From the IMG/VR virus record IMGVR_UViG_3300033997_000243, positions 124,001-188,000 of that record: a stretch of 64,000 nucleotides of DNA. One strand, 5' to 3'. The notes below the pieces were generated by a model. That model had not been told where the DNA came from, searched no databases, and saw only the letters and a program-made list of their open reading frames with translations. Both the position numbers and the translations under genes were made by a program. Of this stretch, positions 1-64,000 are shown in pieces. This DNA is from a virus. How positions within the stretch are numbered: the first letter of the stretch is position 1; each line of letters starts with the position of its first letter.

Positions 1-77
1 TTTTCTATAACACCCGCACTATACGCCCAATTAAACGCTGCTGTACGAATATTTAAAAATTGACCCACTGAATTCAT
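1..77 (-). CDS. Hypothetical protein, 3' end outside window
   Basis: Only the first 25 codons are present (product begins MNSVGQFLNIRT); the rest lies beyond the left edge. The start is chosen because AAGGAAAG stands a few bases before the ATG, and the stop of the upstream gene is 10 bp away, as is usual in this compact minus-strand operon. Nothing can be said about function. Confidence 0.7.
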   Translation of the reverse strand, partial: MNSVGQFLNIRTAAFNWAYSAGVIE

Positions 78-87
78 TTTTCTTTCC

Positions 88-837
88 TTAGATGAAACAA
101 TCATCAGATCTACTAAACAACTTAGTACCATTTAATGTTTCCACAAATACATAGTTTCTGAAAGTATGCTTGCAGACTGGATGTAATTCTTTTTGTAGCT
201 CAACATTGAAAACACCTGACCAGTATTTCAATAGCTTAACAGGATCAGCTTCATTTGTCTTTACTGCGTCTGCTAACTTTAATCGAATCGCAGCTTTTAA
301 ACAATATTCTTCAAATGATTTACATGCTTGATTCAAGTCAAGATTGTAATGCTCACCAAAAAAGAATTCTTGTTCTTTCTGCACCAAAGAATCAAAATTA
401 GTTAGATCTCCAAAACCAAACACTTTGATGTATACATCTTTTAATTGTTCGTATGAATTCCAACGCAACGTGATTGTCTGTACAAATTCTGGAACTTCAG
501 TTTGAAATTCTACGAATTCTGATGTGTTTGGCATTCGTTTCATTATAATGCTAATAGATATATCTGGATTAGATTGCATTAATAAAACGCTGTGCTTGAA
601 TATGTTTTCTACACGATCAAAACCTAATTCAGAATACACCAATGAAATATGGCCATGATCTTCAGTATCATTACCGCTGTTATACTCAAGCACCGATACA
701 CCGTTATAAGAGTTTATTAAGCGAATAAGTGGAGTTAATGTTGGAGAAATTAAATTGTTAGCCAGATAACGATCCGTTATCTGTTTTCTTTTGAAAAGCA
801 AATCTTCACTTACTCGTAGATAGTCGCAGTGAATCAT
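88..837 (-). CDS. Hypothetical protein, SYNGVSVLEYNSG-type family
   Basis: 249-residue acidic protein of unknown function. The frame is open 26 codons further upstream, but AAAGGAG stands just before the ATG at 837 and the neighbour's stop is 1 bp away, so that start is preferred. Its segment INSYNGVSVLEYNSG, a following hydrophobic LVY strand and a later TLRW strand match in order with INTNYGVTSLYSCSG, LLVY and VIRW in the protein at 13322-13927. I take the two as diverged paralogs. In other phages, proteins with this GVxTxxSCSG type of motif are also uncharacterised. Confidence 0.85.
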   Translation of the reverse strand: MIHCDYLRVSEDLLFKRKQITDRYLANNLISPTLTPLIRLINSYNGVSVLEYNSGNDTEDHGHISLVYSELGFDRVENIFKHSVLLMQSNPDISISIIMKRMPNTSEFVEFQTEVPEFVQTITLRWNSYEQLKDVYIKVFGFGDLTNFDSLVQKEQEFFFGEHYNLDLNQACKSFEEYCLKAAIRLKLADAVKTNEADPVKLLKYWSGVFNVELQKELHPVCKHTFRNYVFVETLNGTKLFSRSDDCFI

Positions 838-838
838 A

Positions 839-1381
839 TTAAACTCCTTTGGAAACTTTGTTCCAGCGAATTCCTTGGCGTATAATAAAATCTTGCAAAG
901 CCGAAGAATTTTCATTATTCAAGGACATACGTTTTAAAATATCAATATGCTTCATTACAGAGGCTTCTATAACCACCTGAACATTCGCAAATTCATTTTG
1001 CATATCAATATAAGGCGGCCATGTTAAATTGGTAACAATATGTGAAACATTTGGATCTTGAAAACCTAATATTTGTTCGGCATCTGTTAAGTTGTCACTA
1101 ATCTGTTTCGCGCATTTACGAAGTTCATAAGAAATACGTCCAGCCGAAGTTAATTCTGGCAGATAGGTATTATCAAAATACTTTTCACGCGCATTCTCAA
1201 AATCTTGCAGATTAAAATCCTGAGTTAAAACAAGTGCAAGGTTTAGTAAGTTTGTTGTCCAACGGGCAAAATATCTGTAAGACTTTACCGTTGCCTCTAT
1301 TTCAGAAAACTCTTGTTTTGGGGTGTTGGCCTTGTTTTCCGTTTGGGCTGGAACGCGACCTGATTCACTAGCTGAATTCAC
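839..1381 (-). CDS. Hypothetical helical protein
   Basis: 180 residues starting at GTG, with GGATAA about ten bases upstream. It begins with a polar, probably disordered stretch (about residues 1-25, rich in S, E, Q and K) and continues as a mainly helical protein without recognisable motif. It is separated from both neighbours by 1 bp, so the three genes are almost certainly co-transcribed. No family recognised. Confidence 0.82.
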   Translation of the reverse strand: MNSASESGRVPAQTENKANTPKQEFSEIEATVKSYRYFARWTTNLLNLALVLTQDFNLQDFENAREKYFDNTYLPELTSAGRISYELRKCAKQISDNLTDAEQILGFQDPNVSHIVTNLTWPPYIDMQNEFANVQVVIEASVMKHIDILKRMSLNNENSSALQDFIIRQGIRWNKVSKGV

Positions 1382-1382
1382 T

Positions 1383-1979
1383 TTAGTTATCCTGTAAATA
1401 TTTTGATTTGAAGTCCTCTGGATAAATTCCAGAACCGCATAATATCCGCGCTTTAGCTATATTATTAAATATAAGCGCTTTGTTTGGAAATTCTGAAAGC
1501 AAGCTGCATAAATTTTCAGAATGGCGTAGAAGTATTTCTTGTATAAGATAATAAAACTCACTCATTTTTTCAGTGGATAGTGAAGAACATACTTCATGTA
1601 TTAAACTTTCTATATTAACGTCAATGTCGTTGTGTTCTTCACGTTCTGATCTTAATCCACCTACATCAAATAGTACACTTTGCATAACACTGGCCGTATT
1701 TGCCAAACTTTTTAATATTGGAAAATGACCATACAATGCAATTGGGTTCAGACCTTCGATTTCCTCGGCAGCAACCGAACAAATTTTATGAATGTTTTCT
1801 AAATACAACTCAGTTAATTTCTTAAAGCGTTTTTTGGACGATGTATCTGGATCGTCTTTCTCAAGTAAAATACTTTGATATAGCAGATGACACGTTATTG
1901 ACCAGTTTCCGAATTCGTTGAGAACATGAAGGACTTTTTGAATTTGAAGCATCTTCACGAACATTGTTTCTTTTTTCAT
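1383..1979 (-). CDS. Hypothetical helical protein
   Basis: 198 residues, ATG preceded by GAGGTGAG. Predominantly alpha-helical by composition, with heptad-like hydrophobic spacing near the N-terminus and no membrane segment or catalytic motif. Its size and helical character resemble the adjacent 180-residue product, but I cannot align them. Function unknown. Confidence 0.85.
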   Translation of the reverse strand: MKKETMFVKMLQIQKVLHVLNEFGNWSITCHLLYQSILLEKDDPDTSSKKRFKKLTELYLENIHKICSVAAEEIEGLNPIALYGHFPILKSLANTASVMQSVLFDVGGLRSEREEHNDIDVNIESLIHEVCSSLSTEKMSEFYYLIQEILLRHSENLCSLLSEFPNKALIFNNIAKARILCGSGIYPEDFKSKYLQDN

Positions 1980-1987
1980 TACTCACC

Positions 1988-2542
1988 TCATTTATACTGT
2001 TGACTTGGAACCAATGGACGAGATCTTATTTCCGTAATCTTTTCAGCTACTTTAACGCGAGTTCTGTAAAAAGTTCGGGTGTCGTATATACCGCAGTTGA
2101 AGCAAGTATTTTCAACAAAGAAAGTGCGGCCCCAACGATTATGGATATTGTACCAAATGTGTGCGTAAATATGTTCACGTTTTACAACATTCACAACAAA
2201 ATGTGATTCAGGCGCATTTCTATAAACACCTATAGTCACATAAAGATCTTGCTCTGGTAAGTAAGGGCCAAGAAAATCTTCAAAGTATTTGTAAATATCC
2301 TCAGCAGCAACATCCTTGCTACTTAAATTCATAACCTGAGCTAAGTCCCAAGCGTTATGAATTGTATAGCGCGGAAACCATTTAACGTAAAGCGTGTGAT
2401 CTTCGTGAAGTTTACCTTTGTGATCTTTCCAATCTACAAAGGTTCTGGCGTATCTTGTTAAATAAGCATCTTCACAAATTTCCGTTTCTCGTCGTACAAT
2501 AGTATTTCCAGCACGAAACGGTACAGGTAAGTGCGCGGCCAT
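1988..2542 (-). CDS. Hypothetical protein rich in aromatic residues
   Basis: 184 residues, ATG preceded by AGGGAAC. Unusually rich in Tyr, Trp and His, with a likely beta segment around residues 100-150 (YVTIGVYR, HFVVNVVKR, HIYAHIWYNIH). Two cysteines in ENTCFNCGIY form one CxxC but no second pair, so a zinc site is not supported. No family recognised. Confidence 0.85.
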   Translation of the reverse strand: MAAHLPVPFRAGNTIVRRETEICEDAYLTRYARTFVDWKDHKGKLHEDHTLYVKWFPRYTIHNAWDLAQVMNLSSKDVAAEDIYKYFEDFLGPYLPEQDLYVTIGVYRNAPESHFVVNVVKREHIYAHIWYNIHNRWGRTFFVENTCFNCGIYDTRTFYRTRVKVAEKITEIRSRPLVPSQQYK

Positions 2543-2543
2543 T

Positions 2544-3467
2544 TTAGTTCCCTAACAAATTTTGGTCTGTGTTACGAAGAATATAGCGTACAAGATCTTC
2601 ACTTAACTGATGCACAAAAGATTCCCAAAAGATTTGCTTATTTCCATAAAAAACTGTGTGCCTCAACTGATCAGTTATGGCTGAATGTCCAGAGGAAAGA
2701 ATCCTCTTATTATTTTTAAGAGCATCAAATATAAGATCAGATACTTCTCTGTTTATATTGTGACCAAACACATTGACATACAATTCAGATATATCTCGAT
2801 CAAAAAACACGAAGGCAAACTTTCCGTCGCCCGTCGGTAAGAATTCAACAATCTGTTCCAGATTGGAGCGTAAGAATTTTGACTTAACGGTTATCTTGAA
2901 AATTATGCGATCTGGATAATCCAATTTTTGGCCAGAAACTTCATTATGCCAGTAACCATAAGATACTTCTCTTCTTACTTCATCTTGCCAGAAATTTGTA
3001 ACCTGATCAAAATACAACTGGCTATAGGTCGGCATCTTTTTACCGTCAAGACACAAGGTTAGACAATGCTGTAAGAACTCAACACTTGAAAACAAAGCAA
3101 TTGCTTGAGGAACTTGATCGAAAATCTTTGTATTTAATCTGCAACTTGAAACCGTAACCTGAAAATTTTCATGTTCTCTGATTATATTTACGTTTCGATC
3201 TTCTAGATCTTGCCGTTGTGCCATAGTTAAACGGCCTTTAATTAACGGCTGTACTTCTCTAAAATAAGAACAAGCTGAAACGCCTGTAAATTCATTAAAT
3301 GGATTTTCACCAGAAAACATTGTCATTAATGCACTATTAATATGCAACTCTACAATTTTTGGATCTTTATCTTTCTCCGCTGTGTAAAAGTAATTCAAAG
3401 TGTTTGGCAATGGCTGAAAATCTATATCGTTAGTTAATGTAAAGTGTTTGGGATAAACAATTTTCAT
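2544..3467 (-). CDS. Hypothetical protein
   Basis: 307 residues, ATG preceded by AAGGATTG. A soluble mixed alpha/beta protein with no signal peptide or membrane segment and no motif I recognise. It overlaps nothing and is spaced 1 bp from both neighbours, consistent with translation within one operon. Function unknown. Confidence 0.87.
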   Translation of the reverse strand: MKIVYPKHFTLTNDIDFQPLPNTLNYFYTAEKDKDPKIVELHINSALMTMFSGENPFNEFTGVSACSYFREVQPLIKGRLTMAQRQDLEDRNVNIIREHENFQVTVSSCRLNTKIFDQVPQAIALFSSVEFLQHCLTLCLDGKKMPTYSQLYFDQVTNFWQDEVRREVSYGYWHNEVSGQKLDYPDRIIFKITVKSKFLRSNLEQIVEFLPTGDGKFAFVFFDRDISELYVNVFGHNINREVSDLIFDALKNNKRILSSGHSAITDQLRHTVFYGNKQIFWESFVHQLSEDLVRYILRNTDQNLLGN

Positions 3468-3468
3468 A

Positions 3469-4002
3469 TCAATCCTTGTTGATCATTTGTTCAGTATCTA
3501 TGTAATCAGAGCCACTCAGTTTTTCAGCTAGATATTGATTGTGTTCGATTGATCTTCTGCATTGATCTGTTATCAAATTTGGTGTACATAGTTCCTGATA
3601 AATTTGAGTAAGTTCATAAACACAATCGTTATCCGGCAATCTCTTTAACTGATCCTGTATTATTTCCAACATGGCGAATTCAACGACATCCCGAAGTATA
3701 TTAACTTCTATCATTAATGCACTCATTTGAACTTCTGTATTTTCCAAGAGATTTGCATAAGACAACTTTTCAATTGCTGTTGCCCTAGATTCTTTGTATT
3801 TAGTGACAGGGCTTGGATCACCTAAATGACGACACAGTGCAATAATCAGTCTGCGTAAATTCGCTATTGTTCTTGCAGCTAAATCACGTTCACTTCTGTT
3901 TCTCGCATTGAACTCGATGGGAATCATTTGGGCCATGCAATTGCGTAAAATAGTCTCAGCTATTTGAGTAGCTTTTTGCAACTTGAATTCTCTTCTACTC
4001 AT
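3469..4002 (-). CDS. Hypothetical helical protein
   Basis: 177 residues, ATG preceded by GAGGACAA and overlapping the upstream gene's stop by 8 bp. Strongly alpha-helical, basic at the N-terminus (MSRREFKLQKATQ) and acidic at the end. It could be a small helical bundle or a binding protein, but no family is recognised. Confidence 0.86.
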   Translation of the reverse strand: MSRREFKLQKATQIAETILRNCMAQMIPIEFNARNRSERDLAARTIANLRRLIIALCRHLGDPSPVTKYKESRATAIEKLSYANLLENTEVQMSALMIEVNILRDVVEFAMLEIIQDQLKRLPDNDCVYELTQIYQELCTPNLITDQCRRSIEHNQYLAEKLSGSDYIDTEQMINKD

Positions 4003-4552
4003 TTGTATTGTCCTCTGTTATAGCCAGAAAAACTGCGGTTGCAGGACAATCAGTTTTTTGATCATTCCTGTATAAGCATCTAACATGACGATCATAACTG
4101 TTAGCAGAAAACATATCAAGTTCATCACCAAAATAGTTTTGTTTGAATTCAGAAGCTGCTTTTCTGAACTTACATTCGGACAAAAGACGATCAAGAATAC
4201 TATTCGTTTCTTTCTCTACTGGCTCTTTTACCGAATTTCCTCTCCGCATTTCATCTGTAATGTTTTCCAGCTTGGAAATATTTGCTTTAATGTTGGCCTC
4301 AAGCATTTGAGCAATAGTTATATTTCCTTGCCAAGTGGTAGCCAATGGCATTTTGCCCTGCATGATACGATCTGCATCTGGAATGTCTTTCTCAATACCT
4401 AACAGAAAATACAATTGCATTTTGATAATAAGATCTGCTTTGCGTAACGCATGTACAAGACGGTTGCTTGATTCCAGAACGGTCAAACCTCTGGCCCGTA
4501 TGTCGGCTTCTTCCATGAAAATTGTTAGTAAGGCATCGTATATATTTTGCAT
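3995..4552 (-). CDS. Hypothetical helical protein
   Basis: 185 residues, ATG preceded by AAGGTAAA. Predominantly helical; three cysteines are scattered and form no obvious metal site. Overlaps the downstream gene by 8 bp, which suggests coupled translation with the other small helical protein there. Function unknown. Confidence 0.86.
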   Translation of the reverse strand: MQNIYDALLTIFMEEADIRARGLTVLESSNRLVHALRKADLIIKMQLYFLLGIEKDIPDADRIMQGKMPLATTWQGNITIAQMLEANIKANISKLENITDEMRRGNSVKEPVEKETNSILDRLLSECKFRKAASEFKQNYFGDELDMFSANSYDRHVRCLYRNDQKTDCPATAVFLAITEDNTNE

Positions 4553-4553
4553 T

Positions 4554-5000
4554 TTATTTACCTTTTCCCTTAACTATCTGCACTGGACAGTTGAAATTGT
4601 TTATCAGTAATTGGTGACACTCTGATTGCCATGCTTTGAGAACTTCTGGATCTACATAATTGCCAATTACATTTTCACCATTTTCAAAACTGTTTGGCAA
4701 TCCTTTAGACTGCCAAAATGCTCTGGCATATTGAAATGCAATTTTTGCCAATTCAATGTCAAAGTAGATTTGCATATAATGAATATGCCATCTTGTTACC
4801 AAACCTTGTTTTAGCAGTTTGCCAACTTGCATACGTTCAACCGCACTACTACTGTTGCACAAACATATTTTAGCGCTCCAATAAAAATTGGAGTCTGGAA
4901 CAACACAGAATTTGTCGGTGTCTCTATTGTACAATGTTTTCACGGCTAAAGAATAAAGTTGTTTAATCCATAGCCAGTTCAATAATTCTGTGTTGTTCAC
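4554..5000 (-). CDS. Hypothetical protein with GTG start
   Basis: 148 residues. The frame is open to 5039 inside the upstream gene, but GAGGTG stands six bases before a GTG at 5000, which removes the 21-bp overlap; this start is preferred. A soluble, Trp- and Tyr-rich helical protein. No motif or family recognised. Confidence 0.82.
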   Translation of the reverse strand: MNNTELLNWLWIKQLYSLAVKTLYNRDTDKFCVVPDSNFYWSAKICLCNSSSAVERMQVGKLLKQGLVTRWHIHYMQIYFDIELAKIAFQYARAFWQSKGLPNSFENGENVIGNYVDPEVLKAWQSECHQLLINNFNCPVQIVKGKGK

Positions 5001-5017
5001 AGTACACCTCGCAAGAT

Positions 5018-5644
5018 TTATTTTCCGATTACACGCCAAAGTCCATGACTTATAGGTTCAATCAAACCTTTGGCTTTCGCCAACTGGATTACACGCTGGA
5101 CATAATTGGCAGCAATCAAGTTATTTTCCAATTTTCCTTCTGCGTTACGTTGAGTAATTGAACTTGGAATACTGATTTGTAATGCAAACTTTTTAAGTTC
5201 CTGCGTTTTAAATGTTTTACCCGACAGCATTTTCGCACGTATCAGTTGTTGCAACTCACGTTTGATCGCATAGCCTTTATATCCAGTTGTGGCGGCACGA
5301 GTACAATAATCCATTGTGAATTCTTCTCGTGCCTTGGACAAATCCATATTAAACTTTTTCAAAAACCACAAATTGTTTTCCCGACTAAAAGACACTAGCC
5401 GACTGACAGCAGCCAAGCCTTTTGTAGCAACATGCTCAGCAATGCACTCACGGCCAATACTATTCTTTTTGCTACGGTATTCAACTTCAATAAATTCTGG
5501 CACACCGACTGATATTAAATGTTGCTTGACATCATCTAAAGTAAATCCCTCTTCAGCAGTTTGTTCTACAAAGTTTCGCACAACCTGTCTTAATTTTTGA
5601 CAAGCTTTATACTCAGTGGCCGTATTATATTTTGGAATTTCCAT
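5018..5644 (-). CDS. Hypothetical protein, possible winged-helix C-terminus
   Basis: 208 residues, basic, ATG preceded by AAAGGTGA. The C-terminal 70 residues have the rhythm of a winged-helix fold: a helix beginning FKTQELKKFA, then a recognition-like helix NYVQRVIQLAKAKGLI, then a short wing ending HGLWRVIGK. This suggests nucleic-acid binding, but only by pattern; no specific regulator family is recognised. Confidence 0.85.
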   Translation of the reverse strand: MEIPKYNTATEYKACQKLRQVVRNFVEQTAEEGFTLDDVKQHLISVGVPEFIEVEYRSKKNSIGRECIAEHVATKGLAAVSRLVSFSRENNLWFLKKFNMDLSKAREEFTMDYCTRAATTGYKGYAIKRELQQLIRAKMLSGKTFKTQELKKFALQISIPSSITQRNAEGKLENNLIAANYVQRVIQLAKAKGLIEPISHGLWRVIGK

Positions 5645-6377
5645 TTTTCACCTTTTTCTTAATTGGTTTGTAGTAAAGTTCTAGCGCCAGCACATAACTT
5701 TGATTGTTGTTCTTTAGATGTACTGTCCTGAAATGTACTTCGTGTTTTCTTAAAAAGTTTGTCAAGGCCATACGACCAATTCCTTCTTTGAGTTCGTGCG
5801 AAGCTACTCGAATATCAGAAGCTGCTTTTCTCACACATTCATCCAAAGAATCGCCTTTGACCTTTACCTTGATACATTTGACTCTAGTGCTTTGATCGCA
5901 TAAAGATCCAAAATTAGATCCGACCGTACTGCAAATTGTTTTGGCCAGATTCACCGTAAATTGTTGGGCTTTATCTAAAGCTAGATTTACAGTTCCACCT
6001 ACTGTATAGCCAGCTACTTCTTTTGTATCTGGAATCGGACGCTTTAGATCTTTAACATTCAATGACTGTCTTTTATCTTTAGACAAAGCAGTTTGCAGCG
6101 CACGAGCTTTTGGTGCCATCAACGTAACGTCCGAAGATAGTACGCTTACCTGCGAATCTATTGTTACTGGAATTCGTTTTCTCTTCGGCCTTTCTATATC
6201 CTGAATAGCAATGTATTCAGAAAGTGCTTGAATCATTAATACCGCAATTTGTTTATCAATAGGAACCTGCATTGCATGTGCGCTAGGTGTTTTGATTTCT
6301 ATGTGATCTCTTGAATCCAAAGGATCTGATTCAACTTTCACATATCTTTCACCATCAACTTTTTCAATTTTAATCAA
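5625..6377 (-). CDS. Hypothetical basic protein, likely TTG start
   Basis: About 250 residues, Lys-rich (ends in KPIKKKVKNGNSKI). GGAG stands seven bases before a TTG at 6377, just past the stop of the upstream gene; starting at 6440 would overlap that gene by 70 bp with no ribosome site. The middle (about residues 90-115) is basic and Pro-rich, and the C-terminal 100 residues look alpha/beta. No family recognised. The 20-bp overlap with the next gene is normal here. Confidence 0.8.
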   Translation of the reverse strand: MIKIEKVDGERYVKVESDPLDSRDHIEIKTPSAHAMQVPIDKQIAVLMIQALSEYIAIQDIERPKRKRIPVTIDSQVSVLSSDVTLMAPKARALQTALSKDKRQSLNVKDLKRPIPDTKEVAGYTVGGTVNLALDKAQQFTVNLAKTICSTVGSNFGSLCDQSTRVKCIKVKVKGDSLDECVRKAASDIRVASHELKEGIGRMALTNFLRKHEVHFRTVHLKNNNQSYVLALELYYKPIKKKVKNGNSKI

Positions 6378-6627
6378 TTTTATTCTCCAACTGTTTACGC
6401 CATTTTCTGTGGTTGCGAACATAGACAATCCACATTGCAATGTTCATTGGCAACAAACCCCAATTTTTACTGAGTATTATCCAAATAAGCCAAAGCACTT
6501 GATTAAATAAACCTATCAGCCAAGCATTGCGATTTAGATTTCCAGCCAACACCGTCTGCCAAATGGATATAGCGGAAAGCAACCACGGCAGGTAGCTAAC
6601 TAGATCTGAAATTGATAAACTAAACAA
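6370..6627 (-). CDS. Small three-helix membrane protein, PnuC-like
   Basis: 85 residues with three hydrophobic segments (about 10-28, 36-52, 56-70) and a basic C-terminus (VRNHRKWRKQ). The order AWLIGLFNQVLWLIW, then WGLLPMNIAMW, resembles small phage membrane proteins related to one repeat of PnuC-type nicotinamide riboside transporters; that relationship is from memory of the family. The start is a TTG overlapping the stop of the previous gene, with GGTGG upstream. Probably inner-membrane; substrate unknown. Confidence 0.78.
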   Translation of the reverse strand: MFSLSISDLVSYLPWLLSAISIWQTVLAGNLNRNAWLIGLFNQVLWLIWIILSKNWGLLPMNIAMWIVYVRNHRKWRKQLENKID

Positions 6628-6982
6628 AGGCGGCCACCGAAATTAAAATAAGAGAAGTAGAGTCAGTTACCAACTTACGCTTTAATATAGAGCTTAAGTA
6701 AAAATCCTCTACTTTTAAGCAGATTATTCCGAGTAGTACACTCAGGCTGCTATACAAAACTAAGGCTTCAACCATGCCTGTATTCGCTTCTGTACCTACA
6801 CGAACCAGCGAAACAACCATCAAAAGTTGGTAAGCAAACAATCCTAATAGAACTGTGCATAACACATCGGAATTGCATTTACTTGTATCTCTTGCTGTAA
6901 ACGCTTCACGCTCTACCTTCATCACAGAGATATAGCCAATAATAGTGGCTATCAAACTGGCTACCAATAAATAAGCTTCCAT
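6620..6982 (-). CDS. Four-helix integral membrane protein
   Basis: 120 residues, ATG preceded by AAGGAAAT. Four hydrophobic segments (about 3-20, 45-62, 70-88, 104-119) separated by short charged loops. It lies directly upstream of another small membrane protein and overlaps it by 8 bp, so the two may be made together. No family recognised. Confidence 0.84.
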   Translation of the reverse strand: MEAYLLVASLIATIIGYISVMKVEREAFTARDTSKCNSDVLCTVLLGLFAYQLLMVVSLVRVGTEANTGMVEALVLYSSLSVLLGIICLKVEDFYLSSILKRKLVTDSTSLILISVAAFV

Positions 6983-6983
6983 G

Positions 6984-7247
6984 TTATTTCCTTTTATCTA
7001 AGTTGATACCGATCATGATCCAAAGTGGCACACAAACAAAGTTGAGTGTGTACAAATTTGAATCCGATTGCTTAAAAGTTTTGGTGTATATTCCTAACAA
7101 ACGAACTTCTTTGACCTCTTCATCTTCTTCGCCCCAAGTTCCAGATTTTGCTATGTTAATACTTGCACAGCAATTTCCAATCTTTAAAAAGATTTTTATG
7201 AACTCAATAACCAGAGAAAAAGTTTCGTTCCGACTATTTAATTCCAT
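6984..7247 (-). CDS. Small hypothetical protein, acidic middle
   Basis: 87 residues, ATG preceded by AGGACAAG. Hydrophobic stretches near residues 8-25 and 68-82 flank a strongly acidic middle (GEEDEEVKEV). It may be membrane-associated, given the two membrane genes directly downstream. No family recognised. Confidence 0.78.
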   Translation of the reverse strand: MELNSRNETFSLVIEFIKIFLKIGNCCASINIAKSGTWGEEDEEVKEVRLLGIYTKTFKQSDSNLYTLNFVCVPLWIMIGINLDKRK

Positions 7248-7317
7248 TGTCTTGTCCTGTGCGAAACATTGTATTTACATGCGAAGTAGCAATTATTGTT
7301 AAAACAAGTAACCACAT
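7234..7317 (-). CDS. Candidate 27-residue membrane peptide
   Basis: A very short frame filling the gap between its neighbours: ATG at 7317, GGAGAAG about ten bases upstream, product starting MWLLVLTIIATSHVN and ending with a TAG inside the next gene. The first 11 residues are hydrophobic enough for a membrane anchor. Placement and ribosome site argue for a gene; shortness argues against. Part of a run of small membrane genes. Confidence 0.4.
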   Translation of the reverse strand: MWLLVLTIIATSHVNTMFRTGQDNGIK

Positions 7318-7318
7318 A

Positions 7319-8653
7319 TTACTTCTTCTCCAAATTTTCTTTTAGTTTGGTCAACATGAATTCTTTCGCTGAATCCAAAGCAGTTGTAACAGTTTCTGTA
7401 GAATTTAATGACGCATTTCTTACGGCCTCACGCATCATAAGCAGTCCAGTTTCGCTATCTTCCAAACATTTGGTCATGCCAGAAGTTAACATGCTGGTAG
7501 CAAAATCGAATACAGAAAGTTCGTGAATAAACTGCATCTTTTTAAAATCTTCGGCAGACAGTGGCTTCCCAGTTTGAAGTGCATCAATAAACTTTTTACG
7601 AGCATCTTCAATAGGATCGACAACAGCTTTTGACTTATGTTCTTCTTGAACATAATCCTTAGATGAATTGAACAGTTGAGATTTAAACAAAATCAGTTTC
7701 TCTATTAAATAAGCTTGAGTCACATTTCCAGCAAACTGAAATTCCTCACCACCTTGCACTTTAGCTGAAAATGCAAGTTTATGCAGTACCAAACAATTGA
7801 ATAGCCAAAGACTATAAGCGTCTTGATCCATTTCCAGTACAGGCTGTGTAGCACCTCTTAAAGTTTCTGCGGCCACTATTAAAGTTTCTACTGCTGTACA
7901 CAAAGATTCATAGCTATTTTGTATAAAAATAGAATCGTAGCCTTCTGTAGATTTAATGGCTGTATTCAAAGTAGATAATACAGAGGCTTTCAGATCATTT
8001 ATTTTACGCAACCCCATTAGTTTTTCCGGTGTAACAAGATTTTTGCTAAAGCTACTATCAAGGAATTTTGAATTGTAATCTGCCACCGATTCATACAGGA
8101 AAATAAAATCTTGCAAAGCATTTCTGCTAAAACCTTGTTCTTCTTTATTTTCCAATCGACTTAACGATGCCTCAATTTCTTTTAAATATTCAATACAGTC
8201 AACTGTAGAATGCAGAATACGAGAATTCGCTACCCTAAAATCTTGATAACGCTGATTCAACTTTTGATTAAACTCAGCTATAGTTTTAGGCTTGAAAAGT
8301 TTTCCAGCTGATATACGGATTTTTGAAATTACATCAAATTTGCCGCTACCTGCCAAGGCTACTGGCGTAGAACTCATTGCTTTATGCAGCAATCCTTTTT
8401 CGTGCATTATGGCGTCAATATCAAAAATGTCATGAGCTGTTATTTCATCACGCTCTGGAATATCAGTAGTCTCATTTTCATCGAATGCAACAAAATGAAT
8501 GTTAGGCAATATATCAAGTATAGATTTTATACCGCTGTTGCTAAAGAGCTTTATAAGCATATCACCAATGGCTGTGATTGTAAAAGATGTGTATTCGCTT
8601 GTCCTGCCATTAGCCAGTGAAATAGCGGTAGCATAAAGATGATTCAGTTTCAT
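7319..8653 (-). CDS. Large hypothetical helical protein
   Basis: 444 residues, ATG preceded by TTGGAGC. Almost entirely alpha-helical with long amphipathic stretches (about 130-200 and 210-270) suggesting coiled-coil or helical-bundle structure; no membrane segment and no catalytic motif. A stem-loop with a T-rich tail lies just upstream of it at 8666-8705, so it may begin its own transcript segment. Function unknown. Confidence 0.88.
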   Translation of the reverse strand: MKLNHLYATAISLANGRTSEYTSFTITAIGDMLIKLFSNSGIKSILDILPNIHFVAFDENETTDIPERDEITAHDIFDIDAIMHEKGLLHKAMSSTPVALAGSGKFDVISKIRISAGKLFKPKTIAEFNQKLNQRYQDFRVANSRILHSTVDCIEYLKEIEASLSRLENKEEQGFSRNALQDFIFLYESVADYNSKFLDSSFSKNLVTPEKLMGLRKINDLKASVLSTLNTAIKSTEGYDSIFIQNSYESLCTAVETLIVAAETLRGATQPVLEMDQDAYSLWLFNCLVLHKLAFSAKVQGGEEFQFAGNVTQAYLIEKLILFKSQLFNSSKDYVQEEHKSKAVVDPIEDARKKFIDALQTGKPLSAEDFKKMQFIHELSVFDFATSMLTSGMTKCLEDSETGLLMMREAVRNASLNSTETVTTALDSAKEFMLTKLKENLEKK

Positions 8654-8665
8654 AAATTTTGCTCC

Positions 8666-8705
8666 AAAAATAGAAATAGGGAACCAGAAATAATCCAGCT
8701 CCCTA
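8666..8705 (-). terminator. Probable intrinsic terminator
   Basis: On the minus strand AGGGAGC pairs with GTTCCCT (one G-T) around a 13-nt loop and is followed by ATTTCTATTTTT. It sits between the stop of the zinc-finger-like gene and the ribosome site of the 444-residue protein. Moderately stable; could give partial termination. Confidence 0.55.
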
Positions 8706-8714
8706 GTTAATAGT

Positions 8715-8725
8715 TGATTTACAGT
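8715..8725 (-). repeat. Post-stop motif ACTGTAAATCA, copy 1
   Basis: The 11-nt minus-strand motif begins directly after the TAA at 8726-8728. Identical copies follow three other stop codons in this window (15244, 40196, 61736). It is too short to fold; a protein- or RNA-processing signal is possible. Confidence 0.5.
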
Positions 8726-9043
8726 TTAGATAAGACTTGATGGCTTAACGATTTCGGTAAATGTTTTACCCTCAAACTTTTTAATATAGTTTTCGTAGTC
8801 CTCTGGCCGCATGTTTAAAACCTGAGTCTTACCGTCCCAAAGGCGTCGAGTGAAATACATATGCCATTTGCCAGCACTTTTATCAACTTCACCGCTTTTA
8901 TAGTGTGTTGGTGTGCAAGCTGAACATAATGCAGTACCATCTGGAATATCACAAACTTTTTTATGATTGTCGAAACGTGTCCACCAGTTACCACAGCCTG
9001 TATTTTCTACGCAACCACAAACTTCGCAAACAAACATTGGCAT
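8726..9043 (-). CDS. Small zinc-ribbon-like protein
   Basis: 105 residues. Two cysteine knuckles (CEVCGC near residues 6-11 and CSAC near 40-43) suggest one zinc site. The start MPMFVCEVCGCVENTGC, then ALCSACTP and GKWH, matches a small uncharacterised protein family common in phages and bacteria. Probably binds zinc in the cytoplasm; partner unknown. The ATG is preceded by GGTGTAAC. Confidence 0.85.
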   Translation of the reverse strand: MPMFVCEVCGCVENTGCGNWWTRFDNHKKVCDIPDGTALCSACTPTHYKSGEVDKSAGKWHMYFTRRLWDGKTQVLNMRPEDYENYIKKFEGKTFTEIVKPSSLI

Positions 9044-9045
9044 AG

Positions 9046-10167
9046 TTACACCATTGAGATCCAGTTTAAGTGTGACATAAATTCTTTTGGATAAGAACGA
9101 CCTTGCGATAACGCTTTATGCCAAATATCCAGCTTTATTTTTTCAGACAAAGGCACTCGAACCATTACAGAAAATTCGTTTGAAAAATCCCGCCAGTGTT
9201 TTGCAATTTCCATAATGCAATGTATTGCTTCTCTTGTCTCTGGTATAGAATCTTCTTTGCCACAAACGCGAACAAGTTTATCTACTAAAATGTAAAATTC
9301 TTGTGCGCGAATAATTCCGTGCGAAGTTGAAAAGTGATCTCTCGCAGACACCGAAAAATCTTTGACCTCAACCTGTTTAAAAAATCTACGCATTACATAA
9401 AACACATAAAGCGGAATGTGAATAACACAACCTGAAAATATATCCGCTTTATGTTGCTTTAAAAAATCCTTTAAAGTCTTTTCGTGTCCCATGATAGGAG
9501 TCCAAGACCCAAAGTTAACACTTAAAGCTTGAGCAGTCTTTTCTATTTGTTCTTCAGTCAACTTTAAAAGCTCGTCGGCAAAGATTCCTGTTTTAGATCT
9601 AAGCACTTGTTTTTTGTAAGGCGTGATATTGCAAAAGGCCATATCGTTGAAAAATCCGTTAGCCTTTTCGTACACACCTAAAAGCACAGCCATGTATGGT
9701 CTATAATCGATACGTTCACTATGAACAATAGCGAATCGTATTAGATCCAGATCACTAAAAGAAAAGTTTAATGCGTATTCTGGATTGACTTTATTGTCCA
9801 CACTTAAAAATTGATGAATCAGTTGAATACGCATTGACGTTAGTTTACGGTTATCCAAGTGATCTAACCAGCGCGACATAGAGATAATTTCAAGACGCTT
9901 AACCTGATTGTCTTGCATAAGCATCTTGATTAAAAAGTTTTCTTCTGCATCAGATGTTAAACCTTTATCTGTTGCAAAAGCAAGATTTGTGACATTTAGA
10001 TCGCCAAGAGCATTTAGAATTCTTGATGGAATTCCTTCACTCACATAACAGGCAACCATATCACGTTCGTAGGTTATGCCAAATAGTAAGTTGTGTTCTT
10101 TATCCACGACAAGAAAGCGTGGCTCTACAGGTAAATCAATTAAATGAATGTGACCTAAAAAGTGCAT
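9046..10167 (-). CDS. Hypothetical protein
   Basis: 373 residues, ATG preceded by the recurrent site GAGAGGATATT. Soluble, mixed fold: a beta-rich N-terminal third and a helical remainder. The segment FSFSDLDLIRF resembles FSDYDLVRFW in the 360-residue protein at 40992, too short a match to claim homology. No family recognised. Confidence 0.88.
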   Translation of the reverse strand: MHFLGHIHLIDLPVEPRFLVVDKEHNLLFGITYERDMVACYVSEGIPSRILNALGDLNVTNLAFATDKGLTSDAEENFLIKMLMQDNQVKRLEIISMSRWLDHLDNRKLTSMRIQLIHQFLSVDNKVNPEYALNFSFSDLDLIRFAIVHSERIDYRPYMAVLLGVYEKANGFFNDMAFCNITPYKKQVLRSKTGIFADELLKLTEEQIEKTAQALSVNFGSWTPIMGHEKTLKDFLKQHKADIFSGCVIHIPLYVFYVMRRFFKQVEVKDFSVSARDHFSTSHGIIRAQEFYILVDKLVRVCGKEDSIPETREAIHCIMEIAKHWRDFSNEFSVMVRVPLSEKIKLDIWHKALSQGRSYPKEFMSHLNWISMV

Positions 10168-10185
10168 AATATCCTCTCCACAGTT

Positions 10186-10830
10186 TTACAGGTTAAACCA
10201 AACTTTGTTAATCTTTTCTCGCATAGACTTTTCTTCAGCTCGTTTCAGTTGCCAAATTTTCTTTATAACCTTGTCAACTTCTTTAACGAATTCAACTGAA
10301 CCACTTTCAACAAATATTGACTTTTTACGAGCAGATGATATTTGATGATCTTTGAACGGAACTTCTGCCTTACCAACAGTTATTTTACCGTTGCCCATGC
10401 AACGTACATCAGAAATTGAAAGACGGCGAATTTTATTTAAGATAGTGCGAATAAAATCTTCCTGAATTTCATCGTTCTTTTCCCAAAGCTTATAGTGGCG
10501 AATCGCAAGTTGATCAGCTATCTCGCAATTCAATAAGCTTAATGCCGCACGTATATAAATTTCTTGCATTGCACCTTTGCATGTACAACGATGACCAGTC
10601 ACTGAACTGTTACGACTGTTACTGCTATGCCAATTGCCTTGAATATTGGCAGCTTCGGCTTTGCAGAAAACGCACCAATGATAACCAAACAACTCTACTG
10701 TTGTAGAACTAATTTCTGGATAAAGCGTAGAACTGTGGTTGTATCGAAAGTTGTCGGAAATGGCGCAACGATCCATAAGTAAATGCGGCTCGTTAGATAC
10801 TAAATGTGGAAAGCGTTCTTCATATTTCAT
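10186..10830 (-). CDS. Putative zinc-binding protein
   Basis: 214 residues, ATG preceded by AAGGGGAA. CVFC at about residues 53-56 and HRCTC at about 80-84 could form a treble-clef or zinc-ribbon site. The C-terminal third is Lys-rich and helical (VDKVIKKIWQLKRAEEK), suggesting nucleic-acid contact. No specific family recognised; overlaps the upstream gene by 4 bp (ATGA). Confidence 0.86.
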   Translation of the reverse strand: MKYEERFPHLVSNEPHLLMDRCAISDNFRYNHSSTLYPEISSTTVELFGYHWCVFCKAEAANIQGNWHSSNSRNSSVTGHRCTCKGAMQEIYIRAALSLLNCEIADQLAIRHYKLWEKNDEIQEDFIRTILNKIRRLSISDVRCMGNGKITVGKAEVPFKDHQISSARKKSIFVESGSVEFVKEVDKVIKKIWQLKRAEEKSMREKINKVWFNL

Positions 10831-11561
10831 AATTTCCCCTTATTCGATTTGCCTTGAAATTGTCTGCGACCTAAAATATTTTTACCAGCATTACTAGCTT
10901 GCTTAACCTCTTTTGCATAAGGCGCTACGGCTAAAGAGTAAGCATCTTCTCCGGCCCAAACCAACATAGCTAATAAATCCACCGGAACTAATTCATAGCC
11001 TTTTGGTATTAAACCAGAATCCCGTAATTCAGTTGGAGTCATTGGAGTAACATCGGCTTTGTCATAATCAGCACGAACAATATCAAAAGGCATATAAAAG
11101 TTTTTTCTTCTTTCAATCTGTCGTTGTTCGTATTCTAACTGTTCGCGTTTCTTATCAGCTTCTTGTAAAGGAAGTAACTGATTGATTATTTCAGACAAAC
11201 GTAAAGCTTCTCCATATCTGCAATCAAGAATATCCTTACCAAATTCATTATAAGAAAGCATGTAGTAAGAGTTTTCTTTTTCAAGCTTGAACTCTAAAGA
11301 TCTTCCGGCAAGAAAAGGGAAATCTTCAGCAAGTTCTTGTTCGAGTTCTGTTATTTCAGACTGAAAGATTTGGTCAAGTAGTTTATCGGCTTCTGTTGTG
11401 TTCTCCTCTCTAGGAATCAACTTCCCCACTTTCTGCATAAAGCGTTGAACATACCCAACAATTTTACACTGATCATGGTAGGCATCTAATACTTTTAACT
11501 GCTCAGCATCCGCAAACTTTCTTAAAGCGTAAATTTCGGAATCTGACAACTCTTTAGACAT
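10827..11561 (-). CDS. Hypothetical protein, Glu/Lys-rich helices
   Basis: 244 residues. The frame is open to 11651, but TTGGAG stands before the ATG at 11561 and a hairpin terminator lies at 11581-11594 inside the longer frame, so the shorter start is used. Residues 120-175 are highly charged and probably coiled (QEADKKREQLEYEQRQIERR); the C-terminus is basic (NILGRRQFQGKSNKGKL). No family recognised. Confidence 0.86.
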   Translation of the reverse strand: MSKELSDSEIYALRKFADAEQLKVLDAYHDQCKIVGYVQRFMQKVGKLIPREENTTEADKLLDQIFQSEITELEQELAEDFPFLAGRSLEFKLEKENSYYMLSYNEFGKDILDCRYGEALRLSEIINQLLPLQEADKKREQLEYEQRQIERRKNFYMPFDIVRADYDKADVTPMTPTELRDSGLIPKGYELVPVDLLAMLVWAGEDAYSLAVAPYAKEVKQASNAGKNILGRRQFQGKSNKGKL

Positions 11562-11577
11562 TTTAATCTCCAAAATA

Positions 11578-11596
11578 AATGGGGCCGAAGCCCCTT
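11578..11596 (-). terminator. UUCG-loop terminator after LemA-like gene
   Basis: GGGGCTTCGGCCCC (5-bp GC stem, TTCG loop) on the minus strand, followed by ATTTATTTT, directly after the TGA of the LemA-like gene. The interrupted T run suggests incomplete termination, so downstream genes may still be read from upstream. Confidence 0.65.
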
Positions 11597-11598
11597 TA

Positions 11599-12180
11599 TC
11601 AGAAAACAGATTTCGCTTGTTTAGTTTCGTAGGCTTCAACTGTAGAAGCATCTAAAACCAGATCGCACATGGCTAAACTGAATTCCTTTTTGTTGCTTTC
11701 ATCAGGACGACCAGCCATGCTGTACCACATACCACTCCAGCTGCGACCTAATTCATATTTAAAGGTTGTACAATCAGTATTCAAATTTTCCTGATGCACT
11801 CCATATTCATCACGACCTGAATCAATAAGCACTGCCATCTTTGTTACTAATTCGTTGTTGACCGGAATATTGTTTTCCTTCAACCATTGAACAGCTGCTT
11901 GAGAACCGTCAGCACCATAACGCGAAGTATTGCTGGAGGTTAAAAGATCTTTCAGTGCTTGAGTGTCCATGTTTTTCAGACCTTTCAGATCCTGCATTTT
12001 GAGTGTGTACTTACTTAAAGCAGATTGTGCAAGGCGATAAGTTGAACCTATCTTTACCTGAAAATCTGAACCGCGATCTTTGTAGTGAAAGTAGGTTGCA
12101 GCAAATGCAGCTGCAATTAAAAACAACGAACCTAAGATACCGAGAAAAATACCCAGTGCCGAACCTTTTTGCATTTTCAT
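11599..12180 (-). CDS. LemA-like membrane-anchored protein
   Basis: 193 residues: short basic start, one membrane segment (about 8-30), then helices. The order YGADGSQAAVQWLKENN, then SGRDEYGVHQENL, resembles the phage branch of LemA proteins (RYxxxxxxxKxxKExNPxLD, then GRxEFxxxQ). In bacteria LemA-type proteins are often encoded beside TPM-domain membrane proteins, and here the next upstream gene is a cysteine-rich, TPM-like membrane protein overlapping by 4 bp. Likely located in the inner membrane facing the periplasm; molecular role unknown. Confidence 0.65.
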   Translation of the reverse strand: MKMQKGSALGIFLGILGSLFLIAAAFAATYFHYKDRGSDFQVKIGSTYRLAQSALSKYTLKMQDLKGLKNMDTQALKDLLTSSNTSRYGADGSQAAVQWLKENNIPVNNELVTKMAVLIDSGRDEYGVHQENLNTDCTTFKYELGRSWSGMWYSMAGRPDESNKKEFSLAMCDLVLDASTVEAYETKQAKSVF

Positions 12181-13325
12181 AAATTTACTTCCCTCATTTT
12201 ACGTGAAATAAAATAACTGACTAACAAGTTTAAGGATGCCATGATAAATGAAAACCACAGCGGTATCTGAACTTCAGATTTCTTTTTAGCAAAAGTCTCG
12301 GCAGGTAAACGAACAAAAAGTTTATCCACCATTTCTAATTGCGAATCCACTAACTGCGGAGTGAACGGTTTACCGACAGACATGAATTTAAGTTCAGTCA
12401 ATAGTTCCCTGTTGTTCATTCCTTTTGCGTATGTATTTGCGTTGAACCAAAGAATTTCATTACCTTCTTGATTCATGCCCAACATTATTATCAGATCATT
12501 CTTTTTGCCACCCGCCCATTTTGACATAGTGGCATAAAAATAATCAGGACTTTCTTCGGTCAGAACATAAATAATGTTGATTTGTTTCTGGCTGCCTTTA
12601 ACAGTGAGCCAACGACTAACTTTTTCGTTTAGCCAACTGGTTCCAGCTTTGGTTGTATTCAACACGCGATTATAATCAAAGTAGTTGTATACTTCTGGAT
12701 AATTGTGCAGTGTTCCCGCATAGCGCTCTTCCAAACTTTCTGATTTGAAATTTAGACTGTTATCACCTATCAACAGAAAGTTTTCATAACTATTTTCGGC
12801 TGATGCAGGATCACCTACTCGAAGCGAAGCCCAATAAGGTGGGGTATTTAAACCTTGTCTATTGTTTGGGCCACGAGAAATAGTGAAGGTTCCAACTGTG
12901 GTAAATACATCCCAGTCAACATCGTAGTCATGTTCGTAGCACGTTGAACATTTGCGCGTACAACTTTTGCTTCCATCGCTTCGTTTTGTACATACATCAT
13001 GGCAAGGTGGACACGAAAAAGAATGGCTACAACTAACTTCATCACGTTGTTTTCCAACCACACTACCATTTAATATTTCAAAGTCAGAAGAGGCTGTTGT
13101 TAAATAGATAAAGAAAAATATCATACTGAAAGCCGCAACGAACGTATTACCTAGTGCGCTTATACCAAATTCTTTCAGCGTTATTTTCTCAAAGTTGGTA
13201 TGCTCAATTCTAGGTCGTCTATACTTAGGTATATTCGGATCAACTGGTGCGTCTTTATGTCTGAACCAACACACGAAAGTTGTGACAAATCCAAACAAAA
13301 GACAGATAAAAAAGTGCTGCATCAT
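12177..13325 (-). CDS. Cysteine-rich membrane protein, TPM-like core
   Basis: 382 residues. Two N-terminal membrane segments (about 3-20, 52-77) and one near the C-terminus (358-376). After the second comes a dense cluster of seven cysteines (about 100-131: CSHSFSC, CHDVC, CTRKCSTC) ending in CYEHDYDVDW. Later QINIIYVLTEE, AGGKKNDLIIMLGM and a C-terminal helix resemble a TPM-type alpha/beta domain. I recall phage and bacterial membrane proteins with the same order (cysteine cluster, YxDHYxVxW, SYxNY, GGKKNDxxxxIG), often beside LemA-like genes. Function unknown, probably membrane or redox-related. Confidence 0.72.
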   Translation of the reverse strand: MMQHFFICLLFGFVTTFVCWFRHKDAPVDPNIPKYRRPRIEHTNFEKITLKEFGISALGNTFVAAFSMIFFFIYLTTASSDFEILNGSVVGKQRDEVSCSHSFSCPPCHDVCTKRSDGSKSCTRKCSTCYEHDYDVDWDVFTTVGTFTISRGPNNRQGLNTPPYWASLRVGDPASAENSYENFLLIGDNSLNFKSESLEERYAGTLHNYPEVYNYFDYNRVLNTTKAGTSWLNEKVSRWLTVKGSQKQINIIYVLTEESPDYFYATMSKWAGGKKNDLIIMLGMNQEGNEILWFNANTYAKGMNNRELLTELKFMSVGKPFTPQLVDSQLEMVDKLFVRLPAETFAKKKSEVQIPLWFSFIMASLNLLVSYFISRKMREVNL

Positions 13326-13927
13326 TTGCGTTCACCATATCTTTTTAAATAATAGGTCTTACCTGCTTCAAGGTGAGCAGCTTCGTCAAGCTCTATTAAA
13401 AGTTTAATACGCTGTTCAAACTCTTCTTCAGTTTCTTGAAATCTGCGCTGAAGTAAAGCTTTCATTACCAAAGAAAGATCCTTTGTTTTCCAGCGAATTA
13501 CTACACCACGAAAATCTACACGCTGGCCTTTTTCTGAAACACCGTCGAAAATATCAGTAAAGGGTGAAACAAACTCTATACGCAGTGACTTGATATTAAT
13601 GAGATTTTCTAAAATCAGTTCAATGGCGTCAACACCTTCAACCGTGTATACAAGCAGCATGTAACCAGAAGAGTCTGGTACAAACTCTCTCGCCTTTTTA
13701 GAAAAGCCAAAATGTTTTTCGATTTGACCCATTGAGAAAGATTGACCGCTGCACGAATACAAAGATGTCACACCATAGTTTGTGTTGATATAGTGTAGAA
13801 CATCGGACAAAGCAGGATCTATTGCATCAATCGAATCTTCAGGTTCAAGATATTTAACGGCTTCCCACTCGCGTTTAAAGTGAGAATACAATTGGTCATC
13901 TATTGCAAATTGCTTTACAAAATTCAT
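13322..13927 (-). CDS. Hypothetical protein, GVTSLYSCSG family
   Basis: 201 residues. The start at 13927 is chosen because GGAGTAACC immediately precedes it; the 11 extra codons upstream would overlap the next gene. Contains INTNYGVTSLYSCSG followed by a hydrophobic strand (YMLLVYTVEG) and VIRWKTKDLS. The same order occurs in the protein at 88-837. The SCSG motif recurs in uncharacterised phage proteins; no activity is known to me. Confidence 0.85.
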   Translation of the reverse strand: MNFVKQFAIDDQLYSHFKREWEAVKYLEPEDSIDAIDPALSDVLHYINTNYGVTSLYSCSGQSFSMGQIEKHFGFSKKAREFVPDSSGYMLLVYTVEGVDAIELILENLINIKSLRIEFVSPFTDIFDGVSEKGQRVDFRGVVIRWKTKDLSLVMKALLQRRFQETEEEFEQRIKLLIELDEAAHLEAGKTYYLKRYGERK

Positions 13928-13929
13928 GG

Positions 13930-14577
13930 TTACTCCAAAACATAATCGTCGTATTTGCAACCACGAGTAGCTGCAAAATCTTCAAATAAAGAAAGTAAAA
14001 CAGGATTAGAAATTTTATAACCGCTGCTTACATAAAACCGCGAAACCATCCAAACACGTTGAGTGTCAGAGCAAGCATAAAACTCAACAAAATCTCTGAA
14101 AGAATAAAGTTCACATTCGCTTTGGACATTTCCATCAACAACTACTTTTGTCCGGCAGTTCATTAACTGAGTTGCATACGAAGTTTTTAAAGCGCTGTGT
14201 TTCTTTTCAATTACCTGAATGGCGTCAGCAACAAATTCCAGAAACGGAATTTTGATACCAACATCAGAACATTCCAGAGTAGCTTTTCTCCAAGCATTCA
14301 TTGCAGCAGTCGGAGTTAAACCTGAACCTTGTACGTTAAGTGTGCCGATACGCAAACTTTCACCAACCGAATATTTGAAACCAGCAATCATGTTGCCTAC
14401 TGAGAAAATCTTGTCATCAACTATTTCAAGGTTTTCCACAGTTTCTGTGTTGGCAGTTAAAGTTTGACCAGACATCAACTTTACTTCAAAAAGAATTCCA
14501 GCTTCTGAATGTTGCACCTTTACATAATCAACTGTTTTAAGTTTGCGCGGCATCTGATTTTCCTTTTGTCGGCTCAT
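13930..14577 (-). CDS. Hypothetical beta-rich protein
   Basis: Up to 215 residues. Two starts are plausible: ATG at 14577 in an ATGA overlap with the upstream stop, or the ATG eight codons later preceded by AAAGGAAA. N-terminal half is beta-rich (YVKVQHSEAGILFEVKLMSGQTL), C-terminal half alpha/beta. No family recognised. Confidence 0.83.
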   Translation of the reverse strand: MSRQKENQMPRKLKTVDYVKVQHSEAGILFEVKLMSGQTLTANTETVENLEIVDDKIFSVGNMIAGFKYSVGESLRIGTLNVQGSGLTPTAAMNAWRKATLECSDVGIKIPFLEFVADAIQVIEKKHSALKTSYATQLMNCRTKVVVDGNVQSECELYSFRDFVEFYACSDTQRVWMVSRFYVSSGYKISNPVLLSLFEDFAATRGCKYDDYVLE

Positions 14578-15218
14578 TCGCTTATCTCCAATGTGTTTTC
14601 AGAACCACTGCGGCATAAAAACTTTTGCTGTTGGTGTTTGTAGTAATACAGCACTTGAAAACGCGCGTCAGCTAATTTGGCCTCGGTTAATGGCGTGTCT
14701 GAATAAACTACACGATCCGTTTCAGCAAACAGATCTGGTTCAAACTTACCAAAGGCCGTGTAATAAATAAAGCGAGTAAGCATTGAATACTCTGGTTGTG
14801 CAAGGCTGCGAACCTTTCCACCGATACCAACAAAACCTACTGTTCTATACTCATGATCCAAATCAATTGCTTTTGCATAAAGATCCATCACTTGTTTGGC
14901 TGTCAAAGAATCGCACACGTAAGCTGCAAACAAAATGCTTAGCATTGGCATATACGCAAAATCAACGGAATCAAAAACATCAATAACGTGATTCGGTAAA
15001 TATGCAAAATTGTCTGGCTCAAGTGCCTGAAGAAATGCACAATCTTTTTTGATGTGCGCTGACAGCATGTGCGTGTAAGCATACTCAATCAAAAAACTAA
15101 GATGAATCATGTGAAGTAATCCACATGCTTCATATTGATCTGCATCCTTTGGGTATTCCAAGTTTGTACGCATGTGCTGCGGAATAATTCCGACCGAAAT
15201 AGAAACTACGTTGTCCAT
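14574..15218 (-). CDS. Hypothetical helical protein
   Basis: 214 residues, ATG preceded by GAGGATATTT. Rich in aromatic residues and histidine in a helical N-terminal half; two moderately hydrophobic stretches (about 33-50 and 95-110) could be buried helices rather than membrane segments. No family recognised. Confidence 0.86.
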   Translation of the reverse strand: MDNVVSISVGIIPQHMRTNLEYPKDADQYEACGLLHMIHLSFLIEYAYTHMLSAHIKKDCAFLQALEPDNFAYLPNHVIDVFDSVDFAYMPMLSILFAAYVCDSLTAKQVMDLYAKAIDLDHEYRTVGFVGIGGKVRSLAQPEYSMLTRFIYYTAFGKFEPDLFAETDRVVYSDTPLTEAKLADARFQVLYYYKHQQQKFLCRSGSENTLEISE

Positions 15219-15243
15219 AAAATATCCTCTGATATATAAACTC

Positions 15244-15254
15244 TGATTTACAGT
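15244..15254 (-). repeat. Post-stop motif ACTGTAAATCA, copy 2
   Basis: Second copy of the 11-nt motif, here overlapping the last base of the TAA that ends the gene at 15254-15850. Same position relative to a stop codon as copies at 8715, 40196 and 61736. Confidence 0.5.
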
Positions 15255-15850
15255 TAATGGTTAAATTGATTTCCAATATGAAAATCTTTGAAAATTTCTA
15301 AAACCCAATCAGCAGAAGTTCCATACTTTGCTAAAAAGTTTGCGAACGCATCTATTCGATAGCCTTCTTTTTCGTTAGTTTGGTACGCTTTAATAACACC
15401 CTTCAATGTGATTTGATATTCGATCATAAAATCCGAACAATCATCCACAGTATTCAGAGCTAATATCTGATTAACAAGTCTGGTGCGTGTCTTTTCAACT
15501 AGATCGTTCAGACTTAGATTGTAATCTGGATGATCTGGTGAGTTACATACCACTTTGCTATGATAAAATTCCACACTGGGAACCAGCATTGCTTCTATTG
15601 TAATAGCGCAAACTTTTTGAGCCAACTTCAAACTTACATTCGGCACGAAAATAATAAAGCTTTCGGCAGCCTGAGCCAGATTGTTTTGCAGTTCATCAAA
15701 GCTAGATGAATGATTAAGAATAGAAAAGTCCAGAATGTTGAACAACACTACAGGTACTGATCTTTCAAAGTAAGGTGGTAAATTCTCGTGCATTTCCATA
15801 AACGAAATATCCACTTCACTGTGACTAGGTAACATCTGTAATATTTTCAT
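15254..15850 (-). CDS. Hypothetical protein
   Basis: 198 residues. The frame extends to 15943, but GAGGATATT directly precedes the ATG at 15850 and a hairpin at 15871-15888 lies within the longer frame, so the short start is used. Soluble alpha/beta protein; no motif recognised. Confidence 0.86.
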   Translation of the reverse strand: MKILQMLPSHSEVDISFMEMHENLPPYFERSVPVVLFNILDFSILNHSSSFDELQNNLAQAAESFIIFVPNVSLKLAQKVCAITIEAMLVPSVEFYHSKVVCNSPDHPDYNLSLNDLVEKTRTRLVNQILALNTVDDCSDFMIEYQITLKGVIKAYQTNEKEGYRIDAFANFLAKYGTSADWVLEIFKDFHIGNQFNH

Positions 15851-15870
15851 AATATCCTCTTGTACAAATT

Positions 15871-15888
15871 GGTGGGAAAATTCCCACC
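15871..15888 (-). terminator. Hairpin after the 372-residue gene
   Basis: Perfect palindrome GGTGGGAATTTTCCCACC, 3 bases beyond the stop codon, followed on the minus strand by AATTTG. The missing T tract makes it a weak terminator; it may instead protect the transcript's 3' end. Confidence 0.45.
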
Positions 15889-15891
15889 CTA

Positions 15892-17010
15892 CTACTTGAT
15901 TTCTAGCAGACCAACAATCATTTTCTTGACCGTTTTTCCGCACTCTTTCAGAACACGAACACTTTCTTCGATGTCCTGAATTTTCACCATTACGTAATCA
16001 CGTTCTCTTGCCGTCAGCAATTTCATTTGATCGCTGTTGATAACTTCTTCTGCGTTATCCAAAAGTTCTTTAACGCAAGAATTGTGATCACAATTAAAGT
16101 GATTCATGTCCTGAATTAGCATAGAGGCCAGATGCGTGTTACCACGAATGCTTTTACCGCCTTTGTTACTAACAAACATTGGATTTTCGATTTCTTTAGC
16201 CTCGGCCTTTGCTACATAACGCTCAATAGTAACATTGAGTCGTGTCAGCAATTTAACGCAATCACGCTGCATTAAAAGTTTGTAATAAAAATAACGGTAA
16301 AAGTGTGTTGCATTTTGCATGGCCCAAAGTTTGGCTGTACGCGCACGACCAGCTGCATCAACATTACGAACATTGCGCTTTATTAATTTAAGTTCGTGCT
16401 TTTCTAACTTACGTTTGTTCTTACGTGAGCCAGCACGAATCATAAAACGATCACCCGCTGAATTCATGCAAAGCTGTGTAAGTTCTTTGCGTATAGCCGT
16501 GCGTGATTTACTTGCGGCCAAAAGCTTTTCCATTGACGTAGTTTTCAACGGGCCATTTTCTATCAGATGAAGGCAAAGCGCTGTAGCACAATCCAACATC
16601 ATATAGTTTTTGTATTTAGAAACCCGTTTTTCTGCTTCACGCGGATCTACATTCGGATCACGCACAATCCGTTCTTTATGATTGTCAGCTACTTCCTGAG
16701 TGATAGACTTTTTCGCGGCCAGCCAATCTAACCATTCGTTAAAGCTCATACCACAATAGCCGGAACCTGAATCTTCAGCGTATGTGCTGAATTCAAAACG
16801 CAAACGATCAAAAAGTTCGCGCAGCGTTTCGCCGGTTTTTGGATCACGATGCTGAACAAAATATTTGTCAGTCAGCAGATCTGTATAGAAAGCCCCATCT
16901 AATTCTTCGGCACGGAATTGCCCGTGAAAAATTTCAGTAACGGTGATTACTGGAGATCCAACAGAAAACTGTGGACGTAAATGATAAACTTGACCTACTT
17001 TAATTTCCAT
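15892..17010 (-). CDS. Hypothetical protein, SH3-like start and basic core
   Basis: 372 residues, ATG preceded by GAGAGGATATT. The N-terminus (VGQVYHL, then VITVTEI and the FYTDLLTDKYF strand) reads like an SH3 or KOW-like barrel and parallels the start of the protein at 44977 (VGQQIWI, ITVTEV). The middle (about 185-235) is very basic (GSRKNKRKLEKHELKLIKR), consistent with RNA or DNA binding. No named family recognised. Confidence 0.87.
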   Translation of the reverse strand: MEIKVGQVYHLRPQFSVGSPVITVTEIFHGQFRAEELDGAFYTDLLTDKYFVQHRDPKTGETLRELFDRLRFEFSTYAEDSGSGYCGMSFNEWLDWLAAKKSITQEVADNHKERIVRDPNVDPREAEKRVSKYKNYMMLDCATALCLHLIENGPLKTTSMEKLLAASKSRTAIRKELTQLCMNSAGDRFMIRAGSRKNKRKLEKHELKLIKRNVRNVDAAGRARTAKLWAMQNATHFYRYFYYKLLMQRDCVKLLTRLNVTIERYVAKAEAKEIENPMFVSNKGGKSIRGNTHLASMLIQDMNHFNCDHNSCVKELLDNAEEVINSDQMKLLTARERDYVMVKIQDIEESVRVLKECGKTVKKMIVGLLEIK

Positions 17011-17020
17011 AATATCCTCT

Positions 17021-17221
17021 CTATCTTTTTACTTTTAAACACCTGTCCATCGCGTGTATTAGTGCGAACGGCCCAAGCAGAACAAGAAGAATACATTCCA
17101 ACCTAAAAAGTTCAGTACCTTTTACATCGAAAAATTCTTCCTTCGGCATAATAATTACAGCGAGTATTCCAGAACCAAACCAGAATAACAGAAAAAGAAG
17201 CAGAAATAAAAATTCACTCAT
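17021..17221 (-). CDS. Small membrane protein
   Basis: 66 residues, ATG preceded by AAGGAGAC. Two hydrophobic segments (about 3-24 and 40-56) joined by a charged loop, with a basic C-terminus (MDRCLKVKR), fitting an inner-membrane hairpin. No family recognised. Confidence 0.82.
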   Translation of the reverse strand: MSEFLFLLLFLLFWFGSGILAVIIMPKEEFFDVKGTELFRLECILLVLLGPFALIHAMDRCLKVKR

Positions 17222-17233
17222 TTCTGTCTCCTT

Positions 17234-17716
17234 CTAACCTGCATTTCTTCTGAACTCTAAAAGCTTTTGCTCTAAGTTTCGCAATTCGCCGTTTAATTTA
17301 TTCCATTCGGTTTCATAAGAACCAACATACTCTATCAAATTTACTTTAACACCAACTTTTTTCAAAAGCTTATCCAACGACATAACATCTTTAGAATCAA
17401 GTAGTGGCGCTGGCGGTAAACTTTCGTAGCCGCAAAATTTAACGTCCATAAGGTATTCAGCTAAATCCGCAAGACGATTCGCAGTCACTTGATCAATCTT
17501 ATCTGAATAAGCAACTTCCATTAGCTTACAGGCAACTGCATGATTCAGACCTTTCCATCTGGCAAGAAATTTATGCCGTACATTAACATAGCTTTCAAAC
17601 AAAGGCCAAATTTCTGTGTCACCAAGCACCCTATAGATTCGCTTTTCCGTTTTCTTACCTATAGGGAAAATTGGAGTTCCACTTATAATGCAAGCACTTC
17701 TCAAAACATCAAGCAT
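17234..17716 (-). CDS. Hypothetical helical protein
   Basis: 160 residues. The start at 17716 is preferred because AAGGTGG stands seven bases upstream; the longer frame to 17782 would run into the neighbouring gene. Helical, ending in a likely coiled coil (ELRNLEQKLLEFRR). No family recognised. Confidence 0.84.
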   Translation of the reverse strand: MLDVLRSACIISGTPIFPIGKKTEKRIYRVLGDTEIWPLFESYVNVRHKFLARWKGLNHAVACKLMEVAYSDKIDQVTANRLADLAEYLMDVKFCGYESLPPAPLLDSKDVMSLDKLLKKVGVKVNLIEYVGSYETEWNKLNGELRNLEQKLLEFRRNAG

Positions 17717-17726
17717 ACAAACCACC

Positions 17727-18212
17727 TTAGATAGTTTTTGCAATCGTTTCAATATTCGCCAACGACAGACAAATAATATCAAACTCTTTTTGTTGAGTCC
17801 GATGAATTTGCATTCCAGATAAAGCAGCTTTTATGTCATTTACTTCTGCCAGCAACTTTCCTTCGGCTTGAAGTCGTGCCGTTGCTCTGTCAATCTTTGC
17901 TGTCGGTTCTTCTTCCAAAGTTTTCCAAAGCGTGATATTAATAATTCCTTCACGTTCACCTTTTTCACCTGAAGTCGTTACAGTAACTTTGACCCAACCC
18001 AAGGATAGATAATGGGCTTTGACTTTTTCACGTAACACAAATAACGCGCTGCCAAAATCTTTGTACAGATCCAGCTGAAGGTAGATATGGTCTGGATGCC
18101 AGTTGATAAACCATCCGGCCTCAACTTTACCCTGAAATTGTTTATCCAATTCAGCCAATAAATCGGCCAATGTCAAATTTGTTTTTGGAGCTAAAGCATC
18201 TGGTTTGAACAT
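17727..18212 (-). CDS. Hypothetical protein with GW beta module
   Basis: 161 residues, ATG preceded by TAGGAGAA. Residues about 20-100 form a module ending LGWVKVTVTTSGEKGEREG, then IINITL. The same layout (a Y/F helix, GW, two strands, G, IxITL or ITI) occurs in the proteins at 23480 and 37173, which I take as a paralogous domain family. The C-terminal part is a helix with no match. Function unknown. Confidence 0.85.
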   Translation of the reverse strand: MFKPDALAPKTNLTLADLLAELDKQFQGKVEAGWFINWHPDHIYLQLDLYKDFGSALFVLREKVKAHYLSLGWVKVTVTTSGEKGEREGIINITLWKTLEEEPTAKIDRATARLQAEGKLLAEVNDIKAALSGMQIHRTQQKEFDIICLSLANIETIAKTI

Positions 18213-18221
18213 TTCGTTCTC

Positions 18222-18677
18222 CTAATTAAAAGTTGGTTTTGGTATTCTGAAACTTACAAAAGCACAGGTGCGAACATCATCCACAATAATATCCGTGTAA
18301 GCTGTCACAGTAAAAGCATTGTTACTTACGTTAAAACTTTCACGAAGATAACGTATACCCTCTTTTGCCTTGAGTCCATTTAGTGCAGATATTATTCCTT
18401 GAAAGACTCCGGTTGCCGCAAAGATAACCAAGATTTCTTCTTTGCTAAAAATATGCGAGATCTGATCGTACATACCTTGGATTCTTTTCGCACCTATATC
18501 AAAATCTTCGGGAATAGGTAACAAACTTTCAGTCACCTCTTCGTCAAAGCAACAATTGTTTGGCAATATTTTTCCTACAACATTCATACGGCCAAAAGCT
18601 TCACAAAATTCAAGGTCTTTATGTTCCTTTACTTTTGCCATTATCAGCTGCCTAAAATTTTCAATCCTTTCGTTCAC
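18222..18677 (-). CDS. Hypothetical protein, GTG start
   Basis: 151 residues starting at GTG, with TAGGAGATT ideally placed upstream. Cysteines at three separated places do not form a clear site. A hydrophobic stretch (about 83-100, ILVIFAATGVFQGIISAL) could be a buried helix. No family recognised. Confidence 0.83.
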   Translation of the reverse strand: MNERIENFRQLIMAKVKEHKDLEFCEAFGRMNVVGKILPNNCCFDEEVTESLLPIPEDFDIGAKRIQGMYDQISHIFSKEEILVIFAATGVFQGIISALNGLKAKEGIRYLRESFNVSNNAFTVTAYTDIIVDDVRTCAFVSFRIPKPTFN

Positions 18678-18686
18678 TTGAATCTC

Positions 18687-19157
18687 CTATACGTCAAGCC
18701 AACGTGTGTAAAACGCATCAGCTTCTTTGTTATCTACAGGCCAATAAAACTGATTGTTGAACAGCAAGTAATGAGCATCAGGAACAAACGGAACCAATTC
18801 TTTGTTGATATGATTGGTCATAAGTTTTTTCATATACTCGCCATTTACAATCGCAAACTTTTCTGCGTTTTCTTCTGGCCCAACGAACTTTAAAATATCT
18901 GTTGGCCAAAAGCGTTGACCTACAATACCTTCATGCAAAAGACTTGCAATCAATCGGACTTCCGCATGACTTGTTGTGTACTCACGCGGTTTGAAAGGGC
19001 TGCCACATTCACCAGCATACGCTAAATAAATCTCGTAAATGTGTATTGGTCGTTGCGCCTTTAAAGCAGCAAAATAATTCACAACTTTTTGAAGCCGTGG
19101 TTTCAGGCGCTCTTGCTGATAAATGACTTCAAGAACTGGTGTTAAGGTAATTGGCAT
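18687..19157 (-). CDS. Hypothetical protein
   Basis: 156 residues, ATG preceded by AGGAGGGC, one of the strongest ribosome sites here. Mixed fold: the segment YEIYLAYAGECGSPFKPREYTTSHAEVR gives the impression of a helix-turn-helix-like arrangement, but not enough to assign. Overlaps the upstream gene by 16 bp. Confidence 0.84.
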   Translation of the reverse strand: MPITLTPVLEVIYQQERLKPRLQKVVNYFAALKAQRPIHIYEIYLAYAGECGSPFKPREYTTSHAEVRLIASLLHEGIVGQRFWPTDILKFVGPEENAEKFAIVNGEYMKKLMTNHINKELVPFVPDAHYLLFNNQFYWPVDNKEADAFYTRWLDV

Positions 19158-19864
19158 AAATCGCCCTCCTTAGTCAACTGAACTTCAATAACAAATTTTG
19201 GATTGCCTGTAGGTAAACGAATTGCAATAACCGACAACTTTTTGTTGTTAAGAAATTCGTAAACTTCATCCATTTCCGAATACCAGCGATCTTTGTTCCA
19301 GACATCGTGGGCGATCTCACGAATAAAGTCCGTTTTTTGTACGCTGAGGTAAATCAGCGCTGAGATCTTTTCAGACAAATCTGCTTTAACAAGCAAAGAT
19401 ACTTCAACCATTTTACTTGTTAACACAAGTTTTTCAGAACCGCTTGCGAAGTTCATTACAGCTAGTTGCGGAGAATCCTGATCAACTTCACGCAATTGCC
19501 AAAACTTATAGTCTATACGTAAGCGCACAAAAGAACTCATTAGTTCTATAAGTGAAACTGGTTCAGCTGGCACAGGCTTATTAGAAACTGGTTTAATTTC
19601 CGAAGTATCTGCCATTTGCAAATCCGATAAAGTTGTTCCACCATACAAATGAGCAGTACCATCAAAATAAAATTTGTAGCGGTGCTGACCTGTTGGATTG
19701 TGAATGACAGCTGAAATACCCTGAGTATAATTTTCAGTGTCTCGTGCTTCCGCAAAATTTTGCGGAGCCTTTGGAAATTCGATTTTAAAATCTGTTACTT
19801 TACGACCGTCCAATGTAACAACAGGATGTCCGGCCATAGCCAATTGAATGTCAAACTTTTTCAT
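19142..19864 (-). CDS. Hypothetical protein with phage GHPVVTLDGR module
   Basis: 240 residues, ATG preceded by GAGAGGATAT. The first 80 residues (AGHPVVTLDGRKVTDFK, then ISAVIHNPTGQHRYKFYFDG, then TLSDLQM) match a short beta module often seen at the ends of phage proteins (AGxPVVTRDGRxVxDF, xYPxxGxI, DLxM). The remainder is unlike anything known to me. The leader of this gene carries one of four related stem-loops (19899-19921). Confidence 0.86.
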   Translation of the reverse strand: MKKFDIQLAMAGHPVVTLDGRKVTDFKIEFPKAPQNFAEARDTENYTQGISAVIHNPTGQHRYKFYFDGTAHLYGGTTLSDLQMADTSEIKPVSNKPVPAEPVSLIELMSSFVRLRIDYKFWQLREVDQDSPQLAVMNFASGSEKLVLTSKMVEVSLLVKADLSEKISALIYLSVQKTDFIREIAHDVWNKDRWYSEMDEVYEFLNNKKLSVIAIRLPTGNPKFVIEVQLTKEGDLCQLP

Positions 19865-19898
19865 ATATCCTCTCTTTATTGAAACAATTTACTTCAGC

Positions 19899-19921
19899 GC
19901 AGACACTTACAAAATGTCTGC
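19899..19921 (-). repeat. Intergenic stem-loop, family copy H1
   Basis: Minus-strand hairpin with 7-bp stem GCAGACA/TGTCTGC and 9-nt loop TTTTGTAAG, preceded by CTA, 10 nt after the upstream stop codon. Three related elements (22244, 53523, 54349) keep the pairing while changing bases. No T run follows, so it is not an ordinary terminator. Confidence 0.7.
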
Positions 19922-19931
19922 TAGAAATAAA

Positions 19932-20234
19932 CTACTCGTGAATCACCCAGTTTTCAGAGCATAAATCGCAAATGATAAACCAGCAAGGCATATCAAACAT
20001 TGAAGGATTGTCGGGCGCGTAAAACCAGACTCCATGTAATGCTTGTGAAATCTCAAGAGCTTTTTCTTTGGTGTAAGAATTGGCTGCTTTAATTTCTGCA
20101 CCTAAGCGTTGAACTTCAACAACATGGTGGCGAATACTTTTGATCTTTTTATATTCTTCCAGATTCGGAAGCACATGATCTGTTAATGCCGCCCACCAAC
20201 TTTTTAGATCAGTTATTTTAACTTGTTCGCTCAT
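19932..20234 (-). CDS. Small hypothetical protein
   Basis: 100 residues, ATG preceded by AAGGAGATT. Helical N-terminal two thirds, then a Trp- and Cys-rich end (MPCWFIICDLCSENWVI). One CxxC-like pair only. No family recognised. A stem-loop of the repeated family follows its stop. Confidence 0.84.
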   Translation of the reverse strand: MSEQVKITDLKSWWAALTDHVLPNLEEYKKIKSIRHHVVEVQRLGAEIKAANSYTKEKALEISQALHGVWFYAPDNPSMFDMPCWFIICDLCSENWVIHE

Positions 20235-20242
20235 AAATCTCC

Positions 20243-20842
20243 TTAACGATTCGCCATCATTTCACGGAAAGAACTGCCAACTTTTTGATGCAAGAGTTCG
20301 GCTGATTTATTACCACCCAAATAAATAAATGGGTGATAGTAATGAATGACCTGTTGTGGCCGTTTGTCATCATCAAATAACACGCAATGATTTACACGTT
20401 CAAACACCATTTCGTACAAAGGTGAATAAACTTTTGTACTCACATTACATGAAGGCTCTTGCTGAGTATATGCAATGTCTTTGTAAGTGAACGAGTGAAT
20501 AAGCATTGCTACCAACTGAGGATCAGCAAATTTTTGAATGGTAAGTCTTGCGAATTCATCACGAATATCGAAAGTACCATCTTTTTGTTTTTCACCGTAA
20601 GCACAAACTTCATGGCCTGTAAAAGTAAAACATGCCAAACTTTTTCGCAGTTCAGGCTTGTATGGATTGTAGCGAATACCTTCACAAACCAAAATTGTAC
20701 GGTTTGCCAGAGAAAGCCTTGGATCAATTTGAGACATACCTTGCTTAAGTATGTCCAACATTGCTGAACCTTCGTAATCAGTGGCTTCAAGAATTTCTTG
20801 AAGCGATGAAGGTAAATTCATTTTCAAAAATACATCAGTCAT
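20243..20842 (-). CDS. Hypothetical protein
   Basis: 199 residues, ATG preceded by AGAGGACAA. Soluble alpha/beta protein with strands near residues 45-60 (NRTILVCEGIRY) and 145-170; no catalytic motif evident. No family recognised. Confidence 0.86.
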   Translation of the reverse strand: MTDVFLKMNLPSSLQEILEATDYEGSAMLDILKQGMSQIDPRLSLANRTILVCEGIRYNPYKPELRKSLACFTFTGHEVCAYGEKQKDGTFDIRDEFARLTIQKFADPQLVAMLIHSFTYKDIAYTQQEPSCNVSTKVYSPLYEMVFERVNHCVLFDDDKRPQQVIHYYHPFIYLGGNKSAELLHQKVGSSFREMMANR

Positions 20843-20862
20843 TCTATTGTCCTCTAGGGTAT

Positions 20863-22125
20863 TTAGTAAAGCAAGACTGGTTGGAGGTTCAATTTAGATT
20901 TTTTATCAGCACTTAACTTGAAGAAATCACAATAATATCTTCCGTTATATGATGTTATACATAACACTTCAGCACTATCTTTTTTGGATAGATATATGTG
21001 AGAAGGCAGCTCGGTTTCATACATTATTGTTCCAAAATCTGCATACTCATATTCTTCGTCTGCCGTCCAATGACATTTCTCCTCAGCTTCTCTGTATTCC
21101 AAACAATAGTCCAGTTCACCGCGCATCGATTTATTAGAACACCCATAAAAAACTTGAGCCTCTACTTCCTTAAAATCGCGGTTATTGAAGAAAAAAGGTA
21201 TAGCTTTTGTCAATTCAGTATAAACATTTGAGCTTATTACTTCAGCACTTGGACTTATTATGTAAGCACCCAAATCAACAGGATCGTATTCGTAAAAACT
21301 TGCGATATTAATTCTGCTTAAATGTTGAATGTAACTATCTAAGAAAAGACTAAACCAGTCAGACATTTGATCGCGTTGTTTTTTGATTTTAAACCGAAGC
21401 GAACCAATTTTATCCTTTAAAGTTTTAATAGTTTTTTCATTAAAAACACTATTTTTAAAACTCACTTCACTGAAAGACATGACAGCGCGTGTTTTATCTG
21501 GATAAGCATTGTACATTCTTAGTCCGGCATCTAACATACCATTAATAAAAAAATAATTTTCCAGAAATAGTTTTTGTAATTTTGTTAATTTAGATTTTCT
21601 ATTATCCACTAGAAATTCACTTATCTTACCCATGTATAGAGCAACTATTCTATGTAGAATAATAAGTTTTATTTCAGTGTATTTATCTTCGACTGAATCA
21701 GGATCTGGATCTGAATCCAAAGATGCTAAAAAACTGTATGGAGGCTTAGACCAACAAGCTTTAACATAAGCTATTGCCGTCTTGTACACATTTTCCAGTT
21801 GCACTCCTAACTCGAAATTTAAAATTTTCTTTAAAAATCTCTCTAAACTATGGGCTAAATCATGAGACTCGTCACAGTCAAAATAGTTTAATTTGTACAT
21901 ATCGGCTGGATACGAAAATTCATCAGGGAGATCTATAAGTGTTCGCATCATTGTTTCGGAATTTACTGCCTCATTGATGAATGCAGCAACTTCTGGAAAT
22001 AAAGTTATTCTAAACATCATTTCGCTTTTTACACAAAATATTCTCTTTAATTTTCCTTTGTGATTTAATTCTTTAATACGTGAAAATTCACGGGCGTCCA
22101 GAGGCATACGAAAATCTTTAAGCAT
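20863..22125 (-). CDS. Large hypothetical helical protein
   Basis: 420 residues, ATG preceded by AAGGAAACA. Mostly helical in the first 280 residues, then a beta-rich C-terminal third (EAEEKCHWTADEEYEYADFG, then YNGRYYCDFFKL). Preceded by a 154-bp leader holding stem-loop copy H2. No family recognised. Confidence 0.88.
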   Translation of the reverse strand: MLKDFRMPLDAREFSRIKELNHKGKLKRIFCVKSEMMFRITLFPEVAAFINEAVNSETMMRTLIDLPDEFSYPADMYKLNYFDCDESHDLAHSLERFLKKILNFELGVQLENVYKTAIAYVKACWSKPPYSFLASLDSDPDPDSVEDKYTEIKLIILHRIVALYMGKISEFLVDNRKSKLTKLQKLFLENYFFINGMLDAGLRMYNAYPDKTRAVMSFSEVSFKNSVFNEKTIKTLKDKIGSLRFKIKKQRDQMSDWFSLFLDSYIQHLSRINIASFYEYDPVDLGAYIISPSAEVISSNVYTELTKAIPFFFNNRDFKEVEAQVFYGCSNKSMRGELDYCLEYREAEEKCHWTADEEYEYADFGTIMYETELPSHIYLSKKDSAEVLCITSYNGRYYCDFFKLSADKKSKLNLQPVLLY

Positions 22126-22279
22126 ACTTGTTTCCTTAAGTTAAAATTAACTGCAAATGATTCACGCAATTTACTTTTTGTGTAACAAAAGTCGGCAAAC
22201 TATTATTACTTAACTTTTATATCAGAACAAAACTGATTTCACTGCAAACACTTTTAGAAAATGTCTGCTAGAATTCAAC
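22126..22279 (-). other. 154-bp intergenic leader
   Basis: The longest gene-free stretch in the window. It contains stem-loop H2 (22244-22268) near the upstream gene; the remaining 110 bp is AT-rich (about three quarters AT), with no reading frame of note and no clear sigma70 promoter by eye. Confidence 0.6.
22244..22268 (-). repeat. Intergenic stem-loop, family copy H2
   Basis: Minus-strand stem GCAGACA/TGTTTGC (one G-T pair) with 11-nt loop TTTTCTAAAAG, preceded by CTA, 11 nt after the upstream stop. The C-to-T change relative to H1 is tolerated by wobble, which supports a functional RNA fold. Confidence 0.68.
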
Positions 22280-22570
22280 TTATTTTACTAAATGTGAATC
22301 CATAATCAATTTCATACGATTCATGCAAGCTGCTTCTTTTTGCGCCGCACAAGTTGACAAGCGATTTTCCATAAGTCTTTCAGTATCAAAGCAAATTGCA
22401 GGATCTTCTGGAAAGTCTTTTGTGGTGCATGTTTGAATGGCTTCACGAAACGCAACAAACTTTTCTGTTTGTTCTCGCTTTTCTTTGTTCAACATTGTAA
22501 GGCCGAGCACAGCAATCCATACGACATTGATTATTGCAACAAAGGCAACCGATTGGTTAGACATTGACAT
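22280..22570 (-). CDS. Single-pass membrane protein
   Basis: 96 residues. The start at 22570 follows ATAGGATT at a good distance; a longer frame would overlap the neighbour and lacks a site. One membrane segment near the N-terminus (about 8-24, VAFVAIINVVWIAVLGL), then a charged domain with five cysteines (CTTKDFPEDPAIC, CAAQKEAAC), suggesting disulphides and a periplasmic location. No family recognised. Confidence 0.82.
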   Translation of the reverse strand: MSMSNQSVAFVAIINVVWIAVLGLTMLNKEKREQTEKFVAFREAIQTCTTKDFPEDPAICFDTERLMENRLSTCAAQKEAACMNRMKLIMDSHLVK

Positions 22571-22583
22571 AGTATAAATCCTA

Positions 22584-23084
22584 TTATGAAATATCAATAG
22601 ATTCTTCTAATAATATTGAACGGAAAACCAAAGCATTGGAATAAGTTGTCATGCTGTTATGTCCACCGCCTGTTGAAATACTTTCCATAACTATCGTGGC
22701 CAAGTTTTGCGAGTCCTCCTTTTCGGCATCACGTATAACAATAGATCCATTTAATTCTTCCAGTTTATTCAACAAAGCCGTCAACTTTTTAGCAACCGAC
22801 TTGTGAACTTCTATTCCCATACTGCTATCAGGCATAAAGAAGAGATACTTTGGAAATGAAGATTCATCTTCCGCTGTAATAAATCTTACAGGCTTGCCTG
22901 TTTTAGAATCAAACTTTACTGCTGTTTCTTTCAGTCGTTGTGCTGTATGTAACAACTTTACAATAGAACTTAAAGCTTGGTTATACGAAACGCTTTTCGC
23001 TTCTTTCAAAAGCTGTATGTAGTCAGGATTTTCTACCAACCTAGTTTTTGCTGCTTTAGTTGGTTTACTTTTAGAACTTTTCAT
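22584..23084 (-). CDS. Hypothetical basic-start protein
   Basis: 166 residues, ATG preceded by GGAGAATATT, a recurrent leader here. The N-terminus is strongly basic (MKSSKSKPTKAAKTR), followed by a helical middle and a small alpha/beta end. Could bind nucleic acid, but no family is recognised. A terminator (23101-23137) lies just upstream. Confidence 0.85.
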   Translation of the reverse strand: MKSSKSKPTKAAKTRLVENPDYIQLLKEAKSVSYNQALSSIVKLLHTAQRLKETAVKFDSKTGKPVRFITAEDESSFPKYLFFMPDSSMGIEVHKSVAKKLTALLNKLEELNGSIVIRDAEKEDSQNLATIVMESISTGGGHNSMTTYSNALVFRSILLEESIDIS

Positions 23085-23100
23085 AATATTCTCCAGATCA

Positions 23101-23137
23101 AAAATAGGTCGTGCGATCCTAAGACAACACGACCTTA
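23101..23137 (-). terminator. Intrinsic terminator
   Basis: Minus-strand stem AGGTCGTG/CACGACCT (8 bp, perfect) around a 13-nt loop, followed by ATTTTTG. It ends the short transcript of the 77-residue gene whose promoter is at 23398-23475, so that gene may be highly and separately expressed. Confidence 0.82.
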
Positions 23138-23141
23138 TTTA

Positions 23142-23375
23142 TTAAACTTCTACAGCTGAACCGAATTGGCTTATCTGCGATTGAACTACTGAATGTTGAC
23201 TGAACTTTCCGGTGTTCGGATTTTTCAACAGAACACGAATTGATACGTCGCCTCCTTTTGATAGTGCGCGTGTGACCTCGCTTTTATCAAAGTCAATTAC
23301 GATACCATCATGGTCTGGTGCATCACGAAACGAAACAACAACTTTTTGACCTACGAACATTTTAGCTAATGACAT
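23142..23375 (-). CDS. Small beta-barrel-like protein behind own promoter
   Basis: 77 residues starting MSLAKMFVGQ; AAGGAGAC precedes the ATG at 23375. A longer open frame exists only because the promoter upstream happens to be open; its first residues are translated promoter. Pattern FVGQKVVVSF, DGIVIDF, VSIRVLL suggests a small SH3 or KOW-like barrel. It sits alone between a strong promoter and a strong terminator. Function unknown. Confidence 0.85.
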   Translation of the reverse strand: MSLAKMFVGQKVVVSFRDAPDHDGIVIDFDKSEVTRALSKGGDVSIRVLLKNPNTGKFSQHSVVQSQISQFGSAVEV

Positions 23376-23397
23376 GATTTGTCTCCTTGTTAAGATG

Positions 23398-23475
23398 TGC
23401 CTATTATAGCAAAAATAGTATGTACCTACAATAGCTGTTTTTGACACACCTCGATCAGTTCAGTTACTTTCAACA
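23398..23475 (-). promoter_or_regulatory. Promoter P1 of a four-member family
   Basis: Extended -10 TGCTATAAT (TATAAT at 23403-23408), TTG at the -35 position 17 bp upstream, T-run before the -10, and the conserved block GTGTCAAAAACA about 40-51 bp upstream of the start, itself preceded by GAACTGATCGAGG. Shares 40 bp of near-identity with the copy at 55.4 kb. Confidence 0.85.
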
Positions 23476-23479
23476 GTTT

Positions 23480-23971
23480 TTAATGTAATCGGGTTATCAC
23501 ATACCAACTTGTTGGCCCTAAATTTTTATAAGAGCAGCCCTTCTCCAAATAGTCTATTGAGTACAGATCTAATTCAGTCAAAGCTAAGATTTCCTGAAGT
23601 CCCTTGAGTGAACGAACCCAACGCTGTTGATCACTATTAACCAGTTCAAAGCTACGTACATCTTCAGCCGTATTATTTTTCTCAAGTGGATTATTTGAAA
23701 TAGTAATACTGACATGACCTTCAAGTTCACTGTGACCGATCTCAACTTTCGTCCAACCAGCATCAATAAACTTTTCAGTCAAATATTCTTTGTGTTGAAA
23801 CATGGCTACACTCAATGGAGTGGCGGCCATTAGATCTAAACTTAACAAATCTGACTGGCGCTCACGCTGAACCCAATTGTCTGTCACTACTTCAATAAGT
23901 TTATTGTTTAACAACTCTAAAGTTTTATCAGGTGACAGCATTACAAGATCTTTTGGTGTAATTAATTTCAT
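23480..23971 (-). CDS. Hypothetical protein with GW beta module
   Basis: 163 residues. The start at 23971 is chosen over 24022 because the longer form overlaps the neighbour by 40 bp; GTGAGAAACC is a modest ribosome site. Contains FIDAGWTKVEIGHSELEGHV followed by SITIS, the same module as in the proteins at 17727 and 37173. The C-terminal half is unmatched. Function unknown. Confidence 0.83.
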   Translation of the reverse strand: MKLITPKDLVMLSPDKTLELLNNKLIEVVTDNWVQRERQSDLLSLDLMAATPLSVAMFQHKEYLTEKFIDAGWTKVEIGHSELEGHVSITISNNPLEKNNTAEDVRSFELVNSDQQRWVRSLKGLQEILALTELDLYSIDYLEKGCSYKNLGPTSWYVITRLH

Positions 23972-23982
23972 TGGTTTCTCAC

Positions 23983-24594
23983 TTAAATTGAATCGTAGTC
24001 TAAGGCTGGTGCGCCTTCCCAATACAAGCGAACGGTTTTCCAGCTATCAAACTTTCTGTGATTGATCTTTGTTCCAAACTGATCAGCTATTCTTTGCTGT
24101 TCAATCTGAAAGTAAAGTGCTGTATGTTGGCCGTGAAGCCATTGACCTGCCGATGGAGGATTCGTCCCATGATAAAAACTTCTGGTGGCTCTTTTTCCAG
24201 AAACCGGATCGATATAGGTAACAACATGGTAATATTCTGTTCTGCCGTTACGTGAATTAGTTTTGGTACAAAAACGAATGTTGTTGAAGCCGCCACCTTT
24301 TACAGTTGGAACATAAGGAATATCTACCAATAATTGTTTGTAATATTGAATAGCGTGATCTACAGTTGCTTGTATTCCGCCATGTTTAGCATAATTAAAA
24401 TGCGTTCCATATCGAACACCTTCACGCACTAAACGAACTTGCAAATAACCTTTGTCTGGAAAGGAAAGCCCATGACCATTTGTTGACAAAAGTTTAATAG
24501 TTTCTTTTGAAAGTGCCTTCGTTACGTAGTTTGGTAAATTAGTGCAACCACGAGCAAACTTTGATTTTTCTTTTTCTTGCATCATTCTATCCAT
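23983..24594 (-). CDS. Protein with AP2-like DNA-binding repeats
   Basis: About 203 residues; the exact start is uncertain (ATG at 24594, 24585 or 24582) because the longer frame crosses a terminator hairpin. Residues about 45-90 (KGYLQVRLVREGVRYGTHF, then an amphipathic helix ATVDHAIQYYKQLL) and about 105-165 (HVVTYIDPVSGKRATRSFYHG, then HTALYFQIEQQRIAD) each have three strands plus a helix, as in AP2 domains of phage HNH-type proteins. No nuclease motif is visible. Probably DNA-binding; inference only. Confidence 0.72.
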   Translation of the reverse strand: MDRMMQEKEKSKFARGCTNLPNYVTKALSKETIKLLSTNGHGLSFPDKGYLQVRLVREGVRYGTHFNYAKHGGIQATVDHAIQYYKQLLVDIPYVPTVKGGGFNNIRFCTKTNSRNGRTEYYHVVTYIDPVSGKRATRSFYHGTNPPSAGQWLHGQHTALYFQIEQQRIADQFGTKINHRKFDSWKTVRLYWEGAPALDYDSI

Positions 24595-24602
24595 AAAAGA
24601 AA

Positions 24603-24619
24603 GGCGGGTAAGTCCCGCC
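24603..24619 (-). terminator. Intrinsic terminator
   Basis: Minus-strand GGCGGG ACTTA CCCGCC stem followed by TTTCTTTT, right after the stop of the 68-residue gene. It overlaps the longest possible frame of the AP2-like gene, supporting a shorter start there. Confidence 0.7.
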
Positions 24620-24629
24620 ATTTATTGCC

Positions 24630-24836
24630 TTACTTTTTATCAGTCTCTTCTGATAAAACTGACTTATTACAGTCAATAATAAGTTTGAGTTTACCGGAAG
24701 ATTCAGGCCGCTTTTTCGCAATAACAACAGAAAGTTGATCTGTCGGTAAAGGCTCAGTGCGCTGAATAAAAAAAGCGGTATCGGCTGCGTTCTTCAAGAA
24801 CTCAATTGTTTTCTTTTGGTGTGGAAAAAGATCCAT
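24630..24836 (-). CDS. Small hypothetical protein
   Basis: 68 residues starting MDLFPHQKK; AAGGATAAA precedes the ATG at 24836, and the longer frame would overlap the upstream gene by 50 bp. Contains a charged middle and ends SEETDKK. No family recognised. Followed by a terminator hairpin. Confidence 0.8.
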   Translation of the reverse strand: MDLFPHQKKTIEFLKNAADTAFFIQRTEPLPTDQLSVVIAKKRPESSGKLKLIIDCNKSVLSEETDKK

Positions 24837-24846
24837 AAATTTATCC

Positions 24847-25293
24847 TTAATCCAGAACAGTGATAACGCCAAAGCTATCACCGACTTTAATAACATGGCC
24901 TTCCATCAGATCGCCAACTTTTCTGAATTGACCGTCAGCAAGTTCAACAATACTATCAGAAGTAAGTTCGACAACTGATCCAGCTTTATTTACAATCGAA
25001 CTAAAGCTAACGCCACCAATGTCCACGCCCATTGTATAGTCATAACACTTGATAAGCTCTGCATCATCTGGATGTGAACTGACTCCAAGTGTTGAACTTT
25101 TACCACTGCAAACAATAGACGAGCCAAAGAAACTTATTTCACCAGCCGAAAAAATTTCGCAATCTTCATCAAAAGATTCGCGGATCATCTGCTTTAGAAT
25201 TTTAAACATTTCGGCGTGAACAAATTGATTCGGCATAATCAAAGGAACTTTACGAGAAAGTTCACCTTTAGTAACAGCAACTACGTATTTCAT
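24847..25293 (-). CDS. Conserved phage hypothetical protein
   Basis: 148 residues, ATG preceded by AAGGAATTT. MKYVVAVTKGELSRKVPLIMPN, then VHAEM and SAGEISFFG, resembles an uncharacterised protein family I recall from phage genomes (SAGEV and a later YDY). Alpha/beta, cytoplasmic, no catalytic signature evident. Role unknown. Confidence 0.82.
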   Translation of the reverse strand: MKYVVAVTKGELSRKVPLIMPNQFVHAEMFKILKQMIRESFDEDCEIFSAGEISFFGSSIVCSGKSSTLGVSSHPDDAELIKCYDYTMGVDIGGVSFSSIVNKAGSVVELTSDSIVELADGQFRKVGDLMEGHVIKVGDSFGVITVLD

Positions 25294-25303
25294 AGTAAAT
25301 TCC

Positions 25304-25900
25304 TTATGTTACTGGCTTAATAAGTTTATCAATCTTATCGATCCAGATTGCACGTTTGCCCTCGGCCAGTGCTTTACGCATTGTTTCGCGGCCATCTTCT
25401 GTAAGCTCTCTACGGTAAAATTCATTGGCCTTAGAAAAGATTGTTGAATTGCCGCAAAGATGAAGCCCGTTATCAGATTTCAACAACGTCTGTAAATCTT
25501 CAGGTTCTATTGCCAATACGTAACCATCAGGACGACTGCCCCAATTTAATTCGTATTCTGTAACACTGGCTACCCAAATAAAAACCAATGATACTTCGGT
25601 TTTTAAAGACACTTTGTTAAAGGCAGCAACTTTTTGGCCATATGTTAAGCAACCAATGCTTTCGATGCCTGTTGCACACAAACGCACAACTTTAATGGCA
25701 TCGATCATTTGTTCGGCATACTCAGTTTTGTCGGGTCTGCGAATTGTTGCATCGTATGCACCTATAAAACTTAGGTAGGCAACACGCTCGACTTCTTTAA
25801 TGGTATTGCCTAATCGATCTTCTTTTGTAGCATTAAATAAAAAACTTAATGCACTTTCAACGCTGTTGGCGTCAAATAAATCTTTGATTTCTACTTTCAT
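25304..25900 (-). CDS. Hypothetical protein
   Basis: 198 residues, ATG preceded by AAGGAGTAC. Soluble alpha/beta protein; strands SLVFIWVASVTEYELNW near residues 105-120, then a helical, basic end (EGKRAIWIDKIDKLIK). No family recognised. Confidence 0.86.
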   Translation of the reverse strand: MKVEIKDLFDANSVESALSFLFNATKEDRLGNTIKEVERVAYLSFIGAYDATIRRPDKTEYAEQMIDAIKVVRLCATGIESIGCLTYGQKVAAFNKVSLKTEVSLVFIWVASVTEYELNWGSRPDGYVLAIEPEDLQTLLKSDNGLHLCGNSTIFSKANEFYRRELTEDGRETMRKALAEGKRAIWIDKIDKLIKPVT

Positions 25901-25910
25901 AGTGTACTCC

Positions 25911-26744
25911 TTAAACGACCAATGAACGCAAGTGCATATAAAAGGCTTTTGTTTCGCCGTCCAGATCAGTTATTTTAACGTCTGTTGTGGCCCGTTGAAG
26001 TTCAAACTTTATCTTACTTCCAATAAAGTAATCATGCACTGCCCAACTTTTAAGCGTAGAGTCTGTTGGAGTAAAATCGAAAACAAGTTCGACTGCATCT
26101 GTTCCGTGTTCTTCAAAGACACGAGCAATTTCATGTTGGTGTGTTGTGACTGCTAAACGACCACACAATGAAGTTTCATTGTCGCTAAACTTTTTGGCTG
26201 ACTTCAAAGTACCCAAAGAAATACTACGCTCTATATACCAGATAAACTTTTTCAGTGTATCATTCGTACCGCATTGATACGCAACGTGGACACAGCAATT
26301 ACGTAACACAGGATCAAGATCTACTGAATTAAGTTTGACACAAAACTTATCTATTAAAGCTTGTGCTTCTTCATACTCAGCTTTGAACAGTGCTTCACCA
26401 AGTTTGTTTTCTAACACAGCAGACGCACGATCCACAGTAATGATTGCCAACATTTTATCCAAAGCTGCATTGACAACGCCGTCAGTCAACAACTTTTTAA
26501 TATAGCTTTCATTGCCTAAGTTATCGCCTTCTTCACACGTAAGTAAATTTGTGCGTTTAATTTGAAAGGCAAGAGTATCACGCATTACACCAAATAAATG
26601 GGTTTTGGCTGATCCATCTAAATCAGCTTTACCTAGAACGCGGTGAATCATTTTTCCGTTGTACGCATCTTCTTTGATCATCGTACTGGCTTTTGCAAAG
26701 ATTACAGAAATATCTAACTGATGGTTTGGTGTTGATAGTAACAT
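25911..26744 (-). CDS. Hypothetical protein, paralog of the 49.3-kb gene
   Basis: 277 residues, ATG preceded by AGGAGGAACC. The stretch FIWYIERSISLGTLKSAKKF, then EIARVFEEHGTDAVELVFDF aligns in order with LYLYLERALKLGSFTCRNSK, then CISKAFEEYGQKEVRLVFQL in the 267-residue protein at 49285-50088, followed in both by a beta-rich end. A diverged duplicate of unknown function. Two hairpins precede it at 26774-26814. Confidence 0.87.
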   Translation of the reverse strand: MLLSTPNHQLDISVIFAKASTMIKEDAYNGKMIHRVLGKADLDGSAKTHLFGVMRDTLAFQIKRTNLLTCEEGDNLGNESYIKKLLTDGVVNAALDKMLAIITVDRASAVLENKLGEALFKAEYEEAQALIDKFCVKLNSVDLDPVLRNCCVHVAYQCGTNDTLKKFIWYIERSISLGTLKSAKKFSDNETSLCGRLAVTTHQHEIARVFEEHGTDAVELVFDFTPTDSTLKSWAVHDYFIGSKIKFELQRATTDVKITDLDGETKAFYMHLRSLVV

Positions 26745-26773
26745 AGCGGTTCCTCCTTTGGAACGGGTTGCTT

Positions 26774-26814
26774 TTAACTAGAGTAGTTAATTTTGGACAC
26801 TCAAAAGAATGCCC
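26774..26814 (-). repeat. Two adjacent stem-loops in a leader
   Basis: On the minus strand GGGCATTC TTTT GAGTGTCC (8 pairs, two wobble) begins 12 nt after the upstream stop, followed by TTAACTA CTC TAGTTAA (7 perfect pairs). Their position after a stop resembles the H1-H4 stem-loop family, but the sequences differ. No T run, so not a typical terminator. Confidence 0.55.
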
Positions 26815-26826
26815 AATCAAAATACA

Positions 26827-27021
26827 CTAAGGTTGAACTTTTAGAAAGCCGTACTTTTCAATAGCGGCAATTCGTTCGGGTGTAAAATCGCCAGAAACTT
26901 TCTTCAAGCTTGGTGGATTTGTACTCAAGACTTCGGCAACTTCTACACTACTGCCGTCATTGAAGTCGTATCGCCACACAGCACCTTGTAAGTGCGTATC
27001 TTCGATTACCATTAATTGCAT
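26827..27021 (-). CDS. Small hypothetical protein
   Basis: 64 residues, ATG preceded by AAGGGGAAA. N-terminal strands (MVIEDTHLQGAVWRYDFNDGS) then a short helix (PERIAAIEKYGF); a compact alpha/beta miniprotein. No family recognised. Confidence 0.8.
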   Translation of the reverse strand: MQLMVIEDTHLQGAVWRYDFNDGSSVEVAEVLSTNPPSLKKVSGDFTPERIAAIEKYGFLKVQP

Positions 27022-27039
27022 TTATTTCCCCTTATCAAT

Positions 27040-27261
27040 TTAATTAGGTTTGGTTTGATAAACCCAATGTTTAATAGAAATGATGAACTTTTTAATGCTC
27101 TTACTTTCCCAGTACCATTCATGTAGAGCAACAAAAAGTTGTCCGAGTTTACCCAACACTGTAAACGCGAATAAAAATATACCTAATAGTGCAAAAGGAA
27201 ACAGCATTGCAAAATAACGCATTACAAATTTACATTTCCAGACAAAACTTTTTTCTTTCAT
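27040..27261 (-). CDS. Small membrane protein
   Basis: 73 residues, ATG preceded by GGAGTAACCGCT, nearly the same leader as the gene at 25911. One long or two short hydrophobic segments (about 12-40) between basic ends (MKEKSFVWKCK and KSIKKFIISIKHW). Probably inner membrane. No family recognised. Confidence 0.82.
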   Translation of the reverse strand: MKEKSFVWKCKFVMRYFAMLFPFALLGIFLFAFTVLGKLGQLFVALHEWYWESKSIKKFIISIKHWVYQTKPN

Positions 27262-27297
27262 AGCGGTTACTCCGGTAACAGGTTGAAAAGATTAAGA

Positions 27298-27663
27298 CTA
27301 ATCACGTTCTTCATAGTATTGTTTGCGTGGAAAAGCTTTTGGTGTTATCCAGTAACCATCTTCGCAAACATCCCAGTCGGTATAGATCGTTGTTCTTACA
27401 TCACAAAGACTAACAAACTTTTCTTTGTGTTCTGGAACAAGGTTAAACAGCGGAATCCATTCGCTCGTTGTTCTCAAGTAAACGAATTCAAGTTCTGCCC
27501 AACCTTCGACCTTCAGTAAATCTTCTTTGAGAAAGTGTGAAGTCTGCAAAGGAACTTGAGTACCTTTCATGTTTACGCGCAAAAATGGACTGTCATCTAG
27601 TTCAAGATCGTTTACGATTTGAGCCAGTGTATATCTTTTGCCAGTGATTGGAAATTGTTTCAT
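27298..27663 (-). CDS. Hypothetical protein
   Basis: 121 residues, ATG preceded by GAGGATAAT. Beta-rich, Trp-containing, with an alternating pattern around residues 40-80; the end is basic and aromatic (FPRKQYYEERD). No family recognised. Confidence 0.84.
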   Translation of the reverse strand: MKQFPITGKRYTLAQIVNDLELDDSPFLRVNMKGTQVPLQTSHFLKEDLLKVEGWAELEFVYLRTTSEWIPLFNLVPEHKEKFVSLCDVRTTIYTDWDVCEDGYWITPKAFPRKQYYEERD

Positions 27664-27670
27664 ATTATCC

Positions 27671-28012
27671 TCACTTTAAAATTGAATTAATAGCAGCATC
27701 CATTTCTTTTTGCGCTGCCAATAAATTTTTAGTCTGATCTATCTGAAGCCACAAATAGCCGACCAACAGTTTTACCAACTTTTCTATGTTTTCATTGACA
27801 GCCTTGGATTTTCCCTTGCTGCCACAATGATTAGTTAAGTACGAGCGAACAACCGATCTTGCAGAACTAAAAATAAGATCTTGCGAAAGTTCGTCAATAG
27901 TTGACGCCTTTGTCAATAACGCAACCGCTTTTAAATCAGTGCATAACGCATTGTACATAAAGCTGATAGCGTCTGAATATTCAAACTTTTCTTCTTTAAC
28001 TAAAGATACCAT
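27671..28012 (-). CDS. Small helical protein behind promoter P2
   Basis: 113 residues. AAGGAAAGC precedes the ATG at 28012; the frame stays open upstream only through the promoter, whose translation (ending SSFCYNGY) mirrors that seen at the 23.4-kb promoter. Helical throughout. First gene of the unit driven by P2. No family recognised. Confidence 0.84.
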   Translation of the reverse strand: MVSLVKEEKFEYSDAISFMYNALCTDLKAVALLTKASTIDELSQDLIFSSARSVVRSYLTNHCGSKGKSKAVNENIEKLVKLLVGYLWLQIDQTKNLLAAQKEMDAAINSILK

Positions 28013-28039
28013 AATTGCTTTCCTTGTTTGCTCTAACTT

Positions 28040-28103
28040 GTAGCCATTATAGCAAAAACTGCTTGTCCCATCAATGGGTATTTTTGACACACTTGGATCA
28101 ATT
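28040..28103 (-). promoter_or_regulatory. Promoter P2 of a four-member family
   Basis: TGCTATAAT with TATAAT at 28046-28051, TTGATG at the -35 position with 17-bp spacing, and the upstream block GTGTCAAAAATA preceded by TTGATCCAA. The spacer holds CCCATTGATGGG, a short hairpin. The stop codon of the acetyltransferase gene lies inside the upstream block. Confidence 0.85.
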
Positions 28104-28520
28104 GGCGCTGTTTAACCAGTTATACACAATAAACTTTTCATCCAACTTTCTAAAGAACTTTTCAGTTCCTTGAGTTCCGACCGTACCAAACAGCTTATGC
28201 TTTTGTTTTGGCCTTGGTAAATATTCAAACATTTTTCTAGCGATACCAAGACCTCTAAATTTGCCACGCATAAAGAAATGATGATATAGACTGTAAATTG
28301 ATCTATTCTTTGACCTAAAGGTTTCTCTGTATAGTATTCCAACTGGTATATCATCAATAAAGGCCAAAACTATTTCTTTCTTTATGTCTTTCGGTTGTTC
28401 TTCATTTACTATGTTCCGCAGATTTTTAATTAGCTGCCAACCATTAACATACAATCTATGCTTAATAGCTAGTTCCGCGCCTTTAACCAGATTTTCGTTT
28501 TCAAAGATTTTTAATTCCAT
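28098..28520 (-). CDS. GNAT-family N-acetyltransferase
   Basis: 140 residues starting MELKIFENE; TTGGAAAAATC precedes the ATG, and a terminator lies in the longer frame. EIVLAFIDDIPVGILY forms the central strands, then GKFRGLGIARKMF is the R/Q-x-x-G-x-G/A acetyl-CoA-binding loop and helix, and KFFRKLDEKFIVYNW the closing unit. GNAT enzymes transfer acetyl groups to amines or proteins; the substrate cannot be inferred. Last gene before promoter P2. Confidence 0.82.
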   Translation of the reverse strand: MELKIFENENLVKGAELAIKHRLYVNGWQLIKNLRNIVNEEQPKDIKKEIVLAFIDDIPVGILYRETFRSKNRSIYSLYHHFFMRGKFRGLGIARKMFEYLPRPKQKHKLFGTVGTQGTEKFFRKLDEKFIVYNWLNSAN

Positions 28521-28534
28521 GATTTTTCCAAACG

Positions 28535-28557
28535 AAAAAGGCAGCCGAAGCTGCCTT
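28535..28557 (-). terminator. Strong intrinsic terminator
   Basis: GGCAGCTTCGGCTGCC with UUCG tetraloop followed by TTTTTCG on the minus strand, after the deaminase gene. One of the best terminators in the window; it separates the deaminase-containing genes from the acetyltransferase gene. Confidence 0.88.
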
Positions 28558-28561
28558 ATAA

Positions 28562-29536
28562 TCAACAAATTTTAAGTGAAGGCTCTTTTGTATCTACAGC
28601 CACGAATAATTGAAAAACACTATTGAAACCAACAACCATTACTATGCCATTGGCTAAACGCATTTTAAACACAACATCCAATACAGCTGGTGGATCTTCA
28701 CCAATGCTTTTGTTATTTATTTCAAAAGCAGCATCTTTCATAGTTCCGTAAGTTTTTGCACGTTCCTTTAAAAGTTCGGCCACACTGATCATTCCGTAGC
28801 GCAAACTACGATAACGACTTGCGCCATAATAAGCTGGATTCATTTCATCACAAAATTCACCAAAATCTTCTTCTGGCTTGTACAAGGTTGCACCTCGAAC
28901 AAACAAGTTAAGTTCATTCAAGTCCTTTTTGTCCAACATGGCCACATGAGCTGCTGTAATAAAATTTTGAATGCGTAACAGAAAGTTTTGTTGGAATCTG
29001 CTAACCATAAGTTCAAACTTTATTTGATCTTGAGTTTCCAACAATTCGCTTATACGCATGGCACTCACTTGTTCCCAAGTAATTCCAGCTTCATCAAGTA
29101 ACTCTAAACCTGCTTGCACTCTGTAACTGTCAACAAAAATAACGTGGTCAATTTTACCAGTTTTGATGATCGCTTGTGAGCAGTTAATACAAGGCGTACT
29201 CATGACCAACATTACACAACGGCCAAACTTTTCAACAGATTTGTTGCGATGTGATCTGTGTGGTATGTTTGAGAAGTTTGCTTTTTTAATAGCATTTATT
29301 TCACTGTGAATAACTTCAGGCAGTGTAATTCCATCAACTTCAAACACATGATCTGATCCGCTGGCAACTCCATTGCAGCCATCACTTAAAATCTGCCAAA
29401 CTTGACCAGTAGTATGCTGAAGAATAATACTACCCATTTTCTTTCGCGTAACCTTGCTACGCTGTGCCGCAACAAACATATCCAGCACATAAGTTTTCAG
29501 CGTTGGAAATTGTTGTAGATATGAAAGTTTAGTCAC
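28562..29536 (-). CDS. dCMP-deaminase-like protein with long C-terminus
   Basis: 324 residues, GTG start with GGAGAATC upstream. Residues about 20-150 follow the cytidine/deoxycytidylate deaminase pattern: SDGCNGVASG, then zinc ligand and proton shuttle in HSEINAIKKA (H77, E79), PCINC (C116, C119), then GKIDHVIFV and a conserved helix. The Ser replacing Ala in HAE is unusual but seen. dCMP deaminases supply dUMP for dTMP synthesis, useful to a phage. The last 140-170 residues are unlike the known family and may be an extra domain. Confidence 0.85.
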   Translation of the reverse strand: MTKLSYLQQFPTLKTYVLDMFVAAQRSKVTRKKMGSIILQHTTGQVWQILSDGCNGVASGSDHVFEVDGITLPEVIHSEINAIKKANFSNIPHRSHRNKSVEKFGRCVMLVMSTPCINCSQAIIKTGKIDHVIFVDSYRVQAGLELLDEAGITWEQVSAMRISELLETQDQIKFELMVSRFQQNFLLRIQNFITAAHVAMLDKKDLNELNLFVRGATLYKPEEDFGEFCDEMNPAYYGASRYRSLRYGMISVAELLKERAKTYGTMKDAAFEINNKSIGEDPPAVLDVVFKMRLANGIVMVVGFNSVFQLFVAVDTKEPSLKIC

Positions 29537-30078
29537 ACTGATTCTCCAATGACAACATCAAGTTTAATACGTTCCGGTGTCGGTAGCGGATCGTACATGA
29601 AATCAATTGAGATCAAACAATCGCCATCTTTCGTCATATTGGCTCGATTTGCATCAGTCCAAGTTAAAGAACTTTGCATATCAAATGTGTAAAGAATTAT
29701 ATCTCTGATTTGAGATCTACGTGAAGCAATTCTTCTGGTATCTACTGGAACACTAACGAAGGTTACGCGATTCCAATCTATTTGACCTACTTTACGCTCA
29801 ACATAAAGCTTAAGCTGCTTAAGAGCGTTATCTCGTGTCGTGGGAAAATAATTAATAAGCAAATAAATTCTTTTCCCTGTACGAAACGAGTCCAAGTGTA
29901 GCTTGTTAAGGACAACCATAGTTGGACAATCGAAGGCTATGGCTGAATGTGTACTCATATCAACTATGGGAAATTCATCGAAAGTTGTCAGTGGAGGATA
30001 AACCAGATTTTGTACATCCCAAAACCGCAATTTACTTTTGCTGGACTCTAAATGAAAAAGATTAATATCTGAACTCAT
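29533..30078 (-). CDS. Hypothetical protein
   Basis: 181 residues, ATG preceded by AAGGAATTAC, overlapping the deaminase gene by 4 bp (GTGA). Alpha/beta; the core has strands TMVVLNKLHL, RIYLLINYF and VTFVSVPVD with a basic DTRRIASRRSQIRD patch. Co-translation suggests a link to the deaminase; nature unknown. Confidence 0.86.
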   Translation of the reverse strand: MSSDINLFHLESSKSKLRFWDVQNLVYPPLTTFDEFPIVDMSTHSAIAFDCPTMVVLNKLHLDSFRTGKRIYLLINYFPTTRDNALKQLKLYVERKVGQIDWNRVTFVSVPVDTRRIASRRSQIRDIILYTFDMQSSLTWTDANRANMTKDGDCLISIDFMYDPLPTPERIKLDVVIGESV

Positions 30079-30087
30079 TGTAATTCC

Positions 30088-31032
30088 TTAAACAGAATGT
30101 TTTTCAACATATTTATTGAACATATTGCCAATACAGCTTGATAGCACTGAGATCAGCGCAAAAAAGTTTACCAGTAAATACTTCAATAAATACACAGGCC
30201 AGAATACAGAAATCATGAAAAAATCAACATTGGTTTTATTCGGATCTAACACTAGATTAGATCTTAATTTAATGATCAATTTATCCATAACAACATTATT
30301 GTGTAAGCAATAAAGCCATGTACAGGCAAGCGTGTCTTTGTTATGGCTTTCGTATTTAGGATAAAGATGGGAAAACGGATTGTCGAACATTGGCTTTTCA
30401 GAATTGGCTTTGATGCCAGCTGGCCCGCGCACATCATACTGAGAATTAAAGCCTACGCTGTTACCGTGGGTTTCATCTATTGGTAAAAATACTTTCCATC
30501 TTTCGTGTGATATTGAACTGTGAGTATCTATAGTAAAATCATCAAACTTCGATACTTCAAGAATTCCGCTGGCTTCAATTTTTGTCAAAACAAAAGACAA
30601 ATGTTTAAGACTCAAGGATCTTAAATCTGCGAACGAGTTAATTGCGAATCCAAGTTCGGCAGCAGCTTGATCTAACGTATCTTTCAAATACTTCTTGTGC
30701 TTGTGTATAAGGTGAGATAATACTAAAAGTGGAGAAGCAATCATGGCGCATATATAAAATAATACGCTGAATATAAAAACCTTCAAATCAAATTCTGTGA
30801 TTTCTGCAACCACTATTTCATGAGTAACTTCCAACCAAGCTAACCAGCAAGCTACTGATAAAAATATGCACAGTTGAATCAAATTTGGTTTGCTATCAAA
30901 TCTGATTGATTTGATTTTGCCGGAACGATCATTTTTAAGCCAAGCCAGAGGATAAGCTGGCTGAATATGATGCAGTGCTATAAGCAAAAATATTATGCCG
31001 AAAACAAAAACGGTTATACTGAAGATGTTCAT
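30088..31032 (-). CDS. Membrane protein with large soluble domain
   Basis: 314 residues, ATG preceded by GGAGGTC. Three N-terminal membrane segments (about 4-22, 50-66, 84-108) and a hydrophobic C-terminal region (about 273-302), with a soluble middle of about 150 residues. Orientation unclear. No family recognised. Confidence 0.85.
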   Translation of the reverse strand: MNIFSITVFVFGIIFLLIALHHIQPAYPLAWLKNDRSGKIKSIRFDSKPNLIQLCIFLSVACWLAWLEVTHEIVVAEITEFDLKVFIFSVLFYICAMIASPLLVLSHLIHKHKKYLKDTLDQAAAELGFAINSFADLRSLSLKHLSFVLTKIEASGILEVSKFDDFTIDTHSSISHERWKVFLPIDETHGNSVGFNSQYDVRGPAGIKANSEKPMFDNPFSHLYPKYESHNKDTLACTWLYCLHNNVVMDKLIIKLRSNLVLDPNKTNVDFFMISVFWPVYLLKYLLVNFFALISVLSSCIGNMFNKYVEKHSV

Positions 31033-31415
31033 TAGACCTCCATTATTCTGGATTGTAGTATCAAAAAGTTTTGAGTTAGTGCATCACATTTCACAACTTT
31101 AGAAATAATCAACAGTTGAAATTCGTGAAGTGCTTCAATGTAGCAAATTCGCTCAAGTGCGGTTCCCGTAAAAAATACTTCAGTTTGTTCCTGCTTAAGC
31201 TTGTCAAGAAAACGAATGTAACCTAGACGCTTGGCCTGAGTTTGAAGCAACTTAGCTTGAACTTTTAACAGTGCTGAAATTCGGGCCTTTCCATTTTGGT
31301 CATTAATTGAATGTTGAGTATAACCAATATTATTTTCCTTTGATGCTACTGGCCCAAATTTTAGGTTATTAGTTAAGTGCGCTTCATCACGCATAGTAAG
31401 ATTAATTTCAGACAC
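31032..31415 (-). CDS. Hypothetical helical protein, GTG start
   Basis: 127 residues starting at GTG, with AAGGGAAAT upstream, overlapping the next gene by 1 bp. From residue 43 it is helical with coiled-coil character (ISALLKVQAKLLQTQAKRLGY). No family recognised. Confidence 0.83.
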   Translation of the reverse strand: MSEINLTMRDEAHLTNNLKFGPVASKENNIGYTQHSINDQNGKARISALLKVQAKLLQTQAKRLGYIRFLDKLKQEQTEVFFTGTALERICYIEALHEFQLLIISKVVKCDALTQNFLILQSRIMEV

Positions 31416-31416
31416 A

Positions 31417-32001
31417 CTATTTCCCTTTTAATTTACTGGCAAGGTACTTTTTGTTTTTCTCGGACATTCCTTTGAAATCAAGCTCTATACGAGAAGCTAC
31501 TTTATTATAAAAGTACGCTTTGTAGTAAAGCAAAGTATCTTTACCATAATTGGTGGAATCTTTTTTGGAACCAAGAACATTTAGAATTCTCTTTATAGCC
31601 AGTTCAGGATCTGAGGGCCATATCATACCGAAAATATAATTCCATACATCTGAGATACTACCATACGCCTTACCCGCAAACATGCTAAAGCCCATAGCGT
31701 TGATAGACCATTCTGCCCAACAATCAAATTGATCAGACTTCTTAAATCTGTTCACCAAGAATAAGTGCATTGATTCACCTGAAGCTCCAGACAACTCTTT
31801 TTCTGGATCTCCACCATAATCATCTACGCTTAGTTGTTGATAATAGAAAAATGCTTCGGGCCTTTCCCCTACATCATAATCGTATTTTTTATTGCCAGAT
31901 TTTGCGTAGTGAGCAACATCAAAAGGTTTCGGCTTTAATTTTTCAAGATGCTTGAGTAATATAACTAAAGGTAAAACATTGACAGTGATTTTGTCTTTCA
32001 T
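31417..32001 (-). CDS. Hypothetical protein
   Basis: 194 residues starting MKDKITVNVLPL; GGTGGACAA precedes the ATG at 32001, and the longer frame (to 32085) would overlap the neighbouring membrane gene by 58 bp. Soluble, aromatic-rich alpha/beta protein with basic end (KNKKYLASKLKGK). No family recognised. Confidence 0.85.
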   Translation of the reverse strand: MKDKITVNVLPLVILLKHLEKLKPKPFDVAHYAKSGNKKYDYDVGERPEAFFYYQQLSVDDYGGDPEKELSGASGESMHLFLVNRFKKSDQFDCWAEWSINAMGFSMFAGKAYGSISDVWNYIFGMIWPSDPELAIKRILNVLGSKKDSTNYGKDTLLYYKAYFYNKVASRIELDFKGMSEKNKKYLASKLKGK

Positions 32002-32027
32002 AGATTTGTCCACCAAATAAGTTAATA

Positions 32028-32372
32028 TTAATTTTTCGACACCACTCGTACTTCTTTCAAATTTATGCCAAGTGTTTCGGCACAAGTAGCTAGATTACCG
32101 TTAGCCTTTTGCAGTAAAGTTTGACCATGCTTAGAATGCAATACAACAGCATCAGTTATCGGCAAGCAACTGAAATGCGTGTACTCAACATCAAGCTTTT
32201 GCAGTTCCAGTATTTGAGAACCTAACACGTTTTTATTACGAATCATCTTTTCGTACTGAGTGCTTTCCATGTAATTAAGTGCAATGTAGGTAATTACAGT
32301 TGTCACTAACATGAGCAGTAAAACTAGAACACCGCCCAACGCAAAATGAGCTGCTTTATCTTTCTTTTCCAT
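32028..32372 (-). CDS. Single-pass membrane protein
   Basis: 114 residues, ATG preceded by GAGGAATT. Basic start, one strong membrane segment (about 9-33, GGVLVLLLMLVTTVITYIAL), then about 80 residues with two cysteines that could form a disulphide if periplasmic. Overall resembles LemA-type or spanin-like topology, but neither is supported by motif. No family recognised. Confidence 0.82.
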   Translation of the reverse strand: MEKKDKAAHFALGGVLVLLLMLVTTVITYIALNYMESTQYEKMIRNKNVLGSQILELQKLDVEYTHFSCLPITDAVVLHSKHGQTLLQKANGNLATCAETLGINLKEVRVVSKN

Positions 32373-32378
32373 AATTCC

Positions 32379-33254
32379 TCACTTAGATTCTGTAAAAACT
32401 GGAAGTTTAAGTCTAAAAGAATCGTGTATTTTCTTTATCAGATTAAAAATGTCCTCACTTATACACGAACTAAAAATGTTTTCCACGTACTTGAGACTTT
32501 CGCTGTCCAATGATTTGCAATTTCTTGCGTAACGTAAAAATAATTCTGTTTTATTGTGCGGGATTTCTCCACCACGAACCAAATTTCTTTTACGTAAGTG
32601 ATGAAGAATCTGAGTAATGAAATAAATAGGTTTATTTAATCTCAGGCCGCATTCTTCAATAAAACGATCACTAAAAGAAAAGTTGTCAAATAAATCAGGC
32701 AATTTGAATAATGCACTGATTAAAACATCTAAATCCATGCGCTTAGGCGTAGACCAATTGAAAATAGACAAAGCAGGTTTAAGCTGTGGAATGTCAGACA
32801 TTAAACTTGTTACCATCCACCATGATAAGCGATTTACAGTTTTATAGTCCACTAGATGTAAATGTGTGTCATGATGTTTACGTATAAAATTCAAGACTTC
32901 ATCTGTACTAAAGCTGTTAAGAACTTTTCCATCTATCAAAGAAACAGCTATTCCACGATAGAAGGACTTTTCAAATTTGGTATCAGATTCCTTAAGTGCC
33001 TTTACCATCAATCCAAATACAAAATCAAAGTATTCTTTTTGAGCCTTTTGTTTCTCACCGGACTTGAATTTAACCAAGCTTCCTTGAGTCCAAACCTTGG
33101 CCGCATCCAAGTCTTTTCGACGAACCCAAGATAAATTGTACTCTTCATTTTGCTTAAAAAGATTCAGGCCACCAGCTAACAAAATAGTCAGTTTTATTTC
33201 CGGCGATAAAAAATGAATGTTATCTACAAAGCCTTTTTTGCTGTATGCAGTCAT
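32379..33254 (-). CDS. Hypothetical helical protein
   Basis: 291 residues, ATG preceded by AGAGGTTTA. Predominantly helical and basic, with two His residues in KHHDTHLH near residue 127 that could bind metal but lack partner motifs. No family recognised. Confidence 0.87.
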   Translation of the reverse strand: MTAYSKKGFVDNIHFLSPEIKLTILLAGGLNLFKQNEEYNLSWVRRKDLDAAKVWTQGSLVKFKSGEKQKAQKEYFDFVFGLMVKALKESDTKFEKSFYRGIAVSLIDGKVLNSFSTDEVLNFIRKHHDTHLHLVDYKTVNRLSWWMVTSLMSDIPQLKPALSIFNWSTPKRMDLDVLISALFKLPDLFDNFSFSDRFIEECGLRLNKPIYFITQILHHLRKRNLVRGGEIPHNKTELFLRYARNCKSLDSESLKYVENIFSSCISEDIFNLIKKIHDSFRLKLPVFTESK

Positions 33255-33255
33255 G

Positions 33256-33831
33256 TTAAACCTCTTGAGGCCATTTTAAGTATAAGAAAATTCTGCGACC
33301 TTGTTGTGAAATTTCAATGGACTGAGTAATATAGTCCTGCAATTCTTTACTGTCCTCTGTTGCCACACAAAGAATCGGCTGATCTTTTCCAACAGGCCAC
33401 TGTGATACGATCATGCTGGCTACAACTTCAACACCATAATCCCATTCCAACAATTGAGCTTCACGCACAACCAAAGTTTGTAACTGATCCATACCAAAAA
33501 TTGGATTAATCTTGTCTTTATCCAAAGACAAATCAAAACGTGCGTGTTCGTTTTCATAGAAAGCTAGTTGACGGCCTTCAAGAACTGCATAATCTCTGTA
33601 CTTTTCGTCATCATCATTGTACTTGAATGCTTTACCTAGATCGCCAGTAATATCATACAAACGACCATCTAAAAGTAAAACTTGGTGAGCTGCTCTATCA
33701 ACAACTTCACCACCGTAAATAGATTGAAGCATACGGGCAAATTTATAACAGCTTCCATTTGTGTAAACAAATTCGGCTCCGCCAAAACTTTCCCGTACAC
33801 TCTTTATAAAATCAAGAATTGGAGGTAACAT
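33256..33831 (-). CDS. Papain-like-fold candidate (Cys28/His49/Asp60)
   Basis: 191 residues, ATG preceded by GGAGAAATT. NGSCYKFARML at about 25-35, AHQVLLLDG at 48-56 and LYDITGDLG at 58-66 give the Cys, His, Asp order of papain or NlpC/P60-like enzymes, and the same GSCYxF/HxxxxxxxxxxYDITG arrangement is known to me in phage proteins of unknown function. A peptidase or acyltransferase role is therefore possible but unproven. The C-terminal 100 residues are extra. Confidence 0.82.
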   Translation of the reverse strand: MLPPILDFIKSVRESFGGAEFVYTNGSCYKFARMLQSIYGGEVVDRAAHQVLLLDGRLYDITGDLGKAFKYNDDDEKYRDYAVLEGRQLAFYENEHARFDLSLDKDKINPIFGMDQLQTLVVREAQLLEWDYGVEVVASMIVSQWPVGKDQPILCVATEDSKELQDYITQSIEISQQGRRIFLYLKWPQEV

Positions 33832-33841
33832 TTAATTTCTC

Positions 33842-33991
33842 CTAACTACTTTTATCGGGATGGCATTTAGCAAACTTTTTATGAATTTCTTCAGCTTGCG
33901 GCTTGCTAACTTGTGTTGGTTGAATTGGCTTGGCGCTAGAATAGTTGGCCAGCCATCTGATCATTTTGTTCATTGCTTTTTCAATTTCCAT
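33842..33991 (-). CDS. Short 49-residue protein
   Basis: Starts MEIEKAMNKMIRWLANY at 33991, overlapping the upstream stop by 11 bp, and ends 10 bp before the papain-like gene's ATG. It fills a 149-bp stretch otherwise without a gene. The end EEIHKKFAKCHPDKSS recalls the HPD-containing J-like helix start, but is too short for a J domain. No ribosome site as strong as its neighbours; gene status likely. Confidence 0.6.
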   Translation of the reverse strand: MEIEKAMNKMIRWLANYSSAKPIQPTQVSKPQAEEIHKKFAKCHPDKSS

Positions 33992-34481
33992 GCTGTACAA
34001 CAACCTGACTTATTCTTAGATCGCCTTGCTGTAGAATAAAGTTTAGAGCGTTTTCTGTGAAAACAATTTTTAAACTAACGCCTTTTACTGACTTAAAGAA
34101 TTCTACTGTCTTAACTTCTTTTGAACTTAACATCAAAGATACTTCGCCATTTTGACATATGGAAAACGAAGGGTAAGAATTTACTGGATTGTGATTTGAA
34201 TCAAATACTTTGATGTTATCAAAATCGTGAAAGTTCTTTTCACTCAAAAGCTCTGATAGAATAAGATGAAATTTTTCATCAGGCACCGAACTCAATCCAC
34301 TGCGAAACATTTCAAGACTTAACGTGTATTTAGAAACCGAATCTTTTACTGAATTTCCATTTCGCCAGTGAACTGAAAATTCACGTTTAAGAATTGATCT
34401 GCTTTGAATGGTTAAGAAAAATACCCAAACCATTACCATTATAAGTAATGTGATTATTACAATGAATGGAGCCATTCTCAA
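33981..34481 (-). CDS. Membrane-anchored hypothetical protein
   Basis: 166 residues; ATG overlaps the upstream stop by 4 bp. One N-terminal membrane segment (about 5-24, FIVIITLLIMVMVWVFFL), the rest a soluble beta-rich domain probably on the periplasmic side. No family recognised. Confidence 0.84.
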   Translation of the reverse strand: MRMAPFIVIITLLIMVMVWVFFLTIQSRSILKREFSVHWRNGNSVKDSVSKYTLSLEMFRSGLSSVPDEKFHLILSELLSEKNFHDFDNIKVFDSNHNPVNSYPSFSICQNGEVSLMLSSKEVKTVEFFKSVKGVSLKIVFTENALNFILQQGDLRISQVVVQHGN

Positions 34482-34903
34482 TCTTCCTCAAGTGGTAATT
34501 CGCGTTGCGGAACAAGTTCACTATCTTTATACATTTGCTTTAATAAAGCTACATTGAAATCTGCGATTTCTTTCATGCGAGTAACCAAGAAATTTCTCAA
34601 AGGCATTATGGTGATACATTTACCATCATCCAAATATTCGTATCTTTCGCTATAGCGAGGATCGTCCTCTGAGTTCCATACGCACATTCCCATGTAATTA
34701 ATCACTACTTCATCTGAAGAGTGAACAACAACCGTTAAACCAAAATCTCCGTTCATAGGCTCTACGTTTTGCGTGTCAGCTAGTGAAGAAACATCAGGTT
34801 CAGATGCAGTATCATAAATTTCACCGTTTATTTCACTTACTACATCCAACAAATATTTGATGTCTTTGCTTGGGTTCATCAGATTGTCATAGCTGTCATT
34901 CAT
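34478..34903 (-). CDS. Hypothetical acidic protein
   Basis: 141 residues, ATG preceded by GAGAGGCC. Acidic, with a polar N-terminal third and a beta strand region (LTVVVHSSDEVVINYM) before a helical end that finishes acidic (ELPLEED). No family recognised. Confidence 0.84.
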   Translation of the reverse strand: MNDSYDNLMNPSKDIKYLLDVVSEINGEIYDTASEPDVSSLADTQNVEPMNGDFGLTVVVHSSDEVVINYMGMCVWNSEDDPRYSERYEYLDDGKCITIMPLRNFLVTRMKEIADFNVALLKQMYKDSELVPQRELPLEED

Positions 34904-35330
34904 TTCTGGCCTCTCTTATTTCAGACAACAGTTGCGTAAAATATGTTGAGGCACTACGAATATCATCTATTCTTGCATCTGCATACTCTACTAATTCTAC
35001 TAAATTGCGTTGCGTATATCTTTGAACTGGCAATACACCGTCACGCAATATATCACGCGCATCCAACTTAACTTTTTCAGGTAACTTATCATAGCCATTA
35101 CTTTGCAGAATACAAAGGTAAAAAGCTTCATTGACGGCAACCATCGCTTTTGAAAAACAACTGAACCTTAAATATCGTGCATAAATTTGTGATAGTACGG
35201 CAACAAAATTCACTATAACAAATAAAGCAGAAACCACATAACTTGCTTCTAGTGCGTTAACCATATTTTGATACAGTGCTATAGCACACAATAGATAAAG
35301 AATGCCGATAGCAATATTAAACTTAAGCAT
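34896..35330 (-). CDS. Two-helix membrane protein with cytoplasmic tail
   Basis: 144 residues. The start at 35330 is an ATG overlapping the upstream stop by 8 bp (translational coupling); a longer frame would overlap by 80 bp. Two membrane segments (about 3-20 and 29-50), then a helical charged tail (YADARIDDIRSASTYF). No family recognised. Confidence 0.8.
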   Translation of the reverse strand: MLKFNIAIGILYLLCAIALYQNMVNALEASYVVSALFVIVNFVAVLSQIYARYLRFSCFSKAMVAVNEAFYLCILQSNGYDKLPEKVKLDARDILRDGVLPVQRYTQRNLVELVEYADARIDDIRSASTYFTQLLSEIREARNE

Positions 35331-35859
35331 AACTAACTTTAGATTCCATGTTTTGTAATTCAACCAAGGTTGACCAAGATCTTTCATAAATAGCCCGTAC
35401 AAGATCCATATGTTGTTTTCCAGTCAGATTGTTCAAACAGATTTCATCTTTGGCCGGAAAATCTCGCCAGCCGCTATTAATGTGCTGATATATTCCGATT
35501 GGTTCATGCTTACTTATGTAGGTAAAGGCTTCCAATTTGAATCGCCAACATTTATCCATGTACCAGACAACAGGATATTCTGGATGCAACGCTTCAATAA
35601 GAATAATCGGTTTTCCGTTTGGATCTACTGATAGCGATATACAATTGTTTTTATCGCCGACAGCCCAATGAGGAACGTAATGTTCGTTTGCAAAACGAAT
35701 TTCAGCACGTTCAATATCGACCAGCATTTTAATGTAGAATGCTTCTAACTGTTTGCGAATTTTTCTACGACCGAGAAATTTTTGTATGCCGTAAGCAATC
35801 AAACAAATAATACCAAAGGCAAATGAAAGCAGTAGACCTGACTGAATTAATTTTTCCAT
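35323..35859 (-). CDS. Membrane-anchored hypothetical protein
   Basis: 178 residues, ATG preceded by AGGAAAGT. One membrane segment (about 8-25, LLLSFAFGIICLIAYGI) followed by a basic stretch (RRKIRKQ), which favours a cytoplasmic body. The soluble part is Trp- and Tyr-rich. No family recognised. Confidence 0.84.
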   Translation of the reverse strand: MEKLIQSGLLLSFAFGIICLIAYGIQKFLGRRKIRKQLEAFYIKMLVDIERAEIRFANEHYVPHWAVGDKNNCISLSVDPNGKPIILIEALHPEYPVVWYMDKCWRFKLEAFTYISKHEPIGIYQHINSGWRDFPAKDEICLNNLTGKQHMDLVRAIYERSWSTLVELQNMESKVSYA

Positions 35860-35860
35860 A

Positions 35861-37015
35861 TTACTTTCCTATGTCAGTAAAGCAAACTTTTCTGTCCAAA
35901 TCAAATTCTTTTGAAAAGTGACTCTCAATCATTTCCATAGTGAATGGGACAAGTTTACCTATTGGATAATTTTTTGAATCCGCATGATAGCCGTGAACAC
36001 ATTTTGGTATTCTGTGAGTTTTCCTCGATACATCTATGTACTCACCTTCGACTTTTGAAATGCCAGAGAATCGTTGTACATCATAGCGCTCATGTTTTTG
36101 TAACGCATGTTCAGCATAAGCAATGTTAAGAAACGCTGTTCTGCACAAATATTCTGGCCCCATTGCTTGCCAAACATTGTTTGGTCTGTAAGGATTCTGA
36201 TCCGGCATCCAAGATTCATGATGCACTAAAGAACATGCCAATTTCATAGCCATCATGCAACGATGATTTAGTTCAGTGAATTCGCAATGAGTTGTAGTTT
36301 GTCTGTCATTTTCAAATTCACGGGATAGCAAACGCTCCATAGTATAGAACGCTTCGATTTTACGCAACCACGAATTTGTTTCATCTACATTCGGTACGTA
36401 TTTTTGAGCAAACGAAGTGTCACCCAAAGAATAATACAATTCGTTTTGTACAATGCCAAAATGTTGATCTTCGCCAGTTGAGAACAAACAAAACTGCAAA
36501 TTGTTATCCGCATCTACTAAACGTATTCTATAGATGATTTGAGATTCAGCCGGAGTTAAACCATGCTTTAATTTGTGCAGCACAACTTTTGAGGTTGTCC
36601 ATTTATGTTTTCCAGTTAACTTAGAAAATTGATCAAACAAATTATCTGGAAGAGCATCAAGAACCATTGACCTGCTTTCGGTAATGTAAAATAAATTTTC
36701 GTAGCTTAACCTGTGAGAATCTAATTTGGCTACGCTGTATGCTTCAGAAATAGCATGATTGATTCTCATATCAATAAACTCATGCGCGGAATTTGGAATA
36801 TCAAGCGCAAATTCCTGAAGAAATCTTTTTCGCAAGCTCAATACACTTGAACAAGTTGAGTCAGCTAAAACTGTTATCAAAGCTTGTTCAATAGTAAACT
36901 TAGGATCTAAGGAATTTTTCTGAATATTTTTCGCTTTCTCAAAAACGAAATTCAACCAATTATTTAAAAAATTGGACAGTTGTTGTGTAAGTGAATTGGT
37001 GTGAAGGTTAAACAT
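35861..37015 (-). CDS. Large hypothetical protein
   Basis: 384 residues, ATG preceded by AAGGATTAA. Helical N-terminal 130 residues, then mixed. His-rich segments (HHESW, TTTHCEF, CVHGYHADS) do not form a known metal motif. No family recognised. Confidence 0.88.
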   Translation of the reverse strand: MFNLHTNSLTQQLSNFLNNWLNFVFEKAKNIQKNSLDPKFTIEQALITVLADSTCSSVLSLRKRFLQEFALDIPNSAHEFIDMRINHAISEAYSVAKLDSHRLSYENLFYITESRSMVLDALPDNLFDQFSKLTGKHKWTTSKVVLHKLKHGLTPAESQIIYRIRLVDADNNLQFCLFSTGEDQHFGIVQNELYYSLGDTSFAQKYVPNVDETNSWLRKIEAFYTMERLLSREFENDRQTTTHCEFTELNHRCMMAMKLACSLVHHESWMPDQNPYRPNNVWQAMGPEYLCRTAFLNIAYAEHALQKHERYDVQRFSGISKVEGEYIDVSRKTHRIPKCVHGYHADSKNYPIGKLVPFTMEMIESHFSKEFDLDRKVCFTDIGK

Positions 37016-37018
37016 AAT

Positions 37019-37168
37019 TTAATCCTTAATAGGTCGAATACAAACATTGTCAGGGTTCATTTGGAGATCCGCTACTGTAAGACAGTCAGGTTCCAAATTT
37101 TGGTTATAGTGAAAAGCACACAAGCATAAAGCAACTATAGCAAGCGCTGATATTAATTTCGCTTTCAT
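37019..37168 (-). CDS. Small exported or membrane peptide
   Basis: 49 residues starting MKAKLISALAIVALCLCAF; AAAGGTAAG precedes the ATG at 37168. N-terminal signal-like segment (about 4-19) with two cysteines at its end, then a short acidic tail with two more cysteines. A lipoprotein start is possible but no clear lipobox (L-x-G/A-C). No family recognised. Confidence 0.7.
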   Translation of the reverse strand: MKAKLISALAIVALCLCAFHYNQNLEPDCLTVADLQMNPDNVCIRPIKD

Positions 37169-37172
37169 AATC

Positions 37173-37898
37173 TTACCTTTTATGATTGACAAAAGAAGCT
37201 TCAAGACTGTTACATTTTAAATCAGCAATTTGATCAATCATTTGTTGATATGTGTTCAAATGTTGTACGCAGTGACAAGAATATGCAAAATACTTCTTAC
37301 CTGTCTGGTACTCACTATACTTGACAGCAGATTCAGTTAAATACATATCACGGTATAAATAATTATCTTGCGTAAACGTAAATAACTCACCTAATTTTGG
37401 AGTTGCTTCTTGCTCGTCAAAAACAACTACACCTTCCCAATAGACTTTTCCAGCGTGTTTGACTTTAGTTGGCTTATCTTTTGGATCGTCTACGTTACAA
37501 ATCCAATTTAGTGCACGTTTCCACCAAGGATTTTCTGGTGCTTGACTTACATAAATTTCTTCGTTTCTCTGAATGCGTTCAAGAATACGCATGGTGTAGT
37601 TAGAAGAATTTGTGGTCAATGGCACTAAAGGTTTTTTAACCAAAGTAATTTTAATGCAGCCCATGTCAGGTTCGACTAATTCAATACGGCATTCTCCCCA
37701 ACCAAGACCTAGATAGTTTGTTTCTATGTAACTCTTATTCGCAAGAATACCTCTGTAAGTCGGAGTATTGTTATTAAAATAAATGCTTATTTCTGAATCA
37801 TCAATAGAAGTTTCTCGCGCTAACGCAAAGAAACGATCATCCATGACTTCAATAGTGGTTTTAGCTGAAGTATCACATAAATTTGATGGCTTAAACAT
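37173..37898 (-). CDS. Hypothetical protein with GW beta module
   Basis: 241 residues, ATG preceded by GGAGATATA. LGLGWGECRIELVEPDMG, then CIKITL, repeats the module seen in the proteins at 17727 and 23480, again after an N-terminal helix. The C-terminal half contains KVYWEGVVVFDEQE and a Cys/His pair (YSCHC). Function unknown. Confidence 0.85.
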   Translation of the reverse strand: MFKPSNLCDTSAKTTIEVMDDRFFALARETSIDDSEISIYFNNNTPTYRGILANKSYIETNYLGLGWGECRIELVEPDMGCIKITLVKKPLVPLTTNSSNYTMRILERIQRNEEIYVSQAPENPWWKRALNWICNVDDPKDKPTKVKHAGKVYWEGVVVFDEQEATPKLGELFTFTQDNYLYRDMYLTESAVKYSEYQTGKKYFAYSCHCVQHLNTYQQMIDQIADLKCNSLEASFVNHKR

Positions 37899-38649
37899 CT
37901 ATATCTCCAAATAGTTGTAATTCCGAAAACAAACCAAGATCAACCAATTTTACCATAGCGCTTTTTCTGCTGTTTGGTTTAGGTTTACCTACTTTTGGTC
38001 GGGTGAAATTCCAATTGCGTACACAATCTATTTCAAACTCGCCTGAATTTAATTGTCTACGTGCATCATTCAAAGTCATGATGTGGGATCTTACTTTGAC
38101 TGTTCTCTCTAAAGCAACTGGAATAAAATTGTCTAGTTCAGGCCAATCAATAAATCCAATATTTAGCCAGTGATTAACACAACTTCCTTTAGGCCATACT
38201 TTTGATTCACGCTCTAAATAAAACATTTTTGTTTGGCCGGTAGAAGAACTTAATTCGGCTCCCATGTCATAAAGTTTGGCCCAACAATTATCAATATGAT
38301 GTTTTGGTAATAACCAATAAGTTTGATCGATATGTTGTATAGCACTAACAAAACTTTGGGCAGATTCACCACTAAAACAAAATGCAGCAGCATAAAAATT
38401 GTCTTTACGGTAATGATCTTTATTATTAAAAGGAATAACTATGGCCTTCATTTCCACAGCATGTTCAAAAGAATTACCGCTTGCACACTCTTTAGAAATA
38501 TGTACGCAAATAACTTCGTTTGATTTGCTGCTATTCTTTCGCACAATCGGAATAAATGCAACAGGACTGACTGAGTACGAAATTGGTATTACAACAGACT
38601 TGTGTATTGAAGGTAACACATCCTGTTTATTAAGATTCATATAATACAT
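37891..38649 (-). CDS. Hypothetical protein
   Basis: 252 residues; ATG preceded by AGGGAATCTT. Soluble, with strands ISYSVSPVAFIPIV and ICVHISKE in the first 60 residues. Overlaps the downstream gene by 8 bp. No family recognised. Confidence 0.86.
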   Translation of the reverse strand: MYYMNLNKQDVLPSIHKSVVIPISYSVSPVAFIPIVRKNSSKSNEVICVHISKECASGNSFEHAVEMKAIVIPFNNKDHYRKDNFYAAAFCFSGESAQSFVSAIQHIDQTYWLLPKHHIDNCWAKLYDMGAELSSSTGQTKMFYLERESKVWPKGSCVNHWLNIGFIDWPELDNFIPVALERTVKVRSHIMTLNDARRQLNSGEFEIDCVRNWNFTRPKVGKPKPNSRKSAMVKLVDLGLFSELQLFGDIDV

Positions 38650-38657
38650 AAGATTCC

Positions 38658-39068
38658 CTAGAAAGGCGATTTGCCTCTACTATTAAACCAAATCAAAATC
38701 ATGTTCATTGTTAGTGATATATCGCCAACGTCAGGATCTGCAATGGTCACAAGTGCATCATTTGGCCCGTGAGTTCCGGCCAATAAAATATTTTGATAGA
38801 TCTGCGAAAAGAAGGTTTCAAGTTGCGGAGTTATCACCGAAGGTTCACGTAATATCGGTAACATATCAAGCCAGTAAAGAACGTAGCCACCGTTCAAACG
38901 AAGTAAAACTGGATTGTAGTTCTTGACACCACCGCTTATAAATTTTCCATCACGAATTTTCTTTTGCATGTATTTGGCACAAGGCCACGAACCTTCCACC
39001 CAACCTAAACGAAGTGCAAAAGACTTCGCGTAGGCCAGAAGAAAGTCGTTGAGTGTACGCTCAACCAT
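38658..39068 (-). CDS. Hypothetical protein
   Basis: 136 residues. The ATG at 39068 overlaps the upstream stop by 8 bp and has GGAAACG before it; a GTG four codons upstream lacks a site. The segment VEGSWPCAKYM near the N-terminus recalls NYGSWPKIMKM in the protein at 45594, too short to claim homology. No family recognised. Confidence 0.83.
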   Translation of the reverse strand: MVERTLNDFLLAYAKSFALRLGWVEGSWPCAKYMQKKIRDGKFISGGVKNYNPVLLRLNGGYVLYWLDMLPILREPSVITPQLETFFSQIYQNILLAGTHGPNDALVTIADPDVGDISLTMNMILIWFNSRGKSPF

Positions 39069-39894
39069 TTTCGTTTCCACGATAGTTTTCTGGATCGTTA
39101 AACAATTGACTTGGCGAAAACAGACCTAAAGAAATCAAATGTTTGTATGTTTTGTACTGTGTGTTCAGAATGTCGAAAAGCTCTACAGGACAATCCATCT
39201 TTTGCATTGCATCACCATCCTCCAGCATCTTTAAAAAGTGTGCAATTGGTTTTGGTCGTCTTTTCTCAAAATCAAGAGACATTCTTTCATAGGTCTGACT
39301 GAACCATGAACTTCTTTTTTTGAGCAGATCTGCATCTATATAGCCGACCTTTTTACAAAAGCTGGCGGAAACCGTTGTAAGATCTTCACGAAAGTACGGA
39401 TGATTTTCATTAGCAAATTCAATTGCATACATTGACATTATGTTGTCAGTGTCCATTACATCAGTACACGAATAAATCGGAAGTTCATTGTGCTGCATTA
39501 GATATTGCCAATACATAACAAAGGTATCTGTTTCCCGATACATTGTATCTGCCTTGTTGATGATCTCGCAGAAAGTTCGTCCAATAGAATCTAGGTTAAC
39601 TGATTCTGGCTGCAACTTGAAAGCACTTGCATCAAATTTAAAATGCGTACCCATTACTCTGTCCAACAGACTAGGGCAATCTTCACGATAAAGATCAGTC
39701 ATGTCAGCAGAAAAATACATAGTAGTTGGTTGCGTTGGTTGCGTTGGTTGCGTAGCTTGCGTAGCTTGCGTTGGTTGCGTAGCTTGCTTGCCAATAGACT
39801 TTTCGACAGGCAACCAGACAATTGGCAAAGTCATTCTGTTACTCAAGCCAATTAACTGAATTCCAGATCCTGCGGCTGTAGCTAAATTTTTCAT
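39061..39894 (-). CDS. Hypothetical protein with QxT tripeptide repeat
   Basis: 277 residues, ATG preceded by GAGGAAGCG. Residues about 36-56 are seven tripeptides QAT or QPT encoded by a 9-bp DNA repeat, making a flexible hinge between an N-terminal strand and a helical remainder. No family recognised. Repeat slippage would vary its length in steps of three residues. Confidence 0.86.
   Translation of the reverse strand: MKNLATAAGSGIQLIGLSNRMTLPIVWLPVEKSIGKQATQPTQATQATQPTQPTQPTTMYFSADMTDLYREDCPSLLDRVMGTHFKFDASAFKLQPESVNLDSIGRTFCEIINKADTMYRETDTFVMYWQYLMQHNELPIYSCTDVMDTDNIMSMYAIEFANENHPYFREDLTTVSASFCKKVGYIDADLLKKRSSWFSQTYERMSLDFEKRRPKPIAHFLKMLEDGDAMQKMDCPVELFDILNTQYKTYKHLISLGLFSPSQLFNDPENYRGNENG
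39725..39787 (-). repeat. 9-bp tandem repeat inside a gene
   Basis: Seven perfect or one-variant copies of GTTGGTTGC or GTAGCTTGC on the plus strand, four and three of each, in phase with the reading frame of the 277-residue protein. Units keep reading frame, so changes in copy number should be tolerated. Confidence 0.95.
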
Positions 39895-40076
39895 AACGCT
39901 TCCTCAAAATTTTGTTGGTACTCAGATTTTGTCAAATATTGCTGACCTACTAAACAATTGCCTTCGGAATCTAACGTGTGATACAAAAATCCGTTAGCAA
40001 AAAGCTCAGTAACCTTTCCAACCTGATTTGCACAAATTTGAAAAGTATGGCCAAGTTTTAAAATTGCATTACTCAT
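39891..40076 (-). CDS. Small SH3-like protein
   Basis: 61 residues, ATG preceded by GAGATAATC, overlapping the next gene by 4 bp (ATGA). Pattern LGHTFQI, GKVTELF, GFLYHTL suggests a small barrel. No family recognised. Confidence 0.78.
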   Translation of the reverse strand: MSNAILKLGHTFQICANQVGKVTELFANGFLYHTLDSEGNCLVGQQYLTKSEYQQNFEEAL

Positions 40077-40088
40077 TGATTATCTCGC

Positions 40089-40184
40089 TTATGGTGATAT
40101 AGTTCCCAACCAAAAACCAAAGCACAGACCAACAACGCAGACCACGGAAAATATTACTCTTTCCTTCCCACTCATTTTAATCAT
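40089..40184 (-). CDS. Small single-pass membrane peptide
   Basis: 31 residues, ATG at 40184 preceded by AAGGGAAAG at ideal spacing. Charged start (MIKMSGKER) then one hydrophobic segment to the end. It fills the gap between two genes. Short membrane peptides of this kind are common in phage operons; no role can be assigned. Confidence 0.65.
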   Translation of the reverse strand: MIKMSGKERVIFSVVCVVGLCFGFWLGTISP

Positions 40185-40195
40185 ATCTTTCCCTT

Positions 40196-40206
40196 TGATT
40201 TACAGT
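40196..40206 (-). repeat. Post-stop motif ACTGTAAATCA, copy 3
   Basis: Third copy, directly after the TAA that ends the 201-residue gene, and overlapping the ribosome site region of the small membrane peptide. Confidence 0.5.
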
Positions 40207-40812
40207 TTAGGTCTTTACTACATTTTCGTCATGTGCTGGAATTGAAGTCCAAATGCCAGTAATAACTTTTGAAGCACGATCAGTATAAATCACTGAAAGC
40301 CGATCTGTCTTTTTGCTGCACTTACGTTCCAGCATTTTAAACGGATTCAGCTTGGTGACATCATTTAGTTCGTGTAGATTTACCAAAACTTCTATACGTG
40401 CATCAAACTTTGTACACAGCTTTAAATCTACGTGCAGCGCAACAACCGGAAATTCGTGAGCGTCAAAGGATCTTGTTTTGGCTGTTACAGAATAACTGAC
40501 CTCTTTAATAACACGATCAATCCATTGAACCGCAATCCCACTTTCTACAACAGGCAAATGTACTGTAAGACTAAACTTAACTTTAGCACTCAAACTTTGC
40601 ATGTACTTAAGAATACGGTTTTGTTTTTCCAGTAGATCAACAGTGTTCTCGTACACACGTTTTTGGTACTGCATAAAATCAGAATCGAGTTTATGCCACT
40701 CAGCAGTCCCACAACCACATGAAGCAAAAGGCGCTGCAATTTCATGTTGGATAAGTTGATTGCAGGTTGTACATACACCAACACGCTTTAAAACACTTTG
40801 TATATCTTCCAT
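40207..40812 (-). CDS. Putative zinc-ribbon protein
   Basis: 201 residues, ATG preceded by AAGGCGAAT. CTTC at about 14-17 and SCGCG at about 31-35 could form a zinc ribbon at the N-terminus, and the remainder is alpha/beta with strands KFSLTVHLP and VVALHVDL. Role unknown; nucleic-acid binding is possible. Confidence 0.85.
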   Translation of the reverse strand: MEDIQSVLKRVGVCTTCNQLIQHEIAAPFASCGCGTAEWHKLDSDFMQYQKRVYENTVDLLEKQNRILKYMQSLSAKVKFSLTVHLPVVESGIAVQWIDRVIKEVSYSVTAKTRSFDAHEFPVVALHVDLKLCTKFDARIEVLVNLHELNDVTKLNPFKMLERKCSKKTDRLSVIYTDRASKVITGIWTSIPAHDENVVKT

Positions 40813-40813
40813 T

Positions 40814-40987
40814 TTAATTCGCCTTATTTCTGTTGTCTTTTATTTCAAAACGGTTTCTACCTGACTCAATATCCTCCAACACTTCTTTAAGTGCCTTTAC
40901 TTCTTCAAGATCTTTGAGTGGGAAATAAATACCGTCCTTACCAATAACAAACTTTCCGTTTGCTTTCTTCCAACCAATTTCTGCCAT
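40814..40987 (-). CDS. Small hypothetical protein
   Basis: 57 residues starting MAEIGWKKANG at 40987, 4 bp after the upstream stop; a longer frame overlaps the neighbour by 40 bp. Ends in a charged helix (VKALKEVLEDIESGRNRFEI). Weak ribosome site (TTGGTAAT). No family recognised. Confidence 0.72.
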   Translation of the reverse strand: MAEIGWKKANGKFVIGKDGIYFPLKDLEEVKALKEVLEDIESGRNRFEIKDNRNKAN

Positions 40988-40991
40988 AAGA

Positions 40992-42074
40992 TTACCAATC
41001 AGTAATAGGTCTTTTAGGATTTTCTTTGACAATAGGAGTTAGCTTGAACTTTACTTCATTCGTATTTCTGCGTAAGTTAACTTCAATTTCAAAATAGGCT
41101 AAATATATCAAATCTCCCAAATGGAAATATACTTGCGCTCTTTCTATATGAGAAAATGACTGATCTTCGTGTGCAACTTTTTCATAAGCAACTGAAGGCA
41201 GACTAAATACAAACCTTTTATAGCCCATCGGATGCACGTTAATAGGTAAAGCAATTTCTCGCTTTTCCAGATAATCCAGATAACAAAACCAAAAGCGTAC
41301 AAGGTCATAGTCACTAAAATAAATGTTATCGAACATTGCTTTTACGTGAGCGGTTGCTGTAGTAAAGTCTAAATGATCATAATCACGCGCTTTAGCACAC
41401 AGATCATTTACCTTACTACGGAAACAATTGGTAAAATATGACTGGCCTGTCAGCCAATGAAGCTTAGGGCTTCCCTCCACTTCTATCAAAGATTTTATAT
41501 CGACCACCGAATTGATAGTGCCTGTACTTACAAGCATTTGAGCTAGTAAGCTTTCCACCGTTTTCTGCAAAAATGTATCTGACTTGGCATCCATATGTTC
41601 GATAGCTTTTGAAGCCTCAGTCAGATTTATATCAACTGAATGCAATTTACGTTTTTGCTGGCGAGTTAAATTTTTACTAATAGAGTTTTTGTCAGTGTCC
41701 TCCATATAATAAATATCGCCAAACACACAAAGTTTCTTCAAGCAAAACCAAAACACTTCATCTACAATAGCGCCGTCCTCGAAAACAAATGAGATAGGTC
41801 TTTGGCTTTGCATGTGTATTGGAATAAAGAGCTTTTCACGATCAAGAAAAACAGTGGAAGTCTCTACATTAGATGAAGGCATCGAAACACTGAATGTAAT
41901 AGTGTCTCCATCCTCAGCTATTCCCATTTCCGCCCAAACATAAGTTGAGTTATCTGCCTGAGTTACTTTCGTAGTTAAATAAGATGCGTATCTGACACGC
42001 AATTCATCAACAATGCGATTTAAAATATGAAGCCACTCTTCTTCCAGAGCAAACAGCCGAATTATCTTTGACAT
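40992..42074 (-). CDS. Hypothetical protein
   Basis: 360 residues, ATG preceded by GGAGTAATCT. Mixed fold: beta-rich first third with several acidic loops, helical middle, then strands near the end (QVYFHLGDLIYLAYFEIEVNL). No family recognised. Confidence 0.88.
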   Translation of the reverse strand: MSKIIRLFALEEEWLHILNRIVDELRVRYASYLTTKVTQADNSTYVWAEMGIAEDGDTITFSVSMPSSNVETSTVFLDREKLFIPIHMQSQRPISFVFEDGAIVDEVFWFCLKKLCVFGDIYYMEDTDKNSISKNLTRQQKRKLHSVDINLTEASKAIEHMDAKSDTFLQKTVESLLAQMLVSTGTINSVVDIKSLIEVEGSPKLHWLTGQSYFTNCFRSKVNDLCAKARDYDHLDFTTATAHVKAMFDNIYFSDYDLVRFWFCYLDYLEKREIALPINVHPMGYKRFVFSLPSVAYEKVAHEDQSFSHIERAQVYFHLGDLIYLAYFEIEVNLRRNTNEVKFKLTPIVKENPKRPITDW

Positions 42075-42077
42075 AGA

Positions 42078-42542
42078 TTACTCCAATACTTTTATGAAAT
42101 CATTTATTCCGTCATGAATATATTTGACTTCAAAGCCTTTACGTAATAAAAATGTTTTCATTCTTTCGGAATTTTCTGCCTCAACAATCAAAGCTTCATA
42201 GCCAGCTTGTTTGACCATAACTTCAAGTTCGGCCAAAAAGTTTGTGAATATGCCTTGGCCGCGCATTTCCTCATACACATTAATGTGAGTTAAAGAAACG
42301 GCTTTTAGTCCACGACCTTTATACGCATTTTTACTGGTGCGTAAATACAGTGAAAAATTTTCTTCATGGAACCAGCTTTCCGCAGGAAGAACTGAATCCA
42401 GATTTGAAGTCAAAAACTTTTTAATAGCTTCCATAGGAGCCTCACTTGTTTTTGGTTCGGAAATTATCTCCACTTCACGCGAAGTACCATCTTCAAGGAT
42501 TAGTTTAGTTCCTTCGTGTCCAGCATATAGTTTAGCTTTCAT
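42078..42542 (-). CDS. GNAT-family N-acetyltransferase
   Basis: 154 residues starting MKAKLYAGHEG; AAGGTTAAAG precedes the ATG at 42542. Beta strand SLTHINVYEEMRGQGIF carries the acetyl-CoA motif RGQGIFTNFLAE, followed by EALIVEAENSERMKTFLLRKGF, the usual last strand and helix. A second acetyltransferase, unlike the one at 28098 in sequence. Substrate unknown. Confidence 0.85.
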   Translation of the reverse strand: MKAKLYAGHEGTKLILEDGTSREVEIISEPKTSEAPMEAIKKFLTSNLDSVLPAESWFHEENFSLYLRTSKNAYKGRGLKAVSLTHINVYEEMRGQGIFTNFLAELEVMVKQAGYEALIVEAENSERMKTFLLRKGFEVKYIHDGINDFIKVLE

Positions 42543-43194
42543 CTTTAACCTTGACATCAGGAAAATCGTCGGAGAAACTTTGGTAAATTTTATCGCCAAC
42601 AATATTCAGTGTTGTTGTATGTGCAAAGAATCCACCACCTTCATTTTGTGAAGTAAGCAAAAAAGCATGAGCAGAGAAACTTTTATGCGCTGTGTAGTCT
42701 ATGCAAGTTTTAACCATGCGGCCAGTTGCATCACAATAAATTTCGGCAAAATGTTTTATCAGATCGCAAATACGAAGTCTATGCGCTCCAACTTCAACCA
42801 TCTGATGAACAAAAGTTTCGATTGTACTTACATGAATTTCACGAACAATCGCGGTACATAAAACTTCTTTTTCTTCACCGACCGTAATCTGCATTGCCCA
42901 AAAATTGGCAAGTTTTTCCATTTCTTTTTGTGTCGGTTCACTCAACAACAAAGCACTGATTCTTAATGCGCTTCTTTTATTGAATTCGAGATCCTGAATG
43001 TAGGGCAAATGAATTTTTTCAAAGAAAGCAGCCAAGTCAACGCGAGCTTCCTGAACTATTTTCATTTCATCAGTTAATAAACCGCCAGTTGCATCTATAT
43101 CACGATAGCCAGCAATTGGAGTATTGACCTGCTTAAGCTGTTGAATAAAATGTGCGATTAGTCGCAGTTGAACTTCTTGTTTGGTTTCTAACAT
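42532..43194 (-). CDS. Hypothetical helical protein
   Basis: 220 residues, ATG preceded by AAGGAGTTT. Mostly helical, with a short beta region at the end (GGGFFAHTTTLNIVGDKIY). Overlaps the acetyltransferase gene by 11 bp, implying coupled translation. No family recognised. Confidence 0.86.
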   Translation of the reverse strand: MLETKQEVQLRLIAHFIQQLKQVNTPIAGYRDIDATGGLLTDEMKIVQEARVDLAAFFEKIHLPYIQDLEFNKRSALRISALLLSEPTQKEMEKLANFWAMQITVGEEKEVLCTAIVREIHVSTIETFVHQMVEVGAHRLRICDLIKHFAEIYCDATGRMVKTCIDYTAHKSFSAHAFLLTSQNEGGGFFAHTTTLNIVGDKIYQSFSDDFPDVKVKDES

Positions 43195-43209
43195 AACAAA
43201 CTCCTTAAA

Positions 43210-44547
43210 TTAATGTTTCTTTTCGTTGTCGTGTGCGGCTTTGTGATCTTCTGGACTCAAGGCTACGATACTACCAAAAGAAGTATCAGTCAGTGCAAGA
43301 CCAGATGAATCGAACTCAAAATCTGAATAATGGAAAACATTTTCATTATCCAGATGAATTAATTTGGCACCCGAAAAAGTTGCATTACGCTCAAGAATAT
43401 ACTGTTTGAAATGTTCGTTAATCTCTACAGGCACAGATTCAAGTTCGTAACGAGCTTTCTTTAGAGCAGCTGATTCGTCATAAAATATTTCTGAGTGCTC
43501 TAAAATCAGTTTCGCCGCACGAAATATAAAATACATTTGAGAAGTTGACTGATCCGTATTAGCTAAAACGTGATTCAATTTAGCCTGAATGTGTGGGAAG
43601 GCAGAATCATGTACCAAAACATCAAGCACATAATTCTCGTTAAACGCACAGGTAAACTTAACAACGGTAAAACGATTAAGGCGCTCCAGATCTTCCGCAA
43701 ACTTTTTGTCCTGTTCTTCCGAGCGTTTTGGTTCGCCAGACATCATTTGATTAAATTTAACTTCAGCTAATTCATCTTGAGAACGAAACAAACGGCTTTT
43801 ATCTTGACCGACTCGCGTAGCCCAATCACTAGCTTCTATCAAGGCATCAACAGTAACTCCGCCTTCTGGATTTACTTCAGCTTTGTAGGACAGGCCATCC
43901 AACTTTACATTCACGTTATCGTGATAAACTGAAATAGAATCTTCACGAGTTACAATACGTAAAGCAAAATCTACTTCATCTGTACTTATTGGAAATTTGT
44001 TTGCATTCCAGTGCCGAATAAAACTTGTCTCAGTTTCAGAATCTAAATATTCAAGTTCGGTCAGGTGCTTGATTACAGACTGTTGATCACACGAATACAC
44101 ATAGTAAGAAAGTTGTAGTAATTTTTCAGATAAACTGTCACGAGTTAACTTGCTTTCCAGTAAAGAGGCCAGTTTATTCGCATCAATAACGAATAAAACT
44201 TTATCAACCTTGTGATCAAAGTCCAGACGAATAAGTTGAACTTTACACAAACGAGTAGATAATGACAATTCATACAAAGTGTTTTCCGGTATGTATTCTA
44301 TTTCACCGTAAACATCTGATCCGTTAGGAAGCATACTATCAATGCGTAACGCAGATTCGACTTGAGGCCGCCAATCGCTAACCTGACTTTCATCGAAGTT
44401 TGTCATGGAAATAACGCGAGTCGCTATCCCATGCGCCAATAAAAGAGCAGAGTATAATTCAGCGTTACGTTGGTACGATTCTTCTAATTCGGCTTTTAGT
44501 GCTTGGTTAAAATCTGTTTTGAGTGCGTCAATTATTTTTGTCATCAT
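43210..44547 (-). CDS. Large hypothetical protein
   Basis: 445 residues, ATG preceded by GGAGAAC; ATG ATG at the start leaves a one-codon doubt. Mixed alpha/beta, ending with a His-, Glu- and Lys-rich tail (DHKAAHDNEKKH). No motif recognised. Confidence 0.88.
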   Translation of the reverse strand: MMTKIIDALKTDFNQALKAELEESYQRNAELYSALLLAHGIATRVISMTNFDESQVSDWRPQVESALRIDSMLPNGSDVYGEIEYIPENTLYELSLSTRLCKVQLIRLDFDHKVDKVLFVIDANKLASLLESKLTRDSLSEKLLQLSYYVYSCDQQSVIKHLTELEYLDSETETSFIRHWNANKFPISTDEVDFALRIVTREDSISVYHDNVNVKLDGLSYKAEVNPEGGVTVDALIEASDWATRVGQDKSRLFRSQDELAEVKFNQMMSGEPKRSEEQDKKFAEDLERLNRFTVVKFTCAFNENYVLDVLVHDSAFPHIQAKLNHVLANTDQSTSQMYFIFRAAKLILEHSEIFYDESAALKKARYELESVPVEINEHFKQYILERNATFSGAKLIHLDNENVFHYSDFEFDSSGLALTDTSFGSIVALSPEDHKAAHDNEKKH

Positions 44548-44553
44548 GTTCTC

Positions 44554-44976
44554 CTAAACTGTTTTTAAATCTGGTTGCGGCTCTACAACAACACTGTGTT
44601 CAAACAAAGCAATCTCACCTGTGTTTCCATCAATCAAGTTGCGTAGATATTCCATAGGAAATCGAATTTCACTATCGTTTGTTGTAATGACAATCATACC
44701 AGCTTGAGTAACTCGAACCTCAGTTGTTTTAGAGTCAACAGAAAAGATTGTAGGCCAATCGGTTTTTAATTCATTCGGAAGTTCGATCCTTGCGAAAATT
44801 TCGTAAGCAGGGCCGTGACCAGTAAAATGATCAAGTTTGACCTGCATACGCTTTCTGCCAACTAGCCTACTTTCGTGAGTGAATATACTTAGTTTGAATG
44901 GTCGTTTCTGCGCGTAGTAATTTGCAAATAACCATTCAAGCCGAGCAATCAACGACAAGCGGATAAGGCTGGCCAT
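44554..44976 (-). CDS. Hypothetical beta-rich protein
   Basis: 140 residues, ATG directly after the upstream TAA (no gap), so translation is probably coupled. Basic N-terminal third, then alternating strands (TTEVRVTQAGMIVITTNDSE). No family recognised. Confidence 0.83.
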   Translation of the reverse strand: MASLIRLSLIARLEWLFANYYAQKRPFKLSIFTHESRLVGRKRMQVKLDHFTGHGPAYEIFARIELPNELKTDWPTIFSVDSKTTEVRVTQAGMIVITTNDSEIRFPMEYLRNLIDGNTGEIALFEHSVVVEPQPDLKTV

Positions 44977-45597
44977 TTATGATTGCTCAACAACATCAGA
45001 AGATTCAACAATTTCCCAAACCAAACATTTGATAGAGGAAGTAGAAGTTTTTCTTTCCTCAATATGACTAACAACATTCTTGCCCGTCACTTGTTTGAAT
45101 TCGGTAACAACACGATCAATAATAGCCTGAAGTCTTGGCCACTCAGGACTTTCCTGCGCTTTCGTTTTACCACTGGCCAGTACAAGAACTCCAGAAATTT
45201 CGGATAAAAATTTTGGCAGATACATATAGCTGAATGTTAGACCACGCGCCAAAGTTTCAACATGAAAGGCATCGGCATCGTGTTTTGGATCTTCAATCAA
45301 CTTTTTGTCCCAGTCGTCAAGAACCCACTCTAATCCAGATTCATAAGGCGAGTATTCCATGTAAGTTTTATCGCAGGTAAATTTATTACCAAATTCATCT
45401 AATGCGATATACGCTGGATGCAAACCATCGGGACTTATTACTTCGGTCACAGTGATTTGACGGAAAAGAATTTGTTCGATGTCGTAGTAATCAGGTTTCG
45501 GACGGTTAAAGAAAATATCCAGTTCTTTTTGTTTCGTTTGAAGATTGGTAAGAACAAAACCAATGATCCAAATTTGTTGACCTACAGTGTATTTCAT
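44977..45597 (-). CDS. Hypothetical protein with SH3-like start
   Basis: 206 residues, ATG preceded by GAGGTACAT. The start (VGQQIWI, then QITVTEV and a YIALDEFGNKF strand) resembles the start of the 372-residue protein at 15892 (VGQVYHL, VITVTEI). The rest is alpha/beta. Function unknown. Confidence 0.85.
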   Translation of the reverse strand: MKYTVGQQIWIIGFVLTNLQTKQKELDIFFNRPKPDYYDIEQILFRQITVTEVISPDGLHPAYIALDEFGNKFTCDKTYMEYSPYESGLEWVLDDWDKKLIEDPKHDADAFHVETLARGLTFSYMYLPKFLSEISGVLVLASGKTKAQESPEWPRLQAIIDRVVTEFKQVTGKNVVSHIEERKTSTSSIKCLVWEIVESSDVVEQS

Positions 45598-45995
45598 TCT
45601 ATGTACCTCGGTAGTTTGAACACAGACCAGAAATTTGAGGCTGGTACTGTAAAAGTTAAAATGCGCTCATGCGTAGAATCAGTTAATTCGCCAGCAAAGT
45701 AGTTTGCAAGTTCCGCCAACACAACATCAGTTTTAAAACGAAAACTACAAAGCAACATGCCACGATATTCATCACTAACACAACAAATAGATATGGCCCA
45801 ATACCTGTTATTGTGTTGCATTGCATTGCGACAAACTCTTTCAAGATCGTCTGGATTTTCAACAACAGTAAAGGGGAACCAGAATTCTGGACGTAAGCCG
45901 TCAGAAAACATTTTCATTATTTTGGGCCATGATCCATAGTTAAAACATACTTCTTTTGCTTTAACGGCCTTAGAAAAGAGTGTTTCGCAGTCCAT
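45594..45995 (-). CDS. Hypothetical protein
   Basis: 133 residues, ATG preceded by GAGAGGAAAAC; 4-bp overlap with the next gene. Aromatic- and Cys-containing alpha/beta protein (NNRYWAISICCVSDEY). No family recognised. Confidence 0.84.
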   Translation of the reverse strand: MDCETLFSKAVKAKEVCFNYGSWPKIMKMFSDGLRPEFWFPFTVVENPDDLERVCRNAMQHNNRYWAISICCVSDEYRGMLLCSFRFKTDVVLAELANYFAGELTDSTHERILTFTVPASNFWSVFKLPRYIE

Positions 45996-46007
45996 TCTGT
46001 TTTCCTC

Positions 46008-47087
46008 TCAAGAATTCTTCCTAGATTTTGCTTCCCAGTACAAGCGAACAGAATCTAATGTTGTCAAATGGCTTATGCTGGTTACGTTTGGCGACACAGT
46101 ATAAACGATTTTGGTAAGACCGTGAATACCTTGCTTTCTGTTTTGTGCATCTGATTGAGTAACCTGTTCAATTATGTCTTGACACAATCTTTCGGCCAGT
46201 TTTGTATTATCTACATTCAAAAGAATGGTACGAGTTTCATAATCAAGATGCGCTGAATCGCCCTCTACATACAAAACATTTTCATATTCAAATGTCCATC
46301 CGTACAAAGCCAGTTCCGCACGAAAAGTTTCCATGCGAGATTTTCTTAAAGTTTGCAAAATACTGTTGTCAGGTTTCTTACTCAATTCTGGCCGCTTAGA
46401 TCTTAATGCCACAGCTTCGGGATTTGTAAACAATCTCTCAGCCGGAATCTTTTTCATCAACTTTAAATAAGTCTCTAAGAGTTCTCTTTCTTCACCATAA
46501 GATTCCATTTTAAATTCAATTTTCTTGATCTCAGATTTTAAAAGAGATTCAAAAGACATCAGTGAAGGTGGCTTAAGTTTTTTGAACTCCCTTTGCACAC
46601 TTTTCGACAAACGAATAGATCCTACAGGAACAATGCTTGATATGTTGTGTTCACTTTCCGGCTTCTTAGATGAATTCGTCAATCGCATTGCATAAACATT
46701 GATAATATCTTTGTTTACATGAGACTTGCATGGAGACTGCATTCCTAAAACTTCGCACAATGTTTCTTGCAGCAAATCTACTTCATCAGTTGGTGAAACA
46801 TCTTTACTCAATGCTTCCCAATAAGACTTAGATTCTGCTTCACTTAATCTTAAAATAAATGGCGTTAAAAAGTCCACACCATCTTCTTCATTGACAATTT
46901 GCACTGCCTCGCAGTAAGTTCTAAGTTTTCCGGTTTTGATCTTTGCTTCTTCAGCATTGACCGCAACATAAATTTCTTTCTTATCTGATCCAGCTAAGAC
47001 TTTTACCCAAAGAACTTGCTGTTCTAAAGGGCTTCGCATTCCAACCAAAACAATTTCTTCGTCCTTGGTACAGTTTATACCGCGCAT
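46008..47087 (-). CDS. Hypothetical protein
   Basis: 359 residues, ATG preceded by AGAGGTAACT. Basic middle (FKKLKPPSLM, KSEIKKIEFK) with helical stretches; ends SVRLYWEAKSRKNS, which shares VRLYWE with the AP2-like protein at 23983, too short to mean homology. No family recognised. Confidence 0.87.
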   Translation of the reverse strand: MRGINCTKDEEIVLVGMRSPLEQQVLWVKVLAGSDKKEIYVAVNAEEAKIKTGKLRTYCEAVQIVNEEDGVDFLTPFILRLSEAESKSYWEALSKDVSPTDEVDLLQETLCEVLGMQSPCKSHVNKDIINVYAMRLTNSSKKPESEHNISSIVPVGSIRLSKSVQREFKKLKPPSLMSFESLLKSEIKKIEFKMESYGEERELLETYLKLMKKIPAERLFTNPEAVALRSKRPELSKKPDNSILQTLRKSRMETFRAELALYGWTFEYENVLYVEGDSAHLDYETRTILLNVDNTKLAERLCQDIIEQVTQSDAQNRKQGIHGLTKIVYTVSPNVTSISHLTTLDSVRLYWEAKSRKNS

Positions 47088-47096
47088 AAGTTACCT

Positions 47097-47582
47097 CTAA
47101 AGCTTATCCAGAATTGAATCGTATGGATATTGTTTTTTAAGTTCGACTGTATTCCACGGAACACAGCGCAAAGAACATTCTGGAATAGGTGGATCACTTT
47201 CATGAAACATCAGATCACCTATGACCCGTAATCTTTGATTGTGGTGCTTTTGCCAATAACGAACTTCGCCAGTTGTTTTGTATTCTTCAATCGCACGTAT
47301 AGCCAAATCTACATTGGATAGACAATAACGATCTTCATAATCACCGCTGGTCAAGTGATCTACATAAAGAGCTGCATGTGCAATCAATTTACGAATGGTA
47401 AAAAGTCTGCCACTTACTACAGCAGCAAAACAAATATCAGGACTCAACACCAAAAGTTTTCGCAGTTCTTCTACTAATTCCTCGTAATTGTTGAACGCGA
47501 ATAAAGGCTGACTAAAAGCAATGGCTTCTGGATTCGGTGCAATTAACTGTAAACTTTTTGAAGCATCATATAAGACTATCAT
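47097..47582 (-). CDS. Conserved phage hypothetical protein
   Basis: 161 residues, ATG preceded by GAGGGTTG. The segment SGDYEDRYCLSNVDLAIRAI, then GEVRYWQKH, matches a motif (GxYEDRYC, then GWHRH) I recall in uncharacterised phage proteins. Probably a small enzyme or structural accessory; no catalytic residues identified. 4-bp overlap with the next gene. Confidence 0.82.
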   Translation of the reverse strand: MIVLYDASKSLQLIAPNPEAIAFSQPLFAFNNYEELVEELRKLLVLSPDICFAAVVSGRLFTIRKLIAHAALYVDHLTSGDYEDRYCLSNVDLAIRAIEEYKTTGEVRYWQKHHNQRLRVIGDLMFHESDPPIPECSLRCVPWNTVELKKQYPYDSILDKL

Positions 47583-48040
47583 TCTACAACCCTCAAATGC
47601 GGTTTTGGTTTTGCCACTTCTTCAACTACTGGCTGATTTTCACCAATGAAAAGATTCATATCAACTTCAAAAGAAGCGCAAAGGCCAAGTGTAAGATCTT
47701 CTATTTGAAGAATGCAACCGATTGGTACTTTGAAATAACAAGGTGCTTTGTTTACTGATACGTAACCAATAACAAACTGATCGTCAATTATTAATTCTGG
47801 ACACGCATTTCGATGAATAAACACATGAAGAATTCCTTCACGATCTACAGTTGGATTAGCCATTAAACTTGGCGATATATCCAAATTCTTAGCAACCAGT
47901 ATGTCAGGTGCTGCTTGAGGATCTTCACCTGCGACAGCGGCTTTAATAAGAAAAGTCATTCGCACACGGCTTTTACCTGTACGAACAGAATCACAAATTT
48001 GCATTACGCGAGAAACTTTTGAGGATTGAAAAACATTCAT
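47579..48040 (-). CDS. Hypothetical beta-rich protein
   Basis: 153 residues, ATG preceded by AAGGAATTAA. Alternating strands (RVRMTFLIKAAVA, then HVFIHRNACPELIID, then CILQIEDLTLGLCASFEV) suggest a beta sandwich. No family recognised. Confidence 0.84.
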   Translation of the reverse strand: MNVFQSSKVSRVMQICDSVRTGKSRVRMTFLIKAAVAGEDPQAAPDILVAKNLDISPSLMANPTVDREGILHVFIHRNACPELIIDDQFVIGYVSVNKAPCYFKVPIGCILQIEDLTLGLCASFEVDMNLFIGENQPVVEEVAKPKPHLRVVE

Positions 48041-48041
48041 A

Positions 48042-48896
48042 TTAATTCCTTAATTCAGATAATGCCTTTGGTAATTGGCTGAGTAATGAACTAACAAATT
48101 CCAAAGTGTACACATTCAGAAGTTGTTCAAATTTTGTAATGCACCAGTTGTAGCGATCCATTTCATGCTGCCTAGATTGCTGGCTATAAATTTTAGTAGA
48201 TTGAGCCTCTACAGCATTTCGTTGGGCACACAACTTTAAAAGCTGTTCTCTATAAACAGAATCATCAAGATCAGCTGGTGTAGGTTGAGGCACTGTTTTA
48301 TTTAGTTTCTCAATCTTTTTGTTTATAAAGCGAACCTTGCCTTTTAAATAAGAGTAGAGTTTTCTGCGCGTATGGTAGCGAGTAACCGGAATGTTTTGGC
48401 AACCCTCTAACCTGAAGTCATTAACGATCATGTCAATAAGACCGTAGATAACTGCACGATTCATTTTAGCTGGAATACCGCAGATTTCATTTAACCGCAT
48501 TTGAATTGCAATTGCAGCCAATTCATTTTCTACTGGCTTAGTTGTTTTAACTGCGTTTACGTTACGATCAAAAACAAACTCAGTTGCAAGATCAAAAGCA
48601 AAGTTGTGAAAACCAAGACGCTTAGGTTTAACATGCAGAAAATGCAGTGCGTGACCTATCTCATGATTTACACTATCCAGATTGTAAGAGGAACTTGTTA
48701 TCAATAGTGGCAAAGTTCCATCACCTTGATAAGCCGATGTCCACGAAAATGTGAGATCAGGATATTTAGATTGAACAAGGGCAAGATGTTTTTCTCTTGC
48801 CTCTTTATTTTTATCATGATCCCAAATAACAGCATCTTCATACGCATCTTTGGCAATCCGTAGTTGATTGAGTTCTTCAAAAGTTGAAACGTACAT
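48042..48896 (-). CDS. Zincin-type metallopeptidase
   Basis: 284 residues, ATG preceded by AAGGATAGTC. HEIGHALHFLH at about 78-88 is a classic HExxH zinc site (H78, E79, H82), and the Glu of ATEFVFD (E106, 24 residues later) is placed as a third ligand of gluzincins. Helices follow with a basic end. No signal peptide, so it should act in the host cytoplasm. Substrate unknown; peptidases of this type can process phage or host proteins. Confidence 0.82.
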   Translation of the reverse strand: MYVSTFEELNQLRIAKDAYEDAVIWDHDKNKEAREKHLALVQSKYPDLTFSWTSAYQGDGTLPLLITSSSYNLDSVNHEIGHALHFLHVKPKRLGFHNFAFDLATEFVFDRNVNAVKTTKPVENELAAIAIQMRLNEICGIPAKMNRAVIYGLIDMIVNDFRLEGCQNIPVTRYHTRRKLYSYLKGKVRFINKKIEKLNKTVPQPTPADLDDSVYREQLLKLCAQRNAVEAQSTKIYSQQSRQHEMDRYNWCITKFEQLLNVYTLEFVSSLLSQLPKALSELRN

Positions 48897-49273
48897 TAGA
48901 CTATCCTTCTAACAAACATTGCACCTAATTGCAGAATAGTGATAACAACCATAAGACTTGTAAAAATGTCAAAGATTCTTATCTCATGCCATTCAACATC
49001 TAATTGCTTTGTGAGTTTATCTAGCTGACCCGCAGCACATTCTTGAATTCTTTTGCGTCTGCTAAACAAATATTTTGTATTAAACCATGTTAATGCAGAC
49101 ACCAGAACAAGATAAATCATAATGCTGACGGTAAGCCAAGCATCCACAAAAAGTTTGCTAACTGTTTCGCGGCAAACTTCTGTATACAACAAAGCACAAC
49201 AAGTAACAGCTGCAAAACAGCCAAAAGCTTTTGCTATGGCTATTACTATGCTTTTATACCTTTCATAATCCAT
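48896..49273 (-). CDS. Three-helix membrane protein
   Basis: 125 residues. The ATG at 49273 follows AAGGAGCATT; 13 further codons would overlap the neighbour. Membrane segments at about 8-27, 40-60 and 103-121, separated by a charged helix. 1-bp overlap with the metallopeptidase gene suggests joint expression. No family recognised. Confidence 0.83.
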   Translation of the reverse strand: MDYERYKSIVIAIAKAFGCFAAVTCCALLYTEVCRETVSKLFVDAWLTVSIMIYLVLVSALTWFNTKYLFSRRKRIQECAAGQLDKLTKQLDVEWHEIRIFDIFTSLMVVITILQLGAMFVRRIV

Positions 49274-49284
49274 AGCAATGCTCC

Positions 49285-50088
49285 TTAGAATTTTTCGAGG
49301 CGAGTCAGCCACTCTGCTTCTGGAAAACTAGCTGACGCTGGATTGTACGCATACATAACCAAAGTTTCAGTTGTGTTAGCTGTTAGCTTTACTATAAGGT
49401 AATCCCTTACAATAAAGTCGTCGGGTTCCCATGAAGCTTTAGTTTGATCTTCAATAATCAATTGAAAAACCAACCGGACTTCTTTCTGACCGTACTCCTC
49501 AAAGGCTTTAGATATGCACTTTGAATTTATGTCCTGCAATAGTTGGTTTGTTTTATCGTCAAACACATACAACTTCATGTTTTTTGAATTTCGGCAGGTA
49601 AAGGAACCTAACTTCAATGCTCTTTCTAAATACAGATAAAGCGTTCGTACTTCACGCAAAGAAGCACATTGATTCAGCACATGCTGCATAGCATTGCAGA
49701 ACGGCTCTGGATTCTTAGCGCTGATCATGCTCATAGTTTTTTCTATGGTCAAGTTCCATTCAGTGCCAGTCAATTCAGATTGATGTGTTTGAAACTTTTC
49801 TAACATCTTGAGTTTCTCACATTCTAATCTGAGATTTAACTTAAGATAGTTGTAGGCCATAGAAAGGGTTGGGCCATCGAAAATCTGATTTACAAACGAT
49901 TCAGTGAATACCGGATCTTTTGTTAAACTACCTATGATAGAATCCTTCATCAGCTTTTCTAACATTTGACGCTGTTCAGCTGTTTCAAGATCATTCATGC
50001 AGCTGATTAAAACTTTGGCGTCAACAACTTTTGTTATTTCTTCCAAAGCACGACTAATTAAAAACAGTATATCAAAACCTTTAGACAT
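49285..50088 (-). CDS. Hypothetical protein, paralog of the 25.9-kb gene
   Basis: 267 residues. ATG preceded by AAGGGGAA. LYLYLERALKLGSFTCRNSK and KAFEEYGQKEVRLVFQL align with the 277-residue protein at 25911. Helical first two thirds, beta-rich last third. The pair probably arose by duplication. Function unknown. Confidence 0.86.
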   Translation of the reverse strand: MSKGFDILFLISRALEEITKVVDAKVLISCMNDLETAEQRQMLEKLMKDSIIGSLTKDPVFTESFVNQIFDGPTLSMAYNYLKLNLRLECEKLKMLEKFQTHQSELTGTEWNLTIEKTMSMISAKNPEPFCNAMQHVLNQCASLREVRTLYLYLERALKLGSFTCRNSKNMKLYVFDDKTNQLLQDINSKCISKAFEEYGQKEVRLVFQLIIEDQTKASWEPDDFIVRDYLIVKLTANTTETLVMYAYNPASASFPEAEWLTRLEKF

Positions 50089-50100
50089 TTTTAATTCCCC

Positions 50101-50436
50101 TTAAAGAAATTTGCGTAGCCAGCGTTTAACACGGCTCACAACAATAGTTGGATCATAGCGACCTTCTGGCGGAAAGTTGTCGTTTATTAATCGCGTTAAA
50201 TATTCGGCCAACTTTTTGTCGGCAATTGGAACAGCTTTACTAAAGTCGTGAGCATCATGTTTGTACACAACACCTAAAGCGCAATTGTGTCTGGTAAATC
50301 TGTAGTGACTTAATCCGACACGTATGTAATAAAAATGCTCACCTAACCTCCGTTGAAATAAAATTCGGACGGTAAAAAGTTTGTAGATTAGACAAGCAAA
50401 CATCAAAACGATAAGTGTAAGAAATACATAGTCCAC
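50101..50436 (-). CDS. Membrane-anchored protein, tandem duplicate copy A
   Basis: 111 residues, GTG start with AAGGAACTT upstream. N-terminal membrane segment (about 4-20), then IRVGLSHYRFTRHN, ADKKLAEYLTRLI and a C-terminal VKRWLRKFL. It aligns along its length with the next gene upstream (50448), so the two are a tandem duplication. No family recognised; probably an inner-membrane protein with a small cytoplasmic domain. Confidence 0.85.
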   Translation of the reverse strand: MDYVFLTLIVLMFACLIYKLFTVRILFQRRLGEHFYYIRVGLSHYRFTRHNCALGVVYKHDAHDFSKAVPIADKKLAEYLTRLINDNFPPEGRYDPTIVVSRVKRWLRKFL

Positions 50437-50447
50437 TATAAAGTTCC

Positions 50448-50771
50448 TTACCAGTAAAATTTACGCAAGAAGCGTTTGGTCTTAGCTTGATCCGGCATCA
50501 CATCTTTAAAATGTGTGAACACTAAATCTATGACGTAGGTTTCCAACTTTTTGCTATCAACCAAAATTTCATCGTAGCAAAAATCATCATCTATTCGGTA
50601 AACAGAAAGATTCCCAGTTTCACTAGATCTGCGAATGACATAGTTCGACCAGCCTACACGAATGGTTAATGCACCAGTACGATCTTGATGCAAACAAACA
50701 CTTAATACTCTATACAGGCCAAGCACAAAAATAATGGCTGGAATAGATAAAGCAAAATACATTATATTCAT
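50448..50771 (-). CDS. Membrane-anchored protein, tandem duplicate copy B
   Basis: 107 residues, ATG preceded by GGAGTAAGC. N-terminal membrane segment, then IRVGWSNYVIRRSSE, DSKKLETYVIDLVF and TKRFLRKFYW, matching copy A in order and spacing. Copy A and B keep the ends but differ in the middle loop. Function unknown. Confidence 0.85.
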   Translation of the reverse strand: MNIMYFALSIPAIIFVLGLYRVLSVCLHQDRTGALTIRVGWSNYVIRRSSETGNLSVYRIDDDFCYDEILVDSKKLETYVIDLVFTHFKDVMPDQAKTKRFLRKFYW

Positions 50772-51049
50772 TTGCTTACTCCAAGATTAAATTTGTGCAT
50801 GTGTTCTTTGGCCCAATGTCCTTGTGGAAAACCATTACTGATAACACAGGCCATAGTTGCTTCACAGAGAAAAACAAGGTCATCAAAATTTGCGGTTGTT
50901 GTTTTAGATTTGGCTGCAAGCGTGTATTCATGGATAACACCGTTTGCGTCCACAACATGGTTAATATTGACTTTGTGGTTATTCTGTTTTGCAATTACTT
51001 GCTTAAGCGCTTTTTGTTTTTCACTATAAAAGAAATAAAGGGTTTCCAT
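50768..51049 (-). CDS. Small hypothetical protein
   Basis: 93 residues, ATG preceded by AAGGACGAT, 4-bp overlap with the next gene. Basic N-terminal helix (KQKALKQVIAKQNNHK), then a short alpha/beta part. No family recognised. Confidence 0.83.
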   Translation of the reverse strand: METLYFFYSEKQKALKQVIAKQNNHKVNINHVVDANGVIHEYTLAAKSKTTTANFDDLVFLCEATMACVISNGFPQGHWAKEHMHKFNLGVSK

Positions 51050-51557
51050 TTATCGTCCTTACATTTGATTCAAGTTTTTCTATGGCCGCGAAAAGTTTAT
51101 TCAGTTCAGCCACAATCTTTTTAACCTGAGCTTTAGTTTGTTTAATACTTTTGTCTGTATCAGGATACCAACTAATACTTTGACTACAGCAAGAAATTTT
51201 AAGGCCCAAACTAATTTCAATGGCTCCACGTTTCTTAAGGTAAGTAATCATGGAACCAGAGTAAGTGCTTGTTTCTGGATTTAACCAAGAACGTAAAGTA
51301 AATTCTTCATCTACTTTAGGATCTATATGAAGAAACCTATCCAACATAGTCAATACGATTTTAAGTTTGTTTTTAAAATCGGTTGAACAACAGCTTGGAT
51401 TTTTATCATCGCTGTGTATGTGAATAGTGTTGTTTCCATTGGTTAATTCAAAATATGCTTGAACACATTCTGTTGTGGCCCAAGCACTCCAACGAATTGC
51501 ATGAAAAGTTTTAGGATCTAACCATGCACGGTTTCTAATTGGCTCCATGTAACTCAT
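51024..51557 (-). CDS. Hypothetical protein
   Basis: 177 residues, ATG preceded by GAGGTTAAAT. Mixed fold with Cys pair (PSCCSTDF) and a later CCSQ; the end is a coiled stretch (KKIVAELNKLFAAIEKLESNV). Overlaps the next gene by 26 bp. No family recognised. Confidence 0.84.
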   Translation of the reverse strand: MSYMEPIRNRAWLDPKTFHAIRWSAWATTECVQAYFELTNGNNTIHIHSDDKNPSCCSTDFKNKLKIVLTMLDRFLHIDPKVDEEFTLRSWLNPETSTYSGSMITYLKKRGAIEISLGLKISCCSQSISWYPDTDKSIKQTKAQVKKIVAELNKLFAAIEKLESNVRTINGNPLFLL

Positions 51558-51560
51558 AAA

Positions 51561-52406
51561 CTATTTAACCTCGAACACGTACAGTATAATGCAATGAGTT
51601 ACCACTGATAAAACAATGGCTACTAAATTCAACATCCGAGCTTTCAATAATTTTCGGCCCCATTCAGCAATTTTATCTGTTAGCAAAGTGCCTGAACTTG
51701 CCGAAAAACTTTGATAAGTTTCAGTTAACCAGAGTTTTATTCTGCGTTGATGAAGTTTTTCATGTATAAGGGTCGAGGCCACAAAAAATATGTTTAGTGA
51801 GAGCGTTAAGTAGATTGCCCAACTTTGTACTGTATAACCTAAATCCATCAAATTAGATCTGGCGTACACATAAACACATACCATAGTTAATATTGAAAGA
51901 TTACCAATAGCGTTCGCAAGTAAAACACGAGAAAGTGTCAACCAATTTTGATCGTTGTTCAACAATTCTTCTTTCAAACTTTTTGCGGTATCTGAAGAAT
52001 CACCTACGTTTTCAGAAGTCAAGTCAGCAGCTGTAACCGAATAGTTTGCTGAAATATTATGATTCTTTGTCACAGTCCACTTAGGTAGAAAGTTTTGGAA
52101 GTCGAATTTAATTCTGAAAAGATCAGCCGGACATCCTTTAAATTCGTAATGAACTGTGCTTCCACTTGCACCCGTAAAATTGCTGAATTTAAAGCAACCT
52201 AAAAACGTAAGCCAGAAAACTTTGTAGCCATGCTTTTTTAAATAGTCTTTCTTCAAACACACGTTACGCAACAGCACGAAAAACATTGTGCAGGATATTT
52301 TTAGGTAGTCCCACAGCCCCCACAGTAAAATGAATGCAACGAAGGCTACACACAACCAACCAAAGACCTGAACAAGTCCATCAACTAAAGCTAAAATGGT
52401 TTCCAT
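51561..52406 (-). CDS. Multi-pass membrane protein
   Basis: 281 residues, ATG preceded by AGAGGATAG. Membrane segments near 13-35, 36-55, 160-180, 190-208 and 255-275, with a soluble domain of about 80 residues between the second and third that contains beta strands. No transporter motif recognised. Located in the inner membrane by composition. Confidence 0.84.
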   Translation of the reverse strand: METILALVDGLVQVFGWLCVAFVAFILLWGLWDYLKISCTMFFVLLRNVCLKKDYLKKHGYKVFWLTFLGCFKFSNFTGASGSTVHYEFKGCPADLFRIKFDFQNFLPKWTVTKNHNISANYSVTAADLTSENVGDSSDTAKSLKEELLNNDQNWLTLSRVLLANAIGNLSILTMVCVYVYARSNLMDLGYTVQSWAIYLTLSLNIFFVASTLIHEKLHQRRIKLWLTETYQSFSASSGTLLTDKIAEWGRKLLKARMLNLVAIVLSVVTHCIILYVFEVK

Positions 52407-52427
52407 AATACTATCCTCTAAAAAGAT

Positions 52428-53060
52428 TTATTTAAGGTTTGCCGCGAACGTCAAACTATGCCGCTGGATTGCCTCAAGTGGCGTTGCTGCGTATGGCCCA
52501 ACATCAATACGTTCGTCAGTGTGAAGCATTGTTATTGTATGCCAGTAGCGATGATCTTCTTTCATTGGATCAGCATTCACCACCAGTTCTGCAATAAAAT
52601 CTTTGCAATACGCAACAGCAGAAATTTCAGAATCAGTTGCCTTTATTTTATATTGGGGGTATTGCAATACAAATTCAGCAAGCAACTCATCTGACTTTAA
52701 ATTTGCGACATCAAACTGCAAAGTTGGAAAAAGTTGTTTAAGAATTACATTACTTAGCTGAGATTTTCCTGCGTCAGACGTACCAGCAATGACCAACATT
52801 TCACCTCTACGCAAACCGCCGTTTACTACAACCTCACCACCGTACCATTCACCGAGCTTTTGGGCCAATGATTGCGGAGGAATACTTATGTCTGTTAAAG
52901 AAAGTCCATCGTTTTGTGGTGCAGGAATTGGCTCACCAATTTTTTCAAACATTTCCCGTGCTTGAGCCAAAGTAAGTTCATGCGTTGGCATATGAACAGC
53001 AGATTCAATATGTTTTGGCAAAGCAGTTCTTTTCACTTGTTTTTTAAGATGCGGTTTCAT
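52428..53060 (-). CDS. P-loop protein with shortened core
   Basis: 210 residues, ATG preceded by AGGAGAATATT. Basic N-terminal 20 residues, then GGLRRGEMLVIAGTSDAGKSQL at about 83-104, a canonical Walker A (GxxxxGKS/T) in the RecA-like context of 'rxGxxxvixG'. After it comes only one helix and strand, then a separate alpha/beta end (YWHTITMLHTDERIDVGPY). No Walker B (hhhhD) is evident, so ATP may be bound but not hydrolysed. Partner unknown. Confidence 0.84.
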   Translation of the reverse strand: MKPHLKKQVKRTALPKHIESAVHMPTHELTLAQAREMFEKIGEPIPAPQNDGLSLTDISIPPQSLAQKLGEWYGGEVVVNGGLRRGEMLVIAGTSDAGKSQLSNVILKQLFPTLQFDVANLKSDELLAEFVLQYPQYKIKATDSEISAVAYCKDFIAELVVNADPMKEDHRYWHTITMLHTDERIDVGPYAATPLEAIQRHSLTFAANLK

Positions 53061-53069
53061 AATATTCTC

Positions 53070-53495
53070 CTATATTAAAATTCGACGATGCGGGTAGTAA
53101 CTCATTAAAATATTACCAGACCCGATTAAACCACTTACCGCAGATTTGATTTCGTACTTATCCCACAAACTTTTTGCAAACGCATCAACAATGAATATAG
53201 GTAAATGGTCTAACACAACATAATCATATTTACCTTGGTAAAATTCAGAGATCACATATTTGGCCGCATAGTTTAAGGCTGAACGTGCGTAAGGGCAATG
53301 ATCTTTTCCAGCGGCTGCCTCGAAAAGATCTTGAGTTAATATCTCTGGATTAACGGTCAAAACAAAACTTTCATTCATTGCCTTTCTGTTGGCTTCGCTT
53401 AAAAGTCCAGCACGATGTCCAGACTTTTCTATTGAGTAATGTGTATCACCAAACTCAGAAAGAAACAAAAAGTTTAACGTATTTATTAATTGCAT
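53070..53495 (-). CDS. Hypothetical protein, paralog of the 58.2-kb gene
   Basis: 141 residues, ATG preceded by AAAGGAGAATATT. YDYVVLDHLPIFIVDAFAKSL and the C-terminal HRRIL align with PDYVLVDGIPLFFVQHIVDQL and HKRII in the 133-residue protein at 58186. Helical N-terminal half. Stem-loop H3 lies in its leader. Confidence 0.85.
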   Translation of the reverse strand: MQLINTLNFLFLSEFGDTHYSIEKSGHRAGLLSEANRKAMNESFVLTVNPEILTQDLFEAAAGKDHCPYARSALNYAAKYVISEFYQGKYDYVVLDHLPIFIVDAFAKSLWDKYEIKSAVSGLIGSGNILMSYYPHRRILI

Positions 53496-53522
53496 AATAT
53501 TCTCCTTTAAGAATTTTTGATT

Positions 53523-53545
53523 GCGTACACTAAAGTAATGTACGC
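53523..53545 (-). repeat. Intergenic stem-loop, family copy H3
   Basis: Minus-strand stem GCGTACA/TGTACGC with 9-nt loop TTACTTTAG, preceded by GTA, 11 nt after the upstream stop. Compared with H1 four stem positions changed on both sides (compensating), strong evidence for a selected RNA structure. Confidence 0.72.
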
Positions 53546-53556
53546 TACAAACAAAC

Positions 53557-53985
53557 TTATTCGGTTTGAGAAGAAAGTTTCACCATTACAAAAGGAACTC
53601 CGCCGGGTAAACTGGAATTTCTTTCCCGTGGCGTTAAAGTCAGTAACTCAAGTGCAACGCCAAGACATACAAGTTGATCAACAATTCTTTGTTGGCCAGT
53701 CCAGAGCGCACCACTTTTATCAGCACACATATTCAGAAAAGTTTCACCTTCAGTTCTTCTGAAAGAATCATCCAGTTGATTTAACATATCAACAACAGAT
53801 TCTTTGTGGCCGCGACAACGCTCTGGATGAAAGCCAACTTTTGTGACAACACCTGAACCTAAAAGATAAGTGCCTTCTTCAAGAATTGGCCCTTTGTCAG
53901 CAACTTCCTCTCCACGAAAAAGAGAATCAAGAAAAATTGCTGTCACGTTTTCTGACGTAAGTTTCATTACATTTTGTTTGGTCAT
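53557..53985 (-). CDS. Conserved phage hypothetical protein
   Basis: 142 residues; GGAGAAATGT precedes the ATG at 53985. VTKVGFHPERCRGHKESV, then LPGGVPFVMV, matches an uncharacterised protein family common in phages (KVGFHPERxxxHxxxI, SFLNAC, QWTGxxxxxxxLxxLG, PGGxPY). Probable enzyme-like fold; activity unknown. Confidence 0.86.
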   Translation of the reverse strand: MTKQNVMKLTSENVTAIFLDSLFRGEEVADKGPILEEGTYLLGSGVVTKVGFHPERCRGHKESVVDMLNQLDDSFRRTEGETFLNMCADKSGALWTGQQRIVDQLVCLGVALELLTLTPRERNSSLPGGVPFVMVKLSSQTE

Positions 53986-53997
53986 ACATTTCTCCAA

Positions 53998-54309
53998 TTA
54001 ATCTTTTTTCCAATTACCATCAACGTAAGTGTAAGTACCTTCACCAACTTTGCAGTAAAAATCTAAGGCAGATATGGCTCCTTGGCCGTAACCTGCTTTG
54101 TTGCAAGCATCTGCAATAGTTGCACCCCTTACAACCTCTTTTTTACCACCAATAAAGTAAAGAGTGAATTCGTGAACGTCTGGCGTATTAGTCAGCACAA
54201 CAGCACGATCAATAACTTCCTGATCCACAACCAGAGTCACAGTTCCGTTAGCTTTATTAACGGTAAAAGTTGACGCCAGTATTTGCTTTAAAATTTCTTT
54301 TGCTTCCAT
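53998..54309 (-). CDS. Conserved phage hypothetical protein
   Basis: 103 residues, ATG preceded by AGAGGATAAC. VVRGATIADACNKAGYGQGAISALDFY recalls a phage protein family with GATIADAxNxAGYGxGAxxALDxY. Alpha/beta, cytoplasmic. Stem-loop H4 in its leader. Activity unknown. Confidence 0.83.
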   Translation of the reverse strand: MEAKEILKQILASTFTVNKANGTVTLVVDQEVIDRAVVLTNTPDVHEFTLYFIGGKKEVVRGATIADACNKAGYGQGAISALDFYCKVGEGTYTYVDGNWKKD

Positions 54310-54348
54310 TTTGTTATCCTCTTTTTGTCAAGTACAATTGTTTTCATT

Positions 54349-54372
54349 GAGTACACTGAATGCAATGTACTC
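54349..54372 (-). repeat. Intergenic stem-loop, family copy H4
   Basis: Minus-strand stem GAGTACA/TGTACTC with 10-nt loop TTGCATTCAG, preceded by CTA, 10 nt after the upstream stop. Two stem pairs differ from H3 with both partners exchanged. Confidence 0.7.
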
Positions 54373-54382
54373 TAGTAAACAA

Positions 54383-54727
54383 CTATGCCAGCGGGTCATA
54401 GCCAAGGACGCCAACTCGTGCATCACGAACTTTTTCATCAGATCCATCTGCATAACGATCTGGTGATTCATCAGAAGTAAAATAATCGTAAAGCTTTTCA
54501 GCATCAACGATTGATCTCAGACCGAAAGAAAGATTTTCATCCTGACTTTCCAGCCAAGCGGTAATATCACTCATTCTTTCCGCAATGTTTACACGTTGTT
54601 TTGGTGACTGAGCAGCCCGAACTTTTTTCGCATCTGTTCCAGTCACATTGTCGATTGCATCCAAAGCAGATTGTTGAATTGCTTTGGCTTCTTCTTTCGT
54701 TGGTTTGCGAACTTTTTTATCGGACAT
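54383..54727 (-). CDS. Hypothetical charged protein
   Basis: 114 residues, ATG preceded by AAAGGAGAGC. Basic, Lys- and Gln-rich N-terminal helix (KKVRKPTKEEAKAIQQ) followed by an acidic, Tyr- and Asp-rich end (SDESPDRYADGSDEK). May be a flexible adaptor. No family recognised. Confidence 0.83.
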   Translation of the reverse strand: MSDKKVRKPTKEEAKAIQQSALDAIDNVTGTDAKKVRAAQSPKQRVNIAERMSDITAWLESQDENLSFGLRSIVDAEKLYDYFTSDESPDRYADGSDEKVRDARVGVLGYDPLA

Positions 54728-54750
54728 ACATTGCTCTCCTTTAATAAAAA

Positions 54751-55314
54751 CTACTTTAAAAGTTTAATACGCTGATCTAAAAATGTTTGTAACACACCTT
54801 CGTCAGCCAATTCACAATAATCGTCATCGTACTCTGTTGGATTTAACGCTGAGATTAAAAGATCGTCAGTAAACTCCACTTTGAAAATATCCTGTTTATA
54901 AACAGCTGGAATTTCGCAACCTAGTATGTAAGACACACAGGTAACAACATTATGTCTTACGTACATAATCTGGAAGGAAAGAAGTTCTGAACATTCGTAA
55001 ATTGAACAGAGTTCTTTGTAAACTTTCAATCCAAAATTCAAAATGAAATCTGGCTGCCCAACAAAGTTCGGCATAGGTCTGTATATTCTTTTTACGTTCA
55101 ATGAAGCACTGGATTTTGAATCTTTAAGAAAACATTCGATTACAACTGGCAAAGTATCTACTTTGTTTTCTTTAAGCTTGCTGTTCCAGTCCTCTATAAA
55201 AAAGTCGGAATCTACAAATCTAGCTGCCGCATGTAAGTGACCGCTTTGATCATCCATGTCATCGATTTTAATAGTGAAAAGTTTGCGATTTATTGAGTTA
55301 GCTGAATTATTCAT
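54751..55314 (-). CDS. Hypothetical protein, first gene after promoter P3
   Basis: 187 residues starting MNNSANSINRKLF; AAGGTAAGAC precedes the ATG at 55314. A longer frame exists only because promoter P3 is open in that phase. Alpha/beta soluble protein without recognised motif. As the first gene of a very long unit it may be among the earliest expressed. Confidence 0.85.
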   Translation of the reverse strand: MNNSANSINRKLFTIKIDDMDDQSGHLHAAARFVDSDFFIEDWNSKLKENKVDTLPVVIECFLKDSKSSASLNVKRIYRPMPNFVGQPDFILNFGLKVYKELCSIYECSELLSFQIMYVRHNVVTCVSYILGCEIPAVYKQDIFKVEFTDDLLISALNPTEYDDDYCELADEGVLQTFLDQRIKLLK

Positions 55315-55361
55315 TTGTCTTACCTTACTTAGATTTAAAGCACTATTGCTTTGTTTCAATG

Positions 55362-55442
55362 TGCCTATTATAGCAAAATAGGGGCTGATCAACAACCCCT
55401 ATTTTTGACACGCCTCGATCAGTTCAGCTACTTTCAACGATT
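55362..55442 (-). promoter_or_regulatory. Promoter P3 with embedded terminator hairpin
   Basis: TGCTATAAT with TATAAT at 55367-55372, TTG at -35, and the block GTGTCAAAAATA at constant distance upstream, preceded by GAACTGATCGAGG. The spacer GGGGTTG/CAGCCCC is a 7-bp hairpin followed by TATTTT, so upstream transcription may stop where downstream starts. Confidence 0.85.
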
Positions 55443-55446
55443 TTTG

Positions 55447-57666
55447 TTAGTTTCCCTTAACCGGCAAATGTTCTCCAATACGCGCTATCCATAATACACC
55501 GTCAATGATTTTGAAGTGAACTTGAATAGTAGCATCTTCACTGCGACGAGTACCAAGCGTTAAATGCTGGATAAAAGTTTGCGGCTTTCCTTCAACATTA
55601 AATACACGCATTGCACTCAATACTTTGTTAGTCATTACAACTTCGCTTTCGTTGGCTTTGTATTTGTTGCCAAGAATATCCATCGCTTCTGAATCAGGAA
55701 TACCTGAAGTGATTGCTTGAAAGTAAGGCCCACACAAACGAACCAACATTTTTAAAAGTTTACGTGGATGGCGATACGTATTGCTTTCCAGATTCGACAT
55801 ATCCAGAAAGCGAGTGGCCGGAAACATTTCTTTGATGATTGTAACTACATCACACAAAGTTGGTTCATCCGTTAACGCATTTAATGTTGCATCCGTATAT
55901 TTGGCAACAACAATACTTTCTTGCGTTTCGTGTTTCTTGCTAAGCTTGTTTTTGAGATCCGCTATTTCAAGCAACAGATCTTTATTCTCAAGAAGTACCA
56001 ATTGAAGTTCATCAGTTTTTTCCGTAGAAACTTCTTTTGGATCTTCTGATTTCAAAACATACTTTTCAGCAATCAACACGTATTCGTTGGCGCTAACAAC
56101 CAAAGTATCTATCCATGATTCTACTCGCATTACAGACAAAGCAAGTGAATCCGAACAATCCACCATTTCCACAATAATATCTTGCTTGTGTGCAACGTCT
56201 TTAGCGGCGGCCAGAGTAGCAGTCAATTCGCTAAGACGTTTATCAGACTCAAGTGCTTTGCTGAAGTGCTCCAAGAAAAGTCGTTCAGATTGTGCGTCAG
56301 ACTTTCCTAAAGATTCATCTGTAACCCGAAGTTCGATAGGGCCACGAATTTCAGTTAACAACTCTTCACCGCGAGAAGGATCAAGTTGCAGACTTTCTAC
56401 GTATTCGATCTGAAGTTTGATGTTCGCATGTTTTGCCTTCAGGTTTTCCATTGTCTGAGTTAAAAGGTTATTTACTTCTCCACTCTTTTCAATGTCGGCC
56501 AAGTGTGAATATGCACTTGACAGATTTTCGGTTATGGCCTTGAAGTCACTTATCAAAGTTTTCTTGGCCGTTTCATCCAGACCAAAGTAAGACCGCAAAT
56601 CAACTTTATCCAGAAGCGCAAACTTTTTCTTGGCTTCCAAAAGTCTATCAAGTTGTTCATCAATTTCTTCATCAATAAACTTCAGGCCGCAATCGGCAGC
56701 AACTTCAAAAAGAACTCTGTCAACTTCACCAAAGTCAAAACCTTTGGTTCTGGCTTCCAGCATTTCTTTTGAGTTACCCAACTTTCCAATTACAGTGCGT
56801 TCATCTAATTGAGGCCAATTACGAACGTAGAAAGCCCAAATAGAAAACGTACAGGTAAATGTTGAGCTAATAAATGCGAGGAAAAGTAAACACGCATTCA
56901 ACCTGTTTAACTCAGTATTTTCATCGTGAGTTTTACACTCTTCGATCAAATACTCAAAATAAAAGGCCGCAGCGTTAACCATTTGTTTGCATGTATTATA
57001 TTCGCGCAAAGGCAACATATTGAAAAGCGAATTAATAAAGCTGGAATTAGCTTTCAAAGTTTTTGCTTCAGCGTATTCAGGCAACTTAGGCCAGCCTAAA
57101 ATATTTATGGCTGCTCTCAACATTCTCATTGACCATGCGTAATTCCATTTATCCGCAGATCTTTTTAATGGAACGGCAAACTGCATAAAGAACAAACAAT
57201 CTTCTTTGGTCTGCAATTCAGATTGATTACGAGCATGTCTTGGATAGCCGCCAACTGTCATCATTTCGTCAATCAAACGAATCGGCGCTTTACTATCCGC
57301 AAGAACACCAAGTTCTTTCATCAGTTTAAAAAAGTTGATCTGTTTTGGATACTCACCAAAATAAAATCTTGGGAAAGCAGCGGTTGCCACAATCTTTGAC
57401 ATCAGTTCGTCATTTTCCTCAGACGTAACAACAAGATGTGCGTACTTATCCGTGTTATGTTCGTAAGGAATTGAAAACAATGTAGGATCTTGAATACACT
57501 GTTTAAAGTTGCTGAGTAAAAGTTTGATTCGATTTTTGCGTACAGCCTCTTCAGGATCTTTTCCTGAAAACAAATCGATAACTTCTATAGAAACACCACT
57601 TTCTTGCAATGACTTAACATCTAAGCCTTTGCTGCGTAGAAGATCTAACGTAGCTTTAGAATCCAT
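55447..57666 (-). CDS. Large coiled-coil protein with conserved C-terminal module
   Basis: 739 residues, the largest protein here; ATG preceded by AGGGAAAG. Helical N-terminal 330 residues, then long coiled coils (about 370-450 and 530-600, e.g. VLLENKDLLLEIADLKNKL). The last 130 residues (SNTYRHPRKLLKML, FIQHLTLGTRRSE, IQVHFKIIDGVLWIARIGEHLPV) resemble the C-terminal module of bacterial coiled-coil proteins I recall, ending xRIYFxxxxxxxxxIGHxGxHLP. That module is of unknown activity; those proteins are sometimes found near defence genes. The role here is open. Confidence 0.85.
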   Translation of the reverse strand: MDSKATLDLLRSKGLDVKSLQESGVSIEVIDLFSGKDPEEAVRKNRIKLLLSNFKQCIQDPTLFSIPYEHNTDKYAHLVVTSEENDELMSKIVATAAFPRFYFGEYPKQINFFKLMKELGVLADSKAPIRLIDEMMTVGGYPRHARNQSELQTKEDCLFFMQFAVPLKRSADKWNYAWSMRMLRAAINILGWPKLPEYAEAKTLKANSSFINSLFNMLPLREYNTCKQMVNAAAFYFEYLIEECKTHDENTELNRLNACLLFLAFISSTFTCTFSIWAFYVRNWPQLDERTVIGKLGNSKEMLEARTKGFDFGEVDRVLFEVAADCGLKFIDEEIDEQLDRLLEAKKKFALLDKVDLRSYFGLDETAKKTLISDFKAITENLSSAYSHLADIEKSGEVNNLLTQTMENLKAKHANIKLQIEYVESLQLDPSRGEELLTEIRGPIELRVTDESLGKSDAQSERLFLEHFSKALESDKRLSELTATLAAAKDVAHKQDIIVEMVDCSDSLALSVMRVESWIDTLVVSANEYVLIAEKYVLKSEDPKEVSTEKTDELQLVLLENKDLLLEIADLKNKLSKKHETQESIVVAKYTDATLNALTDEPTLCDVVTIIKEMFPATRFLDMSNLESNTYRHPRKLLKMLVRLCGPYFQAITSGIPDSEAMDILGNKYKANESEVVMTNKVLSAMRVFNVEGKPQTFIQHLTLGTRRSEDATIQVHFKIIDGVLWIARIGEHLPVKGN

Positions 57667-57675
57667 TTTCTTTCC

Positions 57676-58176
57676 CTAAAAAATTGTTGAAAGTAATTCG
57701 CGCATTGCACGATCTTGTTTGCGCTCTATTTTGTTTGAGCGTCTGGTAAGTGTGGCATGAATAACCAAACTTTCCATAGTCCCCTGAAAAACAGAACCAG
57801 TTCTTCTAACCTGAACAACTTTATTTTCAGCAAAGTTGTGTAGCTCAAGTTTAACTGTTTGACCGTGTTTCATAACACGACGAGCAATACCAGTAAGAAT
57901 ATCGAAAGTAAGATCATATTCTACGCCGTTACGCTCTTTGCACCACAGAAAAAGTTTGTCGTTGGAATAAAAGATTAGACCTTTACGGCTGGCTGTTTTT
58001 GAAAGATTGTACAGCTGCTCTAAAGTAAGATCAAAAATCATACTTGGAACCGTAACATCTGATCCAGCATCAAAGTTGATCTTAAGTTCACCGCTTTGTA
58101 TTTTGAAAACACAACCTTCCATAATTCGCACCAGACGTTTTTCGACTAAAGTGCGCGGTACTTTATTTTTCTTCAT
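57676..58176 (-). CDS. Hypothetical basic protein
   Basis: 166 residues, ATG preceded by AAGGAGATACC. Basic at both ends (MKKNKVPRTLVEKRLVR and RRSNKIERKQDRAMR), with beta-rich middle; might bind nucleic acid. No family recognised. Confidence 0.85.
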   Translation of the reverse strand: MKKNKVPRTLVEKRLVRIMEGCVFKIQSGELKINFDAGSDVTVPSMIFDLTLEQLYNLSKTASRKGLIFYSNDKLFLWCKERNGVEYDLTFDILTGIARRVMKHGQTVKLELHNFAENKVVQVRRTGSVFQGTMESLVIHATLTRRSNKIERKQDRAMRELLSTIF

Positions 58177-58185
58177 GGTATCTCC

Positions 58186-58587
58186 TTAAATGATACGTTT
58201 ATGATCCATATTCATTTGCACAATACAAATGTTTTTTGGCGGTAAAACAATAAGCGTTGCGCTATCCAAACTTATTGCATGTAATTGATCAACAATGTGT
58301 TGAACAAAAAATAAGGGAATGCCATCAACCAAAACATAGTCTGGAACATAACTAGCTTGATTCATAGCATCATCCATGATACAAGCAATCTTTTCAGCTT
58401 GCTTATAAAGCAGTGCTGATGATAACTTTGTATCATCTGATAAAAGGTTTACAACTTCATCAAATAAATCGTAAACTTTTTGCTGAGTAGATTCAGGCAA
58501 AACAAAAGTTACTATTGGAATATCATTCAATTGATCAAAATTCGATGGAACAAAAATACGCCTTGATAGCATAGCGAGTTTAATCAT
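58186..58587 (-). CDS. Hypothetical protein, paralog of the 53.1-kb gene
   Basis: 133 residues; GAGGTATTT precedes the ATG at 58587. First gene after promoter P4. PDYVLVDGIPLFFVQHIVDQL and the C-terminal HKRII match the gene at 53070. Helical N-terminal half. Function unknown. Confidence 0.84.
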   Translation of the reverse strand: MIKLAMLSRRIFVPSNFDQLNDIPIVTFVLPESTQQKVYDLFDEVVNLLSDDTKLSSALLYKQAEKIACIMDDAMNQASYVPDYVLVDGIPLFFVQHIVDQLHAISLDSATLIVLPPKNICIVQMNMDHKRII

Positions 58588-58639
58588 AAATACCTCAAAT
58601 TGAGTTAAAACAAGCAAGGTCGTTTCTTGATTTTCTTGG

Positions 58640-58702
58640 CCCTATTATAGCAAAAAGGGGCAGCCGAAGCCACCCCTATTTTTGACACACTTGGATCAGT
58701 TC
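58640..58702 (-). promoter_or_regulatory. Promoter P4 with embedded UUCG terminator
   Basis: TGCTATAAT with TATAAT at 58644-58649 and the block GTGTCAAAAATA, preceded by GATCCAA. The 20-nt spacer GGGGTGGCTTCGGCTGCCCC folds into a UUCG-capped hairpin followed by TTTTT, a complete intrinsic terminator inside the promoter. Confidence 0.86.
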
Positions 58703-58932
58703 GTTTTTAACGACTCTAATATTTGAAGAATCTTGTGAGCATTGTTATTAATCTCATAAGATTGTCCAACTATAATAATGGAAGCCAAGATTAAAATAGC
58801 TTTGATGAAACGATTGAAAGTAACATCCTTTTCCACGCAAATATTATTCTGCTTAGCATGTATATAGCGAATCACAGTACAAAACAAACAAGCAATAAAG
58901 ATTGAGAACAAAACATTTAAAATATCTTGCAT
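58696..58932 (-). CDS. Small two-helix membrane protein
   Basis: 78 residues, ATG preceded by GGAAACGT. Two membrane segments (about 5-25 and 42-60) with a basic loop; short hydrophilic tail. Last gene before promoter P4. No family recognised. Confidence 0.81.
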   Translation of the reverse strand: MQDILNVLFSIFIACLFCTVIRYIHAKQNNICVEKDVTFNRFIKAILILASIIIVGQSYEINNNAHKILQILESLKTN

Positions 58933-58933
58933 T

Positions 58934-59197
58934 TTACGTTTCCAAATTGAATGTGTCTGAATTCCAAATCACTATTGTTTCCAGTACCTTCGGATCATCC
59001 GTAGAGCCTACAGAGAAACTCGCTCCTTTAGCACAATCAGGTAATTCAGCTGGAACCCAAGAAGCCAATCCGATTTTACGATACTCGCCAGCAGAAATAG
59101 AATCTGGAACAAGTCCAAGCTCTTTAATCTCTTGAGTAGTCATAAACTTTTTAGCATTCTGTTTGATATGATCGAAAGAAATAGAATCAGCTGTCAT
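58934..59197 (-). CDS. Small hypothetical protein
   Basis: 87 residues starting MTADSISFDHIKQ; GTGAGGATAA precedes the ATG at 59197, and the longer frame would overlap the neighbour by 97 bp. Alpha/beta miniprotein, acidic end. No family recognised. Confidence 0.8.
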   Translation of the reverse strand: MTADSISFDHIKQNAKKFMTTQEIKELGLVPDSISAGEYRKIGLASWVPAELPDCAKGASFSVGSTDDPKVLETIVIWNSDTFNLET

Positions 59198-60176
59198 TTT
59201 TATCCTCACAGATGGCATCAAATTTGCCGTAAAAGAAATCGTGATCAATCGTTTTGTTTTGTCTGTTAATAGTTGCAAGAACAAACTTTTCTTTATTCAT
59301 CATTCTAAAAACACGGGTAACTGCGTCATACGAATTACGATTACTTTCTACAATTTTTTGTTTCGACTCTTCTGGCCCTTTGGTTTCATCAAGAACACGG
59401 TGCATAGGATGGGTAACTAAAGTTTCTACACCGTCAATATTTACGAGTCGTACAAAGTTAAATAAACGCTCAAAGACATTTAATTTATCTTCCAGCGTTT
59501 TGTGAAAGGCAATATGAGTTGCCCATTCAGGTATATAATTGTTATCAAACAAATATTGCAGGTCTGGAACAGAGTAAACACCGTAAGCAGATTTCTGTTC
59601 AAATCTAAATGGAGATCTTGTATACTCCAATTCTTTTAAATAAATACGTTCCAGAATGTTAAGGTGAGTGATCTGGAAAAGTCTACTTAAAATTTCGGTC
59701 TGGAACGAAAGATCTTTTTCGTGAGGGAAACCATCGTAACGAAGAATACTACTTAAGCGTTGTTTTCCGTTAGGTGTATCAACTTTCAACCCGTATAAAT
59801 CTTTTATTTCTCGCAACTTTGACCAACCAACGCCGAAATATTTGGTTAGTACATTCAAAATAGGTTTTGGAATAAGAGCTTCTTCTGCTTCATCTTCTTC
59901 CCTTGAAGAGACTAACACATCATGCTGCTCTGCAAAAAAGAATACTTCTAACGGACATTCGTTTATACCGAGTTGTGGATCTTCTTCACGATGCAACCAA
60001 CACAGAGGTCGAATAGAATAGATACCGTAATTTTTTGAAGGTGGTTTTAGTCCAGCACGTAATTCATCAAGTTTGAAAAGTTTAACACCTGCATCAGTTA
60101 AATCATTCAGCATTGAGTATGCGTTTGCCTGATTTTTTATTGCAGCTTGTTCAATACGAAAAATGTTTATATCCAT
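59187..60176 (-). CDS. Hypothetical protein, paralog of the 60.7-kb gene
   Basis: 329 residues, ATG preceded by AAGGAAATA. YSVPDLQYLFDNNYIPEWATHIAF, then FNFVRLVNIDGVETLVTHP, aligns with the 323-residue protein at 60729 (YSVEDITDLIVSQYSLPWATHVGY, then VNLDGEQLMVRHP). Alpha/beta, soluble. The pair flanks the YgiB-like lipoprotein gene. No known activity. Confidence 0.87.
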   Translation of the reverse strand: MDINIFRIEQAAIKNQANAYSMLNDLTDAGVKLFKLDELRAGLKPPSKNYGIYSIRPLCWLHREEDPQLGINECPLEVFFFAEQHDVLVSSREEDEAEEALIPKPILNVLTKYFGVGWSKLREIKDLYGLKVDTPNGKQRLSSILRYDGFPHEKDLSFQTEILSRLFQITHLNILERIYLKELEYTRSPFRFEQKSAYGVYSVPDLQYLFDNNYIPEWATHIAFHKTLEDKLNVFERLFNFVRLVNIDGVETLVTHPMHRVLDETKGPEESKQKIVESNRNSYDAVTRVFRMMNKEKFVLATINRQNKTIDHDFFYGKFDAICEDKNDS

Positions 60177-60220
60177 TTTTATTTCCTTTGGCCTTTGTCG
60201 GCACGTTAGTTTAATATGGT

Positions 60221-60742
60221 TTATCCGCCGTAACTTCCGCCGCTGTGTTTGTAGGCAGTTGCTCCAAATCCACCACGGTTTACAACTCCAGCAGCGGTGA
60301 CTGGAACAGAACTTGGATAAACTTTTGTGTGTCCAGTTTTGCTTGCTACCAGTTCATTTGTTGCTGTACGAAAGCCAGAAGGATCATCTTTTGAACGATA
60401 CAGCGGCTGGCTTTGTACAAAAGAACTTGCATTCGATGGATTGGTGGCACTTGACATATAGCCTGACATATACGGCATATAAACAAAGCCTCCACTACTT
60501 CCAGCGGTTGCCTCGCAATTTCCTGCGCCAAAATCTTCAGCGCAATCTTCTGGTTTTGTGTAACGAGGTGCAACTTGTTTGTGCAGTGCAGTTGCATCAG
60601 CAAAATCTTTCAAACACTTTTCTTTGTTGTAGTATGCAGCACATTGACCAACATTCTCAGACACTACTGGATAAACTGGTTCTTCACAGCCAGCCAATCC
60701 AGCTGTCATTAACACAAGAACAACTTTACTACTGCGCTTCAT
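60221..60742 (-). CDS. YgiB/DUF1190-like lipoprotein
   Basis: 173 residues starting MKRSSKVVLVLMTAGLAGCEEP; GAGGAATGCT precedes the ATG. The signal ends in LAGC, a lipobox. The order of PRYTKPEDCAEDFGAGNCE, VYMPYMSGYMSS, QPLYRSKDDPSG and RGGFGATAYKHSGGSYGG follows E. coli YgiB (APKYATREDC, WMPLMAGYMM, QPLFSSK, RGGFGESVAKQS). The family is usually outer-membrane or periplasmic and encoded near an amide ligase (YgiC), not seen here. Role in the phage unknown. Confidence 0.82.
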   Translation of the reverse strand: MKRSSKVVLVLMTAGLAGCEEPVYPVVSENVGQCAAYYNKEKCLKDFADATALHKQVAPRYTKPEDCAEDFGAGNCEATAGSSGGFVYMPYMSGYMSSATNPSNASSFVQSQPLYRSKDDPSGFRTATNELVASKTGHTKVYPSSVPVTAAGVVNRGGFGATAYKHSGGSYGG

Positions 60743-61700
60743 AGCATTCCTCGAAAGTTTTGTTGTCATATAAAGGTTTAGCAATGTTTAAAAAGAATTC
60801 ATCCATTGTAACAAACTCATATTCATCTTTACGGAAAAAACGGATTGTACGTAAAGATTCTGTATAAGCAACTTTGTTGTGTTCAATAATTTCATTTGCT
60901 TCTCGCAAATACTCGCCATGAATTTTTGAGTTTTCAGTACAGCCAAGTTTACTAAGGTGCTGTGGCGAAGTATTTAAAAATGGTTTGAATTTTGGAACTG
61001 GATGGCGAACCATTAATTGTTCACCATCTAAATTTACGCAACGGGCAAGAACAAACATACGCTCACGTAAGTTTATTTCGGATTCATCAGATTTCATGTA
61101 ACCAACATGAGTGGCCCAAGGCAAAGAATACTGACTCACAATCAAGTCAGTAATATCCTCAACTGAATACTGACAATAATGTTCGGTACGCACTAATCGA
61201 GTTGGCGGTTCCATTGTACTGGATGGTTTGCGAATGAAAAGACGTTCAAGGAATTGAACACGTTGAGCCTTATTACAGAATTCAAAAAGTTGGTCAGGAT
61301 CTAAAACAGTTGAAAGTCGAACCATGACATCATGTTCAGGATGCAAGAAGTTTCCTAAATAAACAAGAACAGCACTTAGCTTGTTTTCATTGATTAGGCT
61401 GGCTGGAACTTTTTCTTCTTTTAGTGTTTTTAGAGCTTGCTTTGAAATGCCTGTTGTCATTGTTGACGGATCAACAGCATCAATTGTCAGTGCAAAGAAT
61501 ATCTTTTCAGTTTGCAACAACAGTTTATTAACTGAATCAGGAGTCTGTGGAAGTAAAGCACCCAACGAAAAGATTGCATTCGCGTACTGACTGACATTAA
61601 AGTTTTTACGCAAATCTTGTGCGCTAAAAAAATTAACACCAGCTGCTTGTAATATTTCACGAAGCTCTAAAGCGATTTCTGTTTTGGTTTTAATAGTCAT
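60729..61700 (-). CDS. Hypothetical protein, paralog of the 59.2-kb gene
   Basis: 323 residues, ATG preceded by GGAGGCAAC. Diverged duplicate of the 329-residue protein at 59187, matching over about residues 175-260. Helical beginning, alpha/beta middle. It overlaps the YgiB-like gene by 14 bp. Function unknown. Confidence 0.87.
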   Translation of the reverse strand: MTIKTKTEIALELREILQAAGVNFFSAQDLRKNFNVSQYANAIFSLGALLPQTPDSVNKLLLQTEKIFFALTIDAVDPSTMTTGISKQALKTLKEEKVPASLINENKLSAVLVYLGNFLHPEHDVMVRLSTVLDPDQLFEFCNKAQRVQFLERLFIRKPSSTMEPPTRLVRTEHYCQYSVEDITDLIVSQYSLPWATHVGYMKSDESEINLRERMFVLARCVNLDGEQLMVRHPVPKFKPFLNTSPQHLSKLGCTENSKIHGEYLREANEIIEHNKVAYTESLRTIRFFRKDEYEFVTMDEFFLNIAKPLYDNKTFEECYEAQ

Positions 61701-61735
61701 AGTATGTTGCCTCCATTGGCTCTGTATACATAGTC

Positions 61736-61746
61736 TGATTTACAGT
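61736..61746 (-). repeat. Post-stop motif ACTGTAAATCA, copy 4
   Basis: Fourth copy, four bases after the TAA ending the 159-residue gene. Confidence 0.48.
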
Positions 61747-61750
61747 ATCA

Positions 61751-62230
61751 TTAAACTAAAGCGAGTTCTTTTGCTTTGGTGATATTCCAACCAAGTTGTT
61801 CAAAATGCTCGGCCAGTGGAATAACTCCTTTACCTGAGTATAACTGTTTTGGAATTTCTCCACCACGGGAAACCAAGATCTCAAGCCAGTGATTTGGACA
61901 GACGACCGCCATAAATTTCTCCATAGCCAGCACAAGATCATCCGGTGTATTTGGATAATCTTCTTCCGTAAATTGAGGCGTATATATAGCATAGCCTTTA
62001 CCGCTATCTATCTTCTGACTTTCTTGAGTTCTTTTCGGTAATAACAATCGATAGTTTTTGTTATCACACAATTGAATAGATGCAAGTTCAAATATATTAC
62101 TGTAGCTAAATTTACCTTCGCTAACATTCATACTGTATACCAGTACGGAAATTTTTTGAGAGCAAACATCTACAATAATCTTTGGATAGTCATCTTCCTT
62201 GTATGGGTTCTTATCGTACTCAAAGTGCAT
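61751..62230 (-). CDS. Hypothetical protein
   Basis: 159 residues, ATG preceded by AGAGGGAAAG. Beta-rich first half (IIVDVCSQKISVLVYS), then a helical part and GWNITKAKELAL at the end. No family recognised. Lies directly downstream of the sponge-type gene. Confidence 0.84.
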   Translation of the reverse strand: MHFEYDKNPYKEDDYPKIIVDVCSQKISVLVYSMNVSEGKFSYSNIFELASIQLCDNKNYRLLLPKRTQESQKIDSGKGYAIYTPQFTEEDYPNTPDDLVLAMEKFMAVVCPNHWLEILVSRGGEIPKQLYSGKGVIPLAEHFEQLGWNITKAKELALV

Positions 62231-62270
62231 TAACTTTCCCTCTGAATATAACCTAAGCTTTTACACTCGC

Positions 62271-62732
62271 TTACTGTTGGTTCGTACCTTCAACACCGCG
62301 CTGTTTGCGATCTTGTGTTCGTGCATCCAACCAATGCAATGCACTTACAATATGTTGCAGCGCTTGTTCATTGGAATTACAAGCGAACGGGCCAGCTTGA
62401 AAACCACGAAGTCGGTGAGCGCATATTACCAAAAGATCTTCCATTTGAATTCCATTGACACCATGTTCGTTGATTGGGCCATTTTGGAAATTAATGGCGG
62501 CAAGACAAATACTTTGTTCACCGTTAAAAGCGCTTACACTGTAAACATGATTTGCATTACCGTGAGTTGGTAAATCGTCAGCAGTTACAATTGTGTACTC
62601 TGTTTTACGAATAGCTAAAACAGCTTGCTTTTGTTCGGCATCGTAATCTTCCATTGCCTGTGTAATCTTTTCAGCAGTAACTTCACCATCTACTGCAATG
62701 AAAATAGTTCCTTTTGTTGGATCATCACTCAT
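62271..62732 (-). CDS. Tad1/Acb2-type nucleotide-signal sponge
   Basis: 153 residues; GAGGTCAGTGA precedes the ATG. Two parts: a beta-rich N-terminus (strands GTIFIAV, YTIVTADDLP, HVYSVSAF) and a C-terminal helical hairpin with FQNGPINEHGVNGIQ, RLRGFQAGPFACNSN, then ALHWLDARTQDRKQRGVEGT. In the Tad1 family (sequesters the TIR-made gcADPR signal of Thoeris defence) and Acb2 (cyclic dinucleotides of CBASS) the hairpin has the same order. Spacings F111-N121-R138-R142 (10/17/4) equal those I remember for Tad1 pocket residues F82/N92/R109/R113. 4-bp overlap with the upstream gene. Ligand unproven. Confidence 0.82.
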   Translation of the reverse strand: MSDDPTKGTIFIAVDGEVTAEKITQAMEDYDAEQKQAVLAIRKTEYTIVTADDLPTHGNANHVYSVSAFNGEQSICLAAINFQNGPINEHGVNGIQMEDLLVICAHRLRGFQAGPFACNSNEQALQHIVSALHWLDARTQDRKQRGVEGTNQQ

Positions 62733-63166
62733 TCACTGACCTCGACTTCTTGCAATTGCTCTAAGGGTTCAAAAGTTGATTTGACTCCCATAAGCTTGCG
62801 TACTTGATCCATTGCCATTTCACCACGAACAGGTGTAACGCTTAAATACAAATAGTTGTATTCAGTGTGATCTGGATCTTCTGGATTTACATACTGAAGA
62901 AGTTCACCAGCTTTCCATTGATAATGATACATGCCAACGACTTTTGTTTCTTCCACTGGATTGCTACTGTTTGAAATAGCATTTACTACACGTTCAAACA
63001 GGTCGGCTGAATAACTGGCCTTTGGGTTGTTCAACCACAAACACTTTTTGTCGAAGTCAACATAAGCCGTGAAATCCGGTAAACTGTGGAGACAGTGAAC
63101 TTCTACAGTCCATCCAGCAGATTCTAAAGTTTCTTTGTGTTGCTCAATAATGCCTGAGTATGACAT
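62729..63166 (-). CDS. Hypothetical protein
   Basis: 145 residues, ATG preceded by AGAAGGAAAA. Alpha/beta with strands WTVEVHCLHSLPDFTAYVDF and KVVGMYHYQW; acidic end (LQEVEVSE). Shares a GW plus strand start (SAGWTVEV) with the GW-module proteins but lacks their IxITL end, so is not placed there. Next to the sponge-type gene. Confidence 0.83.
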   Translation of the reverse strand: MSYSGIIEQHKETLESAGWTVEVHCLHSLPDFTAYVDFDKKCLWLNNPKASYSADLFERVVNAISNSSNPVEETKVVGMYHYQWKAGELLQYVNPEDPDHTEYNYLYLSVTPVRGEMAMDQVRKLMGVKSTFEPLEQLQEVEVSE

Positions 63167-63199
63167 TTGATTTTCCTTCTAATTGGTGGGTTAAAGTTA

Positions 63200-63991
63200 T
63201 TAAATTTTACAGGCTCCGCCTTCGCAATCTTCCATATCTTCATCTTGTGTTTGAATTTCGATTAAAACATCTGGTATTTCCAGAGAATCAAAATCAACTA
63301 AGGCAAAGTCATCGTCTTTACCTGCTTCAGCACTTAAAGGCAATGTTAATACAAGAACTGGTTGATTCATGTTCACATAAATGCCGAATTGTGCATTTAA
63401 GCATGAGTGAGTTTCACCATGATCGCTGACACTGTAACTACCTTCACGGGTAAATGTTCCTAAAGGAGTATCAGCTGGAAAAATGAAGATTTTGTTTCTC
63501 AGATTTTGCATGTGTTTGGGAAATAAGCCGTCTGTTACTAAAGACACTTCAATATCTTTAATTTTCAAATCAGCTATTTCACCATTCTGCACTAACAAAT
63601 GTTGGTTTTTCGGTTGAAAATGGTTAAACCAAGATTCTTGTTCACTGATAGATGAAAATCCAAGTTCACCAGCCAGCATAATAAATTCTACGCTGTCCTC
63701 AAAATCATCTACTGATTTAATAGCTTCGTAAATAGCATCAGGGGTGAATTGTTTTTCAAGATTAAATTGGTGACTCGCACCATCCAATGTCCAAGACATT
63801 ACTCGATTTTCAAATCCAACCCCAATTTGCTTGTCAGCTTCTGCCTCAAGATGTTCATTCGACATAACTATAGAATCACTTCTCGTTGTAATAAAGCCGT
63901 TCAGCTTAACTCGCTTAAAGAATCGGCGCAACAAATTTGCAGGTTGATCCAAGTTATTCAATACGTTAGTTAAAACAGTAGTTTTGTCCAT
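63200..63991 (-). CDS. Hypothetical protein
   Basis: 263 residues, ATG preceded by AGGTGCGA, 9 bp from the right edge. Alpha/beta, acidic, ending with two cysteines in DMEDCEGGACKI, maybe a disulphide or metal tail. No family recognised. Confidence 0.85.
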   Translation of the reverse strand: MDKTTVLTNVLNNLDQPANLLRRFFKRVKLNGFITTRSDSIVMSNEHLEAEADKQIGVGFENRVMSWTLDGASHQFNLEKQFTPDAIYEAIKSVDDFEDSVEFIMLAGELGFSSISEQESWFNHFQPKNQHLLVQNGEIADLKIKDIEVSLVTDGLFPKHMQNLRNKIFIFPADTPLGTFTREGSYSVSDHGETHSCLNAQFGIYVNMNQPVLVLTLPLSAEAGKDDDFALVDFDSLEIPDVLIEIQTQDEDMEDCEGGACKI

Positions 63992-64000
63992 TTCGCACCT

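Follow-up and report, generated by a model that had tools for sequence, protein, structure and literature searches.

A boxed class of predicted sigma70-type promoters, some with nested terminator-like hairpins, in a jumbo phage and its relatives

Background

Four similar promoter-like sites, P1 to P4, lie within the 64,000-nucleotide stretch of phage DNA analysed here (the window), which spans positions 124001-188000 in a virus record of 319,518 bases (G000). A sequence-only reading had interpreted them as a four-copy promoter family whose -10 element is accompanied by a conserved block at constant distance upstream, and had proposed that this block is bound either by RNA polymerase, in the manner of an UP element, or by a phage or host activator. 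The locus thus raises the question of what reads the upstream block, and of whether it belongs to a wider class of phage promoters.

Results and discussion

The four sites and their copies in the phage genome

All four sites are located on the minus strand of the window (23403-23447, 28046-28090, 55367-55411 and 58644-58688; Table 1). The composite GTGTCAAAAAYA-N24-TGCTATAAT has four mismatch-free matches in the window compared with 0.01 expected from dinucleotide shuffles, and TGCTATAAT alone occurs there exactly four times, each time within one of P1-P4, so that the family is real. Its constant spacing was confirmed, as GTGTCAAAAATA (one base off at P1) is found exactly 24 bases before TGCTATAAT at all four sites, and so was the variable -35 hexamer, which retains TTG at P1, P2 and P3 and not at P4. 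The shared block is identical in P2-P4 only, P1 having GTGTCAAAAACA instead of GTGTCAAAAATA, and the GATC noted upstream of it is present but is only a piece of a longer conserved stretch, AACTGATCNARGT. Judged from its sequence, the promoter reading of P1-P4 is strongly supported; what had been overlooked are the larger box, the hairpins nested in some of the copies and the presence of the element across an entire jumbo-phage group.

The block recurs beyond the window, as the family reading demands: all seven exact occurrences of GTGTCAAAAATA in the record lie inside boxed promoters, of which there are 13 in total, near-identical and on a single strand. At up to three mismatches, 12 composites were detected in G000, all on one strand, and a 13th has a spacing of 25. 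Further composites are present in relatives, 12 in G001 (286.6 kb) and 12 in G002 and G003 (80.8 and 214.5 kb), which are probably one phage. The 23-bp box alone was found 13 times in G000, 13 times in G001 and four and nine times in G002 and G003, respectively, and its reversed pattern not at all. In 104 kb that were read directly, the box score is 21-22 of 22 at the 12 boxed TGnTATAAT or TGnTAAAAT sites of the coding strand and no higher than 11 of 22 at any unboxed TGn(TATAAT/TAAAAT) site. Orthologous promoters of G000 and G001 have kept the box though the downstream proteins are only 30-51% identical; the flanking gene order of G000 and G002/G003 is mostly collinear within 1.5 kb of the copies.

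Several other matches were discarded. Viral contigs L063-L066 contain the block and a -10 element without the box and represent chance matches, and BLAST of a composed consensus element returned hairpin-like chance matches only, two of which overlap an annotated terminator in Staphylococcus phages. A promoter on the opposite strand, starting from a TTGACA there, was dismissed as no -10 element follows. A search for near-identical phage DNA gave none, and neither known RNA families nor tRNAs were detected in the window. The ends of the G001 record (L041, L056; 66-110 and 282305-282349) are identical to each other over >1.5 kb; this record is thus probably complete, its ends reflecting either terminal redundancy or circular overlap.

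Table 1. Elements of P1-P4 and their downstream genes, in window coordinates
Feature	Position	Strand	Remarks
P1 box and A-tract AACTGATCGAGGTGTGTCAAAAA, -64 to -42	23438..23460	-	
P1 -35 TTGTAG, spacer 17 bp	23426..23431	-	
P1 extended -10 TGCTATAAT	23403..23411	-	predicted start A at 23396
Gene behind P1: 77 aa, ATG preceded by AAGGAG, without family match	23142..23375	-	
P2 box and A-tract AATTGATCCAAGTGTGTCAAAAA	28081..28103	-	TGA overlaps stop codon of upstream gene 28098-28568
P2 -35 TTGATG, spacer 17 bp	28069..28074	-	
P2 extended -10	28046..28054	-	predicted start A at 28039
Gene behind P2: 113 aa, without family match	27671..28012	-	
P3 box and A-tract AACTGATCGAGGCGTGTCAAAAA	55402..55424	-	
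P3 nested hairpin AAAATAGGGGTTG...CAGCCCCTATTTT surrounding -35	55375..55405	-	-18.8 kcal/mol
P3 -35 TTGTTG, spacer 17 bp	55390..55395	-	
P3 extended -10	55367..55375	-	predicted start A at 55360
Gene behind P3: 187 aa from ATG, without family match	54751..55314	-	
P4 box and A-tract AACTGATCCAAGTGTGTCAAAAA	58679..58701	-	TGA overlaps stop codon of upstream gene 58696-58932
P4 nested terminator-like hairpin AGGGGTGGC-TTCG-GCTGCCCCT, then TTTTG	58656..58677	-	-16.5 kcal/mol
P4 -35 position TGGCTT, poor match	58667..58672	-	
P4 extended -10	58644..58652	-	predicted start A at 58637
Gene behind P4: 133 aa from ATG, without family match	58186..58587	-	

Anatomy of the element

The conserved upstream element, AACTGATCNARGT-GTGTC-AAAAA at -64 to -42, is longer than first noted; downstream of it come a -35 of degenerate sequence, then a T-tract, TGnTATAAT and, at -1/+1, CA. 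In an alignment of 35 copies from G000-G003, the contiguous conserved stretch extends from -64 to -40 and reads AACT[GA]A[TA]CNA[AG]GTGTGTCAAAAAYA; a T at -35 is invariant, and T at -18 to -15, G at -14 and TATAAT are conserved. As expected for sigma70-type promoters, TGnTATAAT is found in nearly all copies, with the -35 position at 17 bp. At the start predicted from sequence, 7 nt after TATAAT, C-1 is present in 33 and A+1 in 34 of the 35 copies. As the search pattern fixed GTGTCAAAAA and TTTTGnTATAAT, only columns outside it constitute independent evidence, and these (AACT at -64 to -61, C-57, G-53, T-35, C-1, A+1) are conserved like those inside. The region from -32 to -19 and the flanks have diverged among the 35 copies, whereas box, A-tract, -10 and +1 remained unchanged.

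Within the upstream element two parts can be told apart. AAAAA occupies -46 to -42 in nearly all 35 copies, which we take to match the position of the proximal UP subsite (~-46 to -38) in the Estrem 1999 consensus. An A/T-rich distal subsite at ~-57 to -47 is missing, this region reading CNARGTGTGTC, and the 18-bp box as a whole (-64 to -47) is not AT-rich and contains invariant G and C positions. Both proposals of the sequence-only reading may thus apply, albeit to separate parts of the element: the A-tract fits an UP-like contact, and the box fits a site for an activator-like protein, probably phage-encoded.

The same architecture with other boxes

The fixed architecture recurs with a differing box in five isolated phages, NCTB, JA29, AD1, fHe-Yen9-02 and PaBG, as revealed by an unbiased comparison of similar segments lying at a constant distance from -10 sites, in which controls gave 0-5 pairs per genome. 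In JA29 (Salmondvirus) the box is AACTCTGCAAAWNNGTGTCCAAAATA, with 10 copies and the best -10 located 53 nt from the box start in all 10, although several -10 hexamers are poor (TACACT, TAGACT, CACTAT). The box of fHe-Yen9-02 is AACTCTGCAAATNNGCGGCTAAAATA (-10 at 53 nt in 8/10), that of NCTB AACTTTTTTATCNNGGTACAAAA (52 nt in 7/7) and that of AD1, from the fixed-offset comparison, AACTCTGCAAATAACTGGWCAAAATAG. The A-tract is kept in most relatives and is missing in PaBG, whose box ACCTNAGCTATAAACATAACCGCTA is mostly at 54 nt. In JA29, fHe-Yen9-02 and AD1, all phages of Enterobacterales, the distal half of the box, AACTCTGCAAAT, is identical, and all clear copies are found on the same strand and are confined to one part of the genome. 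Dickeya solani MK10 was the isolation host of both AD1 and JA29, yet the six bases before their A-tracts differ (CTGGWC vs GTGTCC). Among the 48 proteins common to the five isolates, searched against Pfam and PHROGs, no candidate regulator was recognisable among the matches listed, which are the commonest families.

Two further arrangements were seen in these isolates. In most minus-strand boxed promoters of PaBG (KF147891; L113-L125), the box recurs in inverted orientation downstream of the -10, ~115-117 bp away, as though a protein bound both sides. At JA29 212876 and 228564 (L085, L086), a long inverted repeat, AAGCCTTTCC...GGGGAAGGCTT, surrounds the -10 and not the -35.

Gene surroundings and phage identity

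Every copy begins at the end of the upstream gene, and in 4 of 13 the TGA or TAA within the box is the stop codon of that gene. Genes start roughly 20-60 bases downstream of the predicted transcript start, and those behind boxed promoters are mostly without a family match; a DNA topoisomerase II subunit gene follows one boxed promoter of the G000 set, and a gyrase B gene follows one in JA29. Tandem boxed promoters, 118 bp apart, precede a single gene at G000 277302 and 277420 (L037, 15.3-15.5 kb), and the G001 orthologue of this gene has a tandem pair too (95881, 96051). The predicted 5' leaders at G000 277302, 277420, 278634, 286004 and 298018 often start with ATTGGTTARGGCAA, and they carry a hairpin near the 5' end whose bases differ but pair (Fisher p 0.001); 5'-leader hairpins in G001 were not significant. 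The mostly unmatched proteins of the window, L037 and L038 include UvdE (UV endonuclease), NADAR domain, DUF1190, thymidylate kinase and dCMP deaminase families.

The phage sigma factor phrog_17569 (L073), which is specific to the PaBG/Alexandravirus/Salmondvirus group of jumbo phages (PMC7412058), adjoins the single-strand binding protein gene in the same order as in PaBG, and the phage genome encodes two gyrase/topoisomerase subunits. RNA polymerase beta' (PF00623) was absent from G000-G003 while controls were detected, and the phage thus lacks the multisubunit RNA polymerase genes of its own that characterize the phiKZ type. Taken together, these features identify it as a distant member of the PaBG/Alexandravirus/Salmondvirus group, and because there is no beta' gene, the host polymerase is the expected and likely enzyme. 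In the test for the T4 superfamily no gp23 match was obtained, and the control was without a match as well. In addition, a 226-aa FliA/WhiG-like sigma factor (L038:12633-13313, minus strand; TIGR02479, 190.4 bits) is encoded in G000 and G003, and a sigma region 2 search of G001 found nothing like it.

Nested hairpins

A significant terminator-like hairpin surrounds the -35 in five of the 13 G000 copies (P3, P4, 277302, 277420 and 298018), and the hairpin at 286004 reaches -11.3 kcal/mol (p 0.06). For the G000 set Fisher's p is about 1e-6, although the copies share descent and are not independent. Between 277420 and 286004 a pair change is compensated, from GTGG..CCAC to GCGG..CCGC, and P4 is the best terminator-like site within its 20 kb. 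Such hairpins are rare in relatives, with 2 of 11 copies in G001 and 1/10, 1/8, 0/7, 1/5 and 0/6 in the others, and they differ between orthologous promoters: the hairpin of G000 279350 is weak and that of its G001 partner 96764 strong, while the box is constant. The copies thus depart from PeSL cassettes, every one of which would have a hairpin in or beside an early promoter, and termination as a universal role of the element was rejected because a minority of copies have a hairpin. To judge from their predicted structure, the hairpins most plausibly serve as optional terminators incorporated into the promoter.

Proposed mechanism and alternatives

We propose that the 13 copies constitute a single promoter class that drives blocks of non-structural genes, and we assign a probability of about 60% to the full mechanism, in which a host sigma70-type promoter also carries a site for a DNA-binding protein that is probably encoded by the phage. 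Host RNA polymerase with a sigma70-type factor would recognize a weak -35 together with the extended -10 (TGnTATAAT), and would start transcription at the A seven bases downstream of the -10. Its alpha-CTD would contact the A-tract at -46 to -42 in the manner of a proximal UP subsite, and a sequence-specific protein, most likely phage-encoded, would occupy the 18-bp box directly upstream. Contact between this protein and the polymerase would offset the poor -35 and mark the promoters as one regulon. In the five hairpin copies, the GC-rich hairpin around the -35 ends in the spacer T-tract, and an incoming transcript from the upstream gene would stop ~15 bases before the start of the next one.

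A phage-encoded, activator-like protein is favoured because the box is not AT-rich and differs between phages of one host strain. A box conserved within a genome and diverged between genomes at fixed geometry is also the trace expected of a trans-acting, phage-encoded reader. Concerted evolution is an alternative source of this pattern, but it would need to spare -32 to -19. It counts against the proposed mechanism that promoters required directly after injection could not rely on a newly synthesized phage protein, unless that protein is packaged or the promoters are middle promoters; the search for a regulator, which yielded no candidate among the matches listed, and the poor -10 hexamers of several JA29 copies weigh against it as well.

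It is unlikely on the whole that the copies are plain strong early promoters whose entire upstream block serves as an UP element for the host alpha-CTD, as in T4, with no other protein involved. The A-tract does lie where a proximal subsite would, and the TTTAC of the G001 copies recalls T4-like early promoters, which are reported to combine a GTTTAC-like -35 with A-rich sequence at -40 to -44 (PMC1524935); but the invariant G and C positions of the box do not suit an UP element, the sequence before the A-tract changes between AD1 and JA29 on one host strain, and PaBG has a box without an A-tract. Reading of the box by a host activator or nucleoid protein would account for the AACTCTGCAAAT common to three phages of Enterobacterales, a distal half that a host factor could read, and for the need of early promoters for factors already inside the cell. 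We nevertheless regard it as distinctly improbable, as phages of one host strain have different boxes. In addition, a comparison by eye with the consensus sequences of IHF, CRP, FNR, PhoB and DnaA sites showed no good fit of the box to any of them.

Two further readings would make the box a bystander. If the copies were PeSL-like mobile cassettes serving mainly termination and recombination between unrelated genes, with the box as a passenger, one could understand their position directly at the ends of upstream genes, the five significant hairpins (with the above caveat on the p value), the rank of P4 in its 20 kb and the precedent of hairpins nested in early promoters of RB49. Yet few hairpins are found in relatives, orthologous promoters differ in them while invariably retaining the box, and the gene order around the copies is preserved between G000 and G002/G003, which makes this reading very unlikely. 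An origin by recent, unselected duplication of a single promoter stretch is almost certainly wrong: P1 and P3 have ~40 bp upstream in common, but divergence has affected -32 to -19 and the flanks while sparing box, A-tract, -10 and +1, and the element is kept in relatives at 30-51% protein identity, with its spacing fixed even in other genera.

Relation to known phage promoters and significance

The boxed promoters are a form of phage promoter for the host polymerase and no new machine. PeSL promoter-terminator cassettes of T4-like phages, reportedly described for RB49, phi1, PST and nt-1 by Arbiol in 2010 and Comeau in 2014, likewise have a hairpin nested in a sigma70-type promoter and are repeated along the genome. 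In the RB49 sequence, which we read directly, ATAGGGG...CCCCTAT surrounds the -35 at 18509, but most RB49 hairpins fill the -35/-10 spacer, whereas those of G000 surround the -35 and run into the T-tract; moreover, in G000 the hairpin is found in a minority of copies and the upstream box in all. T4-type early promoters, located before novel early genes (PMC1524935), share with G000 the TATAAT with extended -10, a GTTTAC- or TTG-like -35 and the A-rich stretch near -42; the -64 to -47 box with invariant C and G, of which G000 has just 13 copies in 319 kb, is missing from the T4-type description. A phage protein site and an alpha contact upstream of an extended -10, as predicted for G000, are known from Mu Pm, with its Mor site and proximal UP element, and T4 middle promoters, with their MotA box (PMC4390567). 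The Mor (-43.5) and MotA (about -30) sites are nearer to the start, whereas the G000 box is upstream of the A-tract.

In the literature searched on PaBG and jumbo-phage transcription, a scope that excludes most subscription papers, neither boxed promoters nor the gene timing of PaBG-group phages without their own polymerase are described. The fixed geometry of the genus-specific box offers 5-13 sites per phage with exact predicted starts, and a bait for the binding protein. The hairpin copies of G000 are a compact case of a terminator hairpin built around a promoter -35. We tentatively suggest, at somewhat less than even odds, that PaBG-group jumbo phages, which have no RNA polymerase of their own, have in common a promoter class under a phage-encoded activator with which the box has co-diverged across genera. 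Each lineage would thereby possess host-polymerase promoters private to itself, and some of these would double as terminators.

Follow-up and report, generated by a model that had tools for sequence, protein, structure and literature searches.

Near one end of the window, by which we mean the whole 64,000-nucleotide stretch of DNA analysed here, lies an open reading frame that raises the question of whether a jumbo phage of uncultured origin carries a sponge for the nucleotide signals of the Thoeris and CBASS defences. The window corresponds to bases 124001–188000 of a virus record that is 319,518 bases long. For 24 kb of the window, a comparison with 50,697 phage records yielded no near match. 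A preliminary description of the locus had read the product as a probable sponge of the Tad1/Acb2 type. The frame itself is as it was described there: it is on the minus strand, comprises 153 codons and contains every motif that had been quoted. The gene, which we call tad1, is set within a long series of minus-strand genes, and its ATG start codon forms the overlap ATGA with the stop codon of the gene that precedes it. Its features, and those of a second gene to which we return below, are collected in Table 1.

Table 1. Positions of the tad1 gene, its parts and the companion nuclease gene (window numbering unless otherwise given)
Feature	Position	Strand	Basis
Tad1-family protein, 153 aa	62271..62732, stop codon included	(-)	PDB sequence, PHROG, AlphaFold/Foldseek, pN/pS
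Probable ribosome-binding site GAGG	62740..62743	(-)	Coding strand reads GAGGTCAGTGAATGAGTGATG; 7 bases 5' of ATG
Predicted N-terminal extension, residues 1 to ~37	62622..62732	(-)	pLDDT 40–59; precedes the best PDB match
Predicted four-strand antiparallel sheet, residues 39–82	62487..62618	(-)	AlphaFold strands
Predicted two-helix hairpin and C-terminal tail, residues 97–153 (F111, N121, R138, R142, RGVEGT)	62274..62444	(-)	AlphaFold; 61 homologues
Acb1-type anti-CBASS nuclease gene	94291–94758 of the record, outside the window	(+)	PF23474 1.3e-27; PDB 7t26 1.6e-17

Single-sequence searches of the PDB sequences with the 153-residue protein returned CmTad1 (8kbb, E=1.6e-19), CbTad1 (7uav, E=1.3e-13) and gp184 of phage phiKZ (8y6v, E=2.1e-11), the best match beginning at residue 45. 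Among the PHROGs, phrog_2428, a family without a stated function, is matched from residue 25 (E=1.1e-36). By tblastn at E<=1e-5, homologues were located in 130 phage records, none of them reaching 60% identity; they include the Tad1 of SBSphiJ7 (5e-18, 44.8% identity across residues 58–153) and a protein of the Aeromonas phage AerS_266, and some carry a structural-protein annotation. Pfam and NCBIfam name no Tad1 family for the protein, and weak matches in these collections (partial_CstF, 0.027) fell below the cut-off and were disregarded. The 263-residue protein encoded upstream was considered as a paralogue of Tad1, as it has a YSVSxxGE stretch resembling that of Tad1, but it was rejected at a pairwise E of 0.51.

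An AlphaFold model of the monomer, built with an alignment of homologues (pTM 0.67), predicts the fold described for Tad1, in which an N-terminal antiparallel sheet of four strands is followed by two long C-terminal helices (PMC12043709). The modelled strands span residues 39–43, 47–51, 63–69 and 74–82 and precede a hairpin whose helices, residues 97–113 and 119–145, have a pLDDT of about 98. When the model was compared with the PDB using Foldseek, all 20 matches at E<=0.001 were chains of CbTad1 or CmTad1, with a best E of 6e-10 and TM-scores of 0.71–0.78 by target length; the next match had an E of 0.17. The best match among viral predicted structures is named Acb2/Tad1 hairpin domain-containing protein. 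The hairpin proposed in the preliminary description is therefore borne out by the structure search. The same description envisaged a beta-rich, Tad1-like N-terminal half of about 80 residues; the sheet at residues 39–82 agrees with this, but residues 1 to about 37 are modelled with low confidence and are not recognisably Tad1-like.

The double name Tad1/Acb2 can be narrowed. Acb2 has in common with Tad1 the idea of a helical hairpin and a site for cyclic trinucleotides, and it has no beta-sheet domain (review PMC12043709). An Acb2 would be a short, all-helical protein of some 90 residues, whereas the protein studied here has 153 residues and a sheet domain. No Acb2 structure was matched by sequence in the PDB at E<=1 or by fold at E<=0.001. 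From the sheet domain and the absence of any Acb2 structure among these matches, we conclude that the protein is Tad1 and not Acb2; sequence and fold uphold the first half of the name and the second is withdrawn. It is a new, diverged member of an established family rather than a new kind of system, being at most about 50% identical to its homologues with the exception of one at 97%.

The residues F82, N92, R109 and R113 of CbTad1, which we take to be those of the pocket for glycocyclic ADP-ribose (gcADPR), had been described as having the same spacing as F111, N121, R138 and R142. This proved correct. Alignment with CbTad1 chain 7uav_A pairs the four residues with F83, N93, R110 and R114 at identical spacing; each number is higher by one, which a single additional residue at the head of the chain would explain. 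The corresponding positions in CmTad1 are 90, 100, 117 and 121. Translating the whole window in all six frames yields the spacing F-x9-N-x16-R-x3-R a single time. F111, R138 and R142 are the same in every one of 61 homologues taken from viral contigs and genomes, and 60 of these have N121 as well; the set likewise retains both loops, FQNGP and GVNG, and the tail RGVEGT. The collection search was made with a narrow alignment of homologues, a set of 15 diverse ones being too divergent for the purpose. In the monomer model, the hairpin tip carries F111 and N121, and R138 and R142 lie further along the second helix at a distance of four to five turns, a separation that is expected if the pocket is built by two protomers.

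A copy of the gene that is 97% identical is present in the viral contig L005. The two differ at 13 synonymous and 5 nonsynonymous positions, giving a pN/pS of 0.10, and the gene is under purifying selection. With E-values of 1.6e-19 (PDB sequences), 1.1e-36 (PHROG) and 6e-10 (fold) alongside this ratio, chance is excluded and the open reading frame is real. The locus is a mosaic, since the genes just upstream of tad1 are nearly identical in the two contigs and about 519 bases downstream are found only in the window copy. Directly downstream of tad1, a gene for a 159-residue protein of no recognised family (61751–62230, minus strand) lies within the bases missing from L005 (region 61701–62213); it is an accessory gene of this mosaic locus and possibly serves counter-defence as well.

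The immediate neighbours of tad1 belong to no recognised family in Pfam or the PHROGs, with the exception of a DUF1190 lipoprotein. The gene for the latter (60221–60784, minus strand; PF06693, 1.5e-26) encodes a lipobox, LAGC, and overlaps the start of its neighbour; DUF1190 lipoproteins are known from enterobacteria. It is flanked by two diverged paralogues of no known family, at 60729–61700 and 59187–60176, both on the minus strand, which are 27% identical over 197 residues (E=1e-17). Farther away, also on the minus strand, 12177–13325 has a strong match to phrog_2087 (5e-103), a family that is widespread in phages and has no stated function, and 28562–29536 encodes a protein of 324 residues with a cytidine/deoxycytidylate deaminase domain (PF00383, 1.6e-10).

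The record also encodes an anti-CBASS nuclease of the Acb1 type. Its match to PF23474 is above the cut-off, and the two HxT/S motifs of the 2H phosphoesterase fold family read HCT and HIS. Acb1 cleaves CBASS cyclic nucleotides; with Acb1 and Tad1 in one genome, the phage probably both cleaves and sequesters nucleotide alarm signals. AerS_266 has the same pair, there side by side and annotated as anti-CBASS and anti-Thoeris. Tad2-like PF11195 was not found in the genome, and RyR PF02026 gave no match in either the genome or the control. Only Acb1, Tad1 and two other proteins among those annotated in a 49-kb stretch of AerS_266 match this genome. A phiKZ-like, nucleus-forming phage was considered and rejected: among the annotated proteins of that 49-kb stretch, neither an RNA polymerase nor chimallin found a counterpart here, and the closest relatives of the tail sheath are those of Phage NCTB (46%) and of Erwinia and Dickeya jumbo phages. 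Elsewhere in the record, outside the window, the product of 106241–107848 (minus strand) has an N-terminus that by eye resembles a GroEL-type chaperonin.

We are highly confident that the gene encodes a Tad1-family sponge, which by analogy with CbTad1 and CmTad1 would be a hexamer that sequesters the signals of Thoeris or CBASS. The Tad1 hexamer has six inter-protomer pockets for gcADPR or cyclic dinucleotides, each common to two protomers, and two further sites for cyclic trinucleotides (PMC12043709). Assembled like its homologues from three interlocked dimers, the protein from this phage would bind gcADPR, the signal of the Thoeris TIR protein, and some cyclic dinucleotides in six such shared pockets, and cyclic trinucleotides, which are CBASS signals, at two separate sites, which would lie at the trimer interfaces. 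The signals would be held without being cleaved, gcADPR being released unaltered. Effectors of the host, for example ThsA, CapV or NucC, would thereby stay off during infection, and in this way the sponge may rescue the phage from Thoeris or CBASS.

The balance of ligands might be different. Ligand range varies among Tad1 relatives, cyclic di- and trinucleotides are bound as well as gcADPR, and the phage Tad1 of orf184 is described as conferring resistance to CBASS (PMC12043709); as Acb1 is encoded in the same genome, we regard it as possible, if somewhat doubtful, that this sponge is aimed mainly at CBASS cyclic nucleotides and not at gcADPR. However, the gcADPR pocket retains its four residues, and binding of both gcADPR and cyclic trinucleotides is reported to be conserved in the family (PMC12043709).

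It is unlikely that the protein is in addition a virion component, packaged by means of its N-terminal extension and injected so as to be active from the first minute of infection. Such a role would agree with the validation of its homologue gp184 of phiKZ as an injected protein (PMC10449902), with the long N-terminal extensions of the phiKZ-group homologues and with the structural-protein annotation of some homologues. On the other hand, no similarity was detected between the extension of about 37 residues and those of the phiKZ group, the gp184 injection blot has n=1 according to its own legend (PMC10449902), and the phage, whose reading frames match neither a phiKZ-type RNA polymerase nor the AerS_266 chimallin, is not phiKZ-like.

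Unusual architectures are found in other members of the family. In phiKZ gp184 and its relatives (L009:2653–3222, L010:2653–3345 and L011:2689–3300), the Tad1 part is preceded by long, unrelated N-terminal parts, and the report of gp184 as an injected virion protein (PMC10449902) suggests a sponge that is delivered with the genome. In gp131 of Burkholderia phage FLC9 (L002:3332–4348), a cyclophilin-type peptidyl-prolyl isomerase (PF00160, 2.5e-44) is fused in one frame to a C-terminal Tad1 domain. A second cyclophilin–Tad1 fusion occurs in a separate uncultured phage (L052:3251–4348, an IMG/VR contig), and a search with the FLC9 fusion's own sequence found no further copies. The cyclophilin domain is possibly a folding or targeting partner of the sponge, and the fusions, taken with the reported injection of gp184, hint at phages in which Tad1 is delivered, or embedded, in an uncommon manner. 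For the present protein, we can conceive of a Tad1 variant proper to jumbo phages with a T4-type sheath, in which the N-terminal extension does something new: it might load the protein into the virion, to be delivered along with the genome, or shift its range of ligands. Such a variant would be paired with Acb1 so that signals are both cleaved and soaked up; we consider this improbable.

The deviation of the hairpin from the family consensus at some surface positions might be taken to mean that the Tad1 fold has decayed or been put to another use here and lacks sponge activity. This is very unlikely, as the gene is under purifying selection and nothing is lost from the pocket residues, from the two loops (FQNGP and GVNG) or from the RGVEGT tail.

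Overall, the locus provides a complete, diverged Tad1 from an uncultured jumbo phage that encodes Acb1 elsewhere in its genome, and the co-occurrence lends support to the idea that large phages combine several means of silencing nucleotide alarm signals. It is also of use in annotation, as the PHROGs families without a stated function that hold this protein could now be labelled Tad1.

Among the characterised systems, CmTad1 (8kbb, 8kbc and 8kbd) has the same fold as that predicted here (target TM-score 0.76), the same loops, the F/N/R/R set and a tail of the RGxEGT type; it is about 36% identical to the 153-residue protein and differs in lacking the N-terminal extension of about 37 residues. 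CbTad1, from a Clostridium botulinum prophage (7uav, 7uaw, 8smd, 8kbe and 8kbf), likewise has this fold and the four pocket residues at identical spacing. It is about 34% identical, and the insertion in its FQ-G loop is longer, KGARKEEKSQHG as against NGPINEHG in our protein. The likeness to phiKZ gp184 (8y6v) covers the hairpin and tail, residues 75–150, whereas gp184 as a whole has 230 residues, with a long, unrelated N-terminal part, and is reported to be an injected virion protein (PMC10449902). With the Tad1 of Bacillus phage SBSphiJ7, the founding anti-Thoeris member, all of the conserved motifs are held in common, although that protein comes from a phage of the Herelleviridae and has a different N-terminus and a longer beta-strand loop.
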